NCBI GenBank assembly: GCA_030835125.1
Contig: JAUQWM010000049.1
Location: forward strand, 62,001 to 126,000
Direction of reading: 5' to 3'
DNA from: Gemmatimonadaceae bacterium
Lineage (GTDB): Bacteria; Gemmatimonadota; Gemmatimonadetes; Gemmatimonadales; Gemmatimonadaceae
Length of the DNA stretch: 64,000 nucleotides
Of the stretch, positions 1 through 64,000 are shown piece by piece. Made by a program: the position numbers and the translations under genes. Within the stretch, counting starts at the first letter, position 1, and every line of letters starts with the position of its first letter. The notes beneath the pieces are model-generated. The model was not told the DNA's origin. It did no database searches and was given only the letters and a program-made list of their open reading frames with translations.

Positions 1-565
1 CCGTCGAGTCATTGAAGCGCCGCCATTGCTTCAGGTGCTGCAACAGCATCCACCCGCGGGCGTCGTTTTCGCGGCTGATCCCGCCGTTGAGGAAGTTCTC
101 GTCCACCGAGGCCATGATGAACCCGCGCGAAGCGAGCAGCTCGCCGAGGTAGCCGTATCCCGGGTCGGAGAAGTCCTTCATGTTGTGGTTTCCGTGGACG
201 ATCAGCACCAGCGGAAACGGGCCGGCGCCATCCGGATACCACACGCGCCCATTGATGGGCATCCTGTTGAAGCCGAAGCCCCAGTACTTCGTACGGTCGC
301 GGCCGGCCTGTCCCGGGACGTCGGCCAGCTTGCTCCCGTCGACGGTCCCGGTCTTGAGGGTCACGGAGTCACGGAAGACCGCGCGCTGCTTGTCGGTCCC
401 GCTTCCGTAATACAGCGTCCGCACCGCATGCGTCCCACGCACTGAGGGGTCCGGCGCCGTGATGAGGTGCCGCGCAAGGACAACCGGCGAGTCGTCCTTC
501 GCCAGCTTCAGGGGCGCTACGCAGGCCGAGGCGAGGGGAATCGCAAGCAGGAAGAATCGCTTCAT
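1..565 (-). CDS. alpha/beta-hydrolase-family lipoprotein (5' part only; runs off the window)
   Basis: The reading frame opens at an ATG (565-563) and is still open at base 1, giving the first 188 residues. It starts with a lipoprotein signal peptide: a basic MKRFF start, a short hydrophobic stretch and a lipobox (LASAC, Cys15). Further in, the segment PLVLIVHGNHNMKDFSDPGY resembles the first strand and oxyanion loop of dienelactone-hydrolase/acetyl-esterase-like alpha/beta hydrolases. It is followed by a helix-strand pair (GELLASRGFIMASVDENF) typical of that fold. The nucleophile elbow and the catalytic Asp and His would lie beyond the window, so activity cannot be judged. It is probably a membrane-anchored periplasmic esterase or peptidase-like enzyme, on the same strand as thrS but separated from it by about 200 bp of repeats. 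Confidence 0.7.
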   Translation of the reverse strand, partial: MKRFFLLAIPLASACVAPLKLAKDDSPVVLARHLITAPDPSVRGTHAVRTLYYGSGTDKQRAVFRDSVTLKTGTVDGSKLADVPGQAGRDRTKYWGFGFNRMPINGRVWYPDGAGPFPLVLIVHGNHNMKDFSDPGYGYLGELLASRGFIMASVDENFLNGGISRENDARGWMLLQHLKQWRRFNDST

Positions 566-578
566 CTGGACTCGGGGG

Positions 579-604
579 CGCAGAGCGCAGAGCGCAGAGC
601 GCGA
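579..604. repeat. heptamer tandem repeat, left arm (CAGAGCG x3)
   Basis: Three head-to-tail copies of CAGAGCG lie at 581-601, just upstream of the hydrolase start. The run is nearly complementary to the CTCTGCA repeats at 728-762, so the two could pair as arms of a hairpin with a loop of about 120 bases between thrS and the hydrolase gene. Confidence 0.8.
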
Positions 605-727
605 AGAGGTTGGATTCGAATGGAGGTTTCGCGGAGCCGCTGAATGCTAAGCGCTGGACGCGACGCGCAAAGCGTCAAGGGGCAGAAGGCCCCAAGACCG
701 TGATCAAGTGTGAAGGACCCCTATGCG

Positions 728-762
728 CTCTGCACTCTGCACTCTGCACTCTGCACTCTGCA
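728..762. repeat. heptamer tandem repeat, right arm (CTCTGCA x5)
   Basis: Five perfect copies of CTCTGCA end two bases before the thrS stop codon (764-766, minus strand). The flanking GCGCTCTGC pairs with the CAGAGCG repeat at 581-601, apart from A-C and G-U type mismatches. It could act as the thrS terminator. There are no spacers, so it is not a CRISPR array. Confidence 0.8.
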
Positions 763-763
763 C

Positions 764-2695
764 TCATCCCCGGGTCAACGCCCGACTCGCGATCTCCCCC
801 TTCACACGCTCGATGAAGTCTGCCACCGGGACGATGTCCTGCTTCTTCCCTTCCCCGCGCGCGCGAACCGCCAGCGTGCCCGCCTCCGCCTCGCGCCGCC
901 CCACCACCGCCATGTACGGCACCTTCATCATCTCCGCTTCACGGATGCGGTAGTTGAGCGTGTCGTGCGTGTCGAGCACGGCGCGGATGCCCGCGGCCTT
1001 CATCCGTTCGACGATCTCGCCGGCCTGTGGCGCCAGGTCGTCCGAGATCGGCAGCACGCGCACCTGCTCCGGGGCCAGCCACACCGGGAACGCCCCGGCG
1101 AAGTGCTCGATGAGGATCGCGATGAACCGCTCGAGCGACCCGCTCACCGCGCGGTGGATGACCACCGGCCGGTGCATCGTGTTGTCCTCGCCCACATACT
1201 GCAGGTCGAAGCGCTCGGGCGCGTTGTAGTCCAGCTGGATCGTCCCCAGTTGCCAGGCACGGCCCAGTGAGTCGGTCACGTCGAAGTCGATCTTGGGCCC
1301 GTAGAACGCCCCGTCGCCGGCCTTCAGCTCGTACGGCTGGCCCGTCGCCTCGAGCGCCTGCCGCAACGCGTCCTCGGCGCTGTCCCACATCTCGTCCGTG
1401 CCGATGCGCACCTCGGGACGCGTCGCGAACCGCAGCGACGGCTTGAGCCCGAACGCCCGGTAGTACGACATGATGAAGTCCGTCAGGAAGCGGACCTCTT
1501 CCGTGATCTGCGACGGCGCCAGGAAGACGTGGCAGTCGTCCTGCGAGAACTGCCTGACGCGGGTCAGCCCGGACAGCGCGCCCGTCACTTCGTTGCGGTG
1601 CAGCACGTCGAACGTGACCAGGCGCCGCGGCAACTCCCGGTACGAGTGCTTCTTCGAGAGGTACAGCACGTAGTGCGACGGGCAGTTCATCGGCTTCAGC
1701 GAGACGTCCTGTTCCCCGGTCTCGTTGTTGTGCACCAGGAACATGTTCTCGCGGTACTTCCCCCAGTGCCCCGATTGCTCCCAGAGCACCTTGCTGTACA
1801 GCAGCGGGGTCCGGACCTCGATGAACCGGTCGCGCTGCAGGTCCCGGATGAACGAGACCAGCTCGTTGTAGACGATCGTCCCGCGCTCGGTCCAGAACGG
1901 CGCACCCGGCGAGACCTGGTGGAAGAAGAACAGGTCGAGCGCCTTGCCCAGCACGCGATGGTCACGGCGCTTTGCCTCCTCGATCCGGTGCAGGTACCCG
2001 TCGAGGTCCTCCTTCGACCACCATGCCGTCGCGTAGATGCGCTGCAGCATCGGCCGGCGTTCGTCGCCGCGCCAATACGCCCCCGCCGTGTTCAGGAGCT
2101 TGAAGTGCTTCAGGTACGACGTGTCGGGCACGTGCGGGCCGCGACACAGGTCGATGAACGGGCCGTCCGTGTAGGTCGAGATGATCTCGTCCGGCCCCAG
2201 GTCCTCGATCCGCTCGAGCTTGAGCGGGTCATCGGCGAACCGCCGCCGCGCCTCGTCGCGATCGACTTCCTCGCGGACGAACGGGTACTTCTCGGCGGCG
2301 ACCTTCAGCATCTCCGCCTCGAACGCCGCCAGGTCCTCGGGCGTGAAGGGACGCTCGACCGCGAAGTCGTAATAGAAGCCGTCCTCGATGGCGGGACCGA
2401 ATCCGATGTGCGCGTCGGGCCGCAGCCGGCGCACGGCCGTGGCCAGGACGTGCGCGCCGGAATGCCGCAGCACGGCCAGTGAGTCCGGGTCCTTCTGCGT
2501 GAGGACGCGGAACCTCGCGCTTCGCCGCAGCGGCGTCATCAGGTCCAGCACGGTGTCGTCGATCTTCACCGCGATGGCGTCGCGCAGGAGGCGCGGTCCG
2601 ATCGAGCCCACCACATCGCGCGCCAGCGTGCCCGGCGGCACACGGCGCTCGGATCCATCCGGCAGCGTGAGCGTAATCTCTTGGGCGGTCGGCAT
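764..2695 (-). CDS. thrS: threonyl-tRNA synthetase
   Basis: Charges tRNA-Thr in the cytosol. The 643-residue length is typical of the bacterial enzyme. The order is a TGS domain (residues 1-65), an editing domain whose metal site is formed by H78, H82, C184 and H188 (HSGAH and CRGPH motifs), a class II catalytic core and a C-terminal anticodon-binding domain. The catalytic zinc ligands C338 (MNCPSHY) and H389 (DDCH) are visible, as is the motif 2 loop (HRNEVTGALSGLTRVRQF). The start ATG at 2695 gives the normal N-terminus MPTAQEITLTLPDGS. A small membrane-protein frame ends a few bases upstream and is probably co-transcribed. No T-box or other leader is evident. Confidence 0.97.
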   Translation of the reverse strand: MPTAQEITLTLPDGSERRVPPGTLARDVVGSIGPRLLRDAIAVKIDDTVLDLMTPLRRSARFRVLTQKDPDSLAVLRHSGAHVLATAVRRLRPDAHIGFGPAIEDGFYYDFAVERPFTPEDLAAFEAEMLKVAAEKYPFVREEVDRDEARRRFADDPLKLERIEDLGPDEIISTYTDGPFIDLCRGPHVPDTSYLKHFKLLNTAGAYWRGDERRPMLQRIYATAWWSKEDLDGYLHRIEEAKRRDHRVLGKALDLFFFHQVSPGAPFWTERGTIVYNELVSFIRDLQRDRFIEVRTPLLYSKVLWEQSGHWGKYRENMFLVHNNETGEQDVSLKPMNCPSHYVLYLSKKHSYRELPRRLVTFDVLHRNEVTGALSGLTRVRQFSQDDCHVFLAPSQITEEVRFLTDFIMSYYRAFGLKPSLRFATRPEVRIGTDEMWDSAEDALRQALEATGQPYELKAGDGAFYGPKIDFDVTDSLGRAWQLGTIQLDYNAPERFDLQYVGEDNTMHRPVVIHRAVSGSLERFIAILIEHFAGAFPVWLAPEQVRVLPISDDLAPQAGEIVERMKAAGIRAVLDTHDTLNYRIREAEMMKVPYMAVVGRREAEAGTLAVRARGEGKKQDIVPVADFIERVKGEIASRALTRG

Positions 2696-2700
2696 CGGGT

Positions 2701-2862
2701 TCAGGGGAGCGTGTCGAGGAGTGGCGTCAGGCGTGGACCGTACGTCAGGGCCGCCGCGACGCCGGCGACGAGCACGACCGCGAGGATCGTCCAGACGAGA
2801 AAACGGCCAGCGCGCGATGGGGCGGCCCGGCCGTCGTCAGTTCGCAATTCCACGATGCGCAA
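2701..2862 (-). CDS. small single-pass membrane protein
   Basis: A short frame of about 53 residues ending six bases before the thrS start codon. The N-terminal half is charged (LRTDDGRAAPSRAGR). It is followed by one clear transmembrane helix (FLVWTILAVVLVAGVAAALT) and a short tail, so it is predicted to be a bitopic inner-membrane protein with its N-terminus inside. The start is uncertain: a TTG at 2862 is the best placed, just downstream of a TACGAT sequence on the same strand that could be a -10 element, giving a very short leader. An upstream ATG at 2901 would overlap the start of the divergent BON gene. Not recognised as a named family. Confidence 0.45.
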   Translation of the reverse strand: MRIVELRTDDGRAAPSRAGRFLVWTILAVVLVAGVAAALTYGPRLTPLLDTLP

Positions 2863-2899
2863 GTTATCGTACCACAGGACCCTACGCCACCGGAGCGGC

Positions 2900-3688
2900 A
2901 TGCGCCGACGTCACGTGCAAACCGTGCAGGACGACGAACGACCAACCCTCCTGCTCATGGCGGCGGGCGCCGTCGCCGGGGCAGCCGCAGGCCTCTACCT
3001 GGGCCGTCGGTATCGCACGATGGACGCGTTCCTGGAAGACATGCGCGGTCACTACGACACCCTGCGGGCGGCCTGGCTCGAAGGCGATGAGATCGAGGAC
3101 AGCCGGCGCAGGAGAGTCTCCGTCCTGGCCGACGACAGCGCCGAGGATGAGCTCGAGGAGGAGTTCGAGGACGAGCTCGATGACGAACTCGATGACGAGG
3201 ACGATCTCGACGACGAAGACGAAGACGACCTCGACGACCTCGATGACCTCGACGAGGAGGACGATGAACTCGAGGCCTCCGACGACCTCGACGCCGACGA
3301 CCTCGACGACGATCTCGATCCGGACGACATCGATGAACTCGAGGACGACCTGTCGGCGGTCGTCCGGACGAATGGCGCCGCGCAGCCGACCCGCGGTGCC
3401 GAGGCCGTGGCGCGCCAACTCGAGCAACGGGTGCTCGGCGCCCTCAAGGATGAGCCGGTCCTTGGCGAGCGGCCCATCGAGATTGCGGTCGTCGGCGATG
3501 GTGTCGTGGAACTGACCGGTTCCGTATACGCGATCGATGAGGTATCCCGGGCGGCGGCGCTCGCGCGGCGGGTGCCCGGCGTGAACATGGTGCTGAACCG
3601 CATCGAGGTCCGGATGGGCGGGCACCTCGACACCGCCAGCATCCCGCGCGATCCCTCCGCGCCGGACCGGGAAGCGCCCCAGGGCTGA
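2900..3688 (+). CDS. BON-domain protein with glycine-rich membrane segment and long acidic linker
   Basis: 262 residues from the ATG at 2900, which has a GGAG six bases upstream; longer upstream starts would run antisense through the divergent gene. Three parts are visible. Residues 15-35 form a small hydrophobic, Gly/Ala-rich segment followed by GRRY, as in YtxH-like proteins. Residues 82-150 are almost only Asp, Glu and Leu (repeats such as LDDELDDEDD). Residues 172-240 form a BON domain (DGVVELTGSVYAIDEVSRA), a fold thought to bind phospholipids or other envelope components. The acidic segment is encoded by near-repetitive GAC/GAT/CTC codons. It may tether a BON domain to the membrane through an extended polyanionic spacer; the exact role is unknown. 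Confidence 0.75.
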   Translation: MRRRHVQTVQDDERPTLLLMAAGAVAGAAAGLYLGRRYRTMDAFLEDMRGHYDTLRAAWLEGDEIEDSRRRRVSVLADDSAEDELEEEFEDELDDELDDEDDLDDEDEDDLDDLDDLDEEDDELEASDDLDADDLDDDLDPDDIDELEDDLSAVVRTNGAAQPTRGAEAVARQLEQRVLGALKDEPVLGERPIEIAVVGDGVVELTGSVYAIDEVSRAAALARRVPGVNMVLNRIEVRMGGHLDTASIPRDPSAPDREAPQG

Positions 3689-3690
3689 CT

Positions 3691-3713
3691 GCAATGGGGT
3701 CTGACCCCATTGC
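3691..3713. repeat. REP-like palindrome, copy 1
   Basis: A perfect 9-bp inverted repeat, CAATGGGGT-CTG-ACCCCATTG, two bases after the BON gene stop. With its twin at 3725-3747 it could form a double hairpin acting as a terminator before valS. Palindromes with a GGGGTC/GACCCC core are common extragenic repeats in other bacteria. Confidence 0.75.
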
Positions 3714-3724
3714 CCATCCACTGC

Positions 3725-3747
3725 CCAATGGGGTCTGACCCCATTGC
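3725..3747. repeat. REP-like palindrome, copy 2
   Basis: A second identical copy of the 21-base palindrome CAATGGGGTCTGACCCCATTG, twelve bases after the first and in the same orientation. No REP-associated transposase is present in the window. Confidence 0.75.
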
Positions 3748-3821
3748 TGGCCGCCGAAACCGGGCCTGACCTTGCCGCCCTGCCGGATCGCCGGGCCGGC
3801 AACGCGCTATTTTCCGGGTTC

Positions 3822-6575
3822 ATGCCACATACGAACGACTTACCGTCGCAGTACGAGCCATCCTCGGTCGAGGGGCCCGCCTACGCGCGCTGGCTCGCCG
3901 AGGGCCTCTTCACCGCGCGCGCGAACCGCTCGAGCCGGTCGGGAGGCAGCAGGCCGCCGTACGTCATCGTGATGCCGCCACCGAACGTGACGGCGGTGCT
4001 CCATGTCGGCCATGGCCTGAACAACACCGTCCAGGACGTCGTCATCCGCTGGCGGCGGATGTGCGGCGACGAGGCGCTCTGGCTGCCGGGCACCGACCAT
4101 GCCGGCATCGCGACGCAGAACGTGGTCGAGAAGCTCGTGCTGAAGGAAGGCAAGACGCGCCACGACCTCGGGCGCGCGGCGTTCGTGCGTCGCACCGAGC
4201 AGTTCGTCGCCGAGACCGGTGGCGTGATCCTGGAACAGCTCAGGGCGATCGGGGCATCGGCCGACTGGTCGCGGACCGCCTACACGCTGTCGCCGGGGCT
4301 CTCGCGCGCCGTCCGCGAGGCGTTCGTGCGACTGTTCGAGCGCGGCCTCATCTACCGCGGCCACCGCGTCATCCACTGGTGCCCGCGCTGCCTGACGTCG
4401 CTCTCCGACGAGGAGGCCGAACACCACGAGTCCGACGGGAAGCTCTATCACATCGCGTATCCCATCACGTCGGTGAACGCCCGGGACGAGGCCCGGCAGA
4501 TCGTGGTGGCGACGACGCGTCCGGAGACGATGCTGGCCGACGTGGCCGTGGCGGTGAACCCGGGCGACGAGCGGTACGCCGAGCTGGTGGGGCGCACCGT
4601 GCGCCTGCCGCTGGCGAACGTCGAGATCCCGATCATCGCCGACGAGTACTCGGATCCCGCGTTCGGCACGGGTGCGGTGAAGATCACGCCGGCCCACGAC
4701 GCGAACGACTTCGACGTCGCCCAGCGCCACCAGCTGGCCATGCCGGTGGTCATCGACGAGGCGGGCGTGGTGCGCGAAGTGCTCGATGCCGGCGGTCGCG
4801 TCCCCGACAGCCTGCGGGGCCTCGACCGGATGGAGGCGCGCGAACGCATTGTCGCGCTCCTGAAGGAGGGCGGCTTCCTGGTGAAGGTGGCGCCGCACCG
4901 CCATTCGATCCGCCGCTGCTACCGGTGCGACACCGTCGTGGAGCCGCGGCTCTCCGAGCAGTGGTTCGTGCGGATGAAGCCGCTCGCGGAGCCGGCGCTC
5001 AGGGCCGTGCGGGACGGCACGATCCGCATCCTCCCGGAACGCTGGGAGGCCGTCTACATCAACTGGCTCGAGGGCATCCGCGACTGGAACATCTCGCGGC
5101 AACTCTGGTGGGGCCACCGCATCCCCGTCTGGTACTGCGACGGCTGCGGCCGCGTCAGCGCCAGTCGCGAGGACCTGGAGCGGTGCCCGTCCTGCTCCGG
5201 GCCGGTGCGGCAGGACGAGGACGTCCTCGACACGTGGTTCTCGTCGGGCCTCTGGCCGTTCTCCACGTTAGGCTGGCCGGAGGACACCGAGGACCTGCGC
5301 GCGTTCTACCCGACCGACACGCTGATCACGGCGCCGGAGATCCTCTTCTTCTGGGTCGCCCGGATGATCATGACCGGCTACGCCTTCCTCGGGGAACCGC
5401 CCTTCCGCACGGTGTACCTGCACGGCACGGTGCGCGACACGAACCACCTGAAGATGTCGAAGTCGCTGGGGAACGGGATCGACCCCCTCGACGTCGTGCG
5501 CGCGTACGGGGCCGACGCCCTGCGGTACACGGTGATCGCCGGCATGGGCCTCGGCGCCGACACCATCCTCGACCCGAACGACCTGGAACGCTCGTTCGCC
5601 CCGGGACGCAACTTCGTCACCAAGCTCTGGAACATCGGGCGCTTCCTCCTGACCAACGTCGGGTCCGACCCGGTGCCCGCGCTCGACGACATCGCGCCGC
5701 AGCGTCTGACGAGGGCCGATCGCTGGGTCCTCGGCCGGCTCAACGACGCGATCGCCGCCTGCGACCAGGCCCTGGGACCCGCCCGCCCGACCGGCGCGAC
5801 CTGGACGGACAGCCAGCGCTTCGCCGGCCTGCGGCTGAACGAGTATATCGAGGCGGCGCGCGGCTTCACCTGGAACGAGCTCGCCGACTGGTACCTCGAA
5901 TCCGTCAAGGCCCGCCTCGCCGTTCCCGGCGACGATCGTGAGGTGGCGCGCGCGGTCCTCGTGCATGCGTTCGACCAGGTGCTCCGGCTGCTGCAGCCGA
6001 TCGTGCCGTTCGTGACCGATGCACTCTGGCAACGGCTGCCCCGCGACGAAGGGTCGGCCCTCGCCGTCGCGGCCTGGCCGACGGTCCGCGCCATCGGCGG
6101 CGAGGACGCGGAGTTCGGGCTCGTCATCGACGCCGTCAACGCCATCCGTCGCCTGCGCGCCGACTACTCGATCACGCCGGGCAAGACGGTGGGCGCGGTG
6201 CTCGTTCCCTCCGGCGCGTCACGGGACGTGCTGGCAACCGAAGCGGCGCTGATCGGCCGCCTGGCGCGCGCCGAGGTGACCGTGACCTCCGCGGCACCGT
6301 CCGGGGATGCCGCGCACGCCGTCCTCGGCGACGGCACACAAGTCGTGCTCCCGCTGGCGGGGATGGTTGACCTCGAAAAGGAGTGCGCGCGGCTGCGCAC
6401 CGAGCTGGCGTCGCTCGAGAAGCAGCTCGCGGCCCTCCGCGCGCGACTGGGCAACGAGGCATTCGTGTCGCGGGCCCGTCCGGACGTGGTGGAGGCCGAG
6501 CGCCAGAAGGAAACCGAGTGGGCATCGCGTCGCGAACTGCTGGCCGCCAGGGTGCGCGGATTGTGCGGCGACTGA
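3822..6575 (+). CDS. valS: valyl-tRNA synthetase
   Basis: Charges tRNA-Val; class I synthetase of 917 residues, of normal length. The HIGH signature reads HVGH (61-64, in PPPNVTAVLHVGHGLN). KMSKS is intact at 544-548. The CP1 editing insertion contains the typical TTRPETML and GTGAVKITPAHD motifs. The C-terminus is the ValS coiled coil (VDLEKECARLRTELASLEKQ). ATG 3822 was chosen because it gives the usual MP...LPSQYEPSSVEGPAY start; the frame upstream of it runs through the REP-like repeats. A CTATTTTCCG sequence 13 bases before the ATG may be a promoter element. The gene overlaps the next by 13 bases. Confidence 0.97.
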   Translation: MPHTNDLPSQYEPSSVEGPAYARWLAEGLFTARANRSSRSGGSRPPYVIVMPPPNVTAVLHVGHGLNNTVQDVVIRWRRMCGDEALWLPGTDHAGIATQNVVEKLVLKEGKTRHDLGRAAFVRRTEQFVAETGGVILEQLRAIGASADWSRTAYTLSPGLSRAVREAFVRLFERGLIYRGHRVIHWCPRCLTSLSDEEAEHHESDGKLYHIAYPITSVNARDEARQIVVATTRPETMLADVAVAVNPGDERYAELVGRTVRLPLANVEIPIIADEYSDPAFGTGAVKITPAHDANDFDVAQRHQLAMPVVIDEAGVVREVLDAGGRVPDSLRGLDRMEARERIVALLKEGGFLVKVAPHRHSIRRCYRCDTVVEPRLSEQWFVRMKPLAEPALRAVRDGTIRILPERWEAVYINWLEGIRDWNISRQLWWGHRIPVWYCDGCGRVSASREDLERCPSCSGPVRQDEDVLDTWFSSGLWPFSTLGWPEDTEDLRAFYPTDTLITAPEILFFWVARMIMTGYAFLGEPPFRTVYLHGTVRDTNHLKMSKSLGNGIDPLDVVRAYGADALRYTVIAGMGLGADTILDPNDLERSFAPGRNFVTKLWNIGRFLLTNVGSDPVPALDDIAPQRLTRADRWVLGRLNDAIAACDQALGPARPTGATWTDSQRFAGLRLNEYIEAARGFTWNELADWYLESVKARLAVPGDDREVARAVLVHAFDQVLRLLQPIVPFVTDALWQRLPRDEGSALAVAAWPTVRAIGGEDAEFGLVIDAVNAIRRLRADYSITPGKTVGAVLVPSGASRDVLATEAALIGRLARAEVTVTSAAPSGDAAHAVLGDGTQVVLPLAGMVDLEKECARLRTELASLEKQLAALRARLGNEAFVSRARPDVVEAERQKETEWASRRELLAARVRGLCGD

Positions 6576-7822
6576 TCGCGCTCCTCGCGATCGCCGGGTG
6601 CGCCCAGCCGGGGATTCCTCCCGGCGGGCCCCAGGATCGCGATCCGCCGCTCCTCGTTCGCGTCACGCCTGACACGAACGCCGTGAATGTCAGGCCGGGC
6701 GCCATCGCGTTCCAGTTCGATGAAGTGGTCAGCGAGCGCCCGCAGGGTGTTCCGACGCTGGCCGACCTGTTCATCATCTCGCCGAGCACGGGGCCGGCCA
6801 GCGTGTCGTGGCGGCGGTCCCGCGTCGAGATCACGCCACGGGGCGGCCTGCGCCCCAACACGACGTACACGGTGCGGATGCTGCCGGGGCTCGTCGACCT
6901 CGACAACAATGCGGACTCCACCGGGGTGACGGTGGTCTTCTCGACCGGCCCGGAGCTGGCGACCGGGCGCATCGAGGGTCGGGCGTTCGACTGGGCGACC
7001 GGGCGGCCGGCGATGCGCGCCGTGATCGAGGCGATCGCGCTCCCCGACAGCGCTCGTTATGCGACCGAGTCCGACTCGCTGGGCGCGTTCGCCATCACCC
7101 ACATGCCGCCCGGGCGATTCCTGCTCCGCGCCCACCTGGACCAGAACCGGAACCGGATCGTGGACAACCGCGAGTTGTTCGACTCGGTCACCGTGACCCT
7201 CACCGACAGCCTGCGCCGCGAAATGCTGGCGGCGGTCCGCGATTCCCTGGGCCCCGGCATCGCCGCGGTCGACGTGCGCGACAGCCTGATGCTGCGCGTC
7301 ACGTTCGACCGGCCGCTGGACACGCTGTTCGTCCCGCGCCGCGCCACGTTCGGCATCCGGGGCGCGGACAGCACCGACGTCGCCATCGACACCGTCCTCA
7401 CGCAGGCCGACCTCGATCGCATCGCCGCCGACTCGGCCCGGACCCGCGCCATCCAGGACTCCGTGCGCGCCGCCGCCGCGGCGGACTCGATTCGCGCTGC
7501 CGACACCACGCGCGCGGTGGCCACGCCCCCTGCCCGCCCGACCGGTCGCCGCCCGGGCGCCACCACGCGGGCGCCGGCGGCCGCCCCGCCCGACACGTCG
7601 GACCGGATCGTGCCCAAGCCGTCGGCGAAGATCCCGGTCTCGGTGGTCTACCTGCGACTGCCGCAGCGACTCCGACCCAACAGCCAGTATCGCCTGACGG
7701 CGGACAGCGTCGTCAGCGTCACGGGGGCGACCAGGACCTCGCAACGCATCTTCACCACGCCGCGACCGACACGTCCCGATACCAGCGCCGCCCGTCCGGA
7801 CACCGGGCGCCGGCAGCCATGA
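6563..7822 (+). CDS. Ig-like domain lipoprotein
   Basis: 419 residues from a GTG inside the 3' end of valS; this start gives a compact lipoprotein signal, MRRLIALLAIAGC (Cys13). After it comes the PGIPPGGPQDRDPP motif that marks a family of secreted Ig-like (SbsA-type) proteins common in Bacteroidota and relatives. Next is a first Ig-like domain (FQFDEVVSERPQG to VVFSTGP), a carboxypeptidase-regulatory-like region (GRIEGRAFDWATGRPAMRA to DQNRNRIVDNRELFDS), and an Ala/Pro/Arg-rich low-complexity linker (about residues 290-355). It ends with a short beta-rich tail. Probably an outer-membrane or periplasmic lipoprotein of unknown function. It overlaps selA by 4 bases, so it is part of the valS-to-purH run. 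Confidence 0.75.
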   Translation: MRRLIALLAIAGCAQPGIPPGGPQDRDPPLLVRVTPDTNAVNVRPGAIAFQFDEVVSERPQGVPTLADLFIISPSTGPASVSWRRSRVEITPRGGLRPNTTYTVRMLPGLVDLDNNADSTGVTVVFSTGPELATGRIEGRAFDWATGRPAMRAVIEAIALPDSARYATESDSLGAFAITHMPPGRFLLRAHLDQNRNRIVDNRELFDSVTVTLTDSLRREMLAAVRDSLGPGIAAVDVRDSLMLRVTFDRPLDTLFVPRRATFGIRGADSTDVAIDTVLTQADLDRIAADSARTRAIQDSVRAAAAADSIRAADTTRAVATPPARPTGRRPGATTRAPAAAPPDTSDRIVPKPSAKIPVSVVYLRLPQRLRPNSQYRLTADSVVSVTGATRTSQRIFTTPRPTRPDTSAARPDTGRRQP

Positions 7823-9180
7823 CCGATTCGCGGCGCGGACTCCCCGCAGTTGGCGCGCTACTCGAACTGCCCGACGTGAAGGCGCTCGCCGCACGATCCG
7901 CCCGCGCACAGGTCACCGAGGCCGTGAGGGCCGCCGTCGAGGAGGCACGACAGGACCCCGCCGCCGCCCCGGCCTCCGAGGCGGCGTGGACGGCCGCGAT
8001 CCGGGGCCACCTCGCGCGTCGTGAGCGGGCCTCGCTCCGTGCCGTGTTCAACGCCACCGGGGTGGTACTCCACACCAACCTGGGACGGGCGCCGCTCGCG
8101 CGTGCCGCCATCGACGCCATCGCCCGCACCGCGTCAGGTGCCTCGAACCTCGAGTACGACCTCGAGCGCGGCGAACGCGGCTCGCGGTACGCGCATTGCG
8201 CATCGCTCCTCGCCGAGCTGACCGGCGCCGAGGATGCGCTGGTGGTGAACAACGGCGCGGCGGCGCTGGTGCTGTCGCTCAACACGCTGGCCGAGGGCAG
8301 GGACGCCGTGGTCTCGCGGGGGGAGTTGATCGAGATCGGGGGCAGCTTCCGCGTGCCCGACGTCATGGCGAAGAGCGGCTGCACCCTGCGCGAAGTCGGC
8401 ACGACCAACCGCACCCATCCCGACGATTATCGCCGCGTCCTGGGCGCGCAGACCGGCGCCATCGTCAAGGTGCACCGGAGCAACTTCGAGGTCCGGGGAT
8501 TTGTCGCCGAGACGAGCGTCCGCGAACTCGCCGTGATCGCCCGTGAGGCCGGGCTGCCCCTCATCGTGGACCTGGGCAGCGGCCTGCTCGTGTCGCTCGA
8601 GGCGTACGGCCTGTCGGGGGAGCCGACGGTGGGCGAGACGGTCCGCGACGGCGCCACCCTCGTGGTCATGAGCGGCGACAAGCTGCTGGGCGGGCCGCAG
8701 GCGGGGATCATCGTGGGCGATCGGGCGGCGGTGGATGCCTGCCGCCGGAATCCGCTCGCGCGGGCGCTGCGCGTCGACAAGCTCACCATCGCCGCGCTGG
8801 AAGCCACGCTGCGGCTGTCCCAGGACGAGGCGCGCGCCGTGCAGGAGATCCCGGCCCTGGCGATGGTGACCGCCGCGGCGGCGTCGATCCGCCGCCGCGC
8901 CGAGGCGATGGCGGAATCGTTAGGCGCGCACGGGATCCCCTGCCGGGTCGTCGACAGTGAGGGCGCGGTCGGGGGCGGCGCCTTCCCGACGGCGCGGCTG
9001 GCCTCCGCGGCCGTCGCGCTCGATGGCGATCCCATGGTCCTGGAGGCGCGGTTGCGGGGCGGCGACGACGCCGTCATCGGCCGGGTCGTGGACGGCCGCC
9101 TGCTGCTCGACCTGCGATCGGTCCCCGCGGATCGTGACGAGGCCGTCCTGGCCGCGGTGTGCAAGGCGCTCGCCGCATGA
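7819..9180 (+). CDS. selA: L-seryl-tRNA(Sec) selenium transferase
   Basis: Converts seryl-tRNA(Sec) to selenocysteinyl-tRNA(Sec) with selenophosphate; PLP-dependent, cytosolic. 453 residues, normal length. The PLP lysine is K288 in SGDKLLGGPQAG. Other family motifs present are NATGVVLHTNLGRAPL (residues 78-93), VNNGAAALVLSLN and GTTNRTH. The ATG overlaps the stop of the preceding lipoprotein (ATGA), and its own stop overlaps gmhB in the same way, so it is translationally coupled to both. No selB, selC or selD, and no obvious selenoprotein, is in the window, so the rest of the pathway must be elsewhere if selenocysteine is used. Confidence 0.93.
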   Translation: MTDSRRGLPAVGALLELPDVKALAARSARAQVTEAVRAAVEEARQDPAAAPASEAAWTAAIRGHLARRERASLRAVFNATGVVLHTNLGRAPLARAAIDAIARTASGASNLEYDLERGERGSRYAHCASLLAELTGAEDALVVNNGAAALVLSLNTLAEGRDAVVSRGELIEIGGSFRVPDVMAKSGCTLREVGTTNRTHPDDYRRVLGAQTGAIVKVHRSNFEVRGFVAETSVRELAVIAREAGLPLIVDLGSGLLVSLEAYGLSGEPTVGETVRDGATLVVMSGDKLLGGPQAGIIVGDRAAVDACRRNPLARALRVDKLTIAALEATLRLSQDEARAVQEIPALAMVTAAAASIRRRAEAMAESLGAHGIPCRVVDSEGAVGGGAFPTARLASAAVALDGDPMVLEARLRGGDDAVIGRVVDGRLLLDLRSVPADRDEAVLAAVCKALAA

Positions 9181-9740
9181 CGCTGCGCGCCGCCGCCTTC
9201 CTGGACCGCGACGGAACCCTCATCGAGGACGCCCACTACCTCGCCGACGCCGACCGGGTCAGGCTGCTGCCCGGCGCCGCGGATGCCGTGCGCGCCCTGA
9301 ATGACCGAGGCGTCCCCGTGGTCGTGGTGACGAACCAGTCCGGGATCGCGCGGGGCCTCCTCACCGAGGCCCAGTACCTCGAGACCCGTCACCGGCTCGA
9401 TCGCCTGCTCCGCGCCGGGAACGCGCGCATCGACGCCACGTTCCACTGCCCGCATCACCCGGACGTCGACGGTCCCTGCGAGTGCCGCAAGCCGGGCACA
9501 CTGTTGTTCCGCCAGGCCGCGGCGCAACTCGGGATCGCGCTCGACGCGTCGCTGTACGTTGGCGACCGGTTGCGCGACGTCGAACCGGGACTCGCCCTGG
9601 GCGGCGTCGGCAGGCTCGTGCCGTCTGGCAGCACGCCAGCCGACGAGTTGCATCGCGCGAGTGCGCTCGGGCTGGTGGCCCCCACCCTCGTCGATGCCGT
9701 GACGGGTTGGCTCGAGACTCCCGTTCCCGCGAAATCGTGA
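9177..9740 (+). CDS. gmhB: D-glycero-D-manno-heptose 1,7-bisphosphate 7-phosphatase (HAD family)
   Basis: 187 residues, HAD-IIIA phosphatase. Catalytic motif I is FLDRDGTL (Asp nucleophile and acid/base pair). The Thr of VVVVTNQSGIARG is motif II. The zinc-binding loop reads CPHHPDVDGPCECRKP, and YVGDRLRDVEPG is the metal-binding motif IV. These features fit GmhB, which makes ADP-heptose precursors for the LPS inner core; a histidinol-phosphatase-like role cannot be excluded from sequence alone. It starts at the ATG overlapping the selA stop and abuts purN (TGA and ATG share one base). Confidence 0.85.
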   Translation: MTLRAAAFLDRDGTLIEDAHYLADADRVRLLPGAADAVRALNDRGVPVVVVTNQSGIARGLLTEAQYLETRHRLDRLLRAGNARIDATFHCPHHPDVDGPCECRKPGTLLFRQAAAQLGIALDASLYVGDRLRDVEPGLALGGVGRLVPSGSTPADELHRASALGLVAPTLVDAVTGWLETPVPAKS

Positions 9741-10432
9741 TGCGCGTCGCCGTCCTGGCCTCCGGCAGTGGAACGAACCTGCAGGCGATCCTCGATCACC
9801 AGGCCTCGCTGGGCGGCAGCGGGTCAGCGCAGGTGGTGCTGGTGGCGAGCGACCGGGCCGATGCCGGTGCGCTCGCCCGGGCGCGCTCCGCGGAGATCAC
9901 GGCGATCGCGCTCGACCGCGAGAGCCGGGCGAACGGCCTGCTCGCGATCCTCGGCGCACACCGGGTGGAACTGGTCGTGCTGGCGGGCTACATGCGCCTC
10001 GTGCCCGAGGACGTGGTGACGCATTTCCGTGGCAGGATGCTGAACGTGCACCCCGCGCTGCTCCCCGCGTTCGGCGGGACGGGAATGTACGGCCAGCGCG
10101 TACACGCCGCGGTGATCGCCCATGGCGCCCGCGTCTCCGGCCCGACGGTGCACTTCGTGGATGCGCGTTACGATGAGGGACCGATCATCGCGCAATGGCC
10201 GGTGGCGGTGCTGCCTGACGATACGGCCGACACGTTGGCGGCGCGCGTCCTGGAAGCGGAGCACATGCTCTACCCGCTGGTGGTGGAGGCCGTGGCCGCC
10301 GGCCGCGTCAGGCTCGGCGACGACGGCCGGGTCGTGCTGCCGGGCGACGCGGGCCCCGCCCATTTCGGGCCGTCGCCGGATCTCCGCCAGGCGTGGTCAC
10401 GGCAGCGGGACTGGCTGACCGGGCTCCCGTGA
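9740..10432 (+). CDS. purN: phosphoribosylglycinamide formyltransferase
   Basis: Third step of de novo purine synthesis: transfers formyl from 10-formyl-THF to GAR. 230 residues, slightly longer than usual because of a C-terminal extension (PGDAGPAHFGPSPDLRQAWS). Family motifs are the N-terminal GSGTNLQAI loop, the catalytic stretch NVHPALLPAFGGTGMYG (Asn and His), and the later Asp in FVDARYDEGPIIAQ. The ATG overlaps the gmhB stop. purH follows after a 57-bp gap that carries a heptamer repeat, so the two purine genes are probably one unit. Confidence 0.93.
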   Translation: MRVAVLASGSGTNLQAILDHQASLGGSGSAQVVLVASDRADAGALARARSAEITAIALDRESRANGLLAILGAHRVELVVLAGYMRLVPEDVVTHFRGRMLNVHPALLPAFGGTGMYGQRVHAAVIAHGARVSGPTVHFVDARYDEGPIIAQWPVAVLPDDTADTLAARVLEAEHMLYPLVVEAVAAGRVRLGDDGRVVLPGDAGPAHFGPSPDLRQAWSRQRDWLTGLP

Positions 10433-10440
10433 GCATCCGC

Positions 10441-10474
10441 CCCTCGACCCTCGACCCTCGACCCTCGACCCTCG
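10441..10474. repeat. heptamer tandem repeat (CCCTCGA x4.9)
   Basis: Four full copies and one partial copy of CCCTCGA fill most of the purN-purH gap. No complementary arm is visible nearby, so unlike most of these repeats it would not form a hairpin. Confidence 0.85.
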
Positions 10475-10489
10475 TCAAGTAACCACCAG

Positions 10490-12022
10490 ATGCCAACCGC
10501 ACTGCTTTCTGTTTATGACAAGTCCGGCGTAGTCGACTTCGCCCGCGAACTCCGCGACCTTGGCTGGGACCTCGTGTCCACCGGCGGCACGTCCCGGGCG
10601 CTGCGAGAGGCCGGGCTCGCGGTCCGGGACATCGAGGCCCTGACCAGCTTCCCGGAGATGCTCGACGGGCGGGTGAAGACGCTCCATCCCGCGGTGCATG
10701 GCGGGTTGCTGGCGCGTCGCGACCTGCCCGAGCACATGGCGGCGATCGCGGCGCAGGGGATCGGGACCATCGACCTCGTCGCGGTCAACCTCTACCCGTT
10801 CCGCGCGACGGCCGCCCGCGCCGGCGTCACGTTCGGCGAGGTGGTCGAGCAGATCGACATCGGCGGTCCGTCGATGCTCCGGTCCGCGGCGAAAAACCAC
10901 GCCTCGGTCTGGACCATCGTCGATCCGTCCGACTATGCGGGCGTCCTGTCGGCGCTGCGGGCCGGTGAGGACGGCGGCGACGCGCGCCGCCGGCTCGCGG
11001 AAAAGGTGTACGCCCACACCGCCGGGTACGATGCCGCGATTGCCGCCTGGTTCGCGGCGCAGCGTGGCGAGCGATTCCCCGAGGACATCACCATGCATGC
11101 CCACCGCGTGCAGTCGCTGCGCTACGGTGAGAACCCGGAGCAGCGGGCCGCGTTCTACGGCGACGACAGTCGCGGCGGCCTCGCGTCACTGCGGCAGCGC
11201 GGCGGGAAGGAGCTCTCGTTCAACAACCTGCTCGACCTCGAGGGCGCGCTGCTGGCCGCGGAGCCATTCGCGGGTGAGGCCTGCTGCGCGATCGTGAAAC
11301 ACACGACCCCCTGCGGCATCGCCATCGGGGCGAGCGCCGTCGACGCCTATCGCAAGGCGCTGGCCTGTGACCCGGTCTCCGCGTTCGGCTCGGTGATCGC
11401 GTTCACGGTACCGGTCGACGCCGAGGCCGCGGAAGCGATTTCGTCGCTGTTTGTCGAGTGCATCGTGGCGCCGTCGTTCGCCGAGGAGGCGGTGGAGGTG
11501 CTCGGTCGCAAGAAGAACCTCCGCGTGCTCGAAGGCAGCGCCGAGTGGAAGGGCGATGCGATGGACGTGAAGCGCGTGCGCGGCGGGTATCTCGTCCAGG
11601 AGCGAACGCCATCGCTGACGGATGAGGGCACGTGGCGGGTCGTGACCGAGCGTGCGCCCACGGAGGCGGAGCGCCGCAACCTGTCGTTTGCGTGGCGTGC
11701 GGTGGCGAGCGTGAAGTCGAACGCGATCGTGCTGACGCGCGACCAGGCGACGATCGGGATCGGTGCGGGGCAGATGTCGCGTGTGGATGCCGCCTTTCTC
11801 GCCGTGCACAAGGCGCGGCTGGCGGGTCACGAGACGACCGGATCCGCGCTGGGTTCGGATGCGTTCTTTCCGTTCCGGGACGGGATCGAGCAGGCCGCGG
11901 ACGCCGGCGTGACGGCGATCATCCAGCCGGGCGGATCGGTGCGGGACCCCGAGGTGATCGCGGCGGCCAACGAGCGCGGCATGACGATGATGTTCACGGG
12001 GCGGAGGCTGTTCAGGCATTAG
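10490..12022 (+). CDS. purH: bifunctional AICAR transformylase / IMP cyclohydrolase
   Basis: Performs the last two steps of IMP synthesis. 510 residues, the usual length. The N-terminal IMP cyclohydrolase domain begins ALLSVYDKSGVVDFAREL and contains the LHP and GGPSMLRSAAKN motifs. The C-terminal AICAR transformylase domain has the KHTTPCGIAIG active-site loop, SFNNLLDLEGAL and the terminal PGGSVRDPEVIAAANERG block. Start ATG 10490 gives the expected N-terminus, although the Shine-Dalgarno match is weak. A long inverted repeat begins right after the stop codon and probably ends the transcript. Confidence 0.97.
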   Translation: MPTALLSVYDKSGVVDFARELRDLGWDLVSTGGTSRALREAGLAVRDIEALTSFPEMLDGRVKTLHPAVHGGLLARRDLPEHMAAIAAQGIGTIDLVAVNLYPFRATAARAGVTFGEVVEQIDIGGPSMLRSAAKNHASVWTIVDPSDYAGVLSALRAGEDGGDARRRLAEKVYAHTAGYDAAIAAWFAAQRGERFPEDITMHAHRVQSLRYGENPEQRAAFYGDDSRGGLASLRQRGGKELSFNNLLDLEGALLAAEPFAGEACCAIVKHTTPCGIAIGASAVDAYRKALACDPVSAFGSVIAFTVPVDAEAAEAISSLFVECIVAPSFAEEAVEVLGRKKNLRVLEGSAEWKGDAMDVKRVRGGYLVQERTPSLTDEGTWRVVTERAPTEAERRNLSFAWRAVASVKSNAIVLTRDQATIGIGAGQMSRVDAAFLAVHKARLAGHETTGSALGSDAFFPFRDGIEQAADAGVTAIIQPGGSVRDPEVIAAANERGMTMMFTGRRLFRH

Positions 12023-12023
12023 G

Positions 12024-12172
12024 GTGCTGCGTGCTGGATGCTGCGTACTGATTGCTGGGGGCTGGGGCTGCTTGCTGCGGGCTGGGGCTGGGGCTGGGCC
12101 CAGCTCCCAGCCCCAGCACGCAGCGGCAGCTCCAGCAGGCAGCAATCAGAACGCAGCTCCCCACTCCCTCCC
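12024..12172. repeat. long imperfect inverted repeat (diverged member of the 33-bp family)
   Basis: The spacer after purH folds on itself. The left arm, from about 12037, reads GCTGCGTACTGATTGCTG followed by GGGCTG runs. The right arm (12100-12160) is its imperfect complement, ending in GGCAGCAATCAGAACGCAGC. The arms are about 60 bases with a GGGCCC centre. It is related to the elements at 14577, 43273 and 61826 but has diverged from them. It may be a terminator, but there is no T-tract. Confidence 0.75.
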
Positions 12173-12265
12173 CCCGCGTAAGTCGGCCCGCCATCTTTAC
12201 CCTCGCTCGGCAACCGCCTTCCGCGGCCGTTGTGACCAACCGCCGACTCCCTGTCCGCCTGACCC

Positions 12266-14572
12266 ATGACCGCTCCGCTCACGACCGACCTCGACTACCG
12301 CCCGTCTTACGGCGCGGCGGCCATCGCGGCCGGGCTCGTCTTCCTTCTGTACCTGGTGACCCTGGGCCCGTCGACGGCCATGTGGGACACGAGCGAGTAC
12401 ATCGCGGCGGCATACGTCGTGGGGCTGCCGCACCCGCCGGGGAACCCGTTCTTCGTGCTCATCGGGCGGGTGTTCTCGATCCTCCCCATCGGCGGGAACC
12501 CGGCCATGCGGGTGAACATCCTGGCCGCGCTCTGCGCGTCGGTGTCCGCGGGCTTCTGGTTCCTGATCACCGAGCGCGTGCTGGTCCACTGGCTGGCGGA
12601 GCGCTGGCAGCGGATCGTCGGCGGCGCGCTGGCGGCGCTCATTGGCGCGACCGCGTTCACGGTCTGGAGCCAGGCGGTCGTCAACGAGAAGGTGTATACC
12701 GTGTCGCTGGCGGGCGTGGCCATCATCGCCTGGCTGACCGTGCGCTGGTGCGACGAACCCGACGGGCGGAAGGCAGACCGGATCCTGGTCCTGATCGCCT
12801 ACCTGCTCGGCCTCGGGTACGCGAACCACATGGCGGGCTTCATCGCCGCCCCGGCGGTGGCCATCGCCGTGCTCGTCAGGCGGCCGGCCACGCTGCTGCG
12901 GTGGCGGCTGATCCTGGCCGGCGTCGGCGCGCTGATGATCGGCATGACCCCGTTCGCCACGCAGCCCATCCGCGCCGCGTACTTCCCGCCCATCAACGAG
13001 GGCGAGCCCACGGGATGCCGCACCGAGTTCAACTGGGACTGCACCTTCAGCGCGAAGACGTGGGAGGCGTTCAAGTACAACTTCAACCGCGAACAGTACG
13101 GCAAGCCCTCGGTGGTCGAGCGCCAGGCACCCCTCGGCGCCCAGATCGGTATGTGGTGGCTGTATTTCCGCTGGCAGTGGCTGCGCGACGCCTACCTCGA
13201 GAACCAGTCGCTGCAGGCGGTGCTGGCGGCGCTGTTCCTCGTGCTGGGGCTCTTCGGGGGGTACGTCCATTACCAGCGGGACCGACGAAGTTTCTGGTTC
13301 TTCGGGCCGCTGATGGCGACGCTGACGCTGGTCCTGATCTACTACCTGAACTTCAAGTACGGGCATTCGCAGGCACCATCGTTAGGCGAGACCGTCGAGC
13401 GCGAGGTCCGCGACCGGGACTACTTCTTCCTCTGGAGCTTCTCCGCCTGGAGCGTGTGGGCCGCGCTCGGGCTCGTGTTCGTCTGGGAATCCATCGCCGC
13501 CATGATCGGGACCGAGAAGGTCAAGCTGGGCAAGCAGCAGCTGAACCTGCCCACCCGCCGGAGCTGGGCGGTGGCGTCCCCGGTCCTGGTGCTGGCGTTC
13601 GTCCCACTGGTGGGGAACTGGAGTGCGTCGACCCGGCATAACGACACGAGTACCCGGGACTTCGCGCACGACATGCTCAACTCGGTCGAGCCGTACGGCA
13701 TCCTGGTGACCGTCGGCGACAACGACACATTCCCGCTCTGGTATGCGCAGGAGGTCGAGGGCATCCGCCGCGACGTGGTCATCGCCAACACGTCGCTGCT
13801 CAACACCGACTGGTACGTCCGGCAGATCATCCGCTCCCCGATTCGCGAGTACGATGCCGCTCGCGGCCCCGCGATCTACCGGGACCGGCAGTGGCCGAAA
13901 CCGGCCAATCCGCCCCTGCGCATGACCCTCGACGAGGCGGACCAGATCCCGCTCGCCGAGCAGCAGAACGACACCGTGATGTTCTCGGTGGGGAAGATCC
14001 GGGCCGTCATTCCACCCCGGGTCTACACCAAGGCCGACTACGCCGTCCTGCTGATGATCCGGGACAATCCCGACCGCCCCGTCTACTTCGCCCGCACGTC
14101 AGGCGGCTACGGTCACGAGCTCGGCTTCGGGCCCTACCTCGTCATGCAGGGGCTCGGACGAAAGCTCATGCCGGACATCCCGACGCCCGGTCGCGACACG
14201 CTGCTCGTGCCGGGCGAGGGCTGGGTGGACATCGGCCGCTCCCGCGCCCTGTGGAACGATGTGTTCGAGGGGCCCCAGGCGCTCGTCCGGAAGGGCGGCT
14301 GGCCCGATCGCGCGTCGGTGGGCATCCCGGCCCTGTACGTGAACACGGGGCTCATCCTCAGCGAGGCCATGCAGAGCGTCGGCGACAACGCGGGCGCCAC
14401 CAAGGTGCTGCAGGGCACCGAGCAGGTGGCGCGCGCCACCCGCATCGACGAGTTCTTCAGCTTCATCAACCAGCAGGGCGGCACGCCGCTGCCAGGACTG
14501 ACGGGCGACTCGGCGCCGAGACTCCCGGTGCCTGCGCCGCCGCCGGTGAAGAAAGAAAGCGGGGGGAACTGA
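12266..14572 (+). CDS. DUF2723-family membrane protein (glycosyltransferase-like)
   Basis: 768 residues. The N-terminal half has about nine hydrophobic helices and begins with the DUF2723 signature: a membrane helix, then an acidic loop TAMWDTSEYIAAAYVVGLPH. This resembles the Asp-containing first loop of GT-C enzymes such as protein O-mannosyltransferases. Two further helices lie near residues 360 and 440. The C-terminal third is soluble (GDNDTFPLWYAQEVEGIRRDV to FFSFINQQGGTPLPG) and would face the periplasm. It probably transfers a lipid-linked sugar in the envelope; substrate and donor are unknown. The gene stands alone, with repeat hairpins on both sides. Confidence 0.8.
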   Translation: MTAPLTTDLDYRPSYGAAAIAAGLVFLLYLVTLGPSTAMWDTSEYIAAAYVVGLPHPPGNPFFVLIGRVFSILPIGGNPAMRVNILAALCASVSAGFWFLITERVLVHWLAERWQRIVGGALAALIGATAFTVWSQAVVNEKVYTVSLAGVAIIAWLTVRWCDEPDGRKADRILVLIAYLLGLGYANHMAGFIAAPAVAIAVLVRRPATLLRWRLILAGVGALMIGMTPFATQPIRAAYFPPINEGEPTGCRTEFNWDCTFSAKTWEAFKYNFNREQYGKPSVVERQAPLGAQIGMWWLYFRWQWLRDAYLENQSLQAVLAALFLVLGLFGGYVHYQRDRRSFWFFGPLMATLTLVLIYYLNFKYGHSQAPSLGETVEREVRDRDYFFLWSFSAWSVWAALGLVFVWESIAAMIGTEKVKLGKQQLNLPTRRSWAVASPVLVLAFVPLVGNWSASTRHNDTSTRDFAHDMLNSVEPYGILVTVGDNDTFPLWYAQEVEGIRRDVVIANTSLLNTDWYVRQIIRSPIREYDAARGPAIYRDRQWPKPANPPLRMTLDEADQIPLAEQQNDTVMFSVGKIRAVIPPRVYTKADYAVLLMIRDNPDRPVYFARTSGGYGHELGFGPYLVMQGLGRKLMPDIPTPGRDTLLVPGEGWVDIGRSRALWNDVFEGPQALVRKGGWPDRASVGIPALYVNTGLILSEAMQSVGDNAGATKVLQGTEQVARATRIDEFFSFINQQGGTPLPGLTGDSAPRLPVPAPPPVKKESGGN

Positions 14573-14576
14573 GGGA

Positions 14577-14696
14577 GCTGCGTGCTGATTGCTGCGGGCT
14601 GCTGCTGCCGCTGCGGGCTTGGGCTCGTGCCCTGGTACGCAGCCCCAGCCCCAGCACGTAGTGACAGCAGCAGCCCGCAGCAATCAGTACGAAGCC
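14577..14696. repeat. inverted repeat with the conserved 33-bp core
   Basis: Immediately after the DUF2723 gene stop. The left arm (14577-14609) holds the 33-bp core beginning GCTGCGTGCTGATTGCTGCG. The right arm (about 14663-14695) is its imperfect complement (CAGCAGCAGCCCGCAGCAAT...). The same 33 bases occur unchanged at 43273-43305 and, inverted, at 61826-61858. It lies between the DUF2723 gene and tRNA-Ser(UGA). Confidence 0.85.
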
Positions 14697-14744
14697 TCGC
14701 CCTGCGTTGCGCACCCCTCCCCGCACGGGCGATCTTTCCTGCCG

Positions 14745-14830
14745 GGAGGGCTAGTCCTAATTGGTAAGGCAGCGGTCTTGAAAACCGCCGCGCAGAAATG
14801 CGCTTACAGGTTCGAGTCCTGTGCCCTCCG
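14745..14830 (+). tRNA. tRNA-Ser (anticodon UGA)
   Basis: 86-base class II tRNA. The acceptor stem GGAGGGC (14745-14751) pairs with GCCCTCC (14823-14829), with discriminator G. The anticodon stem GCGGT/ACCGC closes the loop CTTGAAA, so the anticodon is TGA. A long variable arm (GCGC...GCGC) and a T-arm with GGTTCGAGTCC follow, as expected for tRNA-Ser. CCA is not encoded. Confidence 0.95.
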
Positions 14831-14871
14831 CCTTGCGTTGTGTTGCACCGTCGGCGGTGAAAGGGTTGGCC

Positions 14872-16815
14872 GTGACGCGCGCGACCAGTGAACTTGAGCG
14901 CGTGACCGGAACTGCCGCCGACCGTGACCTCGATCTCGACGCCGCCCTCGTGCGGCTCGGGTACTCGGCGTTCCGCCCGGGCCAGCGCGAGGCCATCGAG
15001 GCCATCCTCCACGAACGCCGCCTGCTCCTCGTTGCGCCAACCGGCGGCGGCAAGAGCCTGATCTACCAGCTCCCCGCCGTCGTCCTGGGAGGCACAACGC
15101 TGGTCATCTCGCCGCTCATTTCGCTGATGCACGACCAGGTCGCGGCGCTCATGGCGCGCGGCGTGGCCGCGACGTTCCTGGCGGCGACGCTGAATGGCGA
15201 CGAGATCCGGCGCCGGATGTCGGCGCTGGCGCGCGGCGAGTTCGCCATCGCCTACGTGGCCCCGGAGCGCCTGGCCTTCCCCGGCTTCCGTGGCCTTGTT
15301 CGGGACCTCGAATGCCCCCTCGTCGCCATCGATGAGGCGCACTGCATTTCCGAGTGGGGACACGATTTCCGGCCCGAGTACCTCCAGCTCGGCGAACTCG
15401 TCGCCGACCTCAGTGGAGCGCGCGTCCTCGCCTGTACCGCGACGGCCACCCCGGTGGTGCGCGACGAGATCATCGAGCGACTCGGGCTCCCCTCGGATAC
15501 CAGGCAGCTCGTGCATGGGTTTGCGCGCCCCAACCTCGGCCTCAGCGTCCACGACACCCGAACCGCGGCGGAATGCGTGCGCACCGTCGACGGCGCGCTG
15601 TTCGAGGCGCTCGGGACGCCGGGAAGCGCGCGCGGCACCGCCATCGTCTACGCGCCAACGCGCAAGCAGACCGAGGAGGAATCCGCGCGGCTGACACGGG
15701 AGGGATGGCGGACAGCGGCGTATCACGCCGGGCTTCCCGGCCCGGTGCGCGAGCGCGCCGGGAACGCATTCCGCGATGGTGCGCTCGAGGTGATCGTGGC
15801 CACCAACGCGTTCGGGATGGGGATCGATCGGCCCGACGTCAGGGCGGTGATCCACCTGTCGCCGCCCGGTTCGATCGAGGCGTACTACCAGGAGGTCGGT
15901 CGCGCGGGCCGGGACGGACTCGACGCCATCGGCGTGCTCTGCACGAGTCCAGCCGACCTCCCCCTCCGCCGCCGCCTCATCGAGTCACCGAACGACGGGG
16001 TGGCACCGGATCCCGTGCGCGTACAGCACAAGTGGTCGATGTTCCTCGAGCTCATGCGCTGGGCCGAAGGTGGCACGTGCCGCCACGACGCCATCCTGCG
16101 CTACTTCGGGGACGAGGCCGAGACGCTCGCGGGGTGCGGACGGTGCGACAACTGCACCGCGCTCGATGAACCCGGCGACGTGGATGCGGCCGACACCGCG
16201 ACCGTGGTGCGGAAGGCCCTGAGCGCCGTGGCCCGCACGCAACGTCGCTTCGGATTGCAGGCCGCGATGAAGCTGCTGGCCGGGGCAAGCGACCCGCGGC
16301 TTGAACGCTCCGGACTGGCGACCACGAAGACCTTCGGGGCGCTCCGGGAGAAGAGCGAAGAGTGGATCCTGGCCCTCCTGCGTCGCTGCGTGACCGCCGG
16401 CTGGATCGACTTCACCTCCGCGGAGCGGCCGGTGGTCCTGCTCACGCCGTCCGGAAAGGCCGTGCTGTTCGGCGAGGGGCCGGTCCGCTTTCTCCTGCCG
16501 CCGGCGAGCGCCGGCCGGCTGCGCCCACCGTCGACGTCGACGTCCACGTCCGGGGGGCGGAAGCGTCGTGGCGTCGTGGTATCCACGAATCCCGCCGACA
16601 CGGCGCTCTTCGAAGCCCTGCGAACGAAACGACTGGAACTCGCGCGCGCGGAAGGCCTGCCGCCGTACGTCGTGGCGAGCGACCGCACGTTACGCGAGCT
16701 GGCCGAGATCCGGCCACGGACCGCCGCTCAGTTGCAGGGCATTTACGGCATCGGTCCCGCGAAGGCGGCCCGGTACGGAGACGCGCTCCTGGCCGTCATC
16801 CAGGTGCATCGTTAG
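14872..16815 (+). CDS. recQ: RecQ-type ATP-dependent DNA helicase
   Basis: 3'-5' DNA helicase for recombination and fork repair; 647 residues. Superfamily 2 motifs: Walker A APTGGGKS (Lys61), motif II DEAH (154-157), motif III ACTATAT, motif VI QEVGRAGRDG. The RecQ zinc module has four Cys (CRHDAILRYF to CGRCDNC). A winged-helix region follows, and the C-terminal HRDC domain (LFEALRTKRLELARAEGLPP onwards) ends the protein. The open frame extends back into the tRNA gene, so the start lies downstream. GTG 14872, seven bases after AAAGGG, is the best choice; GTG 14857 is the alternative. Confidence 0.93.
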   Translation: MTRATSELERVTGTAADRDLDLDAALVRLGYSAFRPGQREAIEAILHERRLLLVAPTGGGKSLIYQLPAVVLGGTTLVISPLISLMHDQVAALMARGVAATFLAATLNGDEIRRRMSALARGEFAIAYVAPERLAFPGFRGLVRDLECPLVAIDEAHCISEWGHDFRPEYLQLGELVADLSGARVLACTATATPVVRDEIIERLGLPSDTRQLVHGFARPNLGLSVHDTRTAAECVRTVDGALFEALGTPGSARGTAIVYAPTRKQTEEESARLTREGWRTAAYHAGLPGPVRERAGNAFRDGALEVIVATNAFGMGIDRPDVRAVIHLSPPGSIEAYYQEVGRAGRDGLDAIGVLCTSPADLPLRRRLIESPNDGVAPDPVRVQHKWSMFLELMRWAEGGTCRHDAILRYFGDEAETLAGCGRCDNCTALDEPGDVDAADTATVVRKALSAVARTQRRFGLQAAMKLLAGASDPRLERSGLATTKTFGALREKSEEWILALLRRCVTAGWIDFTSAERPVVLLTPSGKAVLFGEGPVRFLLPPASAGRLRPPSTSTSTSGGRKRRGVVVSTNPADTALFEALRTKRLELARAEGLPPYVVASDRTLRELAEIRPRTAAQLQGIYGIGPAKAARYGDALLAVIQVHR

Positions 16816-16891
16816 GTCGCGCCGCGCTCAGGACGCCTGGACGATGCGGCCGGTGGGCTCGCGTCCTGCACCGGCCAGCATGAGCGGCCGC

Positions 16892-17497
16892 TCAGCCGTC
16901 GGTGGCATCATGCGGACCCACGGTGACCCACACCGGCATCGCCGCCAGGCGCGCGTACAGCCGCGCCGTCGCCCGTATCGGCCACCAGTCGTAAAGGAAG
17001 ATCTCCAGGGGTCTCCACATCGCGACCCAGCCGCCGATCGACAGGCTCTCGTGCAGCACGCGACTGAAGCCGCTGGCGCCCGGTGCCGAGCCCACGAACT
17101 GCGCCGCGATCGTGAACAGCAGCACGGCGGCAAACCCGATCGCCAGGCTGGTCCTCCCATCCTGGAACAGGCGCTTCAGTCGCCGCCGGGCTGAGGCTTC
17201 CCGCGCTGTAAAGAAGCCGTGGACCGTATCGGCGACCAGGGCGGCGACATCCGCGGACTCATCCGCCCGGTCCAGGCGCACGTGCAGCGATGGCGTCGTC
17301 AGGCGCGGCAATTCTCTGCCCCAGTCCACGATGAACTCCTCGATGCGCGGATCGAGGTCGCGACCCGGAAGCGGCGCGGGATCGATGGCGTTGAAGAGCT
17401 GGCGCAGCTCCCCGATGTGCACTTCGAGGATCTCATGATCGTCGAGCGTGGCGTCATTGCGCCCGCGCGTCGCGTCGCTTCCCTGGGAGGCAGTCAT
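16892..17497 (-). CDS. two-TM membrane protein of an uncharacterised conserved family
   Basis: 201 residues. The ATG at 17497 follows a strong Shine-Dalgarno (GGAGGTGAC). A soluble N-terminal domain of about 115 residues contains LFNAIDPAPLPGRDLDPRIE and VDWGRELPRL. Two hydrophobic segments follow (SLAIGFAAVLLFTIAAQFVG and a weaker one near GGWVAMWRPLEIFLY). I recall the ending GGWVAMWRPLEIFLYDWWPI as a hallmark of a widespread family with no assigned function, so this is a conserved hypothetical rather than a spurious frame. It is divergent from the cupin gene and convergent with recQ. Confidence 0.75.
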   Translation of the reverse strand: MTASQGSDATRGRNDATLDDHEILEVHIGELRQLFNAIDPAPLPGRDLDPRIEEFIVDWGRELPRLTTPSLHVRLDRADESADVAALVADTVHGFFTAREASARRRLKRLFQDGRTSLAIGFAAVLLFTIAAQFVGSAPGASGFSRVLHESLSIGGWVAMWRPLEIFLYDWWPIRATARLYARLAAMPVWVTVGPHDATDG

Positions 17498-17729
17498 GTC
17501 ACCTCCATCTCTTCACGGGAGCACTCCCTGCTTCAAACGATATCGCCCGGCAGCCTGCACCGCCGTCCTCGAGTCTCCGTGCAAACCCGTCGGGGGCGCT
17601 TCGCTTCCGGAACTGCCTACAGGCTGTGGGAAAAGTGCCTATGTCCAATCAGGCAGCCTCGCGCCAGTCATTCCCGTATCGATGGCGCGGCCATGCGGTC
17701 GTTTGCCGACTGATGAAAGTGAGGCGTCG

Positions 17730-18125
17730 ATGAAAGGGTTCATTGCGGACATCGAAGACCGGGCGGAGGCGAATGGCCACTTCAGGCGTGTCATCTATAC
17801 CGGCCCGCACATTCAGCTGGTGCTGATGGCCCTCGATCCCGGTGAGGAAATCGGGGAAGAAGTCCATGAAGATACGGACCAGTTCTTCCGCGTCGAGGAA
17901 GGCCGCGGCAAGGTCATCATTGATGGCGTCGCGACGCCGATCGAGAGCGATACCGGGATCGTCATCCCGGCCGGAGCCCGCCACAACGTCATCAACACCG
18001 GCAGCAGGCCGATGAAGATGTACACGCTGTACGCCCCGCCTCACCATGAGGACGGCACGGTGCATCACACCAGGGCGGAAGCAGAGAGCGCGACGGAGCA
18101 CTTTACCGGGGCGACAACCGAGTAG
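17730..18125 (+). CDS. cupin-domain protein
   Basis: 131 residues from ATG 17730, eight bases after GTGAGG; the upstream extension of the open frame has no family similarity. It is a single cupin barrel. Motif 1 is EEIGEEVHEDTDQFFRVEEG and contains a His and a Glu of the usual metal site. Motif 2 is IPAGARHNVIN, with the second His. The last residues are His/Glu-rich (HHEDGTVHHTRAEAE). Such small cupins are sugar-binding, dioxygenase or stress proteins; nothing here decides which. It faces the acyl-CoA dehydrogenase gene across a hairpin. Confidence 0.8.
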   Translation: MKGFIADIEDRAEANGHFRRVIYTGPHIQLVLMALDPGEEIGEEVHEDTDQFFRVEEGRGKVIIDGVATPIESDTGIVIPAGARHNVINTGSRPMKMYTLYAPPHHEDGTVHHTRAEAESATEHFTGATTE

Positions 18126-18162
18126 CTCCCGCCAGCCGGGCCTCAGGCCGCCGCTCCGGGAG
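18126..18162. terminator. hairpin between convergent genes
   Basis: Nested inverted repeats directly after the cupin stop: CTCCCG (18126-18131) pairs with CGGGAG (18157-18162), and GGCCT with AGGCC inside. No T-tract follows on either strand, so termination is inferred from the convergent layout. Confidence 0.5.
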
Positions 18163-18187
18163 GTGGACCGCTATGACGCCGGAACCG

Positions 18188-19984
18188 TCAGCGATCCGCC
18201 GGCCCCGGCGGCGCCAGGTCCCTTGCCTCCACCGCGCGCTGGGCAATCGCGTCGAGCCGCTTGTCCTGGTTGTTCCTCAGCGCACGCAGGCTTCGACGTG
18301 TGCGGCGGTAGGCGGCGTGCACGAAAACCCGTGCGCAATCCAGCTCATTGGCCACCTTCGACTCGTCACCGCCGGCGCGCTCCAGCTCCGCCGTGGCGCG
18401 CGACAGCGTGGCCGTCGCCATGAACAGGTCGATGGCCGCGTTCGCCAGACGTTCCTGGACGTACTGCCGGTCCATGATCTTCTTCCCATGCCGGCGCAGC
18501 GCGCGCTCCACCGCGCGCCCGAGGTCGTACACCTGGTCCGCGACCAGATCGGCCTCGTCCTTCAGCGTGTCGTGCACCCGCTTGAAGTCCGGGCGATCGA
18601 TGGTGCCTTTGGCGCGCCCCGCGAGGTAGCTGCCGATGGCCCCAAGCGAACGAATCGGATCCTGCAGCGCCATCCCGATCTCCTTGAGCCGCTCGCCCGG
18701 CTGCTGCAGGCCCATCAGCGCCACCAGCGCGCGCAGGATCTCGTTGGTGCCCTCGAAGATCAGCATGATCCGCGAATCGCGGACCGCCTGCTCGTACGGA
18801 TACTCCTTCGAGTAGCCGATGCCTCCGGCGATCTGCAACGCCTCGTGCGTCGCCCGGTATCCCATCTCCGACGCGAACACCTTGCAGGACGCCGTCTCCA
18901 GCGAATAGTCCACGCCGCCGCGGTCCACCATGCCGGCGGTCAGCATGACCGCCGCCTCGGTGGCGTAACAGTCGGCCGCCAGCAACGCGATCTTCCGGCG
19001 GATCATCTCGAACGACGCGATCGGCTTGCCGAACTGTTCACGTTGCGCCGCGTAGGCAATGGCCTCGTTCATGATCCGACGCGTGCCGCGCGCCGAACCG
19101 GCGGAGAGCCCCAATCGTCCGGAGTTCAGCACCTCGAGGGCGATCCGGAAGCCGTGACCCACCTCCCCGAGACGGTCCTCGACCGGCACCCGGACATTCT
19201 CGAAGAACACGGCGCGCGTGTCCGATGCCTTGATGCCCATCTTCTCTTCGAGCTTGCCCAGCGAGACGCCGGCCGCCTTCGCGTCGACGATGAACGCCGT
19301 CACGCGCTCCCGCTTCTTGCCGTCCACGACGACCGGCACCTTGGCAAAGACGGTGAAGACGCCGGCGTACCCGGCGTTGGAGATCCAGATCTTCGTGCCG
19401 CTCAGCACATAGTGTGTCCCGTCGTCGCTCGGGACGGCGCGCGCGGCCATCGCCTGCGCATCCGAGCCCGAGCCGGGCTCCGTCAGGCAGAAGCCGGCCA
19501 CGAGTTCCCCGCTGGCGCAGCGCGGGAGCCAGCGCTGCTTCTGGTCCTCATTCCCGAACAGGACGATGCCCTTGCAGCCGATCGACTGGTGCGCCCCGAA
19601 ATAGACGGCCAGCGCCGGGTCCGTCCCGCCGATCTCTCCAAACACGCGATTGAACACCTTGGCCGAGGCGCCGAACCCGCCGTATGCCTCGGGAATGTTC
19701 ATCCCCATGAAGCCGAGGGCGTGGAAGGCCTCGCGCATGGAGTCCTGGAATCGCCCGTCATGGTCATGCTTCGCGGGATCGACGTGATCGGCGGCAAACG
19801 ACCGGTACGAATCGAGAACCATCGCCAGGCTCTCCCGTTCGTCGGCCGACAACTCCGGAAACGGAAAGACGAGGTCCTCGCGGATCTCCCCCAGGAAGAG
19901 CCCCTTGATGAACGACGGGTTCTCGTCAGGATTCGCGAGGTGGGGAGCCTCGACAGGGACAGTGGTCGGGCTGGTCGCGGTCAT
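18188..19984 (-). CDS. acyl-CoA dehydrogenase (long/very-long-chain type)
   Basis: 598 residues, the length of the VLCAD/ACAD9-like group rather than the 380-residue short-chain type. It should oxidise fatty acyl-CoA to enoyl-CoA with FAD. Visible motifs are FCLTEPGSGSDAQAM (FAD/substrate contact), KIWISNAGYAGVFTVFAK, and the active-site block YEQAVRDSRIMLIFEGTNEI, in which the Glu of FEGTNE is the expected catalytic base. The C-terminal ~150 residues form the extra helical domain of this group. The ATG at 19984 was preferred to an in-frame ATG 30 codons upstream because it gives a normal N-terminus (MTATSPTTVPVEAPHL). Part of beta-oxidation; no partner gene is adjacent. Confidence 0.93.
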   Translation of the reverse strand: MTATSPTTVPVEAPHLANPDENPSFIKGLFLGEIREDLVFPFPELSADERESLAMVLDSYRSFAADHVDPAKHDHDGRFQDSMREAFHALGFMGMNIPEAYGGFGASAKVFNRVFGEIGGTDPALAVYFGAHQSIGCKGIVLFGNEDQKQRWLPRCASGELVAGFCLTEPGSGSDAQAMAARAVPSDDGTHYVLSGTKIWISNAGYAGVFTVFAKVPVVVDGKKRERVTAFIVDAKAAGVSLGKLEEKMGIKASDTRAVFFENVRVPVEDRLGEVGHGFRIALEVLNSGRLGLSAGSARGTRRIMNEAIAYAAQREQFGKPIASFEMIRRKIALLAADCYATEAAVMLTAGMVDRGGVDYSLETASCKVFASEMGYRATHEALQIAGGIGYSKEYPYEQAVRDSRIMLIFEGTNEILRALVALMGLQQPGERLKEIGMALQDPIRSLGAIGSYLAGRAKGTIDRPDFKRVHDTLKDEADLVADQVYDLGRAVERALRRHGKKIMDRQYVQERLANAAIDLFMATATLSRATAELERAGGDESKVANELDCARVFVHAAYRRTRRSLRALRNNQDKRLDAIAQRAVEARDLAPPGPADR

Positions 19985-20212
19985 GTCGAACGCTACCGCC
20001 GCGAGCCGGAGGGCGGCAGGTGCCCCGGGTGAAAAGGACCAGGGGCCGGAGTTCGCGGATCGGCATTCGCCCATAATCCTCGAAACCCTGGCCCCTGAAT
20101 CTTGCTGCTCCTACACGACTACCGGACTGGCGTTCCGTCACGTCGCCCGGTGTCCACGGTCCGGCCCTTCATCCCCCGTGAGTACACCACGGGACTGCCA
20201 CCTGGGGCCCGG

Positions 20213-21517
20213 TCAGAAGAAGAAACCGCCGGTGTTTCGCGTGAAGCGCGGATTGACGACGTTCTGGAAGACGGAACCGAACGTGTAGCTGATCCCGACG
20301 CTGCCGTAGTAGTAGTAGCCCGTCCTGAGCTGGCGGAGCTGCAGCAGGATCTCGTCGTCGCTGGCGCTCCCGCGGCGCAGGTTGATCTGGTCCCTCAACT
20401 TCGTGTAGCCGAGATCGAAGTTGAGGTTCAATCCGCGAACGATGCGCCAGCTCACGCCCATGGACCCGTCCAGCCGGTACTTGCCGGGGGAATTCAGGTA
20501 CTGGCTCGCTGTCAGGCTGCCACCAATGCCGCCCCACGGTTGCGTCGCCTCCGCGGCCACGATGAGGCGGTGATCGGGAAGCGTCTCGCGGGTCTTGTCG
20601 TAGACGGTGATCGAGTCGTAGACGAGCGACTTGATGCCAAGGCTGTAGCGCAGGATGACCTGGCGACGTGTCGACTCACTGTAGGGAAACAGGTCGTATT
20701 CGACCGCCGGGCCGACGCGAGTCCCGAGCCTGAGGTTCGACGTCACCGATGACGACGCATTCGCCTGCAGACCAAGGGACCAATGCTCGTTGAGGCTGCG
20801 GACGAAGAGCGCCTGGCTGCTGTAGCCGTGCCGGTACGTGTTGTACGCCTCGCCGTCGGACAGGGTGTAGCGACTCTCGCTGTAGTTCCCGTTCAGTTCG
20901 AGGACCGTCTTGAATTGTGCCGTGATGCGGCTGGCGCGGAAGGATCCGTTCGTGGACTTGAAGGACTGGGATTCCTCGCCGCTGCCATGCGCATTGCCGC
21001 TGACGCGGAAGACCCACAGGTTCCACCGGTCGCTGGCGCCCCGCGTGCCTGACGCGGGCGCCCCAGCCTCCGGCGCGCGATACGTGATGGCGAGGCGAGG
21101 GGCCAGCGCGGTGTTCGCCACGAATCGCATCATGCCCTGCGAGATCACGCGGCGCAGCAGGCGGCGCCGCTCGTCGAACGTGTCGCTCGGGGGCGACGCC
21201 TGGATGATCGTGTCGACGCGGGCGGCGTTGCCTCCCAGCCCGATGAAGGCAACCGTCAGCTCCGTTCCACCAGACGCGGTCGACTGACTGGTGGCCAGGA
21301 TGTGGACTGACGCGAGCGTCCGGTCCCGCACGAAATTCAGCCAGGTCAACTCCGTGCGAAGGAAGTCGCCGTCACAACCGTTGGCCTGGCAGTCGAGGAA
21401 GACCCGAGGGAGGTCGTCCCGGGTCGTATCGGCGGCGGCAGGGTTCTGCGCCCGGGCCGGCGCCGCCATCGCGAACAGGGCCACCACGGCCGACAGGAAC
21501 CGACGTGAGAACGTCAT
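20213..21517 (-). CDS. outer-membrane beta-barrel protein of unknown function
   Basis: 434 residues. The signal peptide MTFSRRFLSAVVALFAMAAPARAQ supports the ATG at 21517; the frame upstream is non-coding. The mature N-terminus has the pattern VFLDCQANGCDGDFLRTELT followed by NFVRDRTLASVHILATS, a two-Cys domain that I associate with uncharacterised outer-membrane proteins. From about residue 150 to the end the sequence alternates polar and aromatic residues in 10-15 residue strands (for example SLGLQANASSSVTSNLRLG). It ends NTGGFFF, with the terminal aromatic expected for a barrel assembled by BAM. The pyrimidine-rich sequence before the ATG leaves no Shine-Dalgarno. Confidence 0.75.
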   Translation of the reverse strand: MTFSRRFLSAVVALFAMAAPARAQNPAAADTTRDDLPRVFLDCQANGCDGDFLRTELTWLNFVRDRTLASVHILATSQSTASGGTELTVAFIGLGGNAARVDTIIQASPPSDTFDERRRLLRRVISQGMMRFVANTALAPRLAITYRAPEAGAPASGTRGASDRWNLWVFRVSGNAHGSGEESQSFKSTNGSFRASRITAQFKTVLELNGNYSESRYTLSDGEAYNTYRHGYSSQALFVRSLNEHWSLGLQANASSSVTSNLRLGTRVGPAVEYDLFPYSESTRRQVILRYSLGIKSLVYDSITVYDKTRETLPDHRLIVAAEATQPWGGIGGSLTASQYLNSPGKYRLDGSMGVSWRIVRGLNLNFDLGYTKLRDQINLRRGSASDDEILLQLRQLRTGYYYYGSVGISYTFGSVFQNVVNPRFTRNTGGFFF

Positions 21518-21668
21518 GAAGTCGAGGGAGGGGAGTTTGGGGAGTGCGACTGACTGACGGACAGGCGTCGACCAGCGCTCGGCAGGGTCGACGGGCGCGG
21601 ACCGCATTTGGACACCGCAAGACGAGCCAGTGTTGTGGCTGGTGACCGCAACCGGCTCCGGACTCAAG

Positions 21669-21697
21669 TTGACGCCTCCCCACCGTACGGATATGAT
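21669..21697 (+). promoter_or_regulatory. sigma-70-type promoter of tRNA-Ser(GCU)
   Basis: -35 TTGACG (21669-21674) and -10 TATGAT (21692-21697) are separated by exactly 17 bases. The predicted start, near 21704, is about 50 bases before the tRNA. It is the clearest consensus promoter I found in the window. Confidence 0.8.
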
Positions 21698-21756
21698 GCT
21701 CAACCCGGTGCAAACCCACGCGCCGGGTGTCCGGCCAGCCCGATCGGCAGGACCCT

Positions 21757-21847
21757 GGAGACGTGGCCGAGAGGCTGAAGGCGGCGGTTTGCTAAACCGT
21801 TATACGGGCTTAAACCTGTATCGAGGGTTCGAATCCCTCCGTCTCCG
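21757..21847 (+). tRNA. tRNA-Ser (anticodon GCU)
   Basis: 91-base class II tRNA. The acceptor stem GGAGACG (21757-21763) pairs with CGTCTCC (21840-21846), with discriminator G. The anticodon loop TTGCTAA gives anticodon GCT. There is a long variable arm (TACGGGCTTAAACCTGTA) and a T-arm with GGTTCGAATCC. CCA is not encoded. Confidence 0.95.
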
Positions 21848-21858
21848 CTTGAAAACCT

Positions 21859-21933
21859 GACGGGGGACGGCATCGGGGGACGGGAGCAGTGACCCGCGCC
21901 AGTCTCCCGTCTTCCGTCCCCCGTCTCCCGTCC
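21859..21933. repeat. inverted purine/pyrimidine repeat in the gltX leader
   Basis: The left arm (21859-21886) consists of GACGGGG-type units, for example GACGGGGGACGG. The right arm (21903-21933) is made of CCCGTCT-type units and is largely complementary. The right arm ends two bases before the GTG start of gltX, so a folded hairpin would sit directly on the ribosome-binding region. Confidence 0.75.
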
Positions 21934-21935
21934 CG

Positions 21936-23366
21936 GTGTCCAACCGCCTCCGCTTCGCGCCCTCACCCACCGGCTACCTCCACGTCGGCGGCGCCCGGAC
22001 CGCGCTCTTCAACTGGCTCTACGTCCGTCGGTATGGCGGCCAGTTCCTGCTCCGCATCGAGGACACCGATCGGGCCCGCAGCACGGAAGACAGCACGCGC
22101 GCGATCTTCGAGGGCCTCCGCTGGCTCGGCCTGCAGTGGGACGAGGAGGTCTCCTACCAGGGCGCGAACGTCGCGCGCCACCAGGCGGACGCGCGCCGGC
22201 TCCTCGAGTCGGGTCACGCCTATCGGGATTTCACCACGCCAGCGGAACTCGACCGCCTGCGCGGCGAGGCGGAGGCCAGGGGCCAGGCCTTCCGGTTCGA
22301 CCGCCGGCTGGCCGACCTGCCGGCGGATGAGATCGACCGGCGGGTGGCACGCGGCGATCCTTTCGCGATTCGTTTTCGCGTCCCCGAGGGCGAAACCTCG
22401 TGGGATGACCTCGTGCACGGGACGATCACGTTCCCGAACAAGGACGTCGATGACTTCGTGATCCTCCGCTCGGACGCCTCACCGGTCTACAACTTCGCGG
22501 TCGTGTCGGACGACGTGGACATGCGCATCACGCTCGTCATGCGCGGCGACGACCACATCTCCAACACGCCCAAGCAGGTCATGCTGTACCGCGCGATGGG
22601 ACACGAGCCACCACGGTTCGCCCACCTGCCGATGATCCACGGCATGGACGGCAAGAAGCTCAGCAAGCGGCACGGCGCCACCGCGGTCGGCGACTACCAG
22701 CACGAGGGGATCCTGCCGGCCGCGATGTGCAACTTCCTGGCGCTCATGGGGTGGTCGCCGGGCGGCGATCGCGAGATCATGTCGATGGACGAGATGGTCT
22801 CGCTGTTCAGCGCCGAGGGATTGCTCCGGAAGGCCGCGATCTTCGATACGAAGAAGCTCGAGTGGATGAACGGTCAGTACCTGGCCCTGACGCCGGCCAC
22901 CGAACTGGACCCGATCGTCCGTCCCCTGGTGGTCGCGTCCGGGCTCGTCACCTCCGCGCAGCTCGACGCGCGACGCGACTGGTGGCTCTCGCTGCTCGAC
23001 CTGCTGCGGGTACGCGCGCGCACCACGCATGACATCGCCCGGCAGGCGGCCACCTACTTCAGCGACAGCGTGGAGTACGATCCGGACGCCGTGGCAAAGC
23101 ACTGGAAGGATCCCGCGACCGCCGCGTCCATCCTCCGCGCCACCGGCGACCGGCTCGCCGCAACAGCGTGGAACGCGGCGGCGATGGAAGAAGCGCTCCG
23201 GAAGCTCGCCGAGGAACTGGGTGTGGGCGGCGGGAAGATCTTCCAGCCCCTGCGGGTCGCGCTGGTGGGGCAGCTGGCGAGTCCCGGGATCTTCGACGTG
23301 CTGATGGTCCTGGGACAGGAGAAGTCACTGGCGCGGATCCAGGCGGCGGTCGAGCGGCTGGGTTAG
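21936..23366 (+). CDS. gltX: glutamyl-tRNA synthetase
   Basis: 476 residues, normal length for the class I enzyme. The HIGH-region motif is PSPTGYLHVGGARTALFNWL. KMSKS appears as KKLSKRHGA. The discriminator motif (ILRSDASPVYNFAVVSDDVD) and the C-terminal helical anticodon-binding domain are present. It starts at GTG 21936, which gives MSNRLRFAPSPTG; there is no Shine-Dalgarno, only the C-rich arm of the upstream repeat. tRNA-Gln is present in the window but no gatCAB or glnS, so whether this enzyme is discriminating cannot be told here. The stop codon lies in a GTTAGGC heptamer. Confidence 0.97.
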   Translation: MSNRLRFAPSPTGYLHVGGARTALFNWLYVRRYGGQFLLRIEDTDRARSTEDSTRAIFEGLRWLGLQWDEEVSYQGANVARHQADARRLLESGHAYRDFTTPAELDRLRGEAEARGQAFRFDRRLADLPADEIDRRVARGDPFAIRFRVPEGETSWDDLVHGTITFPNKDVDDFVILRSDASPVYNFAVVSDDVDMRITLVMRGDDHISNTPKQVMLYRAMGHEPPRFAHLPMIHGMDGKKLSKRHGATAVGDYQHEGILPAAMCNFLALMGWSPGGDREIMSMDEMVSLFSAEGLLRKAAIFDTKKLEWMNGQYLALTPATELDPIVRPLVVASGLVTSAQLDARRDWWLSLLDLLRVRARTTHDIARQAATYFSDSVEYDPDAVAKHWKDPATAASILRATGDRLAATAWNAAAMEEALRKLAEELGVGGGKIFQPLRVALVGQLASPGIFDVLMVLGQEKSLARIQAAVERLG

Positions 23367-23409
23367 GCAGCACGCGTGGTCCACGGATAGTCACCGGTCA
23401 CCAGCATCG

Positions 23410-24069
23410 ATGTCGGAGCCCCTGACCCCCCTCGAGCGTCGCGTCTATCACTACCTGATCGACTTCCTGGCGGAACAGACCTACCAGCCGAGCGTCAGGG
23501 AGATCGGGCGACACTTCCGGATCAAGTCGACCAAGACCGTCGCCGACATCCTGCAGTCGCTCGAGCTCAAGGGATTGGTCGAACGCAAGGGCAGCCGGTC
23601 GCGCGGCCTGCGCCTCGTCGGGTTCTCGTCGATCGGACAGGTGCAACCAGTCCCGCTCTACCGCCGGCTGAATCCCGGTGATCCGGCACTGACCGACGAC
23701 AATTTCGAGCGCTACGTGGCCATGGACCGGATGTTCGTGCCGGCCGACGACGCGTTCTTCCTGCGTGTCGCAGATGAGGGCCTCGTCGATCGCGGCGTCC
23801 AGGCGGGCGACCTGGTGCTGGTAAACCCGATGGGTCGTGCCCACGACGGCGACGCCGTCGTCGCGCGTGTGGGACCCAACGTGATGGTGCGCCTGCTGTC
23901 GCACCGCGGCGCCCACCTGATCCTCACCCCCGTGTCGTCGGGGCAGTCGGAAGTGGTCGTTGGCCCACTGGACGACTTCGCGATCATCGGGACGGTGACC
24001 GTAATGGCGAAGGCATCAGGCATCAGGCATCAGGCATCAACCACGGCCCCCCTGATTCCTGATGCCTGA
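23410..24069 (+). CDS. LexA-like transcription regulator lacking the autocleavage residues
   Basis: 219 residues. Residues 1-70 form a LexA-type winged helix-turn-helix (LTPLERRVYHYLIDFLAEQ, then QPSVREIGRHFRIKS as the recognition region and GLVERKGSRSRGLRL as the wing). Residues 78-200 align along their length with the S24 peptidase domain of LexA. The catalytic residues are changed: E. coli Ser119 corresponds to Gly124, Lys156 to Arg161, and the Ala-Gly cleavage site to Pro89-Gly90. It therefore should not self-cleave on RecA filaments and may be a constitutive or ligand-controlled repressor. The last 16 or so codons, including the stop, lie in a heptamer-repeat hairpin. The alignment was done by eye; the wHTH assignment is firm. 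Confidence 0.8.
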   Translation: MSEPLTPLERRVYHYLIDFLAEQTYQPSVREIGRHFRIKSTKTVADILQSLELKGLVERKGSRSRGLRLVGFSSIGQVQPVPLYRRLNPGDPALTDDNFERYVAMDRMFVPADDAFFLRVADEGLVDRGVQAGDLVLVNPMGRAHDGDAVVARVGPNVMVRLLSHRGAHLILTPVSSGQSEVVVGPLDDFAIIGTVTVMAKASGIRHQASTTAPLIPDA

Positions 24070-24080
24070 TGCCTGATGCC
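24012..24080. repeat. heptamer inverted repeat, probable bidirectional terminator
   Basis: Four perfect GGCATCA units (24012-24039) face four complementary units, TGATTCC then TGATGCC x3 (24053-24080), across a 13-base loop. A 28-bp stem results with one mismatch. It separates the convergent LexA-like and TonB-like genes. The LexA-like stop codon is inside the right arm and the other gene's stop (24080-24082) is at its edge. Confidence 0.9.
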
Positions 24081-25018
24081 TAGTAGTTCCCCGGCGGCGG
24101 CCGCTCGCCGGGCGACGCGATCGGCCCGGGTGATGTCGGCGACGTGCGCTGGGCCTGGCGACGCTCGCGCTCCTTCCGGTCCCGGATCGCCTTCACCGCC
24201 TTCCGGAACTGCTCCTCGTTCATCGCCGCCTGGGCATGGAACAGGATGTCGTCACGCATGTACGCCGCATTCCGCGCCCGTTCCATGGCAATCGGGTTCC
24301 CCTGCAGCTGGTTCAGCGGCAGGAGCGCCAGCAGCGCGGTGGGGATGGAGAGCTTGCCGAGGCGGATGAACTGCTGGTCGACGCCCCACTTCGACCCTTC
24401 CTTCCCGAACGTCCAGTCCCCGCGCTCGAACTTGTTAGGCGCGTACGCGTTCGCCGCGAGCGAGTCGATGTGCCGGCGCAACGTGGCGTACAACGCGCTG
24501 TCCAGTCGCTCGGCGTCGGTCTTGGGCGCGTAGATGAACTCGGGGTCGCCGGCCCAGACGCGCGGGTCGTCGTAGTTCGGCTGGACGCCCCGCGCCGAGC
24601 CGGTGCCGCCACGCAAGGGGCCCGTCACCCCCGTGCTGGTCGGGTTCTCTGACCGGGTCGACGGCGGCGGCAGTTCACGCGGGATCTCCGTTGGCGCCAC
24701 GAGCGGCACACTGGCCGGCGCGGGATTCGCTGGCGCCGGCGCGGGACTCGTCGCCCGGCGTGCCGGTTTCGCGGCCGACGTCGACTCCACCGCCGCCGGC
24801 GGTGGCACCGTCACGAAGTCCACGCGCTCGCGCACCGGCCGCGCCTCGCGGTCGACCTGCAGGAACCGTTCGAAGACTGCCGGCATCTGGATCGCCTGCC
24901 ACGCCACGACGCCGAGGACGACGTGCACGACGATGGAAACCACCGTGGACGACTGCGGGCGGCGCACGTGGCGTCGCTTCGGCTGCGTCGAGCCCGGCTG
25001 GTTCTCCAGAGTCGTCAA
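24080..25018 (-). CDS. TonB-like membrane-anchored protein, atypical C-terminus
   Basis: 312 residues. It has a short basic cytoplasmic N-terminus (PKRRHVRRPQ), one transmembrane helix (VVSIVVHVVLGVVAWQAIQM) and a Pro/Ala-rich periplasmic stretch (residues 75-120), which is the layout of TonB. The C-terminal 170 residues do not show the TonB fold signature (YP..A....G.V). Instead they contain DDPRVWAGDPEFIYAPKTDA, a helical region and a charged KAIRDRKERERRQAQR stretch before a Pro-rich end. It probably spans the periplasm and contacts an outer-membrane or cell-wall partner. No exbB/exbD gene is adjacent. Confidence 0.65.
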   Translation of the reverse strand: MTTLENQPGSTQPKRRHVRRPQSSTVVSIVVHVVLGVVAWQAIQMPAVFERFLQVDREARPVRERVDFVTVPPPAAVESTSAAKPARRATSPAPAPANPAPASVPLVAPTEIPRELPPPSTRSENPTSTGVTGPLRGGTGSARGVQPNYDDPRVWAGDPEFIYAPKTDAERLDSALYATLRRHIDSLAANAYAPNKFERGDWTFGKEGSKWGVDQQFIRLGKLSIPTALLALLPLNQLQGNPIAMERARNAAYMRDDILFHAQAAMNEEQFRKAVKAIRDRKERERRQAQRTSPTSPGPIASPGERPPPGNY

Positions 25019-25128
25019 TCCACTACCTCGGTTGGGCCCAGCCCCGGCGACCGCGGACCGCGCACCCGATTGGTCTACCCCGGCATCCCCGGGGGTTGCC
25101 CCTGTTCGACGCCTTCCTCAAGGATGCG

Positions 25129-25746
25129 TTACTGGACGACATCCCGCACCGGGTTCCTGACACGGCTCAGCCCCGGAATCGAGACCTCCACCATATCCCC
25201 AGCCTTGATGGGGCTGATTCCGGCCGGTGTGCCGGTCGCGACGAGGTCCCCTGGTTCCAGCGTCATGATGTGCGAGATGAACGAGAGCAGCATCGGGATC
25301 TTGAACACCATTTCGGCGCTGCCAGCGCGCTGGCGAACCTCCCCGTTCACGGTCGTGATCACCTCGAGCGTGTCGAGGTCCACCGGGCCCTCGTGGACAT
25401 TCCCGACCGGGCAGAACGTGTCGAAGCCCTTCGCGCGCGTCCACTGGCTGTCCTTCCGCTGGAGGTCACGCGCGGTCACATCGTTGACAGCCACGATGCC
25501 GGCAATCCCTGACACGGCTTCCTGTTCCGAGACGCGGTGGAGGCGGCGGCCGATGACCACGCCGATCTCGCCTTCGTGCTCGACCTGGACCGACTGCGGC
25601 GGCCGCTCGATGTACTCCCCATCGGCGATGACGCTGCTGGGCGGCTTGAGGAAGATGAGCGGTTCCGTCGGGACGTCGTTCCCGAGTTCCTTCGCGTGCT
25701 CGACGTAGTTGCGGCCAATGCAGACGATTTTTCCGGGACGCATCAT
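25129..25746 (-). CDS. fumarylacetoacetate hydrolase family protein
   Basis: 205 residues, the compact FAH fold used by acylpyruvate hydrolases, oxaloacetate decarboxylases/tautomerases and HpcE-type isomerases. Motifs are CIGRNYVEHAKELGND, FLKPPSSVI, the metal-binding EHEGEIGVVIG (two Glu) with a later Asp in AVNDVTARDLQ, and GDLVATGTPAGISPI. The precise substrate cannot be read from these. Two in-frame ATGs are adjacent at the start; the first is given. A TAGCTTTCCGG sequence lies about 35 bases upstream and may be its promoter element. Confidence 0.85.
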   Translation of the reverse strand: MMRPGKIVCIGRNYVEHAKELGNDVPTEPLIFLKPPSSVIADGEYIERPPQSVQVEHEGEIGVVIGRRLHRVSEQEAVSGIAGIVAVNDVTARDLQRKDSQWTRAKGFDTFCPVGNVHEGPVDLDTLEVITTVNGEVRQRAGSAEMVFKIPMLLSFISHIMTLEPGDLVATGTPAGISPIKAGDMVEVSIPGLSRVRNPVRDVVQ

Positions 25747-25813
25747 GGATGAGGGGTTGGGATGGTGATGCCGGAAAGCTAGGCCGCGGACCGGACTCGA
25801 CCAGCCGCGCCGG

Positions 25814-28365
<2,552 letters not shown>

Positions 28366-28372
<7 letters not shown>

Positions 28373-28400
28373 CTCCCGTCTTCCCTCTCCCATCTCCCAT
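28366..28400. repeat. heptamer repeat (CTCCCAT type) spanning the start of the DinG-fusion gene
   Basis: Units such as CTCCCAT fill the gap after the upstream gene's stop codon. On the coding (minus) strand they read GGGAGAT and supply several ATGs in different frames, plus G-rich Shine-Dalgarno-like sequence. Confidence 0.75.
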
Positions 28401-29678
28401 CTAGGTCTTGAGTGGCTTCTTCTTCGCCGCCGGGAACAGCACGTTGTTCAGGATCAGCCGGTACCCGAGCGACCCCGGGTGGAGCGAGAGGTCGGTCGGC
28501 GCGGCGCCGATGTTGTGCTGCGGGTCCTCGGGGTCGTGGCCGCCCAGGAACGTCCACGAGCCCTTCCCATAGTCCCCGTGAATGTACTTCACCCACGGCG
28601 CGCCTTCCTCGCTGGCCAGCACCACGACCCCCGGCTTGAGCGTCTGCCTGGTGAAGCTGGTCGTCACCCCGTAGAAGTCCGGGATCACCTGGCGGTGGTT
28701 CTGGACCAGCATGCTGGCGACGGGATCGAACTTGGCGGAGAAGCTGAAGAGCGAGAACTGCCCCAGGGGCTGCCGCCGCCCCGCGACGTTCACCTGGTGA
28801 CCGTCGATGTCACTCATCGAGTTGACGAACGCGTTCTGCTCCAGGTGGACGTTCTGGAAGGCGAAGGCGCGGTTCCAGTCCAGCCGCTGGTCGGCATTGT
28901 CGTCGAGCGGGGTCCCGTCCGCGAAGCTGCCGGCGATGTCCGTCTGGTGCGCGGCGATGGCGAGGCCCAGCGTCTCGGTCGCGCCGCACATCGCGAACAG
29001 GAAGCCGCCCTGCTCGATGTACTGCCGCATCTTCTCGGCCACGGCCTTCTTCAGCGCCGGGATGTTTGCATAGCCCAGCCGGCGCGCCGCGTCGAGGCCA
29101 CGATCCCGCTGCTCGATGAACCAGGGCGCATCACGGAACCCGAGGTACAGCTTGTTGAGCTGGCCGGTGAAGTCCTCGTGATGCAGGTGGAGCCAATCGT
29201 ACTTGGTGAGGTCACCCGCGATGACCTCGTCGTCCCAGATCGCCGTGTATTCGATCCCGGCGTACTGCAGGGCGAGCGTGACCGCGTCGTCCCAGGGTGG
29301 CGCCTTCGGCGGCGTGTAGATCGCGATCTTCGGCGCCCGCTCCAGCGCCACCGCATCCATGTTGTTGGCGGCGATTTCCGCCCGGAGGGCCGTGACGCGC
29401 CCGTTGTCGAGCGCCTCGAAGCTGATCCCGTCGAGCGCGGCACGCCGCCGCATCTCCGCGATGTCAGGCAGGAGGAAGGAGCCGCCGCGGTAGTTCAGGA
29501 ACCACTCACTCTTGTGGCCGTCCCGGAGGGCATTGAAGATGAGGCCATACGCCTTGAGGTGGTTCGTCTGGCGGTCGTCCATGGGGACGAGCAGGTGCTG
29601 CGCGCCAACGACCGGCGCGAAGGCCGCGCACGCGATGACGGCCGCGAGAACGCGCCTGACGCTGTTGTATCCTGCCAT
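28401..29678 (-). CDS. secreted 'asparagine synthetase B-like' conserved protein
   Basis: 425 residues. The ATG at 29678 is preceded by CAGGGG and gives a signal peptide (MAGYNSVRRVLAAVIACAAF... ending VVGAQ). The mature protein begins HLLVPMDDRQTNHLKAYG and contains EWFLNYRGGSFLLPD, PWDDAVTLALQYAG, YDWLHLHHEDFTGQ and GGFLFAMCGATETL. I recognise this as the family often labelled asparagine synthetase B in databases. However, it has no N-terminal Cys glutaminase or PP-loop ATPase of AsnB, so that label is probably wrong. The GGFLFAMC and LHLHHEDFTG stretches suggest a glutamine-amidotransferase-like or ThuA-like fold. Periplasmic, function unknown. Confidence 0.8.
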   Translation of the reverse strand: MAGYNSVRRVLAAVIACAAFAPVVGAQHLLVPMDDRQTNHLKAYGLIFNALRDGHKSEWFLNYRGGSFLLPDIAEMRRRAALDGISFEALDNGRVTALRAEIAANNMDAVALERAPKIAIYTPPKAPPWDDAVTLALQYAGIEYTAIWDDEVIAGDLTKYDWLHLHHEDFTGQLNKLYLGFRDAPWFIEQRDRGLDAARRLGYANIPALKKAVAEKMRQYIEQGGFLFAMCGATETLGLAIAAHQTDIAGSFADGTPLDDNADQRLDWNRAFAFQNVHLEQNAFVNSMSDIDGHQVNVAGRRQPLGQFSLFSFSAKFDPVASMLVQNHRQVIPDFYGVTTSFTRQTLKPGVVVLASEEGAPWVKYIHGDYGKGSWTFLGGHDPEDPQHNIGAAPTDLSLHPGSLGYRLILNNVLFPAAKKKPLKT

Positions 29679-29756
29679 GTGGCCCCTGAAAGTGTCAGCC
29701 ATCGCTGATCCGAGTTGTTCGACCCTGCTCTCGCCCCGCGCTCCGCGCTCAGTCCT

Positions 29757-29777
29757 TTGCGCCTTGCGCCTTGCGCT
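29757..29777. repeat. heptamer tandem repeat (TTGCGCC x3)
   Basis: TTGCGCC, TTGCGCC and TTGCGCT in a row, between the end of the TPR gene and the start of the asparagine-synthetase-B-like gene. A CCGCGCTCCGCGCTC run precedes it. No clear complementary arm. Confidence 0.65.
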
Positions 29778-29782
29778 CTTCG

Positions 29783-31480
29783 CTAGGGCGGAATCGTTCC
29801 CTTCGCGAGTTCCAGTTCGCGTCGCGCCTGCGGCACCAGCGCGCTCTGCGGATAAGTCAGTATCAGGTGCTCCAGACGGGCAATGGCCGCGGACCCATTC
29901 CCGTGCTGGCGCAGGACCTTCGCCCATTCCAGGTCGGCCTCGGCCGCTTCGGGCGACGCGGGATGCGCCGCAATGAGGCCGTCCCAGATGGTTTCCGCCC
30001 GCGCGGAGTCGCGCGTCGCGCGAAAGAGCCGGGCGGAGATCGCGAGCAGGAGCGGAGAGGCGTCGGCGACGTCCTTAGCGGCCATCTCGAACCCCGCGGC
30101 TGCGGCGACGGTGTCGCTGCGCGCCAGGGCGAGGAACGCGTCGCCAATCCCCGTCGAGCGCTCCCCGCGGGTGCGCGAGAGGACCGAGAGTGCGAGCACG
30201 GCCTCGCTCGAGAACTCGTCGAGCCGTCGCAGGCCGGTTCGCGCCGTCTTCAGGTCTCCCTCGAAGAGCGCCATCCACGCGGTCGTCCGCTCGTCGGACT
30301 CCTCGCCACCGCGCGCCAGCGTCGCGCGCGCGCGCGGAACGTCACCCGTCCGCACCCAGGCCCAGGCCACCGCGCGCACGGCGTCGCCACGCGTCACCGG
30401 GTCGAGCGTGCTCCCCCGCTGCTCGAGCAGGGAGTCCGCCGCAGCGGCCCGGCCGAGTTGGCCAAGGGCCCGCAGCCTGACGAGCGTGATGGTGGCCGCC
30501 TGCGACGTATCGCGCCAGGTGGCAAGCGAATCGGACCAGGCCAGGGCAGACGCCGGCTCATTGCCCTGGAGGGCGGCCGTCGCGGCCCGGACCAGCAGCG
30601 CCGCAGTCCGCCGGTGCCGCAGCACACCGGCATACGCATCCCTCGCCACCAGCCAGGACTCCCGCTCCTCGGCGTCGGCGGCGAACTCGAGCCACGCGTC
30701 GAGGACGGAATCGTCAGGGGCGACGACCTTCAGGGCGTTCCAGGCCTCGCGCGCCGAGCTCCAGCGCATCTCGAGCCCGGCGAGGATGCGGCGCACCGGC
30801 AGGTCGGTGGGATCGGCCGCCAGCACGCCCCGGATCGTGTCCCGCGCCACGCCGGCCGCCGCACCAAGGACGAACACCGCCGAGGCCTCCAGGTACGGCG
30901 CATAGGTCATCGCCTGGCGCCAGTTGGTCGCCGACGCCTCCCACATGCCAAGTGCACCCTTGAGCTCCGCGAGTTCGGCCGCGACCTGCCGGCCGCTGCC
31001 GAGACGCTGGGTCGCGAACGTGAGCACGGTGTCGGCGGTCCTTGTCAGGCCCGCATCGAGCAGGAGCCGCGCATACTCCCGGAACGGCGCCGCGTCCCCG
31101 GGCACGGCGGTAACCCACTGCTCGAAGGCCAGGCGGCCGGCGGCATCACGATGCGCGTTGACGAGGGTGCGCAACTGGATGGTGCGTGCCACCGGGTCAC
31201 GCGGGCGCCTGACGAGTACGCTGTCGATGATCGTGAGCAGGGTGTCGGGGCTGCCGGCCTCGGACACGCAGCGCTCCAGGCCGTAGAGCGCCCCCGCCGG
31301 GTCGGACGTGGTGCCCAGCGCGGCCCGGAAGAACGGGATCGCGTCGCGGCATTTCCCTTCTCCTTCGAGGTCCAGGGCCCGCGACAGCGCGGCGCTCTCG
31401 ACGCCCTGCGCCCTGACCGGTGAAGCCGCGACGACGCCGACGACGAGAAGGAAGACGCCGATCCTAGGGGCGCTGGCCAT
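29783..31480 (-). CDS. secreted tetratricopeptide-repeat protein
   Basis: 565 residues with a signal peptide (APRIGVFLLVVGVVAASPVRAQ). The rest is almost entirely helical pairs of about 34 residues with TPR-like spacing (for example ALDLEGEGKCRDAIPFFRAA, and the C-terminal ADLEWAKVLRQHGNGSAAIA followed by LTYPQSALVPQARRELE, which resembles YbgF/BamD-type repeats). Probably a periplasmic scaffold. Its ATG lies within the last 17 bases of the DUF4175 gene, so it is translationally coupled to it and is the last gene of the trxA-to-TPR run. Confidence 0.75.
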   Translation of the reverse strand: MASAPRIGVFLLVVGVVAASPVRAQGVESAALSRALDLEGEGKCRDAIPFFRAALGTTSDPAGALYGLERCVSEAGSPDTLLTIIDSVLVRRPRDPVARTIQLRTLVNAHRDAAGRLAFEQWVTAVPGDAAPFREYARLLLDAGLTRTADTVLTFATQRLGSGRQVAAELAELKGALGMWEASATNWRQAMTYAPYLEASAVFVLGAAAGVARDTIRGVLAADPTDLPVRRILAGLEMRWSSAREAWNALKVVAPDDSVLDAWLEFAADAEERESWLVARDAYAGVLRHRRTAALLVRAATAALQGNEPASALAWSDSLATWRDTSQAATITLVRLRALGQLGRAAAADSLLEQRGSTLDPVTRGDAVRAVAWAWVRTGDVPRARATLARGGEESDERTTAWMALFEGDLKTARTGLRRLDEFSSEAVLALSVLSRTRGERSTGIGDAFLALARSDTVAAAAGFEMAAKDVADASPLLLAISARLFRATRDSARAETIWDGLIAAHPASPEAAEADLEWAKVLRQHGNGSAAIARLEHLILTYPQSALVPQARRELELAKGTIPP

Positions 31481-34400
31481 TGATCCGCTTGAAGTACTCG
31501 AGCACGATGCGGCGCTCGTCAGGCGTCAGCCCGCGCAGGTCGTTCCAGGTCGGCGCCTGGAACTTCGTGGCGGCCCGGCCTGACGCCGAGGTGCCCTGCG
31601 GCGTGAAGACGTCCGATCCCGTCCAGGACTTGGCCTCGCGCTTGCCCGTGTCCTCGCGCTCCTCCTCCTCGAGCAGCCGACCTGCGTCCAGCATCTTCCG
31701 GAACAGCCGCTGCTGCCGCTCCAGGATGGCCGGGTCCACCTGGGCCGCCTCGAGGGCGGCGGCGATCTGCCGCGCCTCGCGGGCCAGCTCCTCGGCGCGA
31801 CCGCTGTCGTCGCGGTCTCCCACGTCGTCCAGCTTCGCCGCAACGTCCCGCTGCTGGCGCGCGAGCTGCCGTGCCTCCTGCTGGCCGCGGGGATCGAGCT
31901 GCGATCCCATGCGCGGCATGAGCTGCTGGGCCGCGGAGTTGAGCGAGGACTGCTGCTGCGCCATCTGCTGCAACTGCTTCAGCATCTCGGCGAAGCCGGT
32001 GGCGGAACTCGACTCGGACGCGCGTTCGCGATCGCGCACCAGCGACGCCGCCGCGCCATTGAGCGCCTCGGACGCCTCCTTCATGGCCGATGCGATCTGG
32101 CCGGCGTTGGTGGACGTGCGCGTCTGCTGCGTCGCATCCTCGACGCGCTTCCGGGCGTCGGCGACAGAGCGCAGCGAACGCTGCGTGAGCAGCGAAGACC
32201 GTTGCGACGCGTCCTGCAGGCGCTGCGCCGACTTCTCAACGCCCTGCTGCAGCGATCCCTGCTGCGCCCGCAACTGGTCGGGCGACGCGCCCTGCCTGGC
32301 CTGCTGCTCGAGGTTCTGCTGCTCCCGCGCCAACTGGATCATCTCCTGGATCGAGCGATCCAGCTCGGTGGTCAGCTCTTCCTTCCACTCCGAGACCTGC
32401 TGCTCCCTGGCCCGGGAGAGTTCACGCGCGGCCTCGTCCATCGCCGCCGCCGCCTGACGAGCGGCATCCTCAACGGCCTGGTCGCGACGATTCCCCTGCT
32501 GGCCGGGCTGCGGCTGGGCGCCTTGCTGTTGCCCCTGCTGCCCCTGGCGGCCCTGCTGGCCCTGCTGCTGTTGCCCCTGCTGGCCCTGCTGCTGCTGTCC
32601 CTGCTGGCCCTGGCGACCTTGCTGCTGCTGGCCCTGGCCCTGCTGCTGCTGGCCCTGTTGGCCCTGACGACCCTGCTGCTGGCCCTGTTGCTGTTGCCCC
32701 TGCTGGCCCTGTCGACCCTGCTGCTGGCCCTGTTGCTGCTGCCCCTGCTGTCCGCCCTGCTGCTGCTGTTGCGCCGCCTGCGCGCGCTGCGCGCTGTCGC
32801 GCTGGGCCTGCGTCTGCGGCTGCCCCTGCGCGGCCCGTTCCATGGCCTCCGCCGACTCCTGCATGCGACGCTCGGCCTCGTTGACCCGCTCCGCGCCGGC
32901 TTCCGCCTTCTGCTGCTGCAGGCGCTTCTGGAGTTCCTTGACCTCTTCCGAGAGGTCGCGCGTCCGGTTCGCGAGGTCCTTCGCCGCCTGCTGCGCGGCG
33001 GCGCGGTCCTCGGCGTCGCGCGCTCGGGCCAGGGAATCGGCGATCTGGCGCTGCCGCTGCGCGAGTTCCTTGGCCTCATCGGTGAGGGTGCTCATCGAGC
33101 CCTCCAGCGCGGCCCGCTTGAGCATCTCGACGCTCTTCTCGAGCTGCTCGCGCAATTTCTGCTGCTGTTGCGCCAGGTCGGCCATCGCCTTGCGGGCGTC
33201 CTCGGGCGACAGTTGCTGGGACGCCTGCTCCAGTTTGCGGAGCTGCTCCGCCAGCTCGGGCGTGAGGGCATCGCGCAGGAGCTTCTGGGCTTCCTCCAGC
33301 TGGCGCTGCAGGGCGCTGTCGAGCGCTCCCGCCTCCTTCAACTGGTGCTCGAGTTGCTGCGCCGAGTTCTGCAGCTGCTGCATGCGGTCGGCCAGTTCGC
33401 GCTGCTCGCGCGCCAGGGCCTTGGCCTGCTCGGCGGACTCGTACGACATCTGCTTGTCGGAGCGCTGCTTCGACGCGTCCTGCGTGCGCTGCTGCAGTTG
33501 CTTCTGGGCCGAGGCCGTGGCCTGGGCGCGGGCGACGGCGGTGTCGGCGGCATCGCGGATGGCGTCGCGCTGCTCGCTCAGCGTCGGGAGGCGGATGACG
33601 AGCTCGCGACTCACCCCCGTCTGCGACCACGGCGACCCGTCGGTCGCGGCGGCGACCACGTGCAGCGCGTCGCCCGGGCGCAGGGCATCGACCTTGAGCG
33701 GCGACTCGCCGGACCACTGCCCCTCGTCGCGACCCGCATAACGACGCTCGGCCAGGTCCTGGCGCGCGCCACGCGCGTTCACGATCCACGACCGCACGGC
33801 CACCGCCGCGATCCCGTGGTCGTCGGTGGCCATCACCGACAGGCTTAGGCTGTCCCCCGCGGTCACCGTGGTGTCGCCGCCGGGAGAAAGGATCTCGACG
33901 TGCGGCGCGGAGTCGGGAACCACCTCGACCTCCAGGGCGGGCGGCACGTCGGTGATCGGGCCGGTGCGCCCGATGGCACTCCACTCGTAGCGACCGGTCA
34001 CGGTCGGCACGGGCCCCGAGAAGCGCATGCCCTCGGGCTTGAGCAGCAGCGTGGTGCCGCCGCGCGTCAGCGCGACCTCGCGCAGTTCCGTGGAGGAGGT
34101 CCCCTCGACGGTGAGCCGGGTGCCCTGCGGGACGCGGACCGGCTCGCCTAACGGGATGACTTCCACCTGGCGGCCGAGGTACCCGGAGAACTGCGCCCGG
34201 ATGTTGACCTCGCCGATGAACGGGCGCTCGACCACGCGGACCATCGCGGTGTCACTGAGCGCGCGGCCGTCGGTGGCGTAGAGCGTGAGGTCGGCGTCCA
34301 GCGGCTCCAGGCGGATCGAACCGACGCCTTCGGTGACCGGGATGGAGATTGACCGCCATGTGGCGCCGGTGCGCCGGTGCGCGATCGTCACCTCCCGGCG

Positions 34401-35030
34401 GCCGGGTGCACGGACGGTCACCGTGATGCGTTCGCCGCGCAGGACCGAGCCCGGCAGCGAGTCGACCTGGACGCCCTCGAGCAACGTGCCGCTCCAGGCA
34501 CGGATCGGGTGCAGGAGCGCGGCCCAGCCGTCCGGGGCAGTGGCGGTCCCGACGACCAGCGCCGCCGCACCCGCGGCCGCTGCCAGCGCGCCAATCCCGA
34601 CCCACCGGAACATCCGGCGCCGCAGCGACGGAGCCAGCGGCCTGCCCCGGTGCTCCCCAAGTTGCCGCGCCATCGCGTCGGCGCCAATTCGTCCCAGGAT
34701 CCCGGTGCCGGCGACCTCCATCGTGCCGCGCAGCGAACCATCGCGCAGCGAGCGCTCGCGCTCGATCTGGGTCGCCACGCCCGGAAGCGTCGCGATCCTC
34801 CCGCGCATCCGGATCGCGAGCCTGGCGCCGAGGATGAGCACCGCCAGCACGACCAGCCACAGCAGGAACGGCACCGGACGCGGGAGTGACAGCCATCGAG
34901 CAGATCCCAAGGCAAGCGCCCCGGCCGCGAGCACCGCCGCCACCGCCCCGACGACCAGGGTCGCCCCCGACACGTTCAGGAGGCGCGCCAGGGAGCGTCG
35001 CTCCCGGTCGATGAGTTCTAGGAGGTTCAT
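31464..35030 (-). CDS. DUF4175-family membrane protein with Gln-rich coiled-coil region
   Basis: 1188 residues. Three hydrophobic helices in the first 170 residues (around 24-44, 55-72 and 147-167) anchor it. Residues 180-500 are beta-rich, periplasmic, with Ig-like features (SAPHVEILSPGGDTTVTAGD). Residues 500-760 are a long coiled coil rich in Gln, Glu, Lys and Ala. Residues 750-843 are a near-pure Gly/Gln repeat (GQQGQQQQGQQQGRQGQQ). A second coiled coil and a conserved C-terminus follow (PTWNDLRGLTPDERRIVLEY). This is the DUF4175 layout; molecular function is unknown. It overlaps DUF4159 by 4 bases (ATGA) and the TPR gene by 17. Confidence 0.85.
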   Translation of the reverse strand: MNLLELIDRERRSLARLLNVSGATLVVGAVAAVLAAGALALGSARWLSLPRPVPFLLWLVVLAVLILGARLAIRMRGRIATLPGVATQIERERSLRDGSLRGTMEVAGTGILGRIGADAMARQLGEHRGRPLAPSLRRRMFRWVGIGALAAAAGAAALVVGTATAPDGWAALLHPIRAWSGTLLEGVQVDSLPGSVLRGERITVTVRAPGRREVTIAHRRTGATWRSISIPVTEGVGSIRLEPLDADLTLYATDGRALSDTAMVRVVERPFIGEVNIRAQFSGYLGRQVEVIPLGEPVRVPQGTRLTVEGTSSTELREVALTRGGTTLLLKPEGMRFSGPVPTVTGRYEWSAIGRTGPITDVPPALEVEVVPDSAPHVEILSPGGDTTVTAGDSLSLSVMATDDHGIAAVAVRSWIVNARGARQDLAERRYAGRDEGQWSGESPLKVDALRPGDALHVVAAATDGSPWSQTGVSRELVIRLPTLSEQRDAIRDAADTAVARAQATASAQKQLQQRTQDASKQRSDKQMSYESAEQAKALAREQRELADRMQQLQNSAQQLEHQLKEAGALDSALQRQLEEAQKLLRDALTPELAEQLRKLEQASQQLSPEDARKAMADLAQQQQKLREQLEKSVEMLKRAALEGSMSTLTDEAKELAQRQRQIADSLARARDAEDRAAAQQAAKDLANRTRDLSEEVKELQKRLQQQKAEAGAERVNEAERRMQESAEAMERAAQGQPQTQAQRDSAQRAQAAQQQQQGGQQGQQQQGQQQGRQGQQGQQQQGQQQGRQGQQGQQQQGQGQQQQGRQGQQGQQQQGQQGQQQQGQQGRQGQQGQQQGAQPQPGQQGNRRDQAVEDAARQAAAAMDEAARELSRAREQQVSEWKEELTTELDRSIQEMIQLAREQQNLEQQARQGASPDQLRAQQGSLQQGVEKSAQRLQDASQRSSLLTQRSLRSVADARKRVEDATQQTRTSTNAGQIASAMKEASEALNGAAASLVRDRERASESSSATGFAEMLKQLQQMAQQQSSLNSAAQQLMPRMGSQLDPRGQQEARQLARQQRDVAAKLDDVGDRDDSGRAEELAREARQIAAALEAAQVDPAILERQQRLFRKMLDAGRLLEEEEREDTGKREAKSWTGSDVFTPQGTSASGRAATKFQAPTWNDLRGLTPDERRIVLEYFKRINGQRP
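32500..32780. repeat. low-complexity coding repeat encoding the Gly/Gln region
   Basis: About 280 bases of degenerate CTG/TTG/CCC triplet and 12-15 bp repeats (on the plus strand, units such as CTGCTGGCCCTG) inside the DUF4175 gene. They encode GQQ/GRQ repeats. Repeat length is a multiple of three, so copy-number changes would alter protein length without breaking the frame. Confidence 0.85.
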
Positions 35031-35701
35031 GAGCCCGGCCGGCTGGTGACGGCGTACACGAAGAGGTTTACGCCCATGCGAAGTGCTGCCTCGTGCGCAG
35101 CCGGCGGATCGTTGTACGTGCCAGGATCCTCCCAGCCGTTCCCGAGATCACTCTCGTAACTGTAGAACACGGCCAGGCGATTGCCGATGAAGATCCCGAA
35201 CCCGCGCGCCGGCTTGCCGTCGTGCTCGTGCACCTTGGGAACGCCGGCCGGGAAGTCATACACGATATGATAGATCGGATGCGTGAGGGGCACATCCACC
35301 AAAGGACGATCCGGGAACACCCGGGCGATTTCCTTTCGGAAGGACTCATCGAGTCCGTAGTTGTCATCCACGTGGAGGAACCCCCCCCGCGCGAGGTACT
35401 CGCGAAGCTTGACCACCTCGGCGTCCGAGAACTTGATGACACCATGGCCGGTGACATGGAGGAAGGGATGATCCCAGAGCCGGTCGTCCGTCAGGGAGAC
35501 ACGGGATTCCGTCGGTTCGACCTTGAGGCTGGTCCGTTCGTTGATCGCCTTGAGGAGGTTCGGAAGGCTGGAGGGATTCGCGTACCAGTCGCCGCCGCCG
35601 TCGTACTGTAGGCGGGCGATCGTCAGCTTTGCCGCGGTCGAGGGGCCGGCCGAAACGAGGGTCAGCGCAAGGAGCGCCGCAGCGGGACGAAGCGGTTTCA
35701 T
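35027..35701 (-). CDS. DUF4159-domain secreted protein
   Basis: 224 residues with a signal peptide (PLRPAAALLALTLVSAGPSTAA). The whole mature part matches DUF4159: ARLQYDGGGDWYANPSSLPN, DHPFLHVTGHGVIKFSDAEV, GGFLHVDDNYGLDESFRKEI, PLTHPIYHIVYDFPAGVPKV and a final NLFVYAVT. The fold is glutamine-amidotransferase-like, but the usual catalytic Cys is absent at the nucleophile-elbow region (GFLHVDDN). DUF4159 is usually found next to MoxR/BatA-type and DUF4175 genes; here only DUF4175 is adjacent. The ATG overlaps the rsmI stop and its stop overlaps the DUF4175 start, so the three genes are coupled. Confidence 0.88.
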   Translation of the reverse strand: MKPLRPAAALLALTLVSAGPSTAAKLTIARLQYDGGGDWYANPSSLPNLLKAINERTSLKVEPTESRVSLTDDRLWDHPFLHVTGHGVIKFSDAEVVKLREYLARGGFLHVDDNYGLDESFRKEIARVFPDRPLVDVPLTHPIYHIVYDFPAGVPKVHEHDGKPARGFGIFIGNRLAVFYSYESDLGNGWEDPGTYNDPPAAHEAALRMGVNLFVYAVTSRPGS

Positions 35702-36540
35702 GCCTTCAAGGCCATCCGGTAGACGGTGTTGCGCGGGACGCCAAGTTCGGAGGCCAGGCGGGCAGCGATATCGCGGGCCGACTGGCCGGCTTCACGCAGT
35801 ACTTTCACGCGATCTCGCAACTCATCCTCATTGAACGACTTGGACTCTGCGCCCGAAAGCAGAATGACAACTTCTCCCCGGGGCGGAGTATCGCGGTAAT
35901 ACGCGGCAAGTTCGCTTACCGTTCCCTCGCGAAATTCCTCGTGGATCTTCGTGATTTCGCGGGCCACCACGCAACGGCGATCCGGGTCGACTTCACCCAG
36001 GTCATCGAGCGTTGCCGAAACGCGCGCCGGAGCCTCGTAGAGCACGACCGTATGCGGCAGGGTGCTAGCCAACTCCAGGGCTTCGCGTCGGTCCTTCCCT
36101 GTCCTGGGCAGGAAGCCCACGAACGTGAAACGGGTGGTGTCGAGCCCGGTCGCGGACAGCGCCGCGGTGAGCGCCGAAGCGCCGGGAATCGGCGAGACTC
36201 GGAAGCCGGCGGATCGCACCGCGTCGACCAGCCGGCTCCCCGGGTCGGAAATGAGGGGCGTTCCGGCGTCGCTGACCAGCGCTACGGACTCCCCCCGGCC
36301 AAGCCGCTCGAGCACCCGAGGAATCGTTCGGGCCTCGTTATGGGCGTGTGCGGCCACCGTGTGAGCCTTGATCCCGAAGTGGTCCAGTAACACTCGCGTG
36401 GACCGGGTATCCTCGGCCAGTACCATGTCGGCGGTCCGGAGGGTCTCGACGGCGCGCATGGTCATGTCCCCAAGGTTGCCGATTGGCGTGGCGACGATGA
36501 ACAGCGTGCCGCGTCGGGGATCCTCCGGCCGCGGGACCAT
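35698..36540 (-). CDS. rsmI: 16S rRNA (cytidine1402-2'-O)-methyltransferase
   Basis: 280 residues; methylates the 2'-OH of C1402 in the ribosomal decoding centre. SAM-binding and family motifs are FIVATPIGNLGDMTMRAVE at the N-terminus, AEDTRSTRVLLDHFGI, LVSDAGTPLISDPG, PIPGASALTAALSATGL, FVGFLPRT and YEAPARVSATL. The C-terminal 45 residues (SKSFNEDELRDRVKVLREAG) are the small helix-turn-helix-like tail common in this family. It lies 9 bases downstream of trxA and overlaps DUF4159. Confidence 0.95.
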   Translation of the reverse strand: MVPRPEDPRRGTLFIVATPIGNLGDMTMRAVETLRTADMVLAEDTRSTRVLLDHFGIKAHTVAAHAHNEARTIPRVLERLGRGESVALVSDAGTPLISDPGSRLVDAVRSAGFRVSPIPGASALTAALSATGLDTTRFTFVGFLPRTGKDRREALELASTLPHTVVLYEAPARVSATLDDLGEVDPDRRCVVAREITKIHEEFREGTVSELAAYYRDTPPRGEVVILLSGAESKSFNEDELRDRVKVLREAGQSARDIAARLASELGVPRNTVYRMALKA

Positions 36541-36549
36541 GCGACTGGA

Positions 36550-36876
36550 TCAGGCCGCGTGCTTCTTGAACTTCTCCTCGAGCACCGGACGCGGGACCGC
36601 GCCGATCACCTGGTCAACGACCTTTCCATCCTTGAAGAAGATCACCATCGGGATCGACCGGACGTTGAACCGCGTGGCGGTGCGGATGTTCGCGTCCACG
36701 TCGAGCTTCGCGACCTTGGCCTTGCCCGAGTACTCGGTCGCCAGCTGGTCCAGGATCGGTGCAATGATCCGGCAGGGACCACACCAGGCCGCCCAGAAAT
36801 CCACCACGGCAAGGCCGCTGTGCTTCTCGATCTCACCCTCGAAGTTGTCATCCGTGACTGCGACTGCCATCGACAT
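36550..36876 (-). CDS. trxA: thioredoxin
   Basis: 108 residues with the active site WCGPC (31-35). Other thioredoxin marks are VVDFWAAWCGPCRIIAPILD, KLDVDANIRTATRFNVRSIP (including the cis-Pro) and IFFKDGKVVDQVIG. No signal peptide, so cytosolic disulfide reductase. A second in-frame ATG two codons in (36870) would also be acceptable. First gene of the minus-strand run that continues with rsmI. Confidence 0.95.
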   Translation of the reverse strand: MSMAVAVTDDNFEGEIEKHSGLAVVDFWAAWCGPCRIIAPILDQLATEYSGKAKVAKLDVDANIRTATRFNVRSIPMVIFFKDGKVVDQVIGAVPRPVLEEKFKKHAA

Positions 36877-36962
36877 GCTGGTTTGCCTCCGCTCGGCGGG
36901 CCTACGCGCGCCGGCTTGCTGGGACTAGTTTCCGCGCGCACCGCCCACCGGAGCGCGAGTTG

Positions 36963-37373
36963 ATGTCCGACACACCACGCCGCGGAACCCGGATCGCCCA
37001 TGTGGGATTCGCGATCCGGTCGGCCGCGGCCCTGCATTCATTCTATCGCAATGTCCTCGGAATGTCCGAGGCGGACCTCGTCGACAGCGATGGCGCCCGC
37101 ATCACCGGGTTCATCGCCGGCGACTCCCTGGTGGAATTGCTGGAACCCGCGCAGGCAGACTCCCCCATCGGACGGTTCATCGACAAGCGCGGCCCCGGCA
37201 TCCATCACATTTGTTTCGCGGTTGACGATCTCGATGCGACGCTGCTCAGGTGTCGCGAGGCCGGCATCCGGCTGGTCGACGAGGCTCCACGACCCGGAGC
37301 GGAGGGAAAGCGCATCGCGTTCCTCCACCCATCCTCCACGGGCGGCATCCTGGTCGAGCTGACCGAGCATTGA
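36963..37373 (+). CDS. mce: methylmalonyl-CoA epimerase (glyoxalase/VOC family)
   Basis: 136 residues; interconverts the (R) and (S) forms of methylmalonyl-CoA in propionate and odd-chain fatty acid use. Two beta-alpha-beta-beta-beta modules are present, with metal ligands in IAHVGFAIRS (His), GPGIHHICFAVDD (His) and LVELTEH (Glu at the end). The mce type is favoured over other VOC enzymes by the length and the LEPAQADSPIGRFIDKRGPG segment. A CTAGTTTCCG sequence lies 37 bases upstream of the ATG. No mutase subunit gene is near. Confidence 0.88.
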   Translation: MSDTPRRGTRIAHVGFAIRSAAALHSFYRNVLGMSEADLVDSDGARITGFIAGDSLVELLEPAQADSPIGRFIDKRGPGIHHICFAVDDLDATLLRCREAGIRLVDEAPRPGAEGKRIAFLHPSSTGGILVELTEH

Positions 37374-37391
37374 GCGCGGAACGCGTGACGG

Positions 37392-37401
37392 TCCCGCGGG
37401 A
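37392..37401. terminator. short palindrome between convergent genes
   Basis: A perfect 10-base palindrome, TCCCGCGGGA, in the 32-bp gap between the epimerase gene and the lipoprotein gene. Too short to be sure it terminates transcription. Confidence 0.3.
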
Positions 37402-37405
37402 ACGC

Positions 37406-37840
37406 TCAGGACCGCCGGGTGCAGAATTCGGCCTGCACGGTTTCGTAGTCCGTGTCGAGCACGAACCACCGGTTCGATGGACCCTGCACGATCTTGAACC
37501 TTGGCGTCAGGGTCCGGTTGCCCCGCGTGACCTGGACCCGGATCTCGCGGGTGCCGTCGCTTCCCAGCGATTCGTCGAGGATCTGGAACCGTTCGTGGTC
37601 GTAGCAGGCCTGGAGGAGGACGAGGCGCTTCTCGAGTTCCGTGCGCTCCATGTTGTCGCGTGCGGCGCCCTGGTTCGTGCCCCAGACGGCGCCCATGGCC
37701 TGGAGATCCTGCGCCTTCACGGCCCCCATGAACATCGTGGCGGCATCGCGCGCCGACGGCGCGCCCGACAGCGAGGTGCCCATCGAGGGGCTTTTGCTGC
37801 AGGCGACGGCAGCGACAGCGATCAGGACCCACTTCCTCAC
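37406..37840 (-). CDS. small lipoprotein
   Basis: 144 residues from a GTG at 37840, seven bases after a GGAG; the much longer open frame upstream is antisense to pdxJ and the Hpt gene. The lipoprotein signal is MRKWVLIAVAAVAC (Cys14). The mature part has SARDAATMFMGAVKAQDLQA and FKIVQGPSNRWFVLDTDYET, the size and pattern of NTF2/SnoaL-like or DUF4878-like small periplasmic domains. No functional assignment. A well-spaced promoter lies just upstream. Confidence 0.75.
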   Translation of the reverse strand: MRKWVLIAVAAVACSKSPSMGTSLSGAPSARDAATMFMGAVKAQDLQAMGAVWGTNQGAARDNMERTELEKRLVLLQACYDHERFQILDESLGSDGTREIRVQVTRGNRTLTPRFKIVQGPSNRWFVLDTDYETVQAEFCTRRS

Positions 37841-37867
37841 GGGCGACTCCGAGCCAGTTTGAATGCG

Positions 37868-37896
37868 AACGTAATGGCGACCGCCCGGGGGATCAA
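37868..37896 (-). promoter_or_regulatory. sigma-70-type promoter for the small lipoprotein gene
   Basis: On the minus strand, -35 TTGATC (37896-37891) and -10 TACGTT (37873-37868) have 17 bases between them. The predicted start is about 21 bases before the GTG. Confidence 0.55.
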
Positions 37897-37933
37897 CCGG
37901 CGACCCCGCCTGGCGACGACACCCGACTGAACC

Positions 37934-38665
37934 ATGCCAGCAGCGCCCCAACGCCTCTTCGTCAACATCGACCACGTCGCCACCATTCGTCAGGCGCGAC
38001 GCACGACCGAACCGGACCCGCTCGAGGCAGCCCTTCGCTGCGAGGATGCCGGGGCCGACGGAATCACGGCCCACCTCAGGGAAGATCGCCGCCACATCCA
38101 GGACGACGACATCCAACGCCTCGCGGCCGGGATCCACACGGTGCTGAACCTGGAGATGGCGCTCGCGGACGAGATGCTCGACCTGGCCGAGCGACTCCGG
38201 CCGCACCAGGTCACGCTGGTCCCCGAGCGTCGCGAGGAGGTCACGACCGAGGGCGGACTCGATGTGCGGCGGGATCCCGACCGGCTGGCGGCCGGCGTGG
38301 CGCGACTTCGCGCCGCCGGCATCCGCTGCAGCCTGTTCATCGATCCCGACCCCGAAGCGGTAGAGCGCTCCAACGCGGCCGGCGCCGAGGCGATCGAGCT
38401 GCACACCGGTCGTTATGCGCACCACCCGGACGACCCGGAGGTGCTGCGGGCGCTCCAGCGAGCGGCCACCCAGGGGGCGGAGCTGGGGCTGGCGGTCCAC
38501 GCCGGGCACGGGCTCACGGTGCGCAACGTCGGGGCCGTCGCTCGCATCCCCGAGGTCGAGGAACTCAACATCGGCCATTCGATCGTCTCGCGAGCGGTGA
38601 TGGTGGGCATGGCCGAGGCGGTCCGGGAGATGCGCGTGGCGATGTTGCGGGCCCGTGACCGCTAG
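37934..38665 (+). CDS. pdxJ: pyridoxine 5'-phosphate synthase
   Basis: 243 residues; condenses 3-amino-2-oxopropyl phosphate with deoxyxylulose 5-phosphate to give pyridoxine phosphate (DXP-dependent vitamin B6 pathway). TIM-barrel motifs are [81 protein letters not shown] and [14 protein letters not shown]. Start ATG 37934. The Hpt-like gene follows after 37 bases. Confidence 0.96.
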
Positions 38666-38702
38666 CCCATCGTGATCGCCGACGGGTAATTTCCGCTCCC
38701 GG

Positions 38703-40220
38703 ATGACCTCACCCGAACTCCTTCGATTCTTCCACGCGGAAGCCCGCGAGTACCTCGACGCCGTCGAGGGGCTTGCCGAGTCCGGGGAGTCCTTCGAGGC
38801 CGGGGCCTTCGTCGCCGCGTCGCGGGCCCTGCGCGGCAGCGCCACCATGGCGCGCGTCCCGCGGGTCGCCGAGATCGCGCTGGTGATGGAGCGCCTGGCC
38901 AATGCGGTCCGCGACGGCGAGATCGAGTGGACCGCCAGCCTGCGCCGCGACCTTGCCGACACGGTCGTCGAACTCCGGCGGCTTGTGGCCACGAGCAGCG
39001 ACTGGTCGCCTGACGACGAGCGGCGCGCGGCCGACCGGCTCGCGGCACTGCGCTCGCTCCTCCCGGCCCGCGTGCGCACCCCGGCCTCGCCCCCGACGGC
39101 GGGCACCACGCCGATCTTCATCGCGCTGCAGGCGTCGGCGATCGCCTCCGACCTGGAGAAGTTCCTGCTCAACCCGGTCGATCGCGCACTCATCGATGAC
39201 GTCGTGAACCGCCTGAAGAGCCTGCGCGGGATCGCCGGCGTGGCGGACCATCCTCCGCTGGGCGAGGTTGCCGACGCCGTCGAGCGCGCCCTCCGGGAGC
39301 TCGCGCCCGACGCATTCCTCAGCGAGGCCGACACGGAGCTCCTCACCGCGGCGGCTGGAGTCTTCCGCCGTGCGTCGTCGGAACTGCGCTCCCGCGGGCA
39401 GTTCGAGCGCACAACGAGCGAAGTCGACCGGTTCGCCCGGGCCGCCGCCGTTTCGGCGTCGCCGCCGTCGCTGGACGATTCCGCGATCGTCCGCATCGAG
39501 GAACTCTTCTTCACCGATGCCGGGCCCCATCTCGTCCAGCGCGGCAGCGCACCGTCACGCAGTGCCGAGATGCGGTTCCGCGAGGAGGTGGTGACGCGGG
39601 CGGAGCACCTCCGTCGCCTGGTGGCGGAAGCGCGCGTCGCGATGGACCCGTTCACGCGCGAGCGCGTCCGCCGCGACCTCAAGACGCACCTGGCCCGGCT
39701 CGACGAGTTCGCGCGCAGCTACGGCGCGCAGCAGGTTGCCTCCGTGGTCGGCGAGGCGGCAGCGCTCGACGCGTTTACCGACGAGGCGGTGCTCGATGCC
39801 GTGGAGGCGGTGGCCAGGATCCTCACTACGCCGGGCATCCCGCTCGACGAGATGGAGCGGCGGCTCGCGGTGGGTGAACGCAAGCGATGGACCCCGGTCG
39901 TCCCGCCCGGTGTCGTGCCCGCCTCCACGCCGGTGCCGGCTCCACGCCAGCCGGTCAGGCCGATGCGGTCCGGTCCGGACCTGCAGGCGATGCTCGGCGA
40001 AAGCATCACGCAACTGGCGTCACTGGACGAGATCCCGCTGGCGGAACCGGTCCGCGTCGATGACGATGCCATCGTGCCGGTCGAGTCGCTGCTGTTCCGC
40101 GGTTCGGCGGCGCTGGATCGCGCGCGTACGTTGCGGGACGACATGCGCCGCAGCGGCGTCGTGGACCCGGACGCGCTCCAGGAGCTATACGACCTGCTCG
40201 ACCTCGCCCGCGCCGAGTAG
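38703..40220 (+). CDS. Hpt-repeat-like protein without phospho-accepting histidine
   Basis: 505 residues, mostly helical and soluble. The N-terminus resembles a histidine phosphotransfer (Hpt) domain: LRFFHAEAREYLDAVEGL, then ASRALRGSATMARVPRVAEI. The canonical His-Thr-Leu-Lys-Gly-Ser-Ala is replaced by Arg-Ala-Leu-Arg-Gly-Ser-Ala. A second such block (VVNRLKSLRGIAGVADHPPL, residues about 160-200) also lacks the His, and two further helical modules follow. This recalls FimL and the inactive Hpt domains of ChpA/CheA-type proteins, which act as binding scaffolds. No kinase or receiver domain is present in the gene or beside it. Start ATG 38703, 16 bases after a GTAATTTCCG sequence. Confidence 0.6.
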   Translation: MTSPELLRFFHAEAREYLDAVEGLAESGESFEAGAFVAASRALRGSATMARVPRVAEIALVMERLANAVRDGEIEWTASLRRDLADTVVELRRLVATSSDWSPDDERRAADRLAALRSLLPARVRTPASPPTAGTTPIFIALQASAIASDLEKFLLNPVDRALIDDVVNRLKSLRGIAGVADHPPLGEVADAVERALRELAPDAFLSEADTELLTAAAGVFRRASSELRSRGQFERTTSEVDRFARAAAVSASPPSLDDSAIVRIEELFFTDAGPHLVQRGSAPSRSAEMRFREEVVTRAEHLRRLVAEARVAMDPFTRERVRRDLKTHLARLDEFARSYGAQQVASVVGEAAALDAFTDEAVLDAVEAVARILTTPGIPLDEMERRLAVGERKRWTPVVPPGVVPASTPVPAPRQPVRPMRSGPDLQAMLGESITQLASLDEIPLAEPVRVDDDAIVPVESLLFRGSAALDRARTLRDDMRRSGVVDPDALQELYDLLDLARAE

Positions 40221-40224
40221 CTGA

Positions 40225-41247
40225 ATGAAGATCGGATGGCGCGGCCTCGTCGGGGTGGCAATCAGCGTTGCCCTCCTGTGGTGGACCCTGCGCGGTGAGT
40301 CGCTCGCCGACGTGTGGAACGTGCTCCGTGAGTCGAACGTTCTGCTGTTCCTGCTGTCCGCCGCCGTCGCGACGCTTTCCTTCCCCATGCGGGCGTGGCG
40401 CTGGCGGTACATCCTCGAGCCGTCGGCGGGGACGCTGCCCTTCGGACCGCTGTGGAGGGCGACCGCGATCGGCATGATGGTGAACAACGTGTCGCCGGCG
40501 CGCGCGGGCGAGCTGGCGCGGGGCTATGTGCTGTCGCTGGAAACGAAACGGGTGCGCTTCGCGACGGCCCTGGCCTCGCTGGTGGTGGACCGCGTCTTCG
40601 ACACCGTGGTCGTGCTGTTGCTCCTGCTGGGGGTGACCTCGCTCCCCGGGTTTCCGGCCAATGCGATCGTGTTCGGGTGGCCGGTCGGCAGGATCCTCCT
40701 CGTGGGCGCGGCATCGGCGCTGGTGGCGCTGGCCGTGCTGGTGGTGATGGCCCTCGATCCCGAACGACTGGTGCGGATGGCCAACCCCATCGTCGGCCGG
40801 ATCGCGCCGCGTTTCATGGACCGGGTGCGGCTTTTCGTCCTCTCCTTCACGGCCGGGCTGGGCGTGCTGCGGGACCCGAGGCGCTCGGCCATCGTCTTCG
40901 CATGGGCGCTGGCCCAGTGGCTGGTCAACGGCGCGTCCTTCTGGATTGCGTTCCTCGCGGTGGGACTCGACGCGCCATTCACCGCGGCGCTGTTCCTGCA
41001 GAGCCTCCTCGCCTTCGCGGTGGCGCTGCCATCGGCGCCCGGGTTCTTCGGCGTCTTCGAGGCCGGGACCAAGGTGGCGCTGCGCGTCTACGGCATCGAT
41101 GACACGTTCGCGGTCAGCTACGCGCTGGGATATCACCTGCTGTCCTTCCTCCCCATCACGCTCATCGGCCTGTGGTACCTCGGGCGGATGGGGCTCCACC
41201 TGAAAGACCTGGGGCGCGACCAGGCGGCGAAAGACCAGGGCGGGTGA
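40225..41247 (+). CDS. lysylphosphatidylglycerol-synthase-TM-family membrane protein
   Basis: 340 residues with about eight transmembrane helices. The family signature is seen in FPMRAWRWRYILEP, IGMMVNNVSPARAGELARGY, LASLVVDRVFDTVVVLLLL and the late FAVALPSAPGFFGVFEAGTK. This matches the flippase-type transmembrane region of MprF and the UPF0104 group, without the soluble aminoacyl-transferase domain. Probably an inner-membrane lipid flippase or glycolipid-related protein. Starts four bases after the Hpt gene and overlaps ispE by 4 bases, so co-transcribed. Confidence 0.85.
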   Translation: MKIGWRGLVGVAISVALLWWTLRGESLADVWNVLRESNVLLFLLSAAVATLSFPMRAWRWRYILEPSAGTLPFGPLWRATAIGMMVNNVSPARAGELARGYVLSLETKRVRFATALASLVVDRVFDTVVVLLLLLGVTSLPGFPANAIVFGWPVGRILLVGAASALVALAVLVVMALDPERLVRMANPIVGRIAPRFMDRVRLFVLSFTAGLGVLRDPRRSAIVFAWALAQWLVNGASFWIAFLAVGLDAPFTAALFLQSLLAFAVALPSAPGFFGVFEAGTKVALRVYGIDDTFAVSYALGYHLLSFLPITLIGLWYLGRMGLHLKDLGRDQAAKDQGG

Positions 41248-42161
41248 CCGTGCCCACCGCGCGGGTGGAGGCCCAGGCGAAGATCAACCTCTTCCTGCAC
41301 GTGCTGGCGCGGGAGGAATCGGGCTACCATCAGGTCGAGACCCTGCTGTGCCGGATCGCGCTCTCCGACGCCGTGACCGTCCGTATTACCGGCGCGGGGC
41401 GGAGCCTCGACGTCGGCGGGCCCATGGTCCCGGCGGCCGGGCTGGGCCCGGTCGAGCAGAACCTGGCGTGGAGGGCGGCTGCCGCGTATGCCACCGCGAC
41501 GGGATTCCCGCCGGGGTTCGAGATCGCGGTCGAGAAGCGGGTCCCGGTGGGGGCGGGTCTTGGCGGTGGGAGCGCCGACGCCGGCGCGGTGCTGCGGGCG
41601 CTCAACGCGCTCAATCCCGCGCCGCTGGAACGGGCGGGCCTGGTCCACCTCGCTGGATCGTTAGGCGCGGATGTCCCCTTCCTGACGCAGGACCAGTCGG
41701 CGATGGCGCTGGCGTGGGGACGCGGGGAGCGGGTGCTGCTCGTTCCCACGCTGCCGGCCAGCGCGCTGTGGCTGCTGGTGCCCGATGTCGCGGTGAGCAC
41801 GGCAGACGCGTATCGCTGGGTCGATGAACGCCCCCGGCCGTCCTCCGCCGTCAGCGTGGGCCTCGGGGAACTCGCCACCTGGACCGACGTCGCCCGGTTG
41901 GCCCGGAACGACTTCGAAGAAGTGGTGGGGCGTCGGGTGCCGCTCGTGGGGCGCCTCCTGCACACGCTGCGCGACGAGACCGTCCAGGAGTTGCTGGGTT
42001 CCCACCCCATCGTGCTGATGTCCGGGTCCGGATCGACGGTCTTCGTGGTCTCGGGATCGCGCCCTCCCGAGGGCTTTGCCCCACTACCGGAGATCGATGG
42101 CGTCACGATGCTCGAAACCGAGACGTCGCAATTTGTTGAGCCGGTCGTCCTGACCCATTAG
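41244..42161 (+). CDS. ispE: 4-diphosphocytidyl-2-C-methyl-D-erythritol kinase
   Basis: 305 residues; ATP-dependent step of the MEP isoprenoid pathway. GHMP-kinase motifs are AQAKINLFLHVLAREESGYH (motif 1, with catalytic Lys and His), the ATP-binding PVGAGLGGGSADAGAVLRAL and the C-terminal VLMSGSGSTVFVVS. Start is the GTG overlapping the previous stop (GTGA at 41244); it gives MTVPTARVEAQAKIN. It contains the heptamer GTTAGGC at 41660, using the rare Leu codon TTA. Confidence 0.95.
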   Translation: MTVPTARVEAQAKINLFLHVLAREESGYHQVETLLCRIALSDAVTVRITGAGRSLDVGGPMVPAAGLGPVEQNLAWRAAAAYATATGFPPGFEIAVEKRVPVGAGLGGGSADAGAVLRALNALNPAPLERAGLVHLAGSLGADVPFLTQDQSAMALAWGRGERVLLVPTLPASALWLLVPDVAVSTADAYRWVDERPRPSSAVSVGLGELATWTDVARLARNDFEEVVGRRVPLVGRLLHTLRDETVQELLGSHPIVLMSGSGSTVFVVSGSRPPEGFAPLPEIDGVTMLETETSQFVEPVVLTH

Positions 42162-42180
42162 GTTGCCGCTCCCGCCTTGA

Positions 42181-42251
42181 TGCCCCCTCGTCCAATGGCA
42201 GGACATCGGTCTTTGGATCCGAGAATGGTGGTTCGAATCCACCGGGGGCAA
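42181..42251 (+). tRNA. tRNA-Gln (anticodon UUG)
   Basis: 71 bases. The acceptor stem TGCCCCC (42181-42187) pairs with GGGGGCA (42244-42250), with discriminator A. The anticodon loop CTTTGGA reads TTG. The anticodon stem TCGGT/TCCGA has one U-U pair next to the loop. The T-arm is GGTGG-TTCGAAT-CCACC. It starts 20 bases after the ispE stop, so it is probably transcribed with it. CCA is not encoded. Confidence 0.95.
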
Positions 42252-42265
42252 TTCGGTCCGGCGCA

Positions 42266-42294
42266 TTGACCTAAACTCCCGTCACGTCTACGTT
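42266..42294 (+). promoter_or_regulatory. probable promoter of prs
   Basis: TTGACC (42266-42271) and TACGTT (42289-42294) with a 17-base spacer, 14 bases before the prs ATG. The transcript leader would be only about 7 bases. Confidence 0.5.
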
Positions 42295-42307
42295 TCAGGG
42301 CTACGGA

Positions 42308-43261
42308 ATGGACCTTTTGCCGGGTGTGCTTCGGGGATTCAAGCTGATCTCCGGAAACGCCAACAGGGGACTCGCCGAGGAGATCGCCAAGCACCTCGGG
42401 GTTGAGCTGTGCAGGATGACGCTCACCCGGTTTGCCGACGGCGAGATCTTCGTGCGAATCGATGAGAACGTCCGCGGCGCGGACGTTTTTATCGTCCAGC
42501 CGACCAATCCGCCGGCGGAGAACATCATGGAGCTGTTGCTCCTGATCGATGCCGCGAAGCGGGCGTCGGCGGCGCGGGTGACATGCGTCATGCCGTACTA
42601 CGGGTATTCGCGACAGGACCGGAAGGACCAGCCGCGAGTGTCCATCGGGGCGAAGCTGGTGGCCAACCTGATCCAGAAAGCCGGCGCCGACCGGGTCCTG
42701 GGTCTCGATTTCCACCAGCACCAGCTGCAGGGGTTCTTCGACGTGCCGGTCGATCACCTGTACGCCTCCCCGGTGCTGGTGGCGCACTACCGGAAGAAGC
42801 AGTACACCGACCTGGTGGTCGTTGCACCAGACGTCGGGTCAGCCAAGATGGCGCGCGGCTTTGCGCGAAAGCTCGATGCGGCGCTGGCCATCGTCGACAA
42901 GCGGCGCACGGGGCCGAATGTCGCCGAGGTACTGAACGTGGTGGGTGAAGTCGAGGGTCGGGATTGCCTGATCCCTGATGACATGATCGATACGGCCGGC
43001 ACCGTCACGGAGACGGCGCGGGCGCTGAAGAACATGGGGGCGCGGGACATCTACATCTGCGCCACCCACGGGCTGCTCTCCGGCCCGGCGGTGGACCGGC
43101 TGAAGGAAGCCCCGATCGCGGAAGTGGTGATCACCGACTCGGTCGTGGTGCCGGAAGCGAAGCGGTTCGATCGACTCCGGGTGCTGTCGGTTGGGGAACT
43201 GCTCGCCAAGGCGATCAGGTTCACGCACAGCGAGCAGAGCGTTTCGAGTCTTTTTGATTGA
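42308..43261 (+). CDS. prs: ribose-phosphate pyrophosphokinase
   Basis: 317 residues, class I PRPP synthase; makes PRPP for purine, pyrimidine, histidine and NAD synthesis. Motifs are the FADGEIFVRIDENVRGADVF segment, the ATP loop YGYSRQDRKDQPR, LDFHQHQLQGFFDVPVDHLY (metal and ATP site) and the PRPP loop DDMIDTAGTVTET. The stretch VVVAPDVGSAKMARGFARKL has GSAKM where most PRPP synthases have GG.xRA, a small variation. A repeat element starts about ten bases after the stop codon. Confidence 0.96.
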   Translation: MDLLPGVLRGFKLISGNANRGLAEEIAKHLGVELCRMTLTRFADGEIFVRIDENVRGADVFIVQPTNPPAENIMELLLLIDAAKRASAARVTCVMPYYGYSRQDRKDQPRVSIGAKLVANLIQKAGADRVLGLDFHQHQLQGFFDVPVDHLYASPVLVAHYRKKQYTDLVVVAPDVGSAKMARGFARKLDAALAIVDKRRTGPNVAEVLNVVGEVEGRDCLIPDDMIDTAGTVTETARALKNMGARDIYICATHGLLSGPAVDRLKEAPIAEVVITDSVVVPEAKRFDRLRVLSVGELLAKAIRFTHSEQSVSSLFD

Positions 43262-43272
43262 TGACGGAGGGG

Positions 43273-43305
43273 GCTGCGTGCTGATTGCTGCGGGCTGCTG
43301 CTGCC
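43273..43305 (+). repeat. 33-bp dispersed repeat core (single arm)
   Basis: Identical over 33 bases to the left arm at 14577-14609 and to the inverse of 61826-61858 (begins GCTGCGTGCTGATTGCTGCG). It lies about ten bases after the prs stop. Instead of a complementary right arm it is followed by the GCTGGT array. Confidence 0.9.
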
Positions 43306-43325
43306 GCTGTGTGCTGGGGCTGGTT

Positions 43326-43437
43326 GCTGGTGCTGGTGCTGGTGCTGGTGCTGGTGCTGGTGCTGGTGCTGGTGCTGGTGCTGGTGCTGGTGCTGGTGCT
43401 GGTGCTGGTGCTGGTGCTGGTGCTGGTGCTGGTGCTG
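43326..43437. repeat. hexanucleotide array (GCTGGT x ~19)
   Basis: About 112 bases of perfect GCTGGT tandem copies between prs and rplY. It is open in all three frames on both strands (it would read Ala-Gly on the plus strand), but nothing suggests it is translated. Likely prone to slippage. Confidence 0.95.
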
Positions 43438-43497
43438 AAAGCTTGATCGAGAGGGAGGTCACTCCCCTCTCCCATCTCAAATCTCAGGTCTCGTCTC

Positions 43498-44160
43498 ATG
43501 GCAACGACTCAACTTTCCGCTGCGCCCCGCGCTGGTGTGGGCAAGGGCAACTCCCGTTCCTTGCGCCGCGAGGGACGCCTGCCGGCCATCATCTATGGCC
43601 GCGCCCGTTCGCCGCAGTCCCTCACCGTTGATGCGCGCGACTTCGAGCGCCTGCTCGAGCGGGTCGCCGCCGAAAACACGGTCATCGAGCTCGACATCGA
43701 CGGCGCGATGACGCGCACGCTGATCCGCGAGATCCAGCGCCACCCGGTGAAGCGCAACGTGCTGCATGTCGACTTCCAGGAACTGGTCGCGGGCGAGCGC
43801 GTGATCGTCAACATCCGCGTGGTCCTGCAGGGCATCCCGGCTGGTGTCCGCCTCTCCGGCGGCATCCTGAGCCAGGTCATCCAGGAACTCGAGTGCCGCG
43901 TCGATCCGCTCGACATGCCGAGCCACATCGACGTCGACGTTTCCGGCGTCAACATCGGTCACTCCGTCCACGTCAGCGACATCACCATTCCTCCGGGCGT
44001 CGAAGTCCTCGACGATCCGGGCACGACGATCGCCGTCGTCGCGGCGCCGAAGGAGGAAGTCGTCACGCCGGTCGCCGGGGTCACTCCCGAAACGCCCGCC
44101 GAGCCGGAACTCATCCGCAAGGCGAAGGCTGAGGAGGAGGGCGAGGCCGAGGAATCCTGA
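43498..44160 (+). CDS. rplY: 50S ribosomal protein L25 (Ctc/TL5 long form)
   Basis: 220 residues. The N-terminal L25 beta-barrel that binds 5S rRNA starts MATTQLSAAPRAGVGKGNSR and includes LRREGRLPAIIYGR. The second domain (QGIPAGVRLSGGILSQVIQE to ISDITIPPGVEVL equivalents) makes it the long Ctc/TL5 type. The C-terminal 40 residues are acidic and disordered (KAEEEGEAEES). A CTCATCT-type pyrimidine-rich run ends at the ATG, with no Shine-Dalgarno. Usually paired with pth, as here. Confidence 0.94.
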   Translation: MATTQLSAAPRAGVGKGNSRSLRREGRLPAIIYGRARSPQSLTVDARDFERLLERVAAENTVIELDIDGAMTRTLIREIQRHPVKRNVLHVDFQELVAGERVIVNIRVVLQGIPAGVRLSGGILSQVIQELECRVDPLDMPSHIDVDVSGVNIGHSVHVSDITIPPGVEVLDDPGTTIAVVAAPKEEVVTPVAGVTPETPAEPELIRKAKAEEEGEAEES

Positions 44161-44225
44161 TCCCACTCGACTGGCTGAAGCGCCTCCTCGGTCGGCGAGC
44201 CGATCAGGGTGCGCGCGAGGAGCCG

Positions 44226-44825
44226 ATGAAGCTCATCGTGGGGCTGGGCAACCCGGGCAAGTCGTACGCCGACACGCGTCACAACGCCGGCTGGTGGGTG
44301 GTCGACCACCTGGCCGGCGTCTGGCGTTTCGACGCCTGGCGCAAGGACCACGAGACCCTCGTCAGTGATGGCCGCCTGGGGAGCCAGCGCGTCCGGCTGC
44401 TGAAGCCGCAGACGTACATGAACCTGAGCGGGTCCGTCCTGCGGCCGTACCTGCGCCGCGAGGCGTGGCACGCGGACGCGGACCTCCTGATCATCGTCGA
44501 TGAGGTGGCGTTGCCGGTCGGCCGCTTCAGGCTGCGGGCGCAGGGCAGCGCCGGCGGCCACAACGGCCTCAAGTCGATCGAGGCGGCCGTCGGGTCCCGC
44601 GCATATGCGCGCCTGCGCGTCGGCGTCGGGCCGCCCGAGGGTCGCGAGCGCAAGGGCGACCTGTCGGAGTACGTCCTGGACAAGGCGGGCAAGGCGGAGC
44701 GCAGGGATATCGAGGCGCTCTTCCCGGAGCTCTGCAGCCTCGCCGAACTGTGGGTCAGGGAAGGCGCGGAGGCGGCGATGAGGGAATACAACAGGGTTGG
44801 AGACGGGAGACGGGATGGGGCGTGA
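44226..44825 (+). CDS. pth: peptidyl-tRNA hydrolase
   Basis: 199 residues; recycles peptidyl-tRNA released from stalled ribosomes. Motifs are LIVGLGNPGKSYADTRHNAGW (with Asn and the catalytic His), KPQTYMNLSGSVLRP, LIIVDEVALPVGRFRLRAQG and SAGGHNGLKSIEA. ATG 44226 is preceded by GAGGAG. The usual DDLDLP is here VDEVALP. It follows rplY by 65 bases. G-rich heptamer units (GACGGGA) begin within its last codons. Confidence 0.94.
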   Translation: MKLIVGLGNPGKSYADTRHNAGWWVVDHLAGVWRFDAWRKDHETLVSDGRLGSQRVRLLKPQTYMNLSGSVLRPYLRREAWHADADLLIIVDEVALPVGRFRLRAQGSAGGHNGLKSIEAAVGSRAYARLRVGVGPPEGRERKGDLSEYVLDKAGKAERRDIEALFPELCSLAELWVREGAEAAMREYNRVGDGRRDGA

Positions 44826-44851
44826 CGGGGGACGGAAGAGGGGAGCATTCG
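44808..44851. repeat. G-rich heptamer-like repeat (GACGGGA units)
   Basis: GGAGACGGGAGACGGGATGGGG followed by GACGGGGGACGG, across the pth stop codon. It is loosely complementary to the C-rich run at 45317-45346 before ychF. The pair brackets the four-helix-bundle gene. Confidence 0.55.
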
Positions 44852-44861
44852 GCAAGGTCGC

Positions 44862-45242
44862 TCAGTCTCCCTCCAGCCTGGAGCCACCCTGGCCGCGAAC
44901 GCGCTTCCGCAACGCCACGAGCATGGCGCACACCAGTTCCGCTCGCGCCGCCAGCCGCGCGTGTTCCATCGGGCTGATGGGACCAAGATCTCGCGACAGG
45001 AGGAGCAGATAGTCGAGTTCCCGCGCTGACCGGATCGCGATCTCGAGGTGATGCGCGAACTGCCGGGGGGTGTCCCGTCCCGCGCCCTCCGCGATGTTCG
45101 CGGGGATGGACACGGCGGCCCGCCGGATCTGCGCCGCGAGGCCGGGGTAGGCGGCGTTAGGCAGCCCGGCCGTGGCGCGACAGGATCGCAGGGCCAGTTC
45201 GTGCGCCTTGCGCCACACCTTGAGTCTTCGAAAGGGGTGCAT
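44862..45242 (-). CDS. four-helix-bundle protein (23S rRNA intervening-sequence protein family)
   Basis: 126 residues. Family pattern: FRRLKVWRKAHELALRSCRA at the N-terminus, LAAQIRRAAVSIPANIAEGA (the signature), FAHHLEIAIRSARELDYLLL and a final helix. This family was first noticed in intervening sequences of 23S rRNA genes and is widespread as a single gene, often near S23-type or mobile contexts; function unknown. Here it is a lone minus-strand gene between the plus-strand genes pth and ychF. Confidence 0.88.
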   Translation of the reverse strand: MHPFRRLKVWRKAHELALRSCRATAGLPNAAYPGLAAQIRRAAVSIPANIAEGAGRDTPRQFAHHLEIAIRSARELDYLLLLSRDLGPISPMEHARLAARAELVCAMLVALRKRVRGQGGSRLEGD

Positions 45243-45316
45243 GCCCCAACCTGGTGGCCTCCCGCGGCATCCGCTTCATCGTTTCAACGCAATCCGGTCC
45301 ATTCGAACGCAGTCGC

Positions 45317-45346
45317 CGTCTCCCCTCCCCCATCACCCGTCCCGCA
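45317..45346. repeat. C-rich run ending at the ychF start
   Basis: CCGTCTCCCCTCCCCCATCA followed by CCCGTCCCGCA, directly before the GTG of ychF. It is loosely complementary to the G-rich run at 44808-44851 on the other side of the four-helix-bundle gene. Confidence 0.5.
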
Positions 45347-46447
45347 GTGCTCTCCCTCGGAATCGTCGGTCTCCCCAACGTCGGCAAGTCCACCCTGTTC
45401 AACGCCCTCACGGCGGCCAGCGCCGACGCGGCGAACTACCCCTTCTGCACGGTCGAGCCGAATGTCGGGATCGTCGAGGTTCCGGACCCACGCCTCGCCC
45501 GGCTCGACGCACTGGCGAAGCCGAAGCGCACGGTCCCGGCCGTGGTCCAGTTCATGGACATCGCCGGCCTCGTGCAGGGCGCGTCCCAGGGAGAGGGACT
45601 GGGCAACAAGTTCCTCGCCAACATCCGCGAGGTCGACGCGATCGTCCACGTCGTGCGCTGCTTCGACGACCCCGACGTGACCCACGTGATGGGGGCCGTC
45701 GACCCGGTCCGCGACCGCGAGGTCATCGAGCTCGAGCTCGCGCTGTCCGACCTGGCCGCGGTGGAGAAGCGGCTCGAGAAGACGGCCCGGGGCGCGAAGT
45801 CCGGCGACAAGGATGCGCAGGCGGAGGAAGCGGCCCTGCTGGTCGCGCGCGACGTGCTGAACGCCGGCCGCGCCCTGTGGGAAGAGCACCTCCCGGACAC
45901 GACCCTCACCCTGCTCCGTCCGCTCAACCTCCTCACCACCAAGGACGTGCTCTACGCGGCGAACGTGACCGAGGCCGAGCTCACCGGTGGCGAGGGGCGA
46001 CACCTCACGGCGCTGCGCGAGGCGGTGACCCGGAGCGGCGAGCACGCCGAGGTGGTTCCCTTCTCCGCGAAGATCGAAAGCGAACTGGCGGAGCTGCCGC
46101 CCGGCGAACGGGTCCACTTCCTCGAATCGCTGGGCATCGCGGAGGCCGGCCTCGAGCGCCTCATCCATGCCGGGTACCACTTGTTAGGCTTGCGCACGTA
46201 CTTCACGGTGGGCGAACAGGAAGTGCGCGCGTGGACGATCCATGCCGGGGACACCGCCCCGGTGGCCGCCGGCGCCATCCACACGGACTTCGAGCGCGGG
46301 TTCATCCGCGCCGAGACGGTGAGCTACGACGACTTCGTCCGTGCCGGCAGCATGAAGGCGTGCCGCGACCAGGGCCTGGTGCGCTCCGAGGGTCGCGACT
46401 ACGTGGTGCAGGACGGCGACATCATGCTGTTCCGGTTCAACGTGTGA
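45347..46447 (+). CDS. ychF: ribosome-binding ATPase (Obg-family)
   Basis: 366 residues. G-domain: [15 protein letters not shown] (P-loop), [19 protein letters not shown] (G3), and NVTEAE in place of the GTP-specific NKxD, as expected for the ATP-preferring YchF. Ends with a TGS domain with [33 protein letters not shown] and [12 protein letters not shown] 45347 gives the normal [15 protein letters not shown] start; the frame upstream is noncoding and C-rich, with no Shine-Dalgarno. Involved in translation and oxidative stress control. Confidence 0.95.
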
Positions 46448-46495
46448 CGGGCGGAAGGGGTGCGCGCAGGGGGCAAGCGGGCGGCACGGGCTCCC

Positions 46496-47167
46496 CTACG
46501 CCATCGGCGCGATGACGCGGGCATCGTCCACCTTCGGGTCGTTCACCAGCAGCCCGACCTCCCACGCCCGCATGCGGTCGGCGTCGAACGGCTTCAGCAG
46601 GCGCCTGACGTCCTCCATCGCCGTCGTGGGCGCCAGCCAGGCATCGTAGTCGTCAGGCGCCACGATCACCGGCATCCGGTCGTGGATCGGCTCCAGGAGG
46701 GCGTTGGGCTCGGTGGTGAGGATCGTGCAGCTCACCAGGCCCTCCGCGCCCTCGTCAGGCCGCCAGTAGTCCCAGAGCCCCCCGAACGCGAAGATCTCGC
46801 CACCCAGCAGGGCAACGGCCCAGGGCTGCTTCCGTTTCTGGCCCGTAACCTCCTGCCACTCGAAGAACACGTCAGCCGGGATCAGGCACCGCCGCTTCTG
46901 CAGGGGGATCCGGAAGGCCGGCTTTTCCAGCGCGGTGTCCGCGCGGGCGTTGATCATCCGGTTCCCGATGGTCCGGTCCTTCGCCCATGACGGCACCAGT
47001 CCCCAGTGCAGCAGGTCGGCCCGGCGCCCAGTCCGGCCCTGCCGGACGGCGAGGACGTCCCCGCCGGGCGGCACGTTGAACCGGGGCGCCTGCGACGGGG
47101 CCTCGGCGAGGCCGAAACGCTGCAGGTCGAGCTTGTCTGGACGGGTCAGTCCGAAGCGGCCGCACAT
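46496..47167 (-). CDS. abasic-site DNA-protein crosslink protein (HMCES/YedK, SRAP domain)
   Basis: 223 residues, whole-length SRAP domain. Cys2 (MCGRFG) is the residue that crosslinks abasic sites in single-stranded DNA after Met removal. FNVPPGGDVLAVRQ, LHWGLVPSWAKD, MINARADTALEKPAF, RRCLIPADVFFEWQ (catalytic Glu) and EPIHDRMPVIV (catalytic His) are all present. Shields abasic sites at replication forks. Divergent from rpsF across a region with inverted heptamer repeats; the bases before its ATG are pyrimidine-rich (CCCATCTCCCCACCCGTC). Confidence 0.94.
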   Translation of the reverse strand: MCGRFGLTRPDKLDLQRFGLAEAPSQAPRFNVPPGGDVLAVRQGRTGRRADLLHWGLVPSWAKDRTIGNRMINARADTALEKPAFRIPLQKRRCLIPADVFFEWQEVTGQKRKQPWAVALLGGEIFAFGGLWDYWRPDEGAEGLVSCTILTTEPNALLEPIHDRMPVIVAPDDYDAWLAPTTAMEDVRRLLKPFDADRMRAWEVGLLVNDPKVDDARVIAPMA

Positions 47168-47170
47168 GAT

Positions 47171-47270
47171 GACGGGTGGGGAGATGGGTCATGGGAGATT
47201 AGCCCACCACCGGGGGAAGGCCGACCCCCTGCCGTCGATGCCGCCTTCCCCATCTCCCATCTCCCGACTC
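47171..47270. repeat. inverted heptamer-type repeat in the HMCES-rpsF divergent region
   Basis: The left arm GACGGGTGGGGAGATGGGTC and following (47171-47199) and the right arm CTTCCCCATCTCCCATCTCC (about 47244-47268) are largely complementary, with a loop of about 45 bases. The rest of the gap to rpsF (47271-47369) holds a CTAGGTTTCCCC stretch that could be part of the rpsF promoter. Confidence 0.65.
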
Positions 47271-47369
47271 GGTCCGCTAGGTTTCCCCGCTCACAACTGA
47301 ACCACAACCCCCTCCCCGCACCCAGGCAACCGGCGCGGGGCGGCCACGACCACAGGGAGGATTGCCGAC

Positions 47370-47729
47370 ATGCTCCGCCGATACGAGGCGGTGTACATCT
47401 TCGACTCCACGCTCGAAGACACCGCCATCAACGAGAAGCTGGCGCGCTTCCATGCGCTGCTTCAGAGCCCGGAAGAAATCTCCGTCGATCATTGGGGACG
47501 CCGGCAGCTCGCCTACAAGATTGGCCCCCGCGATACCGGCTACTACATCGTCGCGAAGTTCCACGCCACGGCGGCCGTGCTCCCCGAGTACGAGCGCGCC
47601 ATGAAGCTCGACGACGGCGTCGTCCGCTACCTGATCACGCTCTTCGAGCATGAAGTGGGTGCGCCCCCGATGACCGAGGAAGAGATGGCGCGTGCGGCCC
47701 GGCAGGAAGACGACGACGACGAGGACTGA
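47370..47729 (+). CDS. rpsF: 30S ribosomal protein S6
   Basis: 119 residues. S6 pattern: [60 protein letters not shown]. The last 15 residues are acidic ([10 protein letters not shown]). ATG 47370 is preceded by AGGGAGG at good distance. First gene of the ribosomal cluster with rpsR, DUF2232 and rplI. Confidence 0.97.
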
Positions 47730-47731
47730 CC

Positions 47732-47953
47732 ATGAGACGCCCAACCAAGAGCTGCCCGTTCTGCGAAGGACGCGTGCACTATGTCGACTACAAGGATGAC
47801 CGCACCCTTGGCCGCTTCATCACCGACCACGGCAAGATCCTGCCGAGCCGGCTGAGCGGCGTCTGTGCGCGTCACCAGCGCCAGTTGTCCACCGCCATCA
47901 AGCGGGCCCGGTACCTGGCGATCATTCCGTACATCCGCGGCCACCAGGCCTGA
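47732..47953 (+). CDS. rpsR: 30S ribosomal protein S18
   Basis: 73 residues. S18 core: [40 protein letters not shown] and [13 protein letters not shown]. The CPFC plus Cys-Arg-His set would form the zinc-binding version. Starts two bases after the rpsF stop; partner of S6 in the 30S platform. Confidence 0.97.
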
Positions 47954-48991
47954 GTGGGAACGACCGCCACGCCATCGCCTCCCGAAACCCCGGTCGCCGC
48001 GCGCGAACGGGGGTGGCGGCTCATTTTGCCGGCACTGGGGCTGTTCCTCCTGGTGCCGGCGATCGGCGTGGCGCGGGTGGTCTTCCCGGTCGAGCAGACC
48101 ATCATGCTCGTGGGGCCGGCGATCGGCGTGTGTGCGCTGGTGGCGTGGGTCAAGGGCGGCCGCCTGTGGCTCGCCCTCACCTGGCTGGCGCTGTCCGCGT
48201 GGATGCTCCTCCGGCCGCCGGGCGCCGCCAGCGCCTTCGACTTCATGGCGCGCGGGTGGGCCATCGTGCTGGTCTCGATGTTCGGCCTCGCCTGCCTGTT
48301 AGGCGGGAGGCGCCTCTTCCTGTCCCGCGCGCTGTCGGCGGTCGCCGCGACGTTCGTGTTCGCGGGCGCCGTCATCCTCGTCTCCGACGTGGCGCCGGGC
48401 CGCGTGCAGCGGACCCTGGCGGACGAGCTGGACCGTCGTGCTGCCCCCATGAATGCCCAGTTGGAGGCCGCGACCCGGGCCCCCGACTGGCAGACGTTCG
48501 TGGCCGAGAACCCCCGCTTCGCGGCGCTCATGGAACAGGTGCTGGCCAGCTACGAGGAAATCCCGGCGACGACGGTGTCGTTCTTTCCCGCGCTGCTGGC
48601 ACTCGAGTCCCTCGCCGCGCTGGCCCTGGCGTGGGGACTGTTTCACCGCATCAGCCGGTCGCGCGTCGGACCGCCGCTCACCCGGTTGCGGGATTTCCGC
48701 TTTGGCGACCAGCTCGTGTGGGGGTTGCTGGTCGGCATCGTGCTGGTCGTCACGCCAACGCTGGGCGCGCTGCGGGGGCTGGGGTTCAACCTCGTGCTCT
48801 TCTTCGGCGCGCTGTACGTGCTTCGTGGACTGGGGGTGCTCGCGTGGTTCATCGCCGAGCGACGCCTGGCCCTCGCCATCCTGATCCTGCTCGCGCTCGT
48901 GTTTCCACCAGTCGTCAGCATCCTCGCGCTGGGCCTTGGCCTCGGCGATACGTGGGTCGACTGGCGCGGCCGCGCGCGGCAACTGACTTAA
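47954..48991 (+). CDS. DUF2232 (YybS-like) membrane protein
   Basis: 345 residues with about eight transmembrane helices (for example LILPALGLFLLVPAIGVARV, RALSAVAATFVFAGAVILVS) and a soluble loop of about 65 residues between them (QRTLADELDRRAAPMNAQLE). Position between rpsR and rplI, length and topology match DUF2232/YybS. Starts at GTG 47954 immediately after the rpsR stop (TGAGTG). Function unknown. It is separated from rplI by 20 bases. Confidence 0.7.
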   Translation: MGTTATPSPPETPVAARERGWRLILPALGLFLLVPAIGVARVVFPVEQTIMLVGPAIGVCALVAWVKGGRLWLALTWLALSAWMLLRPPGAASAFDFMARGWAIVLVSMFGLACLLGGRRLFLSRALSAVAATFVFAGAVILVSDVAPGRVQRTLADELDRRAAPMNAQLEAATRAPDWQTFVAENPRFAALMEQVLASYEEIPATTVSFFPALLALESLAALALAWGLFHRISRSRVGPPLTRLRDFRFGDQLVWGLLVGIVLVVTPTLGALRGLGFNLVLFFGALYVLRGLGVLAWFIAERRLALAILILLALVFPPVVSILALGLGLGDTWVDWRGRARQLT

Positions 48992-49011
48992 CGCACCTGG
49001 AGCGCATACCC

Positions 49012-49455
49012 ATGGAAGTCATCCTTCGGCAATCGGTCGAGAAGCTGGGACACCCCGGCGACGTGGTGAAGGTCTCCAACGGCTTTGCCCGCAACTACCT
49101 GCTGCCCCGCGGCATCGCGATGGTCGCGACCGAGGGCAACAAGAAGCAGATCGAGGCCCAGCGCCAGCGGCTCGAGGCGGCCGAAGACGCGCGGCGCGAG
49201 ACGGCGCGGACGCAGGCCACGACGATCGAACAGGTCTCGCTGACCTTCTCGGCGCGCGTCGGTGAGGAGGGCAAGCTGTTCGGCTCCGTCACCTCGGCCG
49301 ACATCGTGCAGCAGCTCGAGGCCCTCGGGCACCACATCGAGAAGCGGCAGGTCGACCTCCACGAGCCGATCAAGGCCCTCGGCGTCTACCGTGTGCCGAT
49401 CCGGTTGCACGCCGACGTGAAACCCGAGATCAAGGTCTGGGTGATCAAGCAATAG
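49012..49455 (+). CDS. rplI: 50S ribosomal protein L9
   Basis: 147 residues. N-terminal rRNA-binding domain EVILRQSVEKLGHPGDVVKV, SNGFARNYLLPRGIA, the connecting helix (EGNKKQIEAQRQRLEAAEDA) and the C-terminal domain (GKLFGSVTSADIVQQLEALG). ATG 49012 is preceded by GGAG; the frame upstream overlaps the DUF2232 gene in another phase. A heptamer hairpin begins three bases after the stop. Confidence 0.97.
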   Translation: MEVILRQSVEKLGHPGDVVKVSNGFARNYLLPRGIAMVATEGNKKQIEAQRQRLEAAEDARRETARTQATTIEQVSLTFSARVGEEGKLFGSVTSADIVQQLEALGHHIEKRQVDLHEPIKALGVYRVPIRLHADVKPEIKVWVIKQ

Positions 49456-49764
<309 letters not shown>

Positions 49765-50148
49765 ATGACCTCGTCACCGGCCACGGAACGGCCAAGCCTC
49801 GCCGCCGCCCAGGCGGCGGCCGCGATCTGCCTCGACCTCAAGGCGAATGACGTGGTGATCCTGGATCTCGAAGGGGTGACCGACATGACGGACTGCTTCG
49901 TGATCGCGAGCGGCTCGTCGGACACCCACGTGCGCGCCATCGCCGAGCACGTGGCCGAAGAAATGAAGAAGCGCGGTTACCCGCCCCATCACGTCGAGGG
50001 CCTGACGCAGGGCCGGTGGGCGCTCGTGGACTTCGTCGATTTCGTCGTGCACGTCTTCCATCCCACGCTGCGGTCGTTCTACCAGCTCGAGCGACTGTGG
50101 GGGGACGCGGCGGTCATTGCGGTCGGACCGCAAGGAGCAGTCACATGA
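49765..50148 (+). CDS. rsfS: ribosomal silencing factor RsfS
   Basis: 127 residues. Binds L14 and blocks subunit joining when nutrients are short. Family block: AAAICLDLKANDVVILDLEG, MTDCFVIASGSSDTHVRAIA, EGLTQGRWALVDFVDFVVHV and SFYQLERLWGDA. ATG 49765 gives the normal N-terminus with a short tail (MTSSPATERPS). Its stop overlaps the ATG of the peptidase/barrel gene (ATGA), so that gene is translationally coupled to it. Confidence 0.93.
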   Translation: MTSSPATERPSLAAAQAAAAICLDLKANDVVILDLEGVTDMTDCFVIASGSSDTHVRAIAEHVAEEMKKRGYPPHHVEGLTQGRWALVDFVDFVVHVFHPTLRSFYQLERLWGDAAVIAVGPQGAVT

Positions 50149-53100
50149 GGCACGTCAGGACGCTGGCCCTCCTGCTGGTCGCGGCCGGCGCCGCGCCGGC
50201 CGCCGCGCAGCAGTACTTCGGCCAGAACCAGGTCCAGTTCGACAAGTTCCAGTGGAAGGTCATCGAGACCCCGCACTTCACCGTCCACTACTATCCCGAG
50301 GAACGCGACGGGATCATGGACGCGGCGCGGATGGCCGAGCGTTCCTACGCCCGGCTCTCGCGGATGCTCAAGCACGAGTTCCGCGAGAAGAAGCCGCTGA
50401 TCATCTACCGGTCCCGCGGCGACTTCGGCCAGAACAACGTCACCGGGGACCTGGGCGAGGGCGTCGGCGGCGTGACCGAGGCGCTGCGGCACCGCATCCT
50501 CCTGCCCTTCACCGGCGACTACAAGAGCTTCGAGCACGTGCTGGCGCACGAGCTCGTCCACGCCTTCCAGTACGACATCTTTGCCCGTGGCCGCGCCGGC
50601 AACGGGTTGCAGACGCTGGCGCAGGTCAACCCGCCGCTCTGGTTCGCCGAGGGGATGGCCGAGTACCTGTCCCTCGGCCCGAACCACATCCTGACCCAGT
50701 CGTGGGTGCGCGATGCTGCGCTCAACGGCTCGCTGCCGACGATCAAGGAGATGACCGACCGTCCGGACCTGTACTTCCCGTACCGGTACGGCGAGGCCCT
50801 CTGGGAATATATCGGCGGCCGGTGGGGAGACGACGTGATCGGCGAGATCATGAACTCCGCGCCTAACGTCGGCATCGAACGCGCGTTCCGGCGCGAGCTG
50901 GGCCTGAGCCTCGAGGAGCTGAGCGACGAATGGCGCGACGCCATGCAGGTCAAGCACCTCCCGCAGGTCGCCAGCCTCGATCGCGCCCGCAAGTTCTCCG
51001 AGCCCCTGCTGTCCCAGCGCAAGTCGGGCGGCTTCTCCGAGCTGTTCATCGCCCCGTCGCTCTCCCCGGACGGCAAGCTGATCACGTTCATCTCGCAGGG
51101 CAGCTTCCTCCGCGGCGAGGTCTTCCCCGACCTGTGGCTCGGCGACGCCGAGACCGGCAAGCGGCTCAAGCGGCTCGTCCAGACCACGACGTCGCCGGAC
51201 TTCGAGGAACTCCGGCTGCTCTACTCGCAGAGCACGTTCTCCCCGGACGGCAAGCTGCTCGCCTTCTCGGCGCAGCGCGAAGGTCGCGACGTGCTGTACA
51301 TCATGGACGTCGCGCGTCGCCGGACCATCAAGCGCTTCGACGTGGGCCTCGAGTGGGTCACGTCCCCCAGCTGGAGCCCCGACGGGAAGCAGATCGTCGT
51401 GAGCGGCACCTCGAGCGGCCTCACCGACCTGTTCGTGATCGACTACGAGTCGGGGGCCCTCCGTCGCCTGACGAACGACAAGAACGGCGACATGCAGCCG
51501 GCGTGGTCTCCCGACGGCCAGCAGATCGCCTTCGTCACCGAGCGGGGCGAGACGACCGACCTCGACATGCTCCGGCTCGGCCAGTGGCGCGTGGCGACGT
51601 ACGACTTCCGCACCGGGAGCATCACGGTCCTCCCCGGCCAGGGCGGGCACAACCTCAACCCGCAGTGGTCCCCGGACGGCAAGGCGCTCGCCTACATCTC
51701 CGATCGCACCGGCATCGCCAACGTCTTCCTGCTGGACCTGGCGACGAAGGAGCACTTCCAGCTCACGAACGTCATCGGCTCGGTCAGCGGCATCACCGAG
51801 TACAGCCCCGCGATCACCTGGGCACGCCAGGCCGACAAGCTCGCCTTCACCTACTTCGAGGACGGCAACTACACGGTCTGGATGACGTCGAACCCGCGCC
51901 GGTTGAAAGGTGAGGTGTTCCGCGATCGCCCGATCGTCGTCGCCACCGCCCCGGTCACCGGCGGCGCGGTCTCCCCGACGCCGGCCGGCATCCAGGCGGC
52001 GCAGGACCAGCGCGCCGCGATGCGGGCCGCCATCGACCTCGCCTCGCGTCGGGACAGCGGCCTGGTCGATCCCCGGCGGAGCTCCATCTATCGCGCCTCC
52101 ACCGGCCTGCGCGCGTCGGCGGACATCCCGGGCATGGAAGAGCGTTCCGGGTCCGCCCCCGTCAGCGTCGCCCAGCTGCTCGACAGCGTGAACCTCGCGT
52201 TGCCGGACACCACCCAGTTCCGCGAATACGACTACAAGGTCGGCTACCGTCCCGAGTCGATCTATCGCCCGAGCATCGGCTATGCGCAGGACAACTACGG
52301 GCGTGGCCTCTACGGCGGTGCCGGCGTGGTGCTGGCCGACCTGCTTGGCAACAACCAGATGATCCTCGCCGGCCAGGTCAACGGCCGCCTCAGCGAGGCC
52401 TTCTTCCTCGGCGCGTACACGAGCCTGGGGAACCGCCTGCAGTACACGCTCGGCATCGCGCAGTCGCCGTATTTCTTCGTGCAGGACTACGACCTCCTGC
52501 CCTACGGCGACGGGTCCGCGAACTTCCTCGAGACCTACCAGGTCGCGCGGTACATCGTCCGCGAGGCGTTCGCGATCGGCATGCGCCCCTCGAACCGCTT
52601 CAACCGCTTCGAACTTGGCATCTCGGTCAACAACGTGGCGCGCTCGGTGGCCCAGTACAGCCGCGGCATCGACGGTTTCACCGGGTACGCGACCCAGTGG
52701 TTCGTGGACAGCATCGTGAACTACCCGGGGCTGAACTACGTCGCGCCCTATGCGGCGTACGTCTCCGACAATTCCCTCTTCGGCTATACCGGCCCGATCG
52801 CCGGGCGGCGCTTCCGGGTGCAGGTGCAGCCCGTCGTGGGCGGCCTTCGGTGGACCGAGTTTACGGCGGACTACCGCCGGTACGTGCCGCTGCTGTTCAA
52901 CTTCCTGACCGTCGCCTGGCGCACCCAGACCAGCATCGGCGTCGGGCCCGATGAGACGGCATTCCCGAAGTACCTGGGGCGCGCCGACTACGTGCGCGGC
53001 TACGATCGCGAGCAGTACGCCGCGCAATTCTGCGGCGGCATCTTTACCGACCAGTCCACCTGCAACGTCACGGAACTGCTCGGCAGCCGCTTCCTCCTCG

Positions 53101-53408
53101 GGAATGTGGAGCTGCGCTTCCCGCTGGTGCGGCGGTTCGACCTCGGCGTGATCCCGATCTCACTGCCGCCCGTCGACGGCCTCGTGTTCTTCGATGCCGG
53201 CATCGCCTGGCAGCGGGGCCAGAGCATCTCGCTGTCGCGCCCGGTGAACTACGACCAGGACAACCAGCGATACCTGCTGCGCAGCTATGGCGCGGGCCTG
53301 CGGTTCAACCTGTTCGGCTACGCGCTGCTGCGCGCCGATTACGCGATCCCCCTCGATCGCGGGCAACGGAAGGGCTACTGGATCTTCACCCTCGGGCCAA
53401 GCTTCTAG
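50145..53408 (+). CDS. peptidase MA-like / PD40 propeller / outer-membrane barrel fusion protein
   Basis: 1087 residues. Signal peptide RHVRTLALLLVAAGAAPAAA. Residues 40-285 form a gluzincin-type metalloprotease domain with HELVH (135-139) and the third ligand Glu169 in WFAEGMAEYL. Residues about 310-600 hold five or so WD40-like PD40/TolB repeats (LSPDGKLITF, FSPDGKLLAFSAQ, WSPDGKQIVVS, WSPDGQQIAFV, WSPDGKALAYI). Residues about 720-1087 form a beta-barrel of the bacterial surface antigen/Omp85 type, ending YWIFTLGPSF with the terminal Phe expected for BAM insertion. So a protease and a propeller are probably tethered to an outer-membrane pore. It starts at the ATG overlapping rsfS. Confidence 0.8.
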   Translation: MRHVRTLALLLVAAGAAPAAAQQYFGQNQVQFDKFQWKVIETPHFTVHYYPEERDGIMDAARMAERSYARLSRMLKHEFREKKPLIIYRSRGDFGQNNVTGDLGEGVGGVTEALRHRILLPFTGDYKSFEHVLAHELVHAFQYDIFARGRAGNGLQTLAQVNPPLWFAEGMAEYLSLGPNHILTQSWVRDAALNGSLPTIKEMTDRPDLYFPYRYGEALWEYIGGRWGDDVIGEIMNSAPNVGIERAFRRELGLSLEELSDEWRDAMQVKHLPQVASLDRARKFSEPLLSQRKSGGFSELFIAPSLSPDGKLITFISQGSFLRGEVFPDLWLGDAETGKRLKRLVQTTTSPDFEELRLLYSQSTFSPDGKLLAFSAQREGRDVLYIMDVARRRTIKRFDVGLEWVTSPSWSPDGKQIVVSGTSSGLTDLFVIDYESGALRRLTNDKNGDMQPAWSPDGQQIAFVTERGETTDLDMLRLGQWRVATYDFRTGSITVLPGQGGHNLNPQWSPDGKALAYISDRTGIANVFLLDLATKEHFQLTNVIGSVSGITEYSPAITWARQADKLAFTYFEDGNYTVWMTSNPRRLKGEVFRDRPIVVATAPVTGGAVSPTPAGIQAAQDQRAAMRAAIDLASRRDSGLVDPRRSSIYRASTGLRASADIPGMEERSGSAPVSVAQLLDSVNLALPDTTQFREYDYKVGYRPESIYRPSIGYAQDNYGRGLYGGAGVVLADLLGNNQMILAGQVNGRLSEAFFLGAYTSLGNRLQYTLGIAQSPYFFVQDYDLLPYGDGSANFLETYQVARYIVREAFAIGMRPSNRFNRFELGISVNNVARSVAQYSRGIDGFTGYATQWFVDSIVNYPGLNYVAPYAAYVSDNSLFGYTGPIAGRRFRVQVQPVVGGLRWTEFTADYRRYVPLLFNFLTVAWRTQTSIGVGPDETAFPKYLGRADYVRGYDREQYAAQFCGGIFTDQSTCNVTELLGSRFLLGNVELRFPLVRRFDLGVIPISLPPVDGLVFFDAGIAWQRGQSISLSRPVNYDQDNQRYLLRSYGAGLRFNLFGYALLRADYAIPLDRGQRKGYWIFTLGPSF

Positions 53409-53430
53409 CATCGGTCGACGGCCAGGCCCG

Positions 53431-53471
53431 ATCGAGGCGCGGATGCAGCACTCCGCGCCTCGATTCTTTTT
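53431..53471 (+). terminator. intrinsic terminator
   Basis: A 13-bp perfect stem, ATCGAGGCGCGGA (53431-53443) with TCCGCGCCTCGAT (53452-53464), an 8-base loop, then TCTTTTT. It lies 23 bases after the barrel gene stop. The clearest conventional terminator in the window. Confidence 0.9.
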
Positions 53472-53519
53472 CGGCGCATCGCCTCGCATCTGGGTCCCGC
53501 CCTCCCTACTTTACGCCCT

Positions 53520-55001
53520 GTGCGGGGCCGCCTCCTTTCGATATCGCTGTTGCTCGGCCTGGCCGCGTGTGCCGACCGCGGTCCAGCCGGCGAGGACGTC
53601 GCCGCCTTCGCTGCCGCCTATGGCCAGGATCCCATCGCGCTGAGGGTTGCGCTCCGGGGCGGACCCGTCCGCGCGTATCTCTATCCGCGGCTCGATTCGG
53701 TGATCTGGACCTCGACACAGTCCGTCGGCGCCCAGGCGCAGGTGCTGGCGTTCGATCCCGAGAACGGCCTCGAGGCGTACACGGACCGCGCCGGCGTGCC
53801 CGGCTGGATCGACCTTCGCGTCGGCACGATCAGGCCCAGCCGGGCCAGCAAGCTCGCGCTGGTCACCTCCGCGGATGCATGGTCGATCTTCGGCGTCGTT
53901 CGTGACACGCTGATCCACCGATCGACGCCGAGCGCCGAGTGGGAGCTGCCCGTGCCGCACCGGGTCACCCGCCTCTTCCCCGCTCGCGACGGCACCCTGA
54001 TGGCGCTGTATGCGGATGACGATCGCGGGACGATCCTGAAGTTGCGGCCCCCGGAACGGACCGCGGTCGATTCGGCGACCATCCCGCTGCCGACGCACGT
54101 GCTGATGTCGCCCCTGGGCGACCGGTTGTACCTGGCGTTCGGGCGGGACGTGGCGGTGCTCAACGCCGCGACGCTCGACGAGGTGGGGCGTGTTCGGTTC
54201 GATGCGCCCGTCAGCTCGATGATCGCGACCCCCTCCGGCGACCGCGTGTTCGTCGTCACCGAAGGCTCGCACGACGTCGCGCTGCTCGACCGCTACAGCG
54301 GGGAGCGCGTCGAGTCGATCCGGATGCCGGGGCTTCCGCGCGAGCTGCGGATGGACGCCTTCGGCCGGCTCCTGCTCGCCCGCCCCGACAGCGGCGACTC
54401 GGTCTGGGTCATCAACGTCGGAACCAACCGCCTCGTGGCGACGCTCCCCACGACCTGGCGTGCCGACCTCCCGACCGTGGCGCCGGAAGGTTCGGTGGCG
54501 ACGATCCCCGATCGTGACGTGCACTTCACGCTCCCCGGGCAGGCCAAGCCGCGGATCATCGTGCGCGACGGCGCCGCGGAGACATGGCATTTCGTGTTCT
54601 GGAACGGCTTCCGCCCGCGGGCGCCCGGCCTGGACCAGCCGGTGGTCTTTCCAGTGGATACGATGTCATTCGCGTCACCCGTCCGGGACTCGACCTTCTT
54701 CCCGCCGTTGCGCCCTGACACCCAGCCGACGCGGCCAGCGGCGCCGGTCGTCGACAGCGCGGTCCGGGCGGTTCCCACCCAGTGGACCGTGCAGCTTGCC
54801 GCGGTGCTCTCGGAGGAGCGGGCCCGCGAGATCGCCCGGGCCGTCCGGGTCGATGGCGCCCAGCCGAGGGTGGTGGCGTCCTCGGTGGACGGGGCTCGCG
54901 TCTACCGGGTGGTCATGGGCCCGTACTCCTCGAAGCTGGAAGCCGACCGCGTGGGTAAGTTATCCGGGCGGGCGTACTGGGTGTTCGAGGGTGTGCCATG
55001 A
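53520..55001 (+). CDS. lipoprotein with beta-propeller-like body and C-terminal SPOR domain
   Basis: 493 residues from GTG 53520. Lipoprotein signal RGRLLSISLLLGLAAC. The middle (residues 90-340) has repeated short beta-rich units (LYLAFGRDVAVLNAATLDEV, VFVVTEGSHDVALLDRYSGE, VWVINVGTNRLVATLPTTW) like a YVTN-type propeller. The last 80 residues form a SPOR domain (WTVQLAAVLSEERAREIARA, VYRVVMGPYSSKLEADRVGK), which binds denuded septal peptidoglycan. A CTACTTTACG 13 bases before the GTG may be a promoter element, implying a leaderless mRNA. Overlaps the next gene by 4 bases. Confidence 0.75.
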   Translation: MRGRLLSISLLLGLAACADRGPAGEDVAAFAAAYGQDPIALRVALRGGPVRAYLYPRLDSVIWTSTQSVGAQAQVLAFDPENGLEAYTDRAGVPGWIDLRVGTIRPSRASKLALVTSADAWSIFGVVRDTLIHRSTPSAEWELPVPHRVTRLFPARDGTLMALYADDDRGTILKLRPPERTAVDSATIPLPTHVLMSPLGDRLYLAFGRDVAVLNAATLDEVGRVRFDAPVSSMIATPSGDRVFVVTEGSHDVALLDRYSGERVESIRMPGLPRELRMDAFGRLLLARPDSGDSVWVINVGTNRLVATLPTTWRADLPTVAPEGSVATIPDRDVHFTLPGQAKPRIIVRDGAAETWHFVFWNGFRPRAPGLDQPVVFPVDTMSFASPVRDSTFFPPLRPDTQPTRPAAPVVDSAVRAVPTQWTVQLAAVLSEERAREIARAVRVDGAQPRVVASSVDGARVYRVVMGPYSSKLEADRVGKLSGRAYWVFEGVP

Positions 55002-56278
55002 GACAGGAGAGCGAGCGCCCGTTGGCGCGTGCGATGACCGGGCCTTTCGGCGACCGGGCGGCTGTGGCCGTCGTCGGCGAGATCCGGTCCGATGTCGCCC
55101 GCGAGGCGCTCAAGATCGCGCGCGTCGAATCGCAGTCCCGGCCAGTCCTTCTCGTGGACCTGCTGGGTCAGGGAAGCGCGCTCGATGAGATGTTCGCCGA
55201 CGATGATCCCCATGGCGTTTCGGACGCGGCGCGCTATGGCGTGTCCCTGGCGCGCGTCGCGAGGCCGGTGCCGAACGCGGACGGGTTGTTCGTGATCTCC
55301 GGCGGCGCCGAGACTCCCCTGGCCGATGACGTGCTCTCGGATCACCTCTGGGGCTCGTGGTCGGACCAGTGCCGTCGCGCCGGCGCGCTGCTCGTGGTGG
55401 CTGCCCCGGCGGACCTGGCCGACGTCGGCAAGGCGATCGACCAGCTCGACGGCATGGTCATGATCGGGGATGCGGTGGCACCTCGCACGAATACACCCCT
55501 GATCGGGCGCGTGCCCGGCGCGCGGCGCCGGCAGGCCACCGGCGACAACTCACCCCGACGGATCACGCCGGCGGAGATGGAAGCGGTCCGCAACGTGACG
55601 CCGGGGCGCACGCGCAAGCTGGTCCTCGCGGGCAGTGCAACGGCGTTCGCGGCGGTGGCCATCGCAGCCGCCTGGTGGGCGACCAGCTCGATCCGGAACC
55701 CCTCGCCCACGACGTCCCCCGCGGCAGCCCAGTCCATTGTCCTGCCCGGGGACCCCGTCATCGACGTCCCCGCGGTACTCACACCCGTCAACAACGCCGG
55801 CGTGGCCCCCTGGTCCGTCGAGATCGCGAGCGTGAACAGCATGGCCGGCGCCATGGCTCGGGTGCGACAGGCCACGGACTCGTTCCCGGTGCCGACCTTC
55901 GCGTCCTCGCGACCGGGCGGAGGCACGGCCACCTGGTACCGCCTGCTCGCCGGTGCCTTCGCCTCCCGTGAGCAGGCAGATTCCCTCCTCGCGTTACTGC
56001 GGGCACGCGGCATCCTCGGCCCGGCCGCCGGCCGTGTCGTGCAGGCGCCGCTCGCCTGGCTGCTGGAGGAGGGCGTGCCGGACGACCAGCTGCCGGGGCG
56101 CCTCTTCGCGTGGCGGCAGCAGGGCCTGCCCGCGTATGCGCTCATCGACCTCTCGGGGAACAACCGCGTGTATTTCGGCGCGTTCGAGACCGAGGAGGAT
56201 GCCCGGCTGCTGTCCCCCCTGCTCGACAGCCTCACCCTCAGCGCGACCCTCGCCACCAGGGTCGGGAGTATTCGTTAG
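54998..56278 (+). CDS. ParA-like (Walker A-less) membrane protein with SPOR-like C-terminus
   Basis: 426 residues. Residues 20-150 resemble a ParA/CpsD-type fold (AAVAVVGEIRSDVAREALKI, VLLVDLLGQGSALDEMF, GALLVVAAPADLADVGKAID) but there is no P-loop Lys, so ATP binding is doubtful. A transmembrane helix follows near 210-230 (LAGSATAFAAVAIAAAWWAT). The periplasmic C-terminus has two SPOR-like blocks (WSVEIASVNSMAGAMARVRQ ... YRLLAGAFASREQADSLLAL and NNRVYFGAFETEEDARLLSP). ATG 54998 overlaps the previous stop. The stop adjoins the smc GTG directly, so smc is in the same unit. Confidence 0.65.
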   Translation: MRQESERPLARAMTGPFGDRAAVAVVGEIRSDVAREALKIARVESQSRPVLLVDLLGQGSALDEMFADDDPHGVSDAARYGVSLARVARPVPNADGLFVISGGAETPLADDVLSDHLWGSWSDQCRRAGALLVVAAPADLADVGKAIDQLDGMVMIGDAVAPRTNTPLIGRVPGARRRQATGDNSPRRITPAEMEAVRNVTPGRTRKLVLAGSATAFAAVAIAAAWWATSSIRNPSPTTSPAAAQSIVLPGDPVIDVPAVLTPVNNAGVAPWSVEIASVNSMAGAMARVRQATDSFPVPTFASSRPGGGTATWYRLLAGAFASREQADSLLALLRARGILGPAAGRVVQAPLAWLLEEGVPDDQLPGRLFAWRQQGLPAYALIDLSGNNRVYFGAFETEEDARLLSPLLDSLTLSATLATRVGSIR

Positions 56279-59200
56279 GTGCGCCTGACCAGGCTCGAGA
56301 TGCATGGCTTCAAGTCCTTCGCCGACGAGACCTCGATGCTGTTCGACGAGGGCGTCACCGCCATCGTCGGTCCCAACGGCTGCGGGAAGTCGAACGTGTC
56401 GGACGCGGTGCGCTGGGTGCTGGGCGAGCAGCGGGCGAGGATCCTGCGCGGCGCCAAGATGGAGGAAGTCATCTTCCAGGGCTCGTCGGCACGCCGGCCC
56501 GTCAACGTCTCGGAGGTCTCGCTGGTCTTCGCGAACGACGACGGCTCGCTGCCGACGCCCTTCCGCGAGGTGGTGGTCACGCGACGCCTGTCACGGTCGG
56601 GCGACAGCGAGTACCTGTTGAATGGCGCGGCCTGCCGCCTGCGCGACATCCACGACCTGATGCGCGGAACCGGGCTCGGGGCGGACGCCGGCGTCGTCAT
56701 CGAGCAGCGGATGATCGATGCCCTCCTCTCCGACCGCCCCGACGATCGCCGCGAGCTGTTCGAGGAAGCCTCCGGCATCGGCCTGTATCGTGACCGGCGG
56801 CGCAACACCGAGCGGCGCCTCGACGAGACGACCCAGGACCTGGCCCGCATCGATGACCTCATCGGCGAGGTGCAGAGCCAGGTGCGGTCGCTCTCCCGCC
56901 AGCGCAAGCGGGCCGAGCGCCACGGCGAACTGATGGAACGGCGCTTCGCGGTGGACCTTACGCTGGCGTCGCGCGACATGGCGTCGTGGCGCGATGAGCT
57001 GGCCCGACTCGAGGTGAGCCTGCGCGAGCTGCGCGCCGCCGTGCCCACGCTCGAGGAGCGCGTCCACGAGGCCGGGCTGGCGCGCGACAAGGCGCACGGG
57101 GAGCGCGCGGCCGCCGACGCGCATCGCAACGAACTGGCGCGCCAGGCGGGCACGCTGCGCGAGGCCGTGCAGGCGTTGCGCGCCGAGATCGCGGTCGCGG
57201 GCGAGCGTCATCGCAACGCGATGGAACGGCGCCAGCGCGCCGAGGATGAGCGGCGCGAGGGCAGCGAGGCCGGCTCGCGACTGGAACAGGAGCTGGCGGC
57301 GTCCGCGGCGGAGTGCACCGAGTTCGAGCGCCTTGTCGCGGAAGCGCAGGCGGAATCCGAGCGGCGTTCGGCGACCGAAGCCGAAGCCCGCGAGGCGGTG
57401 CGGCTCGCGCGGGAGCGGGCCGAGCAGGCCGAGCGCCAGTCGCGCCAGGCCCGTGACCGGATCCGCGCGCTGGAGTCGGACCGGGACGCCGCCCAGCGCG
57501 AGCTCACCGAGCTGGAATCGCGCACGCGCGCGCTCGATGTCGAGCGCGGCCAGCTCAACGAGGCGGCAGAGGTCCTGTCGGCCGAGATCCGCGAGGCCAC
57601 CGCCACCGCCGCCCGCGCCCGCGCCGGCGTCGAGGACGCGCAGGTCGCGCTCGACCAGGCCAGGCTCTCGGCCCTCGTCGCGCGCGAACGCGACGCCGCC
57701 GCGCGCGCCGAGCTTGGGCGTATCGAGGACATGCGGACGGCGGTCGAGGGTCGGGTCCACGGGCTCGAGGGACTCGAGCGCGAACGGGTGGGACTTGCCC
57801 CCGCGGCCGCAAAGCTGCTGCAGGCGCGCGACCGCTTCGGCGCGGGCGCGGTGCTCGGTCCACTGTCCGACTTCGTGTCGGCGGGGGCGCATGCCGCGGC
57901 ATCGATCGAGCGGTTCCTCGGGATGAGCGTCCACGCGGTGCTCGTCCGCGATCGCCTCGTGGCCGATGCGGTCCGCGAATGGCACGCGGAGGTGGGGCCG
58001 GGACCGTTGATGCTGCTGCCGCTCGACGCCGTTGGCGACGCCAATGGCGGCGACGCGGGCGATCTGCTGCGCCAGCTGGAGGTCGCTCCCGAGGCCGCGG
58101 GGTGGGCCAGGGTCCTTCTCGAGCGGGTCCGCGAACTGGAGGATGGCGCGTTCGTCGACCCGCGCGGCGTCGTCTGGCTGCCGGGCGCATCGGCGGGGCC
58201 CGGGCCACTGCGCCGGCGCGCCGAGTTGTTCAGCCTGCGCGCGGAACTCGAGGCGGCGCAGGAAACGCGACGCCTCGCCCTCGCGGCCACGGAAGAAGCC
58301 CGCGGCGCCCTCCAGGACGCGGAGGCGGCGGTCGGCGAGGCCGCCGACGCGGCCCTCGCCGCGCATAACGTGGAACGCCACGCGCGTGAGGCGCTTGCGG
58401 AACTGGAACGCCGCCACGGGCGGTACCAGCGCGAGATCCACGACTCGCGCACCCAGTCGGCGCAGTTGTCCGATCGGCTCGAGGCACTCGCGACGCAGGT
58501 GCGGCACCTCGACGAGGCCCAGGCCTCAGCCCGCGAGGAAGCCACGCAACACGACGCGACCGCGCGCGACAATCGCGAGGCGTTGATCGCCGCCGAGTCG
58601 AGCATGGACACGGTCCGGGACCGCCGGACCGATGGGCAGGTGGCGCTCGCCCAGGCGCAGGCCCGGCTGCAGGTCGCCACCGATCGACGCACGCGTCTCG
58701 GGGAGGAGCGCGCCAGCGCCGCTACCCGCCTCGCCACGCTGGCGGAGGAACTCACGCTCATCGAGGACGCCGACCGCGCCCTGGCCCAGCAGATGGCGTC
58801 CTGGCAACTGGACCTGGAAGCGCGCGTGGCGACCCTGACCGATGCCGAAAACCGGCTCGATGCGGCGGAGCGCGCCGTCACCGCCGCGAACGACGAGGTC
58901 GCTCGCGCCGAGCACGAGCTGGACTCGGCGCGCTCCATGTCGCACGAACAGGGCGAGTCGCTGCATCACGCCGAGCTCCGGTTCACGGAACTGTCGGGCC
59001 GGCGCGCGGCGATCCGCGAGCGCCTCGAGGCCGAGTGGCGCCGCCCGCTCGACGACCTCATCTCCACCCTGCAGCCGCTCGAGCTCGACGACGAGTCGCT
59101 ACGCACCGAAGCCCAGGCCCTGCAACAGCAGGTCGATGCGCTGGGTCCCGTGAACCCGCTCGCGATCGAGGAACATGAGGAAGAGGTGAAGCGCCTCGAT

Positions 59201-59827
59201 TTCCTCTCCACCCAGCGCGCGGACCTCACCGACGCCCGCAACTCGCTTCAGGTGGCCATCCGGGAGATCGACGCGACGGCGCGCGACATGTTCCTCGCCA
59301 CGTTCACGCAGGTCCGCGAGAACTTCCGCCACATCTTCATGACGCTGTTCGGCGGTGGGGAGTGCGACCTCCGGCTGGAGAACCCCGAGATGCCGCTCGA
59401 TTGCGACATCGAGGTGCATGCCTCGCCGCGCGGCAAGCGCACGCAGCGGATCCACCTGCTCTCCAGCGGCGAGCGCGCCCTGGTCGCGCTCTCGCTGCTG
59501 TTCGGCATCTTCCTCACCAAGCCGAGCCCGTTCTGCCTGCTCGACGAGGTCGATGCGCCGCTGGACGACGCCAACATCGGCCGCTTCGTGCGCATGCTGA
59601 ACGAGTTCAAGCAGAAGACCCAGTTCATCGTCATCACGCACAACCCGCGCACGACCACGGAAGCGGCGGACGCGGTTTACGGGATCACGATGCAGGAGCC
59701 CGGTGTGTCCTCGGTGGTGAGCGTGCGCATGCGCGGCCCGCAACTCGACGATGCCACGCGCGATGACGCCGAACCCGCCGATCGGGCGATCAACGTGACG
59801 CCGGTGAACGAGGCGATGGCGCTTTGA
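56279..59827 (+). CDS. smc: chromosome segregation ATPase SMC
   Basis: 1182 residues, normal length. N-terminal Walker A GPNGCGKS (31-38) and Q-loop region (VRWVLGEQRARILRGAKMEE). A coiled coil follows, then a hinge about residues 500-660 (GAVLGPLSDFVSAGAHAAAS), a second coiled coil and the C-terminal head. The signature reads LLSSGERALVALSLLFGIF rather than the usual LSGGEKAL, followed by Walker B FCLLDEVDAPLDDANIG. Starts at GTG 56279, one base after the previous stop. ScpA/ScpB are not in the window. Organises and segregates the chromosome. Confidence 0.95.
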   Translation: MRLTRLEMHGFKSFADETSMLFDEGVTAIVGPNGCGKSNVSDAVRWVLGEQRARILRGAKMEEVIFQGSSARRPVNVSEVSLVFANDDGSLPTPFREVVVTRRLSRSGDSEYLLNGAACRLRDIHDLMRGTGLGADAGVVIEQRMIDALLSDRPDDRRELFEEASGIGLYRDRRRNTERRLDETTQDLARIDDLIGEVQSQVRSLSRQRKRAERHGELMERRFAVDLTLASRDMASWRDELARLEVSLRELRAAVPTLEERVHEAGLARDKAHGERAAADAHRNELARQAGTLREAVQALRAEIAVAGERHRNAMERRQRAEDERREGSEAGSRLEQELAASAAECTEFERLVAEAQAESERRSATEAEAREAVRLARERAEQAERQSRQARDRIRALESDRDAAQRELTELESRTRALDVERGQLNEAAEVLSAEIREATATAARARAGVEDAQVALDQARLSALVARERDAAARAELGRIEDMRTAVEGRVHGLEGLERERVGLAPAAAKLLQARDRFGAGAVLGPLSDFVSAGAHAAASIERFLGMSVHAVLVRDRLVADAVREWHAEVGPGPLMLLPLDAVGDANGGDAGDLLRQLEVAPEAAGWARVLLERVRELEDGAFVDPRGVVWLPGASAGPGPLRRRAELFSLRAELEAAQETRRLALAATEEARGALQDAEAAVGEAADAALAAHNVERHAREALAELERRHGRYQREIHDSRTQSAQLSDRLEALATQVRHLDEAQASAREEATQHDATARDNREALIAAESSMDTVRDRRTDGQVALAQAQARLQVATDRRTRLGEERASAATRLATLAEELTLIEDADRALAQQMASWQLDLEARVATLTDAENRLDAAERAVTAANDEVARAEHELDSARSMSHEQGESLHHAELRFTELSGRRAAIRERLEAEWRRPLDDLISTLQPLELDDESLRTEAQALQQQVDALGPVNPLAIEEHEEEVKRLDFLSTQRADLTDARNSLQVAIREIDATARDMFLATFTQVRENFRHIFMTLFGGGECDLRLENPEMPLDCDIEVHASPRGKRTQRIHLLSSGERALVALSLLFGIFLTKPSPFCLLDEVDAPLDDANIGRFVRMLNEFKQKTQFIVITHNPRTTTEAADAVYGITMQEPGVSSVVSVRMRGPQLDDATRDDAEPADRAINVTPVNEAMAL

Positions 59828-59932
59828 GAGGGGAGATGGGAGCGGGGAGATGGGAGGGTGGTCGGACGATCGGGAGCTGATCGCCCGGCGGACATCCAGC
59901 TTCCGTCTCTCGTCTCCCACTCCATCCCCGCC
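59828..59932. repeat. inverted heptamer-type repeat between smc and the MBL gene
   Basis: The G-rich left arm (59828-59859, GGGAGAT-type units) and C-rich right arm (59900-59932, CGTCTCC/CTCCATC units) are partly complementary with a loop of about 40 bases. The right arm ends at the ATG of the next gene. Confidence 0.6.
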
Positions 59933-60709
59933 ATGCGCCTGACGACCATTGGCAGCGGCACCGCCGCGCCGCACGCGAGGCGCGCGCAAAGCGGGACACT
60001 GGTCGAGGTGGGGACCGTTCGCCTCCTGCTGGACTGCGGAAGCGCGGTGGTCACGCGCATGGCGGAACTCGGGCTCGACTGGCCCGGGATCACCCACGTC
60101 GCCATCACGCACTTTCACGCCGACCACATCTCCGACCTGCCGACACTGATCTACGGGTGGCGGTACGGCCTCCTCCCTTCCCGCTCCGCGCCGGCTGAGC
60201 TGATCGGTCCGGCCGGCTTCTCGCGCGTGCTCGACGCGATGAAGGCGGTATACGGCCAGGACCTCCTCGAACCCGGCCGGCCGCCGATCACCGTCACCGA
60301 GCTGGCGCCGGGGACCGGCCACCCACTCGGCGATGGCGTGATCCTCACGCCATTCAAGGTTCCCCATACGGTGGAGAGCGTGGCATATTCCGTGAGCGGT
60401 CACGGCCGCCGCGTGGTCGTCACCGGGGACACCGGATTCGACGAGTCGCTGGCGGCGTGGGCGGAGGGGTGTGACGTCCTGCTGTGTGAATGCTCGTTGC
60501 CGGACGCGCTGGCCCTGCCGACCCACCTGACGCCTCGTCAGTGCGGCGCCCTTGCGGCGATCGCGCGCCCGAAGCGGCTCGTGCTGACGCACTTCTACCC
60601 GCCCGTCGAGGCAGAGGACATCCGGTCGCAGGTCGCCGAGCAGTTCGCCGGCCCGGTGACCTGCTGCCACGACGGCTGGACCTTGGATCTCAGGGAGCTG
60701 GAATGCTAG
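59933..60709 (+). CDS. MBL-fold hydrolase (RNase Z-like)
   Basis: 258 residues. Metallo-beta-lactamase fold with [18 protein letters not shown] (HxHxDH metal site), [27 protein letters not shown] and [12 protein letters not shown] supplying the remaining His/Asp ligands. Length and [18 protein letters not shown]-terminus fit the RNase Z/phosphodiesterase-like group; the tRNA 3'-processing exosite loop of true RNase Z is not evident, so the substrate is open. ATG 59933 follows a C-rich repeat arm, no Shine-Dalgarno. Overlaps the DAHP synthase gene by 7 bases. Confidence 0.82.
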
Positions 60710-61752
60710 TCGTTATGCACCATGACGCCGCGGCGTCAGAGGTGGAAGCCGTCTGCCAGACGATCCGCGACATGGGCTACCAGCCGGTGCCCATGCCCGG
60801 CGAACAACGTACGGCCATCGGCCTCATCGGCAACGAGGGACCCGTCGACGACTCGCAGGTCGTCGGCCTCCCCGGCGTTGCCCAGGTCCTCCACGTCTCG
60901 AAGCCCTATAAGCAGGTCTCCCGCGAGTGGAAGGCCGAAACCACCCTCGTGACGCTCGGACCCGGTGTGGTGGTCGGCGGCCGCGACGTGGTGGTGATCG
61001 CGGGACCGTGCTCGGTGGAATCGGAGGAACAGATCGTGGCCTCGGCCCGCGCCGTGCGCGCCGCCGGCGCCACCGCGCTCCGCGGCGGGGCGTTCAAGCC
61101 GCGCAGCTCCCCGTATTCGTTCCAGGGCCTCGGCAAGCGTGGACTCGAACTGCTCGCCCTCGCCAGGCAGGAAACCGGGCTGCCCATCGTGACCGAGGCG
61201 ATGGACGAGGCCGGGGCCGAGCTGGTCGCCGAATACGCCGACTGCATCCAGCTCGGCGCGCGCAACATGCAGAACTACTCGCTGCTGCGCGCCGTGGGCA
61301 GGATGAAGAAGCCGGTACTCCTGAAGCGCGGCCTGGCCGCGACGATCACCGAGTTGCTCATGAGCGCCGAGTACATCCTGGCGGCCGGGAACCCGCAGGT
61401 GATCCTGTGCGAGCGCGGCGTGCGCACGTTCGACAGCGCGGCGCGAAACATGTTCGACCTGAACGCGATCCCGATCGTGCAGCGCCTCTCGCACCTGCCG
61501 ATCATCGCCGACCCGAGCCACGGGACAGGGCTCCGCGACAAGGTGACGCCGATGGCCCGCGCCGCGGTGGCCGCCGGCGCCGACGGCATCATCGTGGAGG
61601 TGCACCCCAATCCCGATCGCGCACTGTCCGACGGCGCCCAGAGCCTGTTCCCCGAGCAGTTCGCCCAGCTGATGGAGGCCCTGCGCCTGATCGCCGGCGC
61701 CATCGACCGCAATGTCGCGTCTCCGTTGCATGCGGAACTGGGCATCGGCTGA
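60703..61752 (+). CDS. aroF: 3-deoxy-7-phosphoheptulonate synthase (DAHP synthase)
   Basis: 349 residues; first step of the shikimate pathway (PEP plus erythrose 4-phosphate). An N-terminal ferredoxin-like regulatory domain (residues 1-70, [19 protein letters not shown]) precedes the TIM barrel with [72 protein letters not shown] and [14 protein letters not shown]. This is the class I-beta type seen in Thermotoga and Bacillus, with no fused chorismate mutase. ATG 60703 has GGGAG upstream and overlaps the MBL stop. Confidence 0.95.
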
Positions 61753-61775
61753 GGGATACCAACGAGGGCGGTGAT

Positions 61776-61858
61776 CCCAGCCCCAGCCCCAGCCCCAGCC
61801 CCAGCCCCCGGCCCAAGCCCGCCGCGGCAGCAGCAGCCCGCAGCAATCAGCACGCAGC
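61776..61858 (-). repeat. 33-bp dispersed repeat core (inverted) with AGCCCC run
   Basis: A CAGCCCCAGCCCCAGCCCC run (61776-61809) precedes the exact inverse of the 33-bp core (61826-61858, ending CAGCAATCAGCACGCAGC). It has only one arm. It sits between the DAHP synthase gene and lolA, which starts 21 bases later after more C-rich sequence. Confidence 0.85.
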
Positions 61859-61879
61859 TCCCCCAGCTCCCCACATCCA

Positions 61880-62512
61880 ATGTCTCCCTTCCCCCTTCTC
61901 CTCATTGCCGCGCTGCAATCACCCGCCGACCAGGCGATTGATGCTGCCGTGAAGGCATATGCGGACATCCGGACGGCCAGGGCGACCTTCGAGCAGACCA
62001 TCACCAACCCGCTCCTCGGCTCGACCTTTCACTCGAAGGGCGAGTTCGAGCAGGCGCGCCCCAACCGCTTCGCGTTCCGGTTCACGGATCCCAAGGGTGA
62101 CGTCATCATCTGTGATGGCCGTCACGTCTGGATCTACCTGCCCGCGTCCACCCCGGGCCGCGTCAACCGCGCGTCGTGCGCCAGCGACCAGGCCGGCTCG
62201 CTCGACATCATCAGCGAGTTCTTCACCGATCCCAAGTCGCGGTACACGATCGCCGACGGCGGTGCCGCCACCGTGGGCGAGCGCCGCACCCACGTCGCGG
62301 TGCTGACGCCGCGATCCCGGGACGCCGACTTCGTCCGCGCCAGGGTCTGGATCGACCCGGCGACCGGCGCGCTGGTCCAGTTCGAGGCGCAGGAACCCAA
62401 CGGCCTCACCCGCCTCGTGCGGATCACCAGCTTCACGCCTAACGCCACAGTGAACCCGCGGGCGTTCACGTTCGCGGTCCCGAAGGGCGTGAAGGTCGTC
62501 GAGATCCGGTAG
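61880..62512 (+). CDS. lolA: outer-membrane lipoprotein carrier protein
   Basis: 210 residues. Short signal peptide SPFPLLLIAALQSPADQ. The LolA fold is seen in ADIRTARATFEQTITNPLLG, SKGEFEQARPNRFAFRFTDP, DGRHVWIYLPAS, GSLDIISEFFTDPKSRYTIA and FTFAVPKGVKVVEI. Periplasmic chaperone that carries lipoproteins from LolCDE to the outer membrane, consistent with the several lipoproteins in this window. C-rich sequence before the ATG, no Shine-Dalgarno. Confidence 0.85.
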   Translation: MSPFPLLLIAALQSPADQAIDAAVKAYADIRTARATFEQTITNPLLGSTFHSKGEFEQARPNRFAFRFTDPKGDVIICDGRHVWIYLPASTPGRVNRASCASDQAGSLDIISEFFTDPKSRYTIADGGAATVGERRTHVAVLTPRSRDADFVRARVWIDPATGALVQFEAQEPNGLTRLVRITSFTPNATVNPRAFTFAVPKGVKVVEIR

Positions 62513-62549
62513 GATCCGCCGGCGGGCGAGGGATCACCCGCGGCCGCGT

Positions 62550-64000
62550 CTACCGCTCGACCTTCGCCATCAACTGCGCCGGCGTCGTGACGCCGCCCAG
62601 CAGCCGCACCGCCCCCCCGATCACCGCGTCGGCCGCGATGGCGCGCTCCGCTTCCGCATCCGCGCCGAACACGAAGCGCGCGATCTCGCGCCCGAGCAGG
62701 CCGGACACCAGCGGGGATGCCCCCTCGAGCAGCGAGCGCTCGAAGCGAACCCCACGGCCGCGCAGCGCCGACCACAGGTCGTCGAGCATCGCCGGCGTGA
62801 CCTCGAAGTCGCGCGAACGGATCGCGCCGCGGGAGCGGAGCGCGATCGCCACGTCGACCATCGCGTCGCGGAACTGCGTGACCCTGTTGCCGAGCGCGTC
62901 CTCGAGGGCCTGCTCGCCCGGTGCGAGCGCCGTGTCGCCGGCCGCGATGTCGGGCATGATGCCGCCGCCGCCGACCACCCGCCGCCCGTGCTCCGTCCGG
63001 AAGGTGTCCACCGCGACCTCCGGCTCGATCCCCGGCGTCACCCGCGGGCGGTCGATCGAGCGCCCCGAGGGCGTGAACCAGCGGGCGGTCGTGATCTTCA
63101 CGCCACCGCCTGACGAGGTGGCGAAGATGCCCTGGGCGCTTCCCTTCCCGAACGTGGGCCGGCCCATGAGGACGGCGCGATCGTGGTCCTGGAGGGCGCC
63201 GGCCACGATCTCCGAGGCACTGGCGCTGCCGCCATCCACGAGCACCACCAGCGGCATGTCCGGCCACGGCTGCGCCGCGCGGTCACGAACGTCCTCCGTC
63301 GAGCCGGGGGCGCGTCCACGCATCGACACGATCACTTCCGATGAGTCGAGGAACATGTCCGCGACGCCGACCCCCTGCCCGAGCACGCCACCCGGGTTCC
63401 CGCGCAGGTCCATGACCAGGGATCGCATGCCCGACTGCCGCAGCGAGTCCACCGCCGACCGGAGCTCGATCGCGGTGGAATCATTGAAGATGTTGACGTC
63501 GACATACCCAACGCCGTCGGCGAGCAGCGCACGACGACCCACCGCCCGGCGATGCACGCCGCCGCGCTTGAGGTGGAACGTGAGGCGCCTCGGGTCCCCG
63601 GGACGTTCGATGACGACCGTCACGTCGCTCTCCGGCGGGCCCCGCAACGCCCTCGTGACTTCGTCGACCGTCCAGCCGCGGGTCTTCATGCTGTCGATCT
63701 CCATCACGCGGTCGCCCGTGCGCAATCCCGCCCGCTCGGCCGGTGACCCCGGGAACGGCGCGATGATCATGGGATACTCGTCACGCCGCTGGATCTGCGC
63801 GCCGATCCCGATGTAATTCCCGGTCGTCTGCTCGGTGAGCCTCCGCAGCCTGTTCGGTGCCAGGTACAGCGTGTACGGGTCCTTCAGTTCGCGCAGCATC
63901 CCGATCATCGCATGTTCGTACAGCGCCGAGTCCGGGATCGGCTCCACGTAGTACTGGCGAACGTGATCGAGCACCGTGTCGAATAATCGTGCGCTCGTGA
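62550..64000 (-). CDS. S41-family C-terminal processing peptidase (5' end beyond the window)
   Basis: 483 residues are visible; the frame is still open at base 64000 (upstream codons read SARLFDTVLDHVRQYYVE), so the true start and signal peptide lie outside. A PDZ domain spans about 70-150 residues into the visible part (IIAPFPGSPAERAGLRTGDR). The peptidase core has YVDVNIFNDSTAIELRSAVD, DLRGNPGGVLGQGVGVADMF, the catalytic Ser in DGGSASASEIVAGALQ and the general-base Lys in GRPTFGKGSAQ. The C-terminal ~130 residues form a helical tail. Probably a periplasmic protease that trims envelope proteins. Confidence 0.93.
   Translation of the reverse strand, partial: TSARLFDTVLDHVRQYYVEPIPDSALYEHAMIGMLRELKDPYTLYLAPNRLRRLTEQTTGNYIGIGAQIQRRDEYPMIIAPFPGSPAERAGLRTGDRVMEIDSMKTRGWTVDEVTRALRGPPESDVTVVIERPGDPRRLTFHLKRGGVHRRAVGRRALLADGVGYVDVNIFNDSTAIELRSAVDSLRQSGMRSLVMDLRGNPGGVLGQGVGVADMFLDSSEVIVSMRGRAPGSTEDVRDRAAQPWPDMPLVVLVDGGSASASEIVAGALQDHDRAVLMGRPTFGKGSAQGIFATSSGGGVKITTARWFTPSGRSIDRPRVTPGIEPEVAVDTFRTEHGRRVVGGGGIMPDIAAGDTALAPGEQALEDALGNRVTQFRDAMVDVAIALRSRGAIRSRDFEVTPAMLDDLWSALRGRGVRFERSLLEGASPLVSGLLGREIARFVFGADAEAERAIAADAVIGGAVRLLGGVTTPAQLMAKVER

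What the first reader, a model, noticed from the sequence alone, without database searches (positions are those of the whole stretch)
571..61860. Junctions built of locus-specific 7-bp tandem repeats, often as hairpin arms
At about fifteen gene junctions (571-762, 10441-10474, 21859-21933, 24012-24080, 28366-28400, 29757-29777, 44808-45346, 47171-47270, 49458-49529, 59828-59932 and others) the spacer consists of short tandem units, nearly always 7 bp. The unit differs at each site (CTCTGCA, CCCTCGA, GGCATCA, GAGAGTT, CTCCCAT, TTGCGCC). At several sites two complementary arrays face each other and would fold into long stems. Seen directly. Heptanucleotide repeats (STRR) are known from filamentous cyanobacteria, but locus-specific units in inverted pairs look different. 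A copying mechanism that generates and mirrors a local seven-base word at transcript ends is one inference.
Basis: partly seen in the sequence, partly recalled or inferred. Interest (0 to 1): 0.75.

Follow-up and report, generated by a model that had tools for sequence, protein, structure and literature searches.

The report
Convergent seven-base repeat arrays between genes
This bacterium fills many gaps between its genes with short DNA words repeated every seven letters, drawn from a small genome-wide vocabulary and nearly always facing each other, which hints at a repair-like process that adds repeats to DNA ends; repeats of this general kind are known in a few other bacteria but are unexplained.

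Summary
The window lies in a Gemmatimonadaceae genome. In tiles not picked for repeats, exact tandem repetition in gene gaps has period 7 in 84 cases (shuffled mean 0.8); other lags that are not multiples of 7 give at most 4. Units are not locus-specific: 151 arrays use 33 units in five main clusters. Some families have a nearly fixed core plus a wild-card base. Neighbouring arrays face each other, G-rich strand first, also when the two arms carry different words (14 of 14 gaps), so hairpins look like a by-product. A sister species shows the same order, mostly with same-word pairs, and often another word at the same gap. Arrays also lie before gene starts and, in frame, inside a dnaE2-type polymerase cassette.
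The closest known thing is the GGGAATC heptamer of Xanthomonas/Nostoc, which already shows the period, convergent pairs and polarity. Hence: new variant of a known kind. Favoured mechanism (0.35): G-rich heptads copied onto the 3' strands of opened DNA ends, then joining. The enzyme is unknown; no reverse transcriptase family was found.

The parts
578..602 (+). array GCGCAGA x3.6, left arm of the thrS junction
   Evidence: left arm of a convergent pair with 724-765
724..765 (-). array TGCACTC x6, right arm, overlaps the 3' end of thrS (764-2695, minus)
   Evidence: in the sister species this gap holds GCGCCGA units
10441..10474 (-). single array CCCTCGA x4.9 between genes with formyl-transferase (purN-type) and AICARFT/IMPCHase (purH-type) domains
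   Evidence: no hairpin (z 0.4)
12023..12160 (.). GCTG/CAGC-type composite with both arms (steps of 6 and 7)
   Evidence: z -7.8; many matches in the sister species
14573..14710 (.). GCTG/CAGC-type composite with both arms before tRNA-Ser
   Evidence: z -8.8
21859..21933 (.). GGGAGAC-type hairpin between tRNA-Ser and the next gene; array 21902-21932
   Evidence: z -4.5; same word type in the sister species
24011..24039 (+). array GGCATCA x4.1, left arm at the 3' end of a lexA-like gene (23410-24069)
24051..24081 (-). array TGATGCC x4.4, right arm, convergent genes
   Evidence: z -8.8 for the pair
28363..28402 (-). array ATCTCCC x5.7 (GGGAGAN word) at the 3' end of a minus-strand gene
   Evidence: z -1.3
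29757..29776 (-). array TTGCGCC x2.9 (GCGCARR word)
   Evidence: z -0.5
43273..43437 (+). GCTGGT 6-bp array x26.7, GCTG family with period 6
44799..44815 (+). short array GGAGACG
   Evidence: no hairpin at 44795-44850 (z 0.9)
47171..47270 (.). GGGAGAT / ATCTCCC arms between divergent genes
   Evidence: z -2.2; sister species has GCGATGA units here
49457..49490 (+). array GAGAGTT x4.9, left arm directly after the stop of a ribosomal protein L9 gene
49499..49529 (-). array CTCTCAA x4.4, right arm; the pair folds strongly
   Evidence: z -9.2; sister species has another hairpin with units such as CACCAGT at this place
59826..59932 (.). GAGAGGGGAGATGG left arm with C-rich right arm after an SMC-like gene
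   Evidence: z -3.3; no array in the sister species
61776..61872 (.). CCCAGC / CAGC-type array; sister species has a 12-bp gap here
   Evidence: z 0.5 for 61770-61880

Best explanation
Shown: many spacers are packed with heptad arrays drawn from a small, lineage-specific vocabulary (GAGTTG-N, GAGGTC-N, GGGAGA-Y, TCACGA-N, CGGGAA-N, GGCATC-R, GCAGA-NN, GCGCA-RR, AGGCCA-N and others). In GAGTTG and TCACGA the core is nearly fixed and one position is free; GAGGTC varies most at its last and next at its fifth base. Neighbouring arrays are laid convergently, G-rich strand first, whatever the orientation of the flanking genes and whether or not the two words are complementary. Inferred: each such composite is the scar of an opened spacer. 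The 3' strand of each of the two ends was extended with G-rich heptads copied from arrays elsewhere in the genome, and the ends were then joined; later copying or slippage in steps of 7 changed the copy number. Same-word ends give a hairpin, different-word ends a convergent but non-pairing pair, and one extended end a single array. Insertions survive where tolerated: in spacers and in variable protein loops. The hairpins are a by-product, not the purpose.
For: Period 7, not chance. Shared vocabulary: 33 units in 151 arrays, null about 133. GAGTCAC x3 has 52 hits in this genome, 6 in the sister species, 0 in the 177 others of 179 family genomes searched. Deviations per unit position within arrays: GAGTTGN 1,1,0,1,0,0,12; TCACGAN 1,0,2,0,4,3,19; GAGGTCN 1,1,0,4,17,7,28 (tests). 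Outward strand of each word learned on 57 single-arm gaps, tested on 27 multi-arm gaps: 26 of 27 convergent, 14 of 14 with different words, p 3.7e-9 against 0.25. Order over all clusters (orientations not held out): 36 to 2, different words 21 to 2; sister species with orientations learned here: 14 to 0, of which different words 2 to 0. Word-free test by G/C skew: G-rich first 24 to 1 here, 22 to 1 in the sister species, 16 to 0 in tiles not picked by repeats. Arms can nearly abut: the 26 convergent gaps have innermost distances 0,0,1,1,1,3,8 up to 212. In-frame inserts in the dnaE2-type gene lie in loops that vary among relatives.
Against: No enzyme identified: no RVT_1 match in G000, G001 (72% complete) or G029. 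Ku is present in 27 of 41 relatives, low-array ones included, and absent in G012, G023 and G038, which have arrays. No empty-site pair with an exact break point was recovered. Arms are often 15-50 bp apart, which a simple join would not leave. In the dnaE2 cassette 2 of 9 changes of type run the other way; in thrS loci of other Gemmatimonadota the skew test is 1 to 1. Wild cards are weak or absent in other families tested: GGCATC p 0.01 with two equal positions, GGGAGA p 0.045, TCGAGG p 0.43, CGGGAA p 0.51. GAGTTGN (10 to 3), GGGAGAN (8 to 5), GGCATCN (12 to 7), CGGGAAN (4 to 2), AGGCCAN (4 to 1) and TCGAGGN (6 to 6) are not individually significant for polarity, and some orientations rest on a net score of only 1 or 2. 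The different-word rule outside this genome rests on 2 cases.
Confidence: 0.35

Rival explanations
1. Ordinary heptameric simple sequence repeats: seeded by chance, expanded by DNA polymerase slippage that favours units of about 7 nt, kept in non-coding DNA, no function. A polymerase-slippage idea of this kind is cited in PMC4692102 (discussion read).
For: Units also repeated in multiples of 7 (98 runs at lag 14); arrays gained and lost between sister species (own only 14, G001 only 6, both 6, neither 35 of 61 gaps at score 10); presence at orthologous gaps at most weakly correlated (57 of the 61 gaps tested; Fisher p 0.046 at score 8, 0.12 at 9, 0.31 at 10, 0.44 at 12).
Against: Does not predict a shared vocabulary, wild-card positions, or convergent order of different words. 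Two-copy 7-bp duplications outside arrays are not special.
Confidence: 0.3
2. Functional polar boundary or termination elements: a factor with a 7-nt pitch (for example Rho on the C-rich strand, a DNA-binding protein, or hairpin terminators) acts on transcripts entering or leaving genes, and selection sets the polarity.
For: Arrays in 18 of 52 convergent gaps, 61 of 288 tandem gaps and 11 of 69 divergent gaps; strong stems in 27 of 84 array gaps and 22 of 297 other gaps; one array keeps four units in both species (L119:1524).
Against: No RNA-pairing signal: mispairs that would be G-U on the transcribed strand 13, of the opposite kind 16, in 16 tandem gaps. Stems also in 5 of 10 divergent array gaps. 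In tiles not picked by repeats only 39 of 302 gaps hold an array. Polarity is seen at starts and stops.
Confidence: 0.2
3. Dispersed mobile element: the convergent arms are the terminal inverted repeats of a miniature transposable element, made of repeated recognition cores.
For: Whole hairpins recur: window 49454-49530 is matched over 70 bp or more at several G001 sites (C166, C102, C137, C155, C125); convergent ends are typical of element termini (general knowledge).
Against: Arms of different words combine freely (14 gaps) and single arms are common (57 gaps). Target-site duplications and transposase genes were not searched for.
Confidence: 0.12

Closest known systems
GGGAATC / GGGGA(C/T)T heptamer repeats of Xanthomonas and Nostoc (PMC4692102; abstract, introduction, sections 10 and 13 and discussion read)
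   Same: Unit of 7 bp; 89% and 93% intergenic in two Xanthomonas; heterogeneous positions in the unit; convergent pairs (70 cases with 186 repeats in one strain, 75 with 183 in the other); almost exclusively nearer the 5' neighbouring ORF whatever its orientation; [quoted passage not shown] The word GGGAATC itself occurs here (31 hits of three copies).
   Different: One word type per genome studied there, many here; runs of G, and so the quadruplex idea, do not apply to words such as TCACGAN; convergent order is shown here for different words; word replacement at orthologous gaps; concentration in the dnaE2-type cassette.
TAACTGA direct repeats of Beggiatoaceae, cyanobacteria and Bacteroidetes (PMC4679880; abstract read)
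   Same: Intergenic heptamer direct repeats, abundant in some lineages only.
   Different: Single word, mostly just upstream of starts; 169 direct sets and one indirect.
STRR heptanucleotide repeats of cyanobacteria (name recalled; only the mention of three heptanucleotides in Calothrix in PMC4692102 was read)
   Same: Several heptanucleotides in one genome, so more than one word per genome is not new in itself.
   Different: Polarity, wild cards and pairing were not compared.
Borg tandem repeats (PMC9879509; abstract read)
   Same: Fast-evolving arrays in spacers and inside genes as disordered stretches.
   Different: Arise independently, A-enriched, on extrachromosomal elements; the abstract states no common 7-bp period or vocabulary.

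Membership tests
Bacterial heptameric intergenic repeats (GGGAATC type) | unit length 7 | tested here: met
   lag 7 and its multiples stand out; exception: GCTG family with steps of 6
Bacterial heptameric intergenic repeats (GGGAATC type) | mainly intergenic | tested here: met
   129 runs in 89 kb of gaps, 28 in 734 kb of coding sequence; 84 in 70.5 kb and 7 in 544 kb in tiles not picked by repeats
Bacterial heptameric intergenic repeats (GGGAATC type) | G-rich strand points away from the nearest gene; convergent pairs | tested here: met
Bacterial heptameric intergenic repeats (GGGAATC type) | word with a run of three G able to form quadruplexes | tested here: not met
   met by GGGAATC, GGGAGA and GAGGGTC words; not by TCACGAN, GGCATCA, GCAGANN, GAGTTGA or GAGGTCN
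Intrinsic transcription terminators | hairpin at 3' ends, absent from divergent gaps, followed by a T run | tested here: not met
   strong stems in 5 of 10 divergent array gaps, 0 of 53 divergent gaps without arrays; T runs not scored
RNA hairpins under selection | G-U rather than A-C mispairs on the transcribed strand | tested here: not met
   13 against 16
Reverse-transcriptase (telomerase-like) repeat addition | a reverse transcriptase gene in the genome | tested here: not met
   no RVT_1 match in G000; other RT families not searched, other polymerases not excluded
Miniature transposable elements | target-site duplication and a matching transposase | not tested
   no clean empty sites; no transposase search made
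Slippage-generated simple sequence repeats | variation spread evenly over unit positions, units unrelated between loci | tested here: not met
   vocabulary; uneven positions in GAGTTGN, GAGGTCN, TCACGAN, not in CGGGAAN and TCGAGGN

The most novel reading that the evidence does not exclude
Some bacteria heal opened DNA by a repeat-adding reaction resembling telomere addition: each 3' end receives G-rich heptads with a fixed core and a free base, taken from a lineage-specific vocabulary, before the ends are joined; the ImuA-ImuB-DnaE2-type polymerase cassette, itself riddled with these arrays in frame, could be the machine or its preferred target.
Probability: 0.15. Interest if true: 0.9.

Novelty: new variant of a known kind. 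Interest (0 to 1): 0.6.

Why it matters
Heptamer repeats have been noted in unrelated bacteria without an accepted explanation for the number seven or a function (PMC4692102, introduction and discussion read). The rule found here, that arms of unrelated words still face each other, argues against hairpin or quadruplex formation as the reason for the arrangement and points to the two ends of an opened spacer. A lineage-specific vocabulary and word replacement at orthologous gaps make the process testable by comparing strains. The accumulation inside a dnaE2-type polymerase cassette offers a concrete place to look for the enzyme.

Tried and rejected
Locus-specific words: rejected. A general 7-bp duplication bias outside arrays: not seen. 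RNA-level selection by wobble pairs: not seen. Terminators as the common function: stems also in divergent gaps. Reverse transcriptase: no RVT_1 match in this genome. Ku as a correlate: 27 of 41 relatives, no clear link with arrays. Assembly artefact: arrays on all nine sampled contigs, in a separately assembled sister species and other genera, and related arrays in plasmids of Eleftheria, Streptomyces and Azotobacter. DNA similarity of one array in plasmids and phages: no match. Rfam: only the three tRNAs in the window. Literature: searches naming the taxon and imuB with dnaE2 and tandem repeats showed no description in the rows listed (searches returned no paper; one search listed 20 of 30); further listings, some of them capped. 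PMC4060949 holds none of six terms looked for.

Limits: genes were called by my own codon-usage script, so starts are uncertain; it missed the ImuA-like ORF. Tiles L115, L118, L120 and L126-L130 hold GGGAGAY pattern hits and were chosen for them, so whole-sample densities are inflated; one search repeats key tests without them and without the window, although most of the other tiles lie on contigs that were picked for such a hit. G001 contigs were partly chosen by repeat hits. One search dropped 64 of 195 arrays (score under 10 or not assignable to a gap under 700 bp). One search left 8 arrays unclassified; the G001 part left 80 of 147. Same-word or replaced-word counts at orthologous gaps were read by eye, leaving out ambiguous L118:9520. 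In one search several relatives were read in a wrong frame; I used only rows that aligned.


Full report
Setting. The window is G000:C28:62001-126000 of a 4,478,185-bp genome in 73 contigs. The closest thrS relatives are labelled Gemmatimonadaceae or Gemmatimonadetes; the best match (86% identity) is JABWBJ010000256.1, 4,303 bp, the same length as contig C176 of the one same-genus genome in the relatives list, G001, so I take G001 to be that MAG. I worked on the window plus 40 tiles, 848,690 bp, with genes called by my own codon-usage script (733 genes, 528 gaps).

Observation. Exact runs of at least 9 matches at lag 7 number 129 in gaps, with 98 at lag 14; every other lag from 3 to 20 gives at most 7; dinucleotide shuffles give 1.0 (maximum 2 of 20); coding sequence gives 28 in 734 kb. 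Without the window and the eight tiles chosen by a repeat pattern, 640 kb give 84 (shuffled mean 0.8, maximum 3 of 20), and 7 in 544 kb of coding sequence. For the window alone: 7, shuffled mean 0.07.

Vocabulary. The 151 arrays of score 12 or more use 33 canonical units, which join at one mismatch into clusters of 62, 26, 25, 22, 15 and 1 arrays; random 7-mers from the same spacers would give about 133 units. GAGTCAC in three copies has 52 hits in G000, 6 in G001 and none in the 177 others of 179 family genomes searched. GGGAATC in three copies has 31 hits in G000 and one each in G183 and G250 among 298 genomes of the phylum, a draw in whose table I do not see G001. Other genomes have other words: G029 GACGAGA types, G012 GGGAGAY types, and G020 93 hits to the reversed control pattern (AGGGYAG type). 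Arrays of score 12 or more per 100 kb: 17.8 here and 26.8 in G001 (both biased upward), 8.8 in G029, 5.0 in G020, 3.8 in G012, 1.0 in stretches of other relatives and 1.2 in thrS loci of named Gemmatimonadota.

Core and wild card. Deviations from each array's own consensus, by position, are 1,1,0,1,0,0,12 for GAGTTG-N (42 copies), 1,0,2,0,4,3,19 for TCACGA-N (90 copies) and 1,1,0,4,17,7,28 for GAGGTC-N (91 copies, so its fifth base varies too). None of 200,000 uniform draws reached these maxima; GGCATC p 0.01 (two equal positions), GGGAGA p 0.045, TCGAGG p 0.43 and CGGGAA p 0.51 are weak or negative. Heterogeneous positions were already noted for the Xanthomonas word.

Polarity. In the left half of a gap the top strand of arrays is G-rich 39 times and C-rich 16; in the right half 18 and 52; each of the four classes of gene edge, starts and stops, shows it. 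Gaps without arrays show such a skew next to starts (101 to 47 and 34 to 74) but not next to stops (37 to 34 and 54 to 62). I learned the outward strand of each word from 57 one-arm gaps (for some words a net score of only 1 or 2) and tested it on 27 gaps with two or more arms: 26 are convergent, 14 of 14 when the words differ; the one exception is a TCGAGG pair. Over all clusters, with orientations not held out, the order is left-type then right-type 36 times and the reverse twice (different words 21 to 2); in G001, with orientations learned here, 14 to 0 (different words 2 to 0). A test that ignores words gives G-rich first 24 to 1 here, 22 to 1 in G001, 3 to 0 in G029, 1 to 0 in G012, 1 to 0 in G020, 2 to 0 in dnaE2 loci of other relatives and 1 to 1 in thrS loci of other Gemmatimonadota; 16 to 0 in tiles not picked by repeats. 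Because different words do not pair, the arrangement is not made for hairpins, although 27 of 84 array gaps form strong stems (22 of 297 other gaps). In strong stems of tandem gaps, mispairs fit the transcribed strand 13 times and the other strand 16 times.

Turnover. In 61 orthologous gaps of this genome and G001 (flank identity 71-91% in the rows shown), arrays of score 10 or more are in both for 6, here only for 14, in G001 only for 6 and in neither for 35. Presence is at most weakly conserved (57 gaps; p 0.046 to 0.44 by threshold). Where I could read an array in both, seven of sixteen gaps carry a different word (566-763, 47168, 49456, L111:11683, L120:8385, L120:8787, L145:7995), eight the same type, and one a kept left and a replaced right arm (by eye). 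At 49456 a GAGAGTT hairpin stands where the sister has a hairpin of other units (such as CACCAGT), whose period-7 score is low (5).

Inside genes. Of 18 arrays of score 12 or more inside called coding sequence at least 60 bp from either end, 16 (8 of 10 clusters) lie in one cassette with 6.9 kb of 734 kb coding sequence. By Pfam the cassette has a radical-SAM protein, a RecA-like (ImuA-type) ORF, an ORF with a match to IMS_C just under the curated cut-off (ImuB-type) and a polymerase III alpha-type protein (PHP, alpha, finger, HHH, OB); the names ImuA, ImuB, DnaE2 and their SOS role are my inference and recall. The 16 lie in the radical-SAM, ImuB-type and DnaE2-type genes; further arrays at 10581-10714 fall in the ImuA-type ORF, which my gene caller missed. 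The arrays are read in frame as stretches such as HESRVTSHE, ASGIRHQAS and PIPDSRFPIPD, in loops that vary among relatives. That tile was fetched because it holds GGGAGAY repeats, so its inclusion is biased; the contrast with the other 727 kb of coding sequence is large all the same. The G001 locus has eight arrays of score 9 or more; of 28 loci of other relatives five (G011, G012, G023, G030, G038) have arrays of score 12 or more with other words, inside the aligned protein at least in G012 and G023. A GAGTCAC array also falls between two matched segments of a second DnaE-like open frame; I could not read that stretch.

Reading. A convergent pair with G-rich 3' strands on both sides is what results if the two ends of an opened spacer are each extended outward by G-rich heptads and then joined. 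This covers single arms, same-word hairpins, different-word pairs, indifference to gene direction and insertion wherever tolerated. The vocabulary implies copying from arrays elsewhere rather than from local sequence. The enzyme is unknown: RVT_1 is absent here; Ku is present here but absent in G012, G023 and G038, which have arrays. Slippage alone leaves vocabulary, wild cards and polarity unexplained; a boundary or terminator function leaves divergent gaps, low occupancy and the missing wobble signal unexplained.

Known kind. Rehm et al. 2015 (PMC4692102) described GGGAATC repeats with period 7, convergent pairs, placement near the 5' ORF whatever its orientation, and species differences. 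The present case belongs beside it and extends it.

Noticed in passing
L115:8349-16471 (G000:C8:88349-96471): A radical-SAM, ImuA-, ImuB- and DnaE2-type cassette carries 16 of the 18 gene-internal heptad arrays of the sample, translated in frame; dnaE2 loci of G001 and of 5 of 28 other relatives have arrays with other words.
   Followed up: partly
G000:C22:179485-182055: A second DnaE-like open frame of 1338 aa seems to hold a GAGTCAC array between two matched segments (positions; the stretch itself was not read).
   Followed up: no
window 43273-43437, 12023-12160, 14573-14710, 61776-61872; many G001 contigs: A GCTG/CAGC family mixes steps of 6 and 7 with variable spacer bases; G001 also shows period 6 (48 runs), probably from this family.
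   Followed up: partly
window 3689-3746: Two copies of an inverted repeat (arms CAATGGGGTC and GACCCCATTG around one base) in one spacer, unrelated to the heptads.
   Followed up: no
window 23410-24081: The gene with the GGCATCA hairpin at its 3' end is LexA-like (peptidase S24 and LexA DNA-binding domains).
   Followed up: no
L369 (Azotobacter chroococcum plasmid pAcX50e) 923-1059: A spacer with TCAYGNN-like heptads running into pure TCACGTA heptads; plasmids of Eleftheria (CGGGCCA) and Streptomyces (TCACGGG) carry similar arrays, so related cores recur in distant phyla.
   Followed up: partly
window 53409-53519: An ordinary hairpin with a T-rich tail, present with another sequence in the sister species, suggests that conventional terminators exist beside the arrays.
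   Followed up: no

Follow-up and report, generated by a model that had tools for sequence, protein, structure and literature searches.

The window, a stretch of 64,000 nucleotides of Gemmatimonadaceae DNA, contains a tRNA gene, gltX, a lexA-like gene (here lexA2) and a convergent gene in series (Table 1). The predicted LexA2 protein matches the Pfam families LexA_DNA_bind (4e-14, above the cut-off) and Peptidase_S24 (5e-15). It also scores 120 bits against the NCBIfam lexA equivalog TIGR00498, for which the cut-off is 110.95, so that automatic annotation would call it LexA. The order gltX-lexA2 with the convergent gene behind is conserved in relatives, and a tRNA sequence precedes gltX there as well. 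An array of inverted GCATCAG-type repeats (window 24012-24080) covers the 3' end of lexA2 and the space between the convergent genes. The stop codon of lexA2 falls inside this array, and the last ~15 residues are therefore repeat-encoded and show no conservation. Further along, the minus-strand gene at window 25814-28393 joins a RadC-like JAB domain, at the N-terminus, to a DinG-like helicase, so that two DNA-repair modules are fused in an unusual way.

Table 1. Features of the lexA2 locus (window coordinates)
Feature	Position	Strand	Evidence or remark
tRNA gene upstream of gltX (order tRNA-gltX-lexA2)	21757..21847	+	Rfam tRNA, 58.7 bits
gltX, glutamyl-tRNA synthetase, 43 nt upstream of lexA2	21936..23366	+	Pfam PF00749/PF19269; conserved neighbour by synteny
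lexA2 ORF, 219 aa, ATG start	23410..24069	+	LexA-like protein without Ser/Lys dyad
N-terminal winged helix-turn-helix (LexA_DNA_bind, residues 3-66)	23416..23607	+	Pfam PF01726, 4e-14
Start of recognition helix, S40-T-K-T-V-A-D46	23527..23547	+	E. coli contacts 39, 41, 42, 44, 45
S24 (LexA C-terminal) domain, residues 82-196	23653..23997	+	Pfam PF00717, 5e-15; fold match Z 18.7
Pro89-Gly90, replacing the Ala-Gly scissile bond	23674..23679	+	E. coli LexA alignment
Gly124, replacing the nucleophile Ser119	23779..23781	+	E. coli LexA alignment
Arg161, replacing the catalytic Lys156	23890..23892	+	E. coli LexA alignment
Convergent gene downstream of lexA2	24080..25018	-	No Pfam match; kept at almost every family locus

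The first-pass annotation of this DNA described a LexA-like protein in which Ser119, Lys156 and Ala84-Gly85 of E. coli LexA correspond to Gly124, Arg161 and Pro89-Gly90. Aligned with E. coli LexA, the protein shows just these pairs, residue by residue (A84 to P89, G85 to G90, S119 to G124 and K156 to R161). The same annotation held that the winged helix-turn-helix and the S24 fold are retained, which is borne out both by the Pfam matches and by fold matches of an AlphaFold model (pLDDT 86.6). Structure prediction, proposed there as a check, recovers the LexA fold, with a Z of 18.7 against the LexA C-terminal domain 1jhc (rmsd 2.4, 129 aligned), about 17-18 against full-length LexA chains and 10.9 against 1lea, the NMR structure of the LexA DNA-binding domain. 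The only lysines are those at residues 39, 42, 54, 60 and 201, and the S24 domain contains none. With zero lysines between residues 61 and 200, a hidden Ser/Lys pair within the domain is impossible, and no alternative dyad is found in sequence or fold. A usable Ser/Lys pair elsewhere, which the earlier reading had named as a possible refutation, emerges from neither the structural match nor the lysine map. The features of a self-cleaving LexA or S24 peptidase, namely a scissile Ala-Gly (or Cys-Gly), the Ser and the Lys, are all absent. Sequencing error was considered and rejected, since the nearest relatives in other assemblies (L034/L005, L004, L033, L042, L044 and L050) also lack all three. 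Sequence and fold support the earlier view that this is no classical self-cleaving repressor; judged by its modelled fold and its helix-turn-helix, the protein is a LexA family member outside the self-cleaving class.

The assembly (4.48 Mb, 99% complete) encodes exactly two S24 proteins, LexA2 and a canonical LexA1 (L001:1264-1872) that lies beside trp-type genes and has A-G, Ser and Lys intact. This is the second LexA with an intact dyad for which a search had been suggested, and with it the possibility that the window protein is the sole LexA falls away. The cleavage site and dyad are intact in 21/21 LexA1 proteins examined, and upstream of the start every one of the 21 lexA1 genes studied has two tandem copies of the direct repeat TTCGG-N6-TTCGG. 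Repeats of this type are located in the lexA1 promoters of L001 and L133-L152 and at L164:1353 and 1376. Two related boxes, with scores of 15.8 and 15.3, belong to recA of the window's genome, and a perfect box accompanies a radical-SAM gene that has an imuA/RecA-like gene close by. The period of the repeat is 11 bp, as in the alphaproteobacterial GTTC-N7-GTTC box. It looks like a putative LexA1 operator of Gemmatimonadota. Because such boxes precede both lexA1 and recA, the SOS circuit looks ordinary and run by LexA1, and not deviant as had been suggested. Control of lexA2 itself through LexA1-type boxes was rejected, as none was seen near lexA2 in the window.

Of 36 genomes of the same family, 32, the window's own counted, have a lexA2 orthologue, and the other orthologues are 42-64% identical to that of the window. 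LexA1 and LexA2 co-occur in nearly all family genomes. In the 24 genomes of the sister families f2 and f3 there is no lexA2 orthologue, and only LexA1 occurs. A scan of the phylum finds the LexA2 group also in the class families f4, f5, f6 and f9, whereas families f2, f3 and f7 and the genera g22 and g24 lack it. Named records with LexA2 are all Gemmatimonadota. On these comparisons of sequence, LexA2 is an old second LexA paralogue group, family- to class-wide (Gemmatimonadetes), encoded after gltX.

Loss of the catalytic features is widespread within this group. The alignment of LexA2 from 110 family loci, in which the cleavage-site state is softer than the dyad state for the most divergent sequences because their linker alignment is uncertain, contains 56 that keep A-G, Ser and Lys, 39 that have lost all three and 15 that are mixed. 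This division indicates that the three are lost together. Most LexA2 sequences come from MAGs; one of the intact proteins is that of Roseisolibacter sp. H3M3-2 (L060). Parsimony counts on a quick tree of the neighbouring GltX protein, in which gain and loss are not polarised, give at least 12 changes of the intact state, 7 of them forced by starred (well-supported) branches, and 14 changes for the all-lost group, 9 of them forced. Loss is the sensible direction, since all LexA1 and all sampled LexA2 of family f6 (8/8) are intact, and the ancestral LexA2 was probably a self-cleaving repressor. In family f5 catalysis is gone family-wide, with Lys156 kept in 0/43 and Ser119 in 1/43. Among independent pairs the coupling of Ser and Lys loss has the expected direction (about 6 to 1) and is not significant (median p 0.125).

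The DNA-reading helix is kept through these losses. Positions 39, 41, 42, 44 and 45 contact DNA in E. coli LexA (PMC3091678), and at these positions LexA2 has S-K-T-S-D/E in intact and lost copies alike. S39, K41 and T42 are nearly invariant across 146 LexA2 proteins of four compared groups, f5 included, while S44 is less constant: roughly half of the lost copies in the family have A or T instead, and the window protein is among them, with Ala. Identity is higher in the helix-turn-helix than in the C-terminal domain in every group (0.80 vs 0.40 in f5). The closest degenerate pairs (L022/L077, L032/L101 and L004/L033) show dN/dS of about 0.08-0.17 in both domains. A somewhat more distant pair, L058/L062, gives 0.51 in the C-terminal domain. 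Beyond close pairs, dS is unreliable in DNA so rich in GC. The close degenerate pairs are thus under purifying selection at the level of sequence. The retained helix-turn-helix and the low dN/dS argue that selection maintains LexA2 for DNA binding and for its S24 fold, and not for proteolysis.

A palindrome, GTACG-N4-CGTAC (near matches included), is found upstream of 15/56 intact lexA2 genes and 0/39 lost ones (Fisher p 0.0003, kinship uncorrected), and an EM search also recovers it. Since only some of the intact copies have it, the idea that all lexA2 genes share a palindromic self-operator in their upstream DNA was rejected. Genome scans give no coherent regulon, as nearly all other matches are coding or precede unrelated genes, and the palindrome is absent from the promoter of the window's own lexA2. 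It is thus best taken as a lead towards a candidate LexA2 operator. Two g30 genomes have an intergenic TGTACG-N4-CGTACA palindrome at matching positions (L244:1501 and L245:1501), some 125 nt upstream of a TolB-like/amidohydrolase-like gene; it may serve another regulator. An operator upstream of gltX was also rejected; the enriched inverted repeats resemble tRNA stems, and the GTACG box was not found there.

The distance from lexA2 to gltX is below 50 nt in 0/53 intact copies, as against 21/39 lost ones. The idea that the promoter is lost along with catalysis was not retained, since independent contrasts give no support (3 usable pairs) and the lost copies of f5 keep a promoter. The f5 lexA2 genes (L122-L130, L202-L241) have a highly conserved common promoter, consisting of TTTCTTGACAC followed by CACATTAGGATAG. 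For the window lexA2, the 43-nt gap to gltX and the lack of a recognisable operator in it suggest that expression follows the tRNA-gltX unit. We infer, more weakly than what is said of the protein, that the gene is probably tied to this upstream unit.

The explanation that we favour, and consider likely, is that lexA2 encodes a paralogue in which autoproteolysis has repeatedly been retired, leaving a RecA-insensitive, constitutive DNA-binding dimer. A self-cleaving ancestor would have lost the cleavage site and the Ser/Lys dyad here and many times elsewhere, with the recognition helix and the S24 dimerisation fold kept through the catalytic loss. The window protein would dimerise through its S24 domain, and the dimer would bind an operator conserved across the class. 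Cleavage stimulated by RecA* would not release it. Its role may be that of a repressor, constitutive or controlled by dose, or that of a co-regulator that occupies operators, and the damage response would be left to the intact LexA1. Of the earlier interpretation, the view that this protein is no classical repressor and the cyanobacterial parallel stand, and a differing SOS circuit finds no support, as LexA1 is intact. What the present analysis adds is that LexA2 is a class-wide second paralogue with repeated catalytic loss and a DNA-reading helix that is kept.

LexA2 could instead remain under post-translational control of another kind. The former active-site pocket could have become a sensor for a ligand or for phosphorylation, or a protease such as Clp could take the place of self-cleavage. 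The f5 replacements are patterned in a way that might fit such a pocket, with mostly Asp/Glu at 119 and His/Tyr/Phe at 156, and the uncleavable LexA of Synechocystis changes its phosphorylation under salt stress (PMC7567884). However, within the family of the window genome the substitutions vary (Gly, Ala, Asp or Glu at the Ser position and mostly Arg at the Lys position), and we regard this explanation as unlikely.

It is rather less probable still that LexA2 is a decaying gene, drifting beside gltX towards a pseudogene after the loss of its circuit. The lost copies are indeed less identical to one another than the intact copies, both in the C-terminal domain (0.42 vs 0.62) and in the helix-turn-helix (0.65 vs 0.75, i.e. 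less uniform), and the gene is missing in g22, g24, f2, f3 and f7. However, the frames stay open at 39 family and 43 f5 loci, both domains of the close degenerate pairs have the low dN/dS given above, and in f5 S39, K41 and T42 are near-invariant despite the family-wide loss of catalysis.

A role for LexA2 as a built-in dominant-negative modulator of LexA1, which would dampen or delay the SOS response through mixed dimers or common operators, appears about as improbable as decay. The S24 dimerisation fold is common to the two proteins, and they are found together in nearly all family genomes. However, the C-terminal identity of lost LexA2 to LexA1 is just 0.23, and the recognition residues are unlike, as LexA1 has S-A-T-H-E in 21/21 where LexA2 has S-K-T-S-D/E. 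The lack of a LexA1-type box near lexA2 also counts against this possibility. A usable dyad hidden by misalignment or by an assembly error is hardly conceivable, given the lysine-free residues 61 to 200, the fold match at Z 18.7 and the equal losses across independent assemblies.

Retirement of autoproteolysis in a DNA-binding paralogue accordingly remains our preferred reading. In a broader form it can be put forward tentatively, as a possibility that we would not yet back: autoproteolysis may have been abolished independently at least a dozen times in a single orthologous family with DNA binding kept, so that a repressor once released by DNA damage became constitutive or newly sensed, with the f5 site maybe a new sensor. 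A LexA label from standard annotation would mislead SOS reconstructions in Gemmatimonadota. In the LexA2 group, intact repressors can be matched with catalytically dead ones from closely related bacteria, which raises the question of what a LexA is worth once its switch-off is lost. With at least 7-12 independent changes the repeatability of the conversion can be shown, which single cases such as Synechocystis do not allow. If the broader form is true, LexA2 would be a natural replicated experiment in retiring a proteolytic switch.

Compared with canonical LexA (that of E. coli, or LexA1 at L001), the window LexA2 has the same winged helix-turn-helix and S24 architecture and fold, and passes TIGR00498. 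However, it lacks the scissile bond and the dyad, has other recognition residues and has no LexA1-type operator nearby. Two LexA proteins in one genome are also found in Leptospira interrogans, where LexA1 and LexA2 share about 28% identity (PMC3789691). The Leptospira LexA2 keeps its Ser/Lys pair, is depleted after UV and is encoded in a prophage-like region (PMC3789691), whereas the window lexA2 encodes no dyad and is chromosomal, with neighbours that are fixed across the family. In Streptococcus mutans, the LexA-like regulator IrvR stands apart from the RecA paradigm (PMC7101444). In contrast to the window LexA2, which lacks the cleavage residues, it cleaves itself constitutively and independently of RecA (PMC7101444). 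The SOS regulators of Bacteroidetes keep all of the residues (PMC8565304). A text search of the open-access literature found no paper on a Gemmatimonad LexA of this kind, and a paralogue that repeatedly loses cleavage next to an intact LexA1 appears to be undescribed.

An uncleavable LexA as such is already known from Synechocystis PCC 6803, and the cyanobacterial parallel drawn in the first-pass annotation is apt. In the LexA of Synechocystis sp. PCC 6803 (sll1626), Ala-Gly is replaced by Gly-Gly and Ser119 by Asp; the protein regulates non-SOS genes (PMC3091678, PMC7567884). It is, like the window LexA2, a LexA homologue without the Ala-Gly and the catalytic Ser. However, only the cleavage site and the Ser are reported as lost in Synechocystis, whereas the window LexA2 also lacks the Lys. 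The uncleavable protein of Synechocystis is described as the LexA of its lineage, while the window LexA2 coexists, as a second paralogue, with an intact LexA1. Synechocystis is, moreover, a single case, whereas catalysis in LexA2 has been lost many times within one orthologue group.
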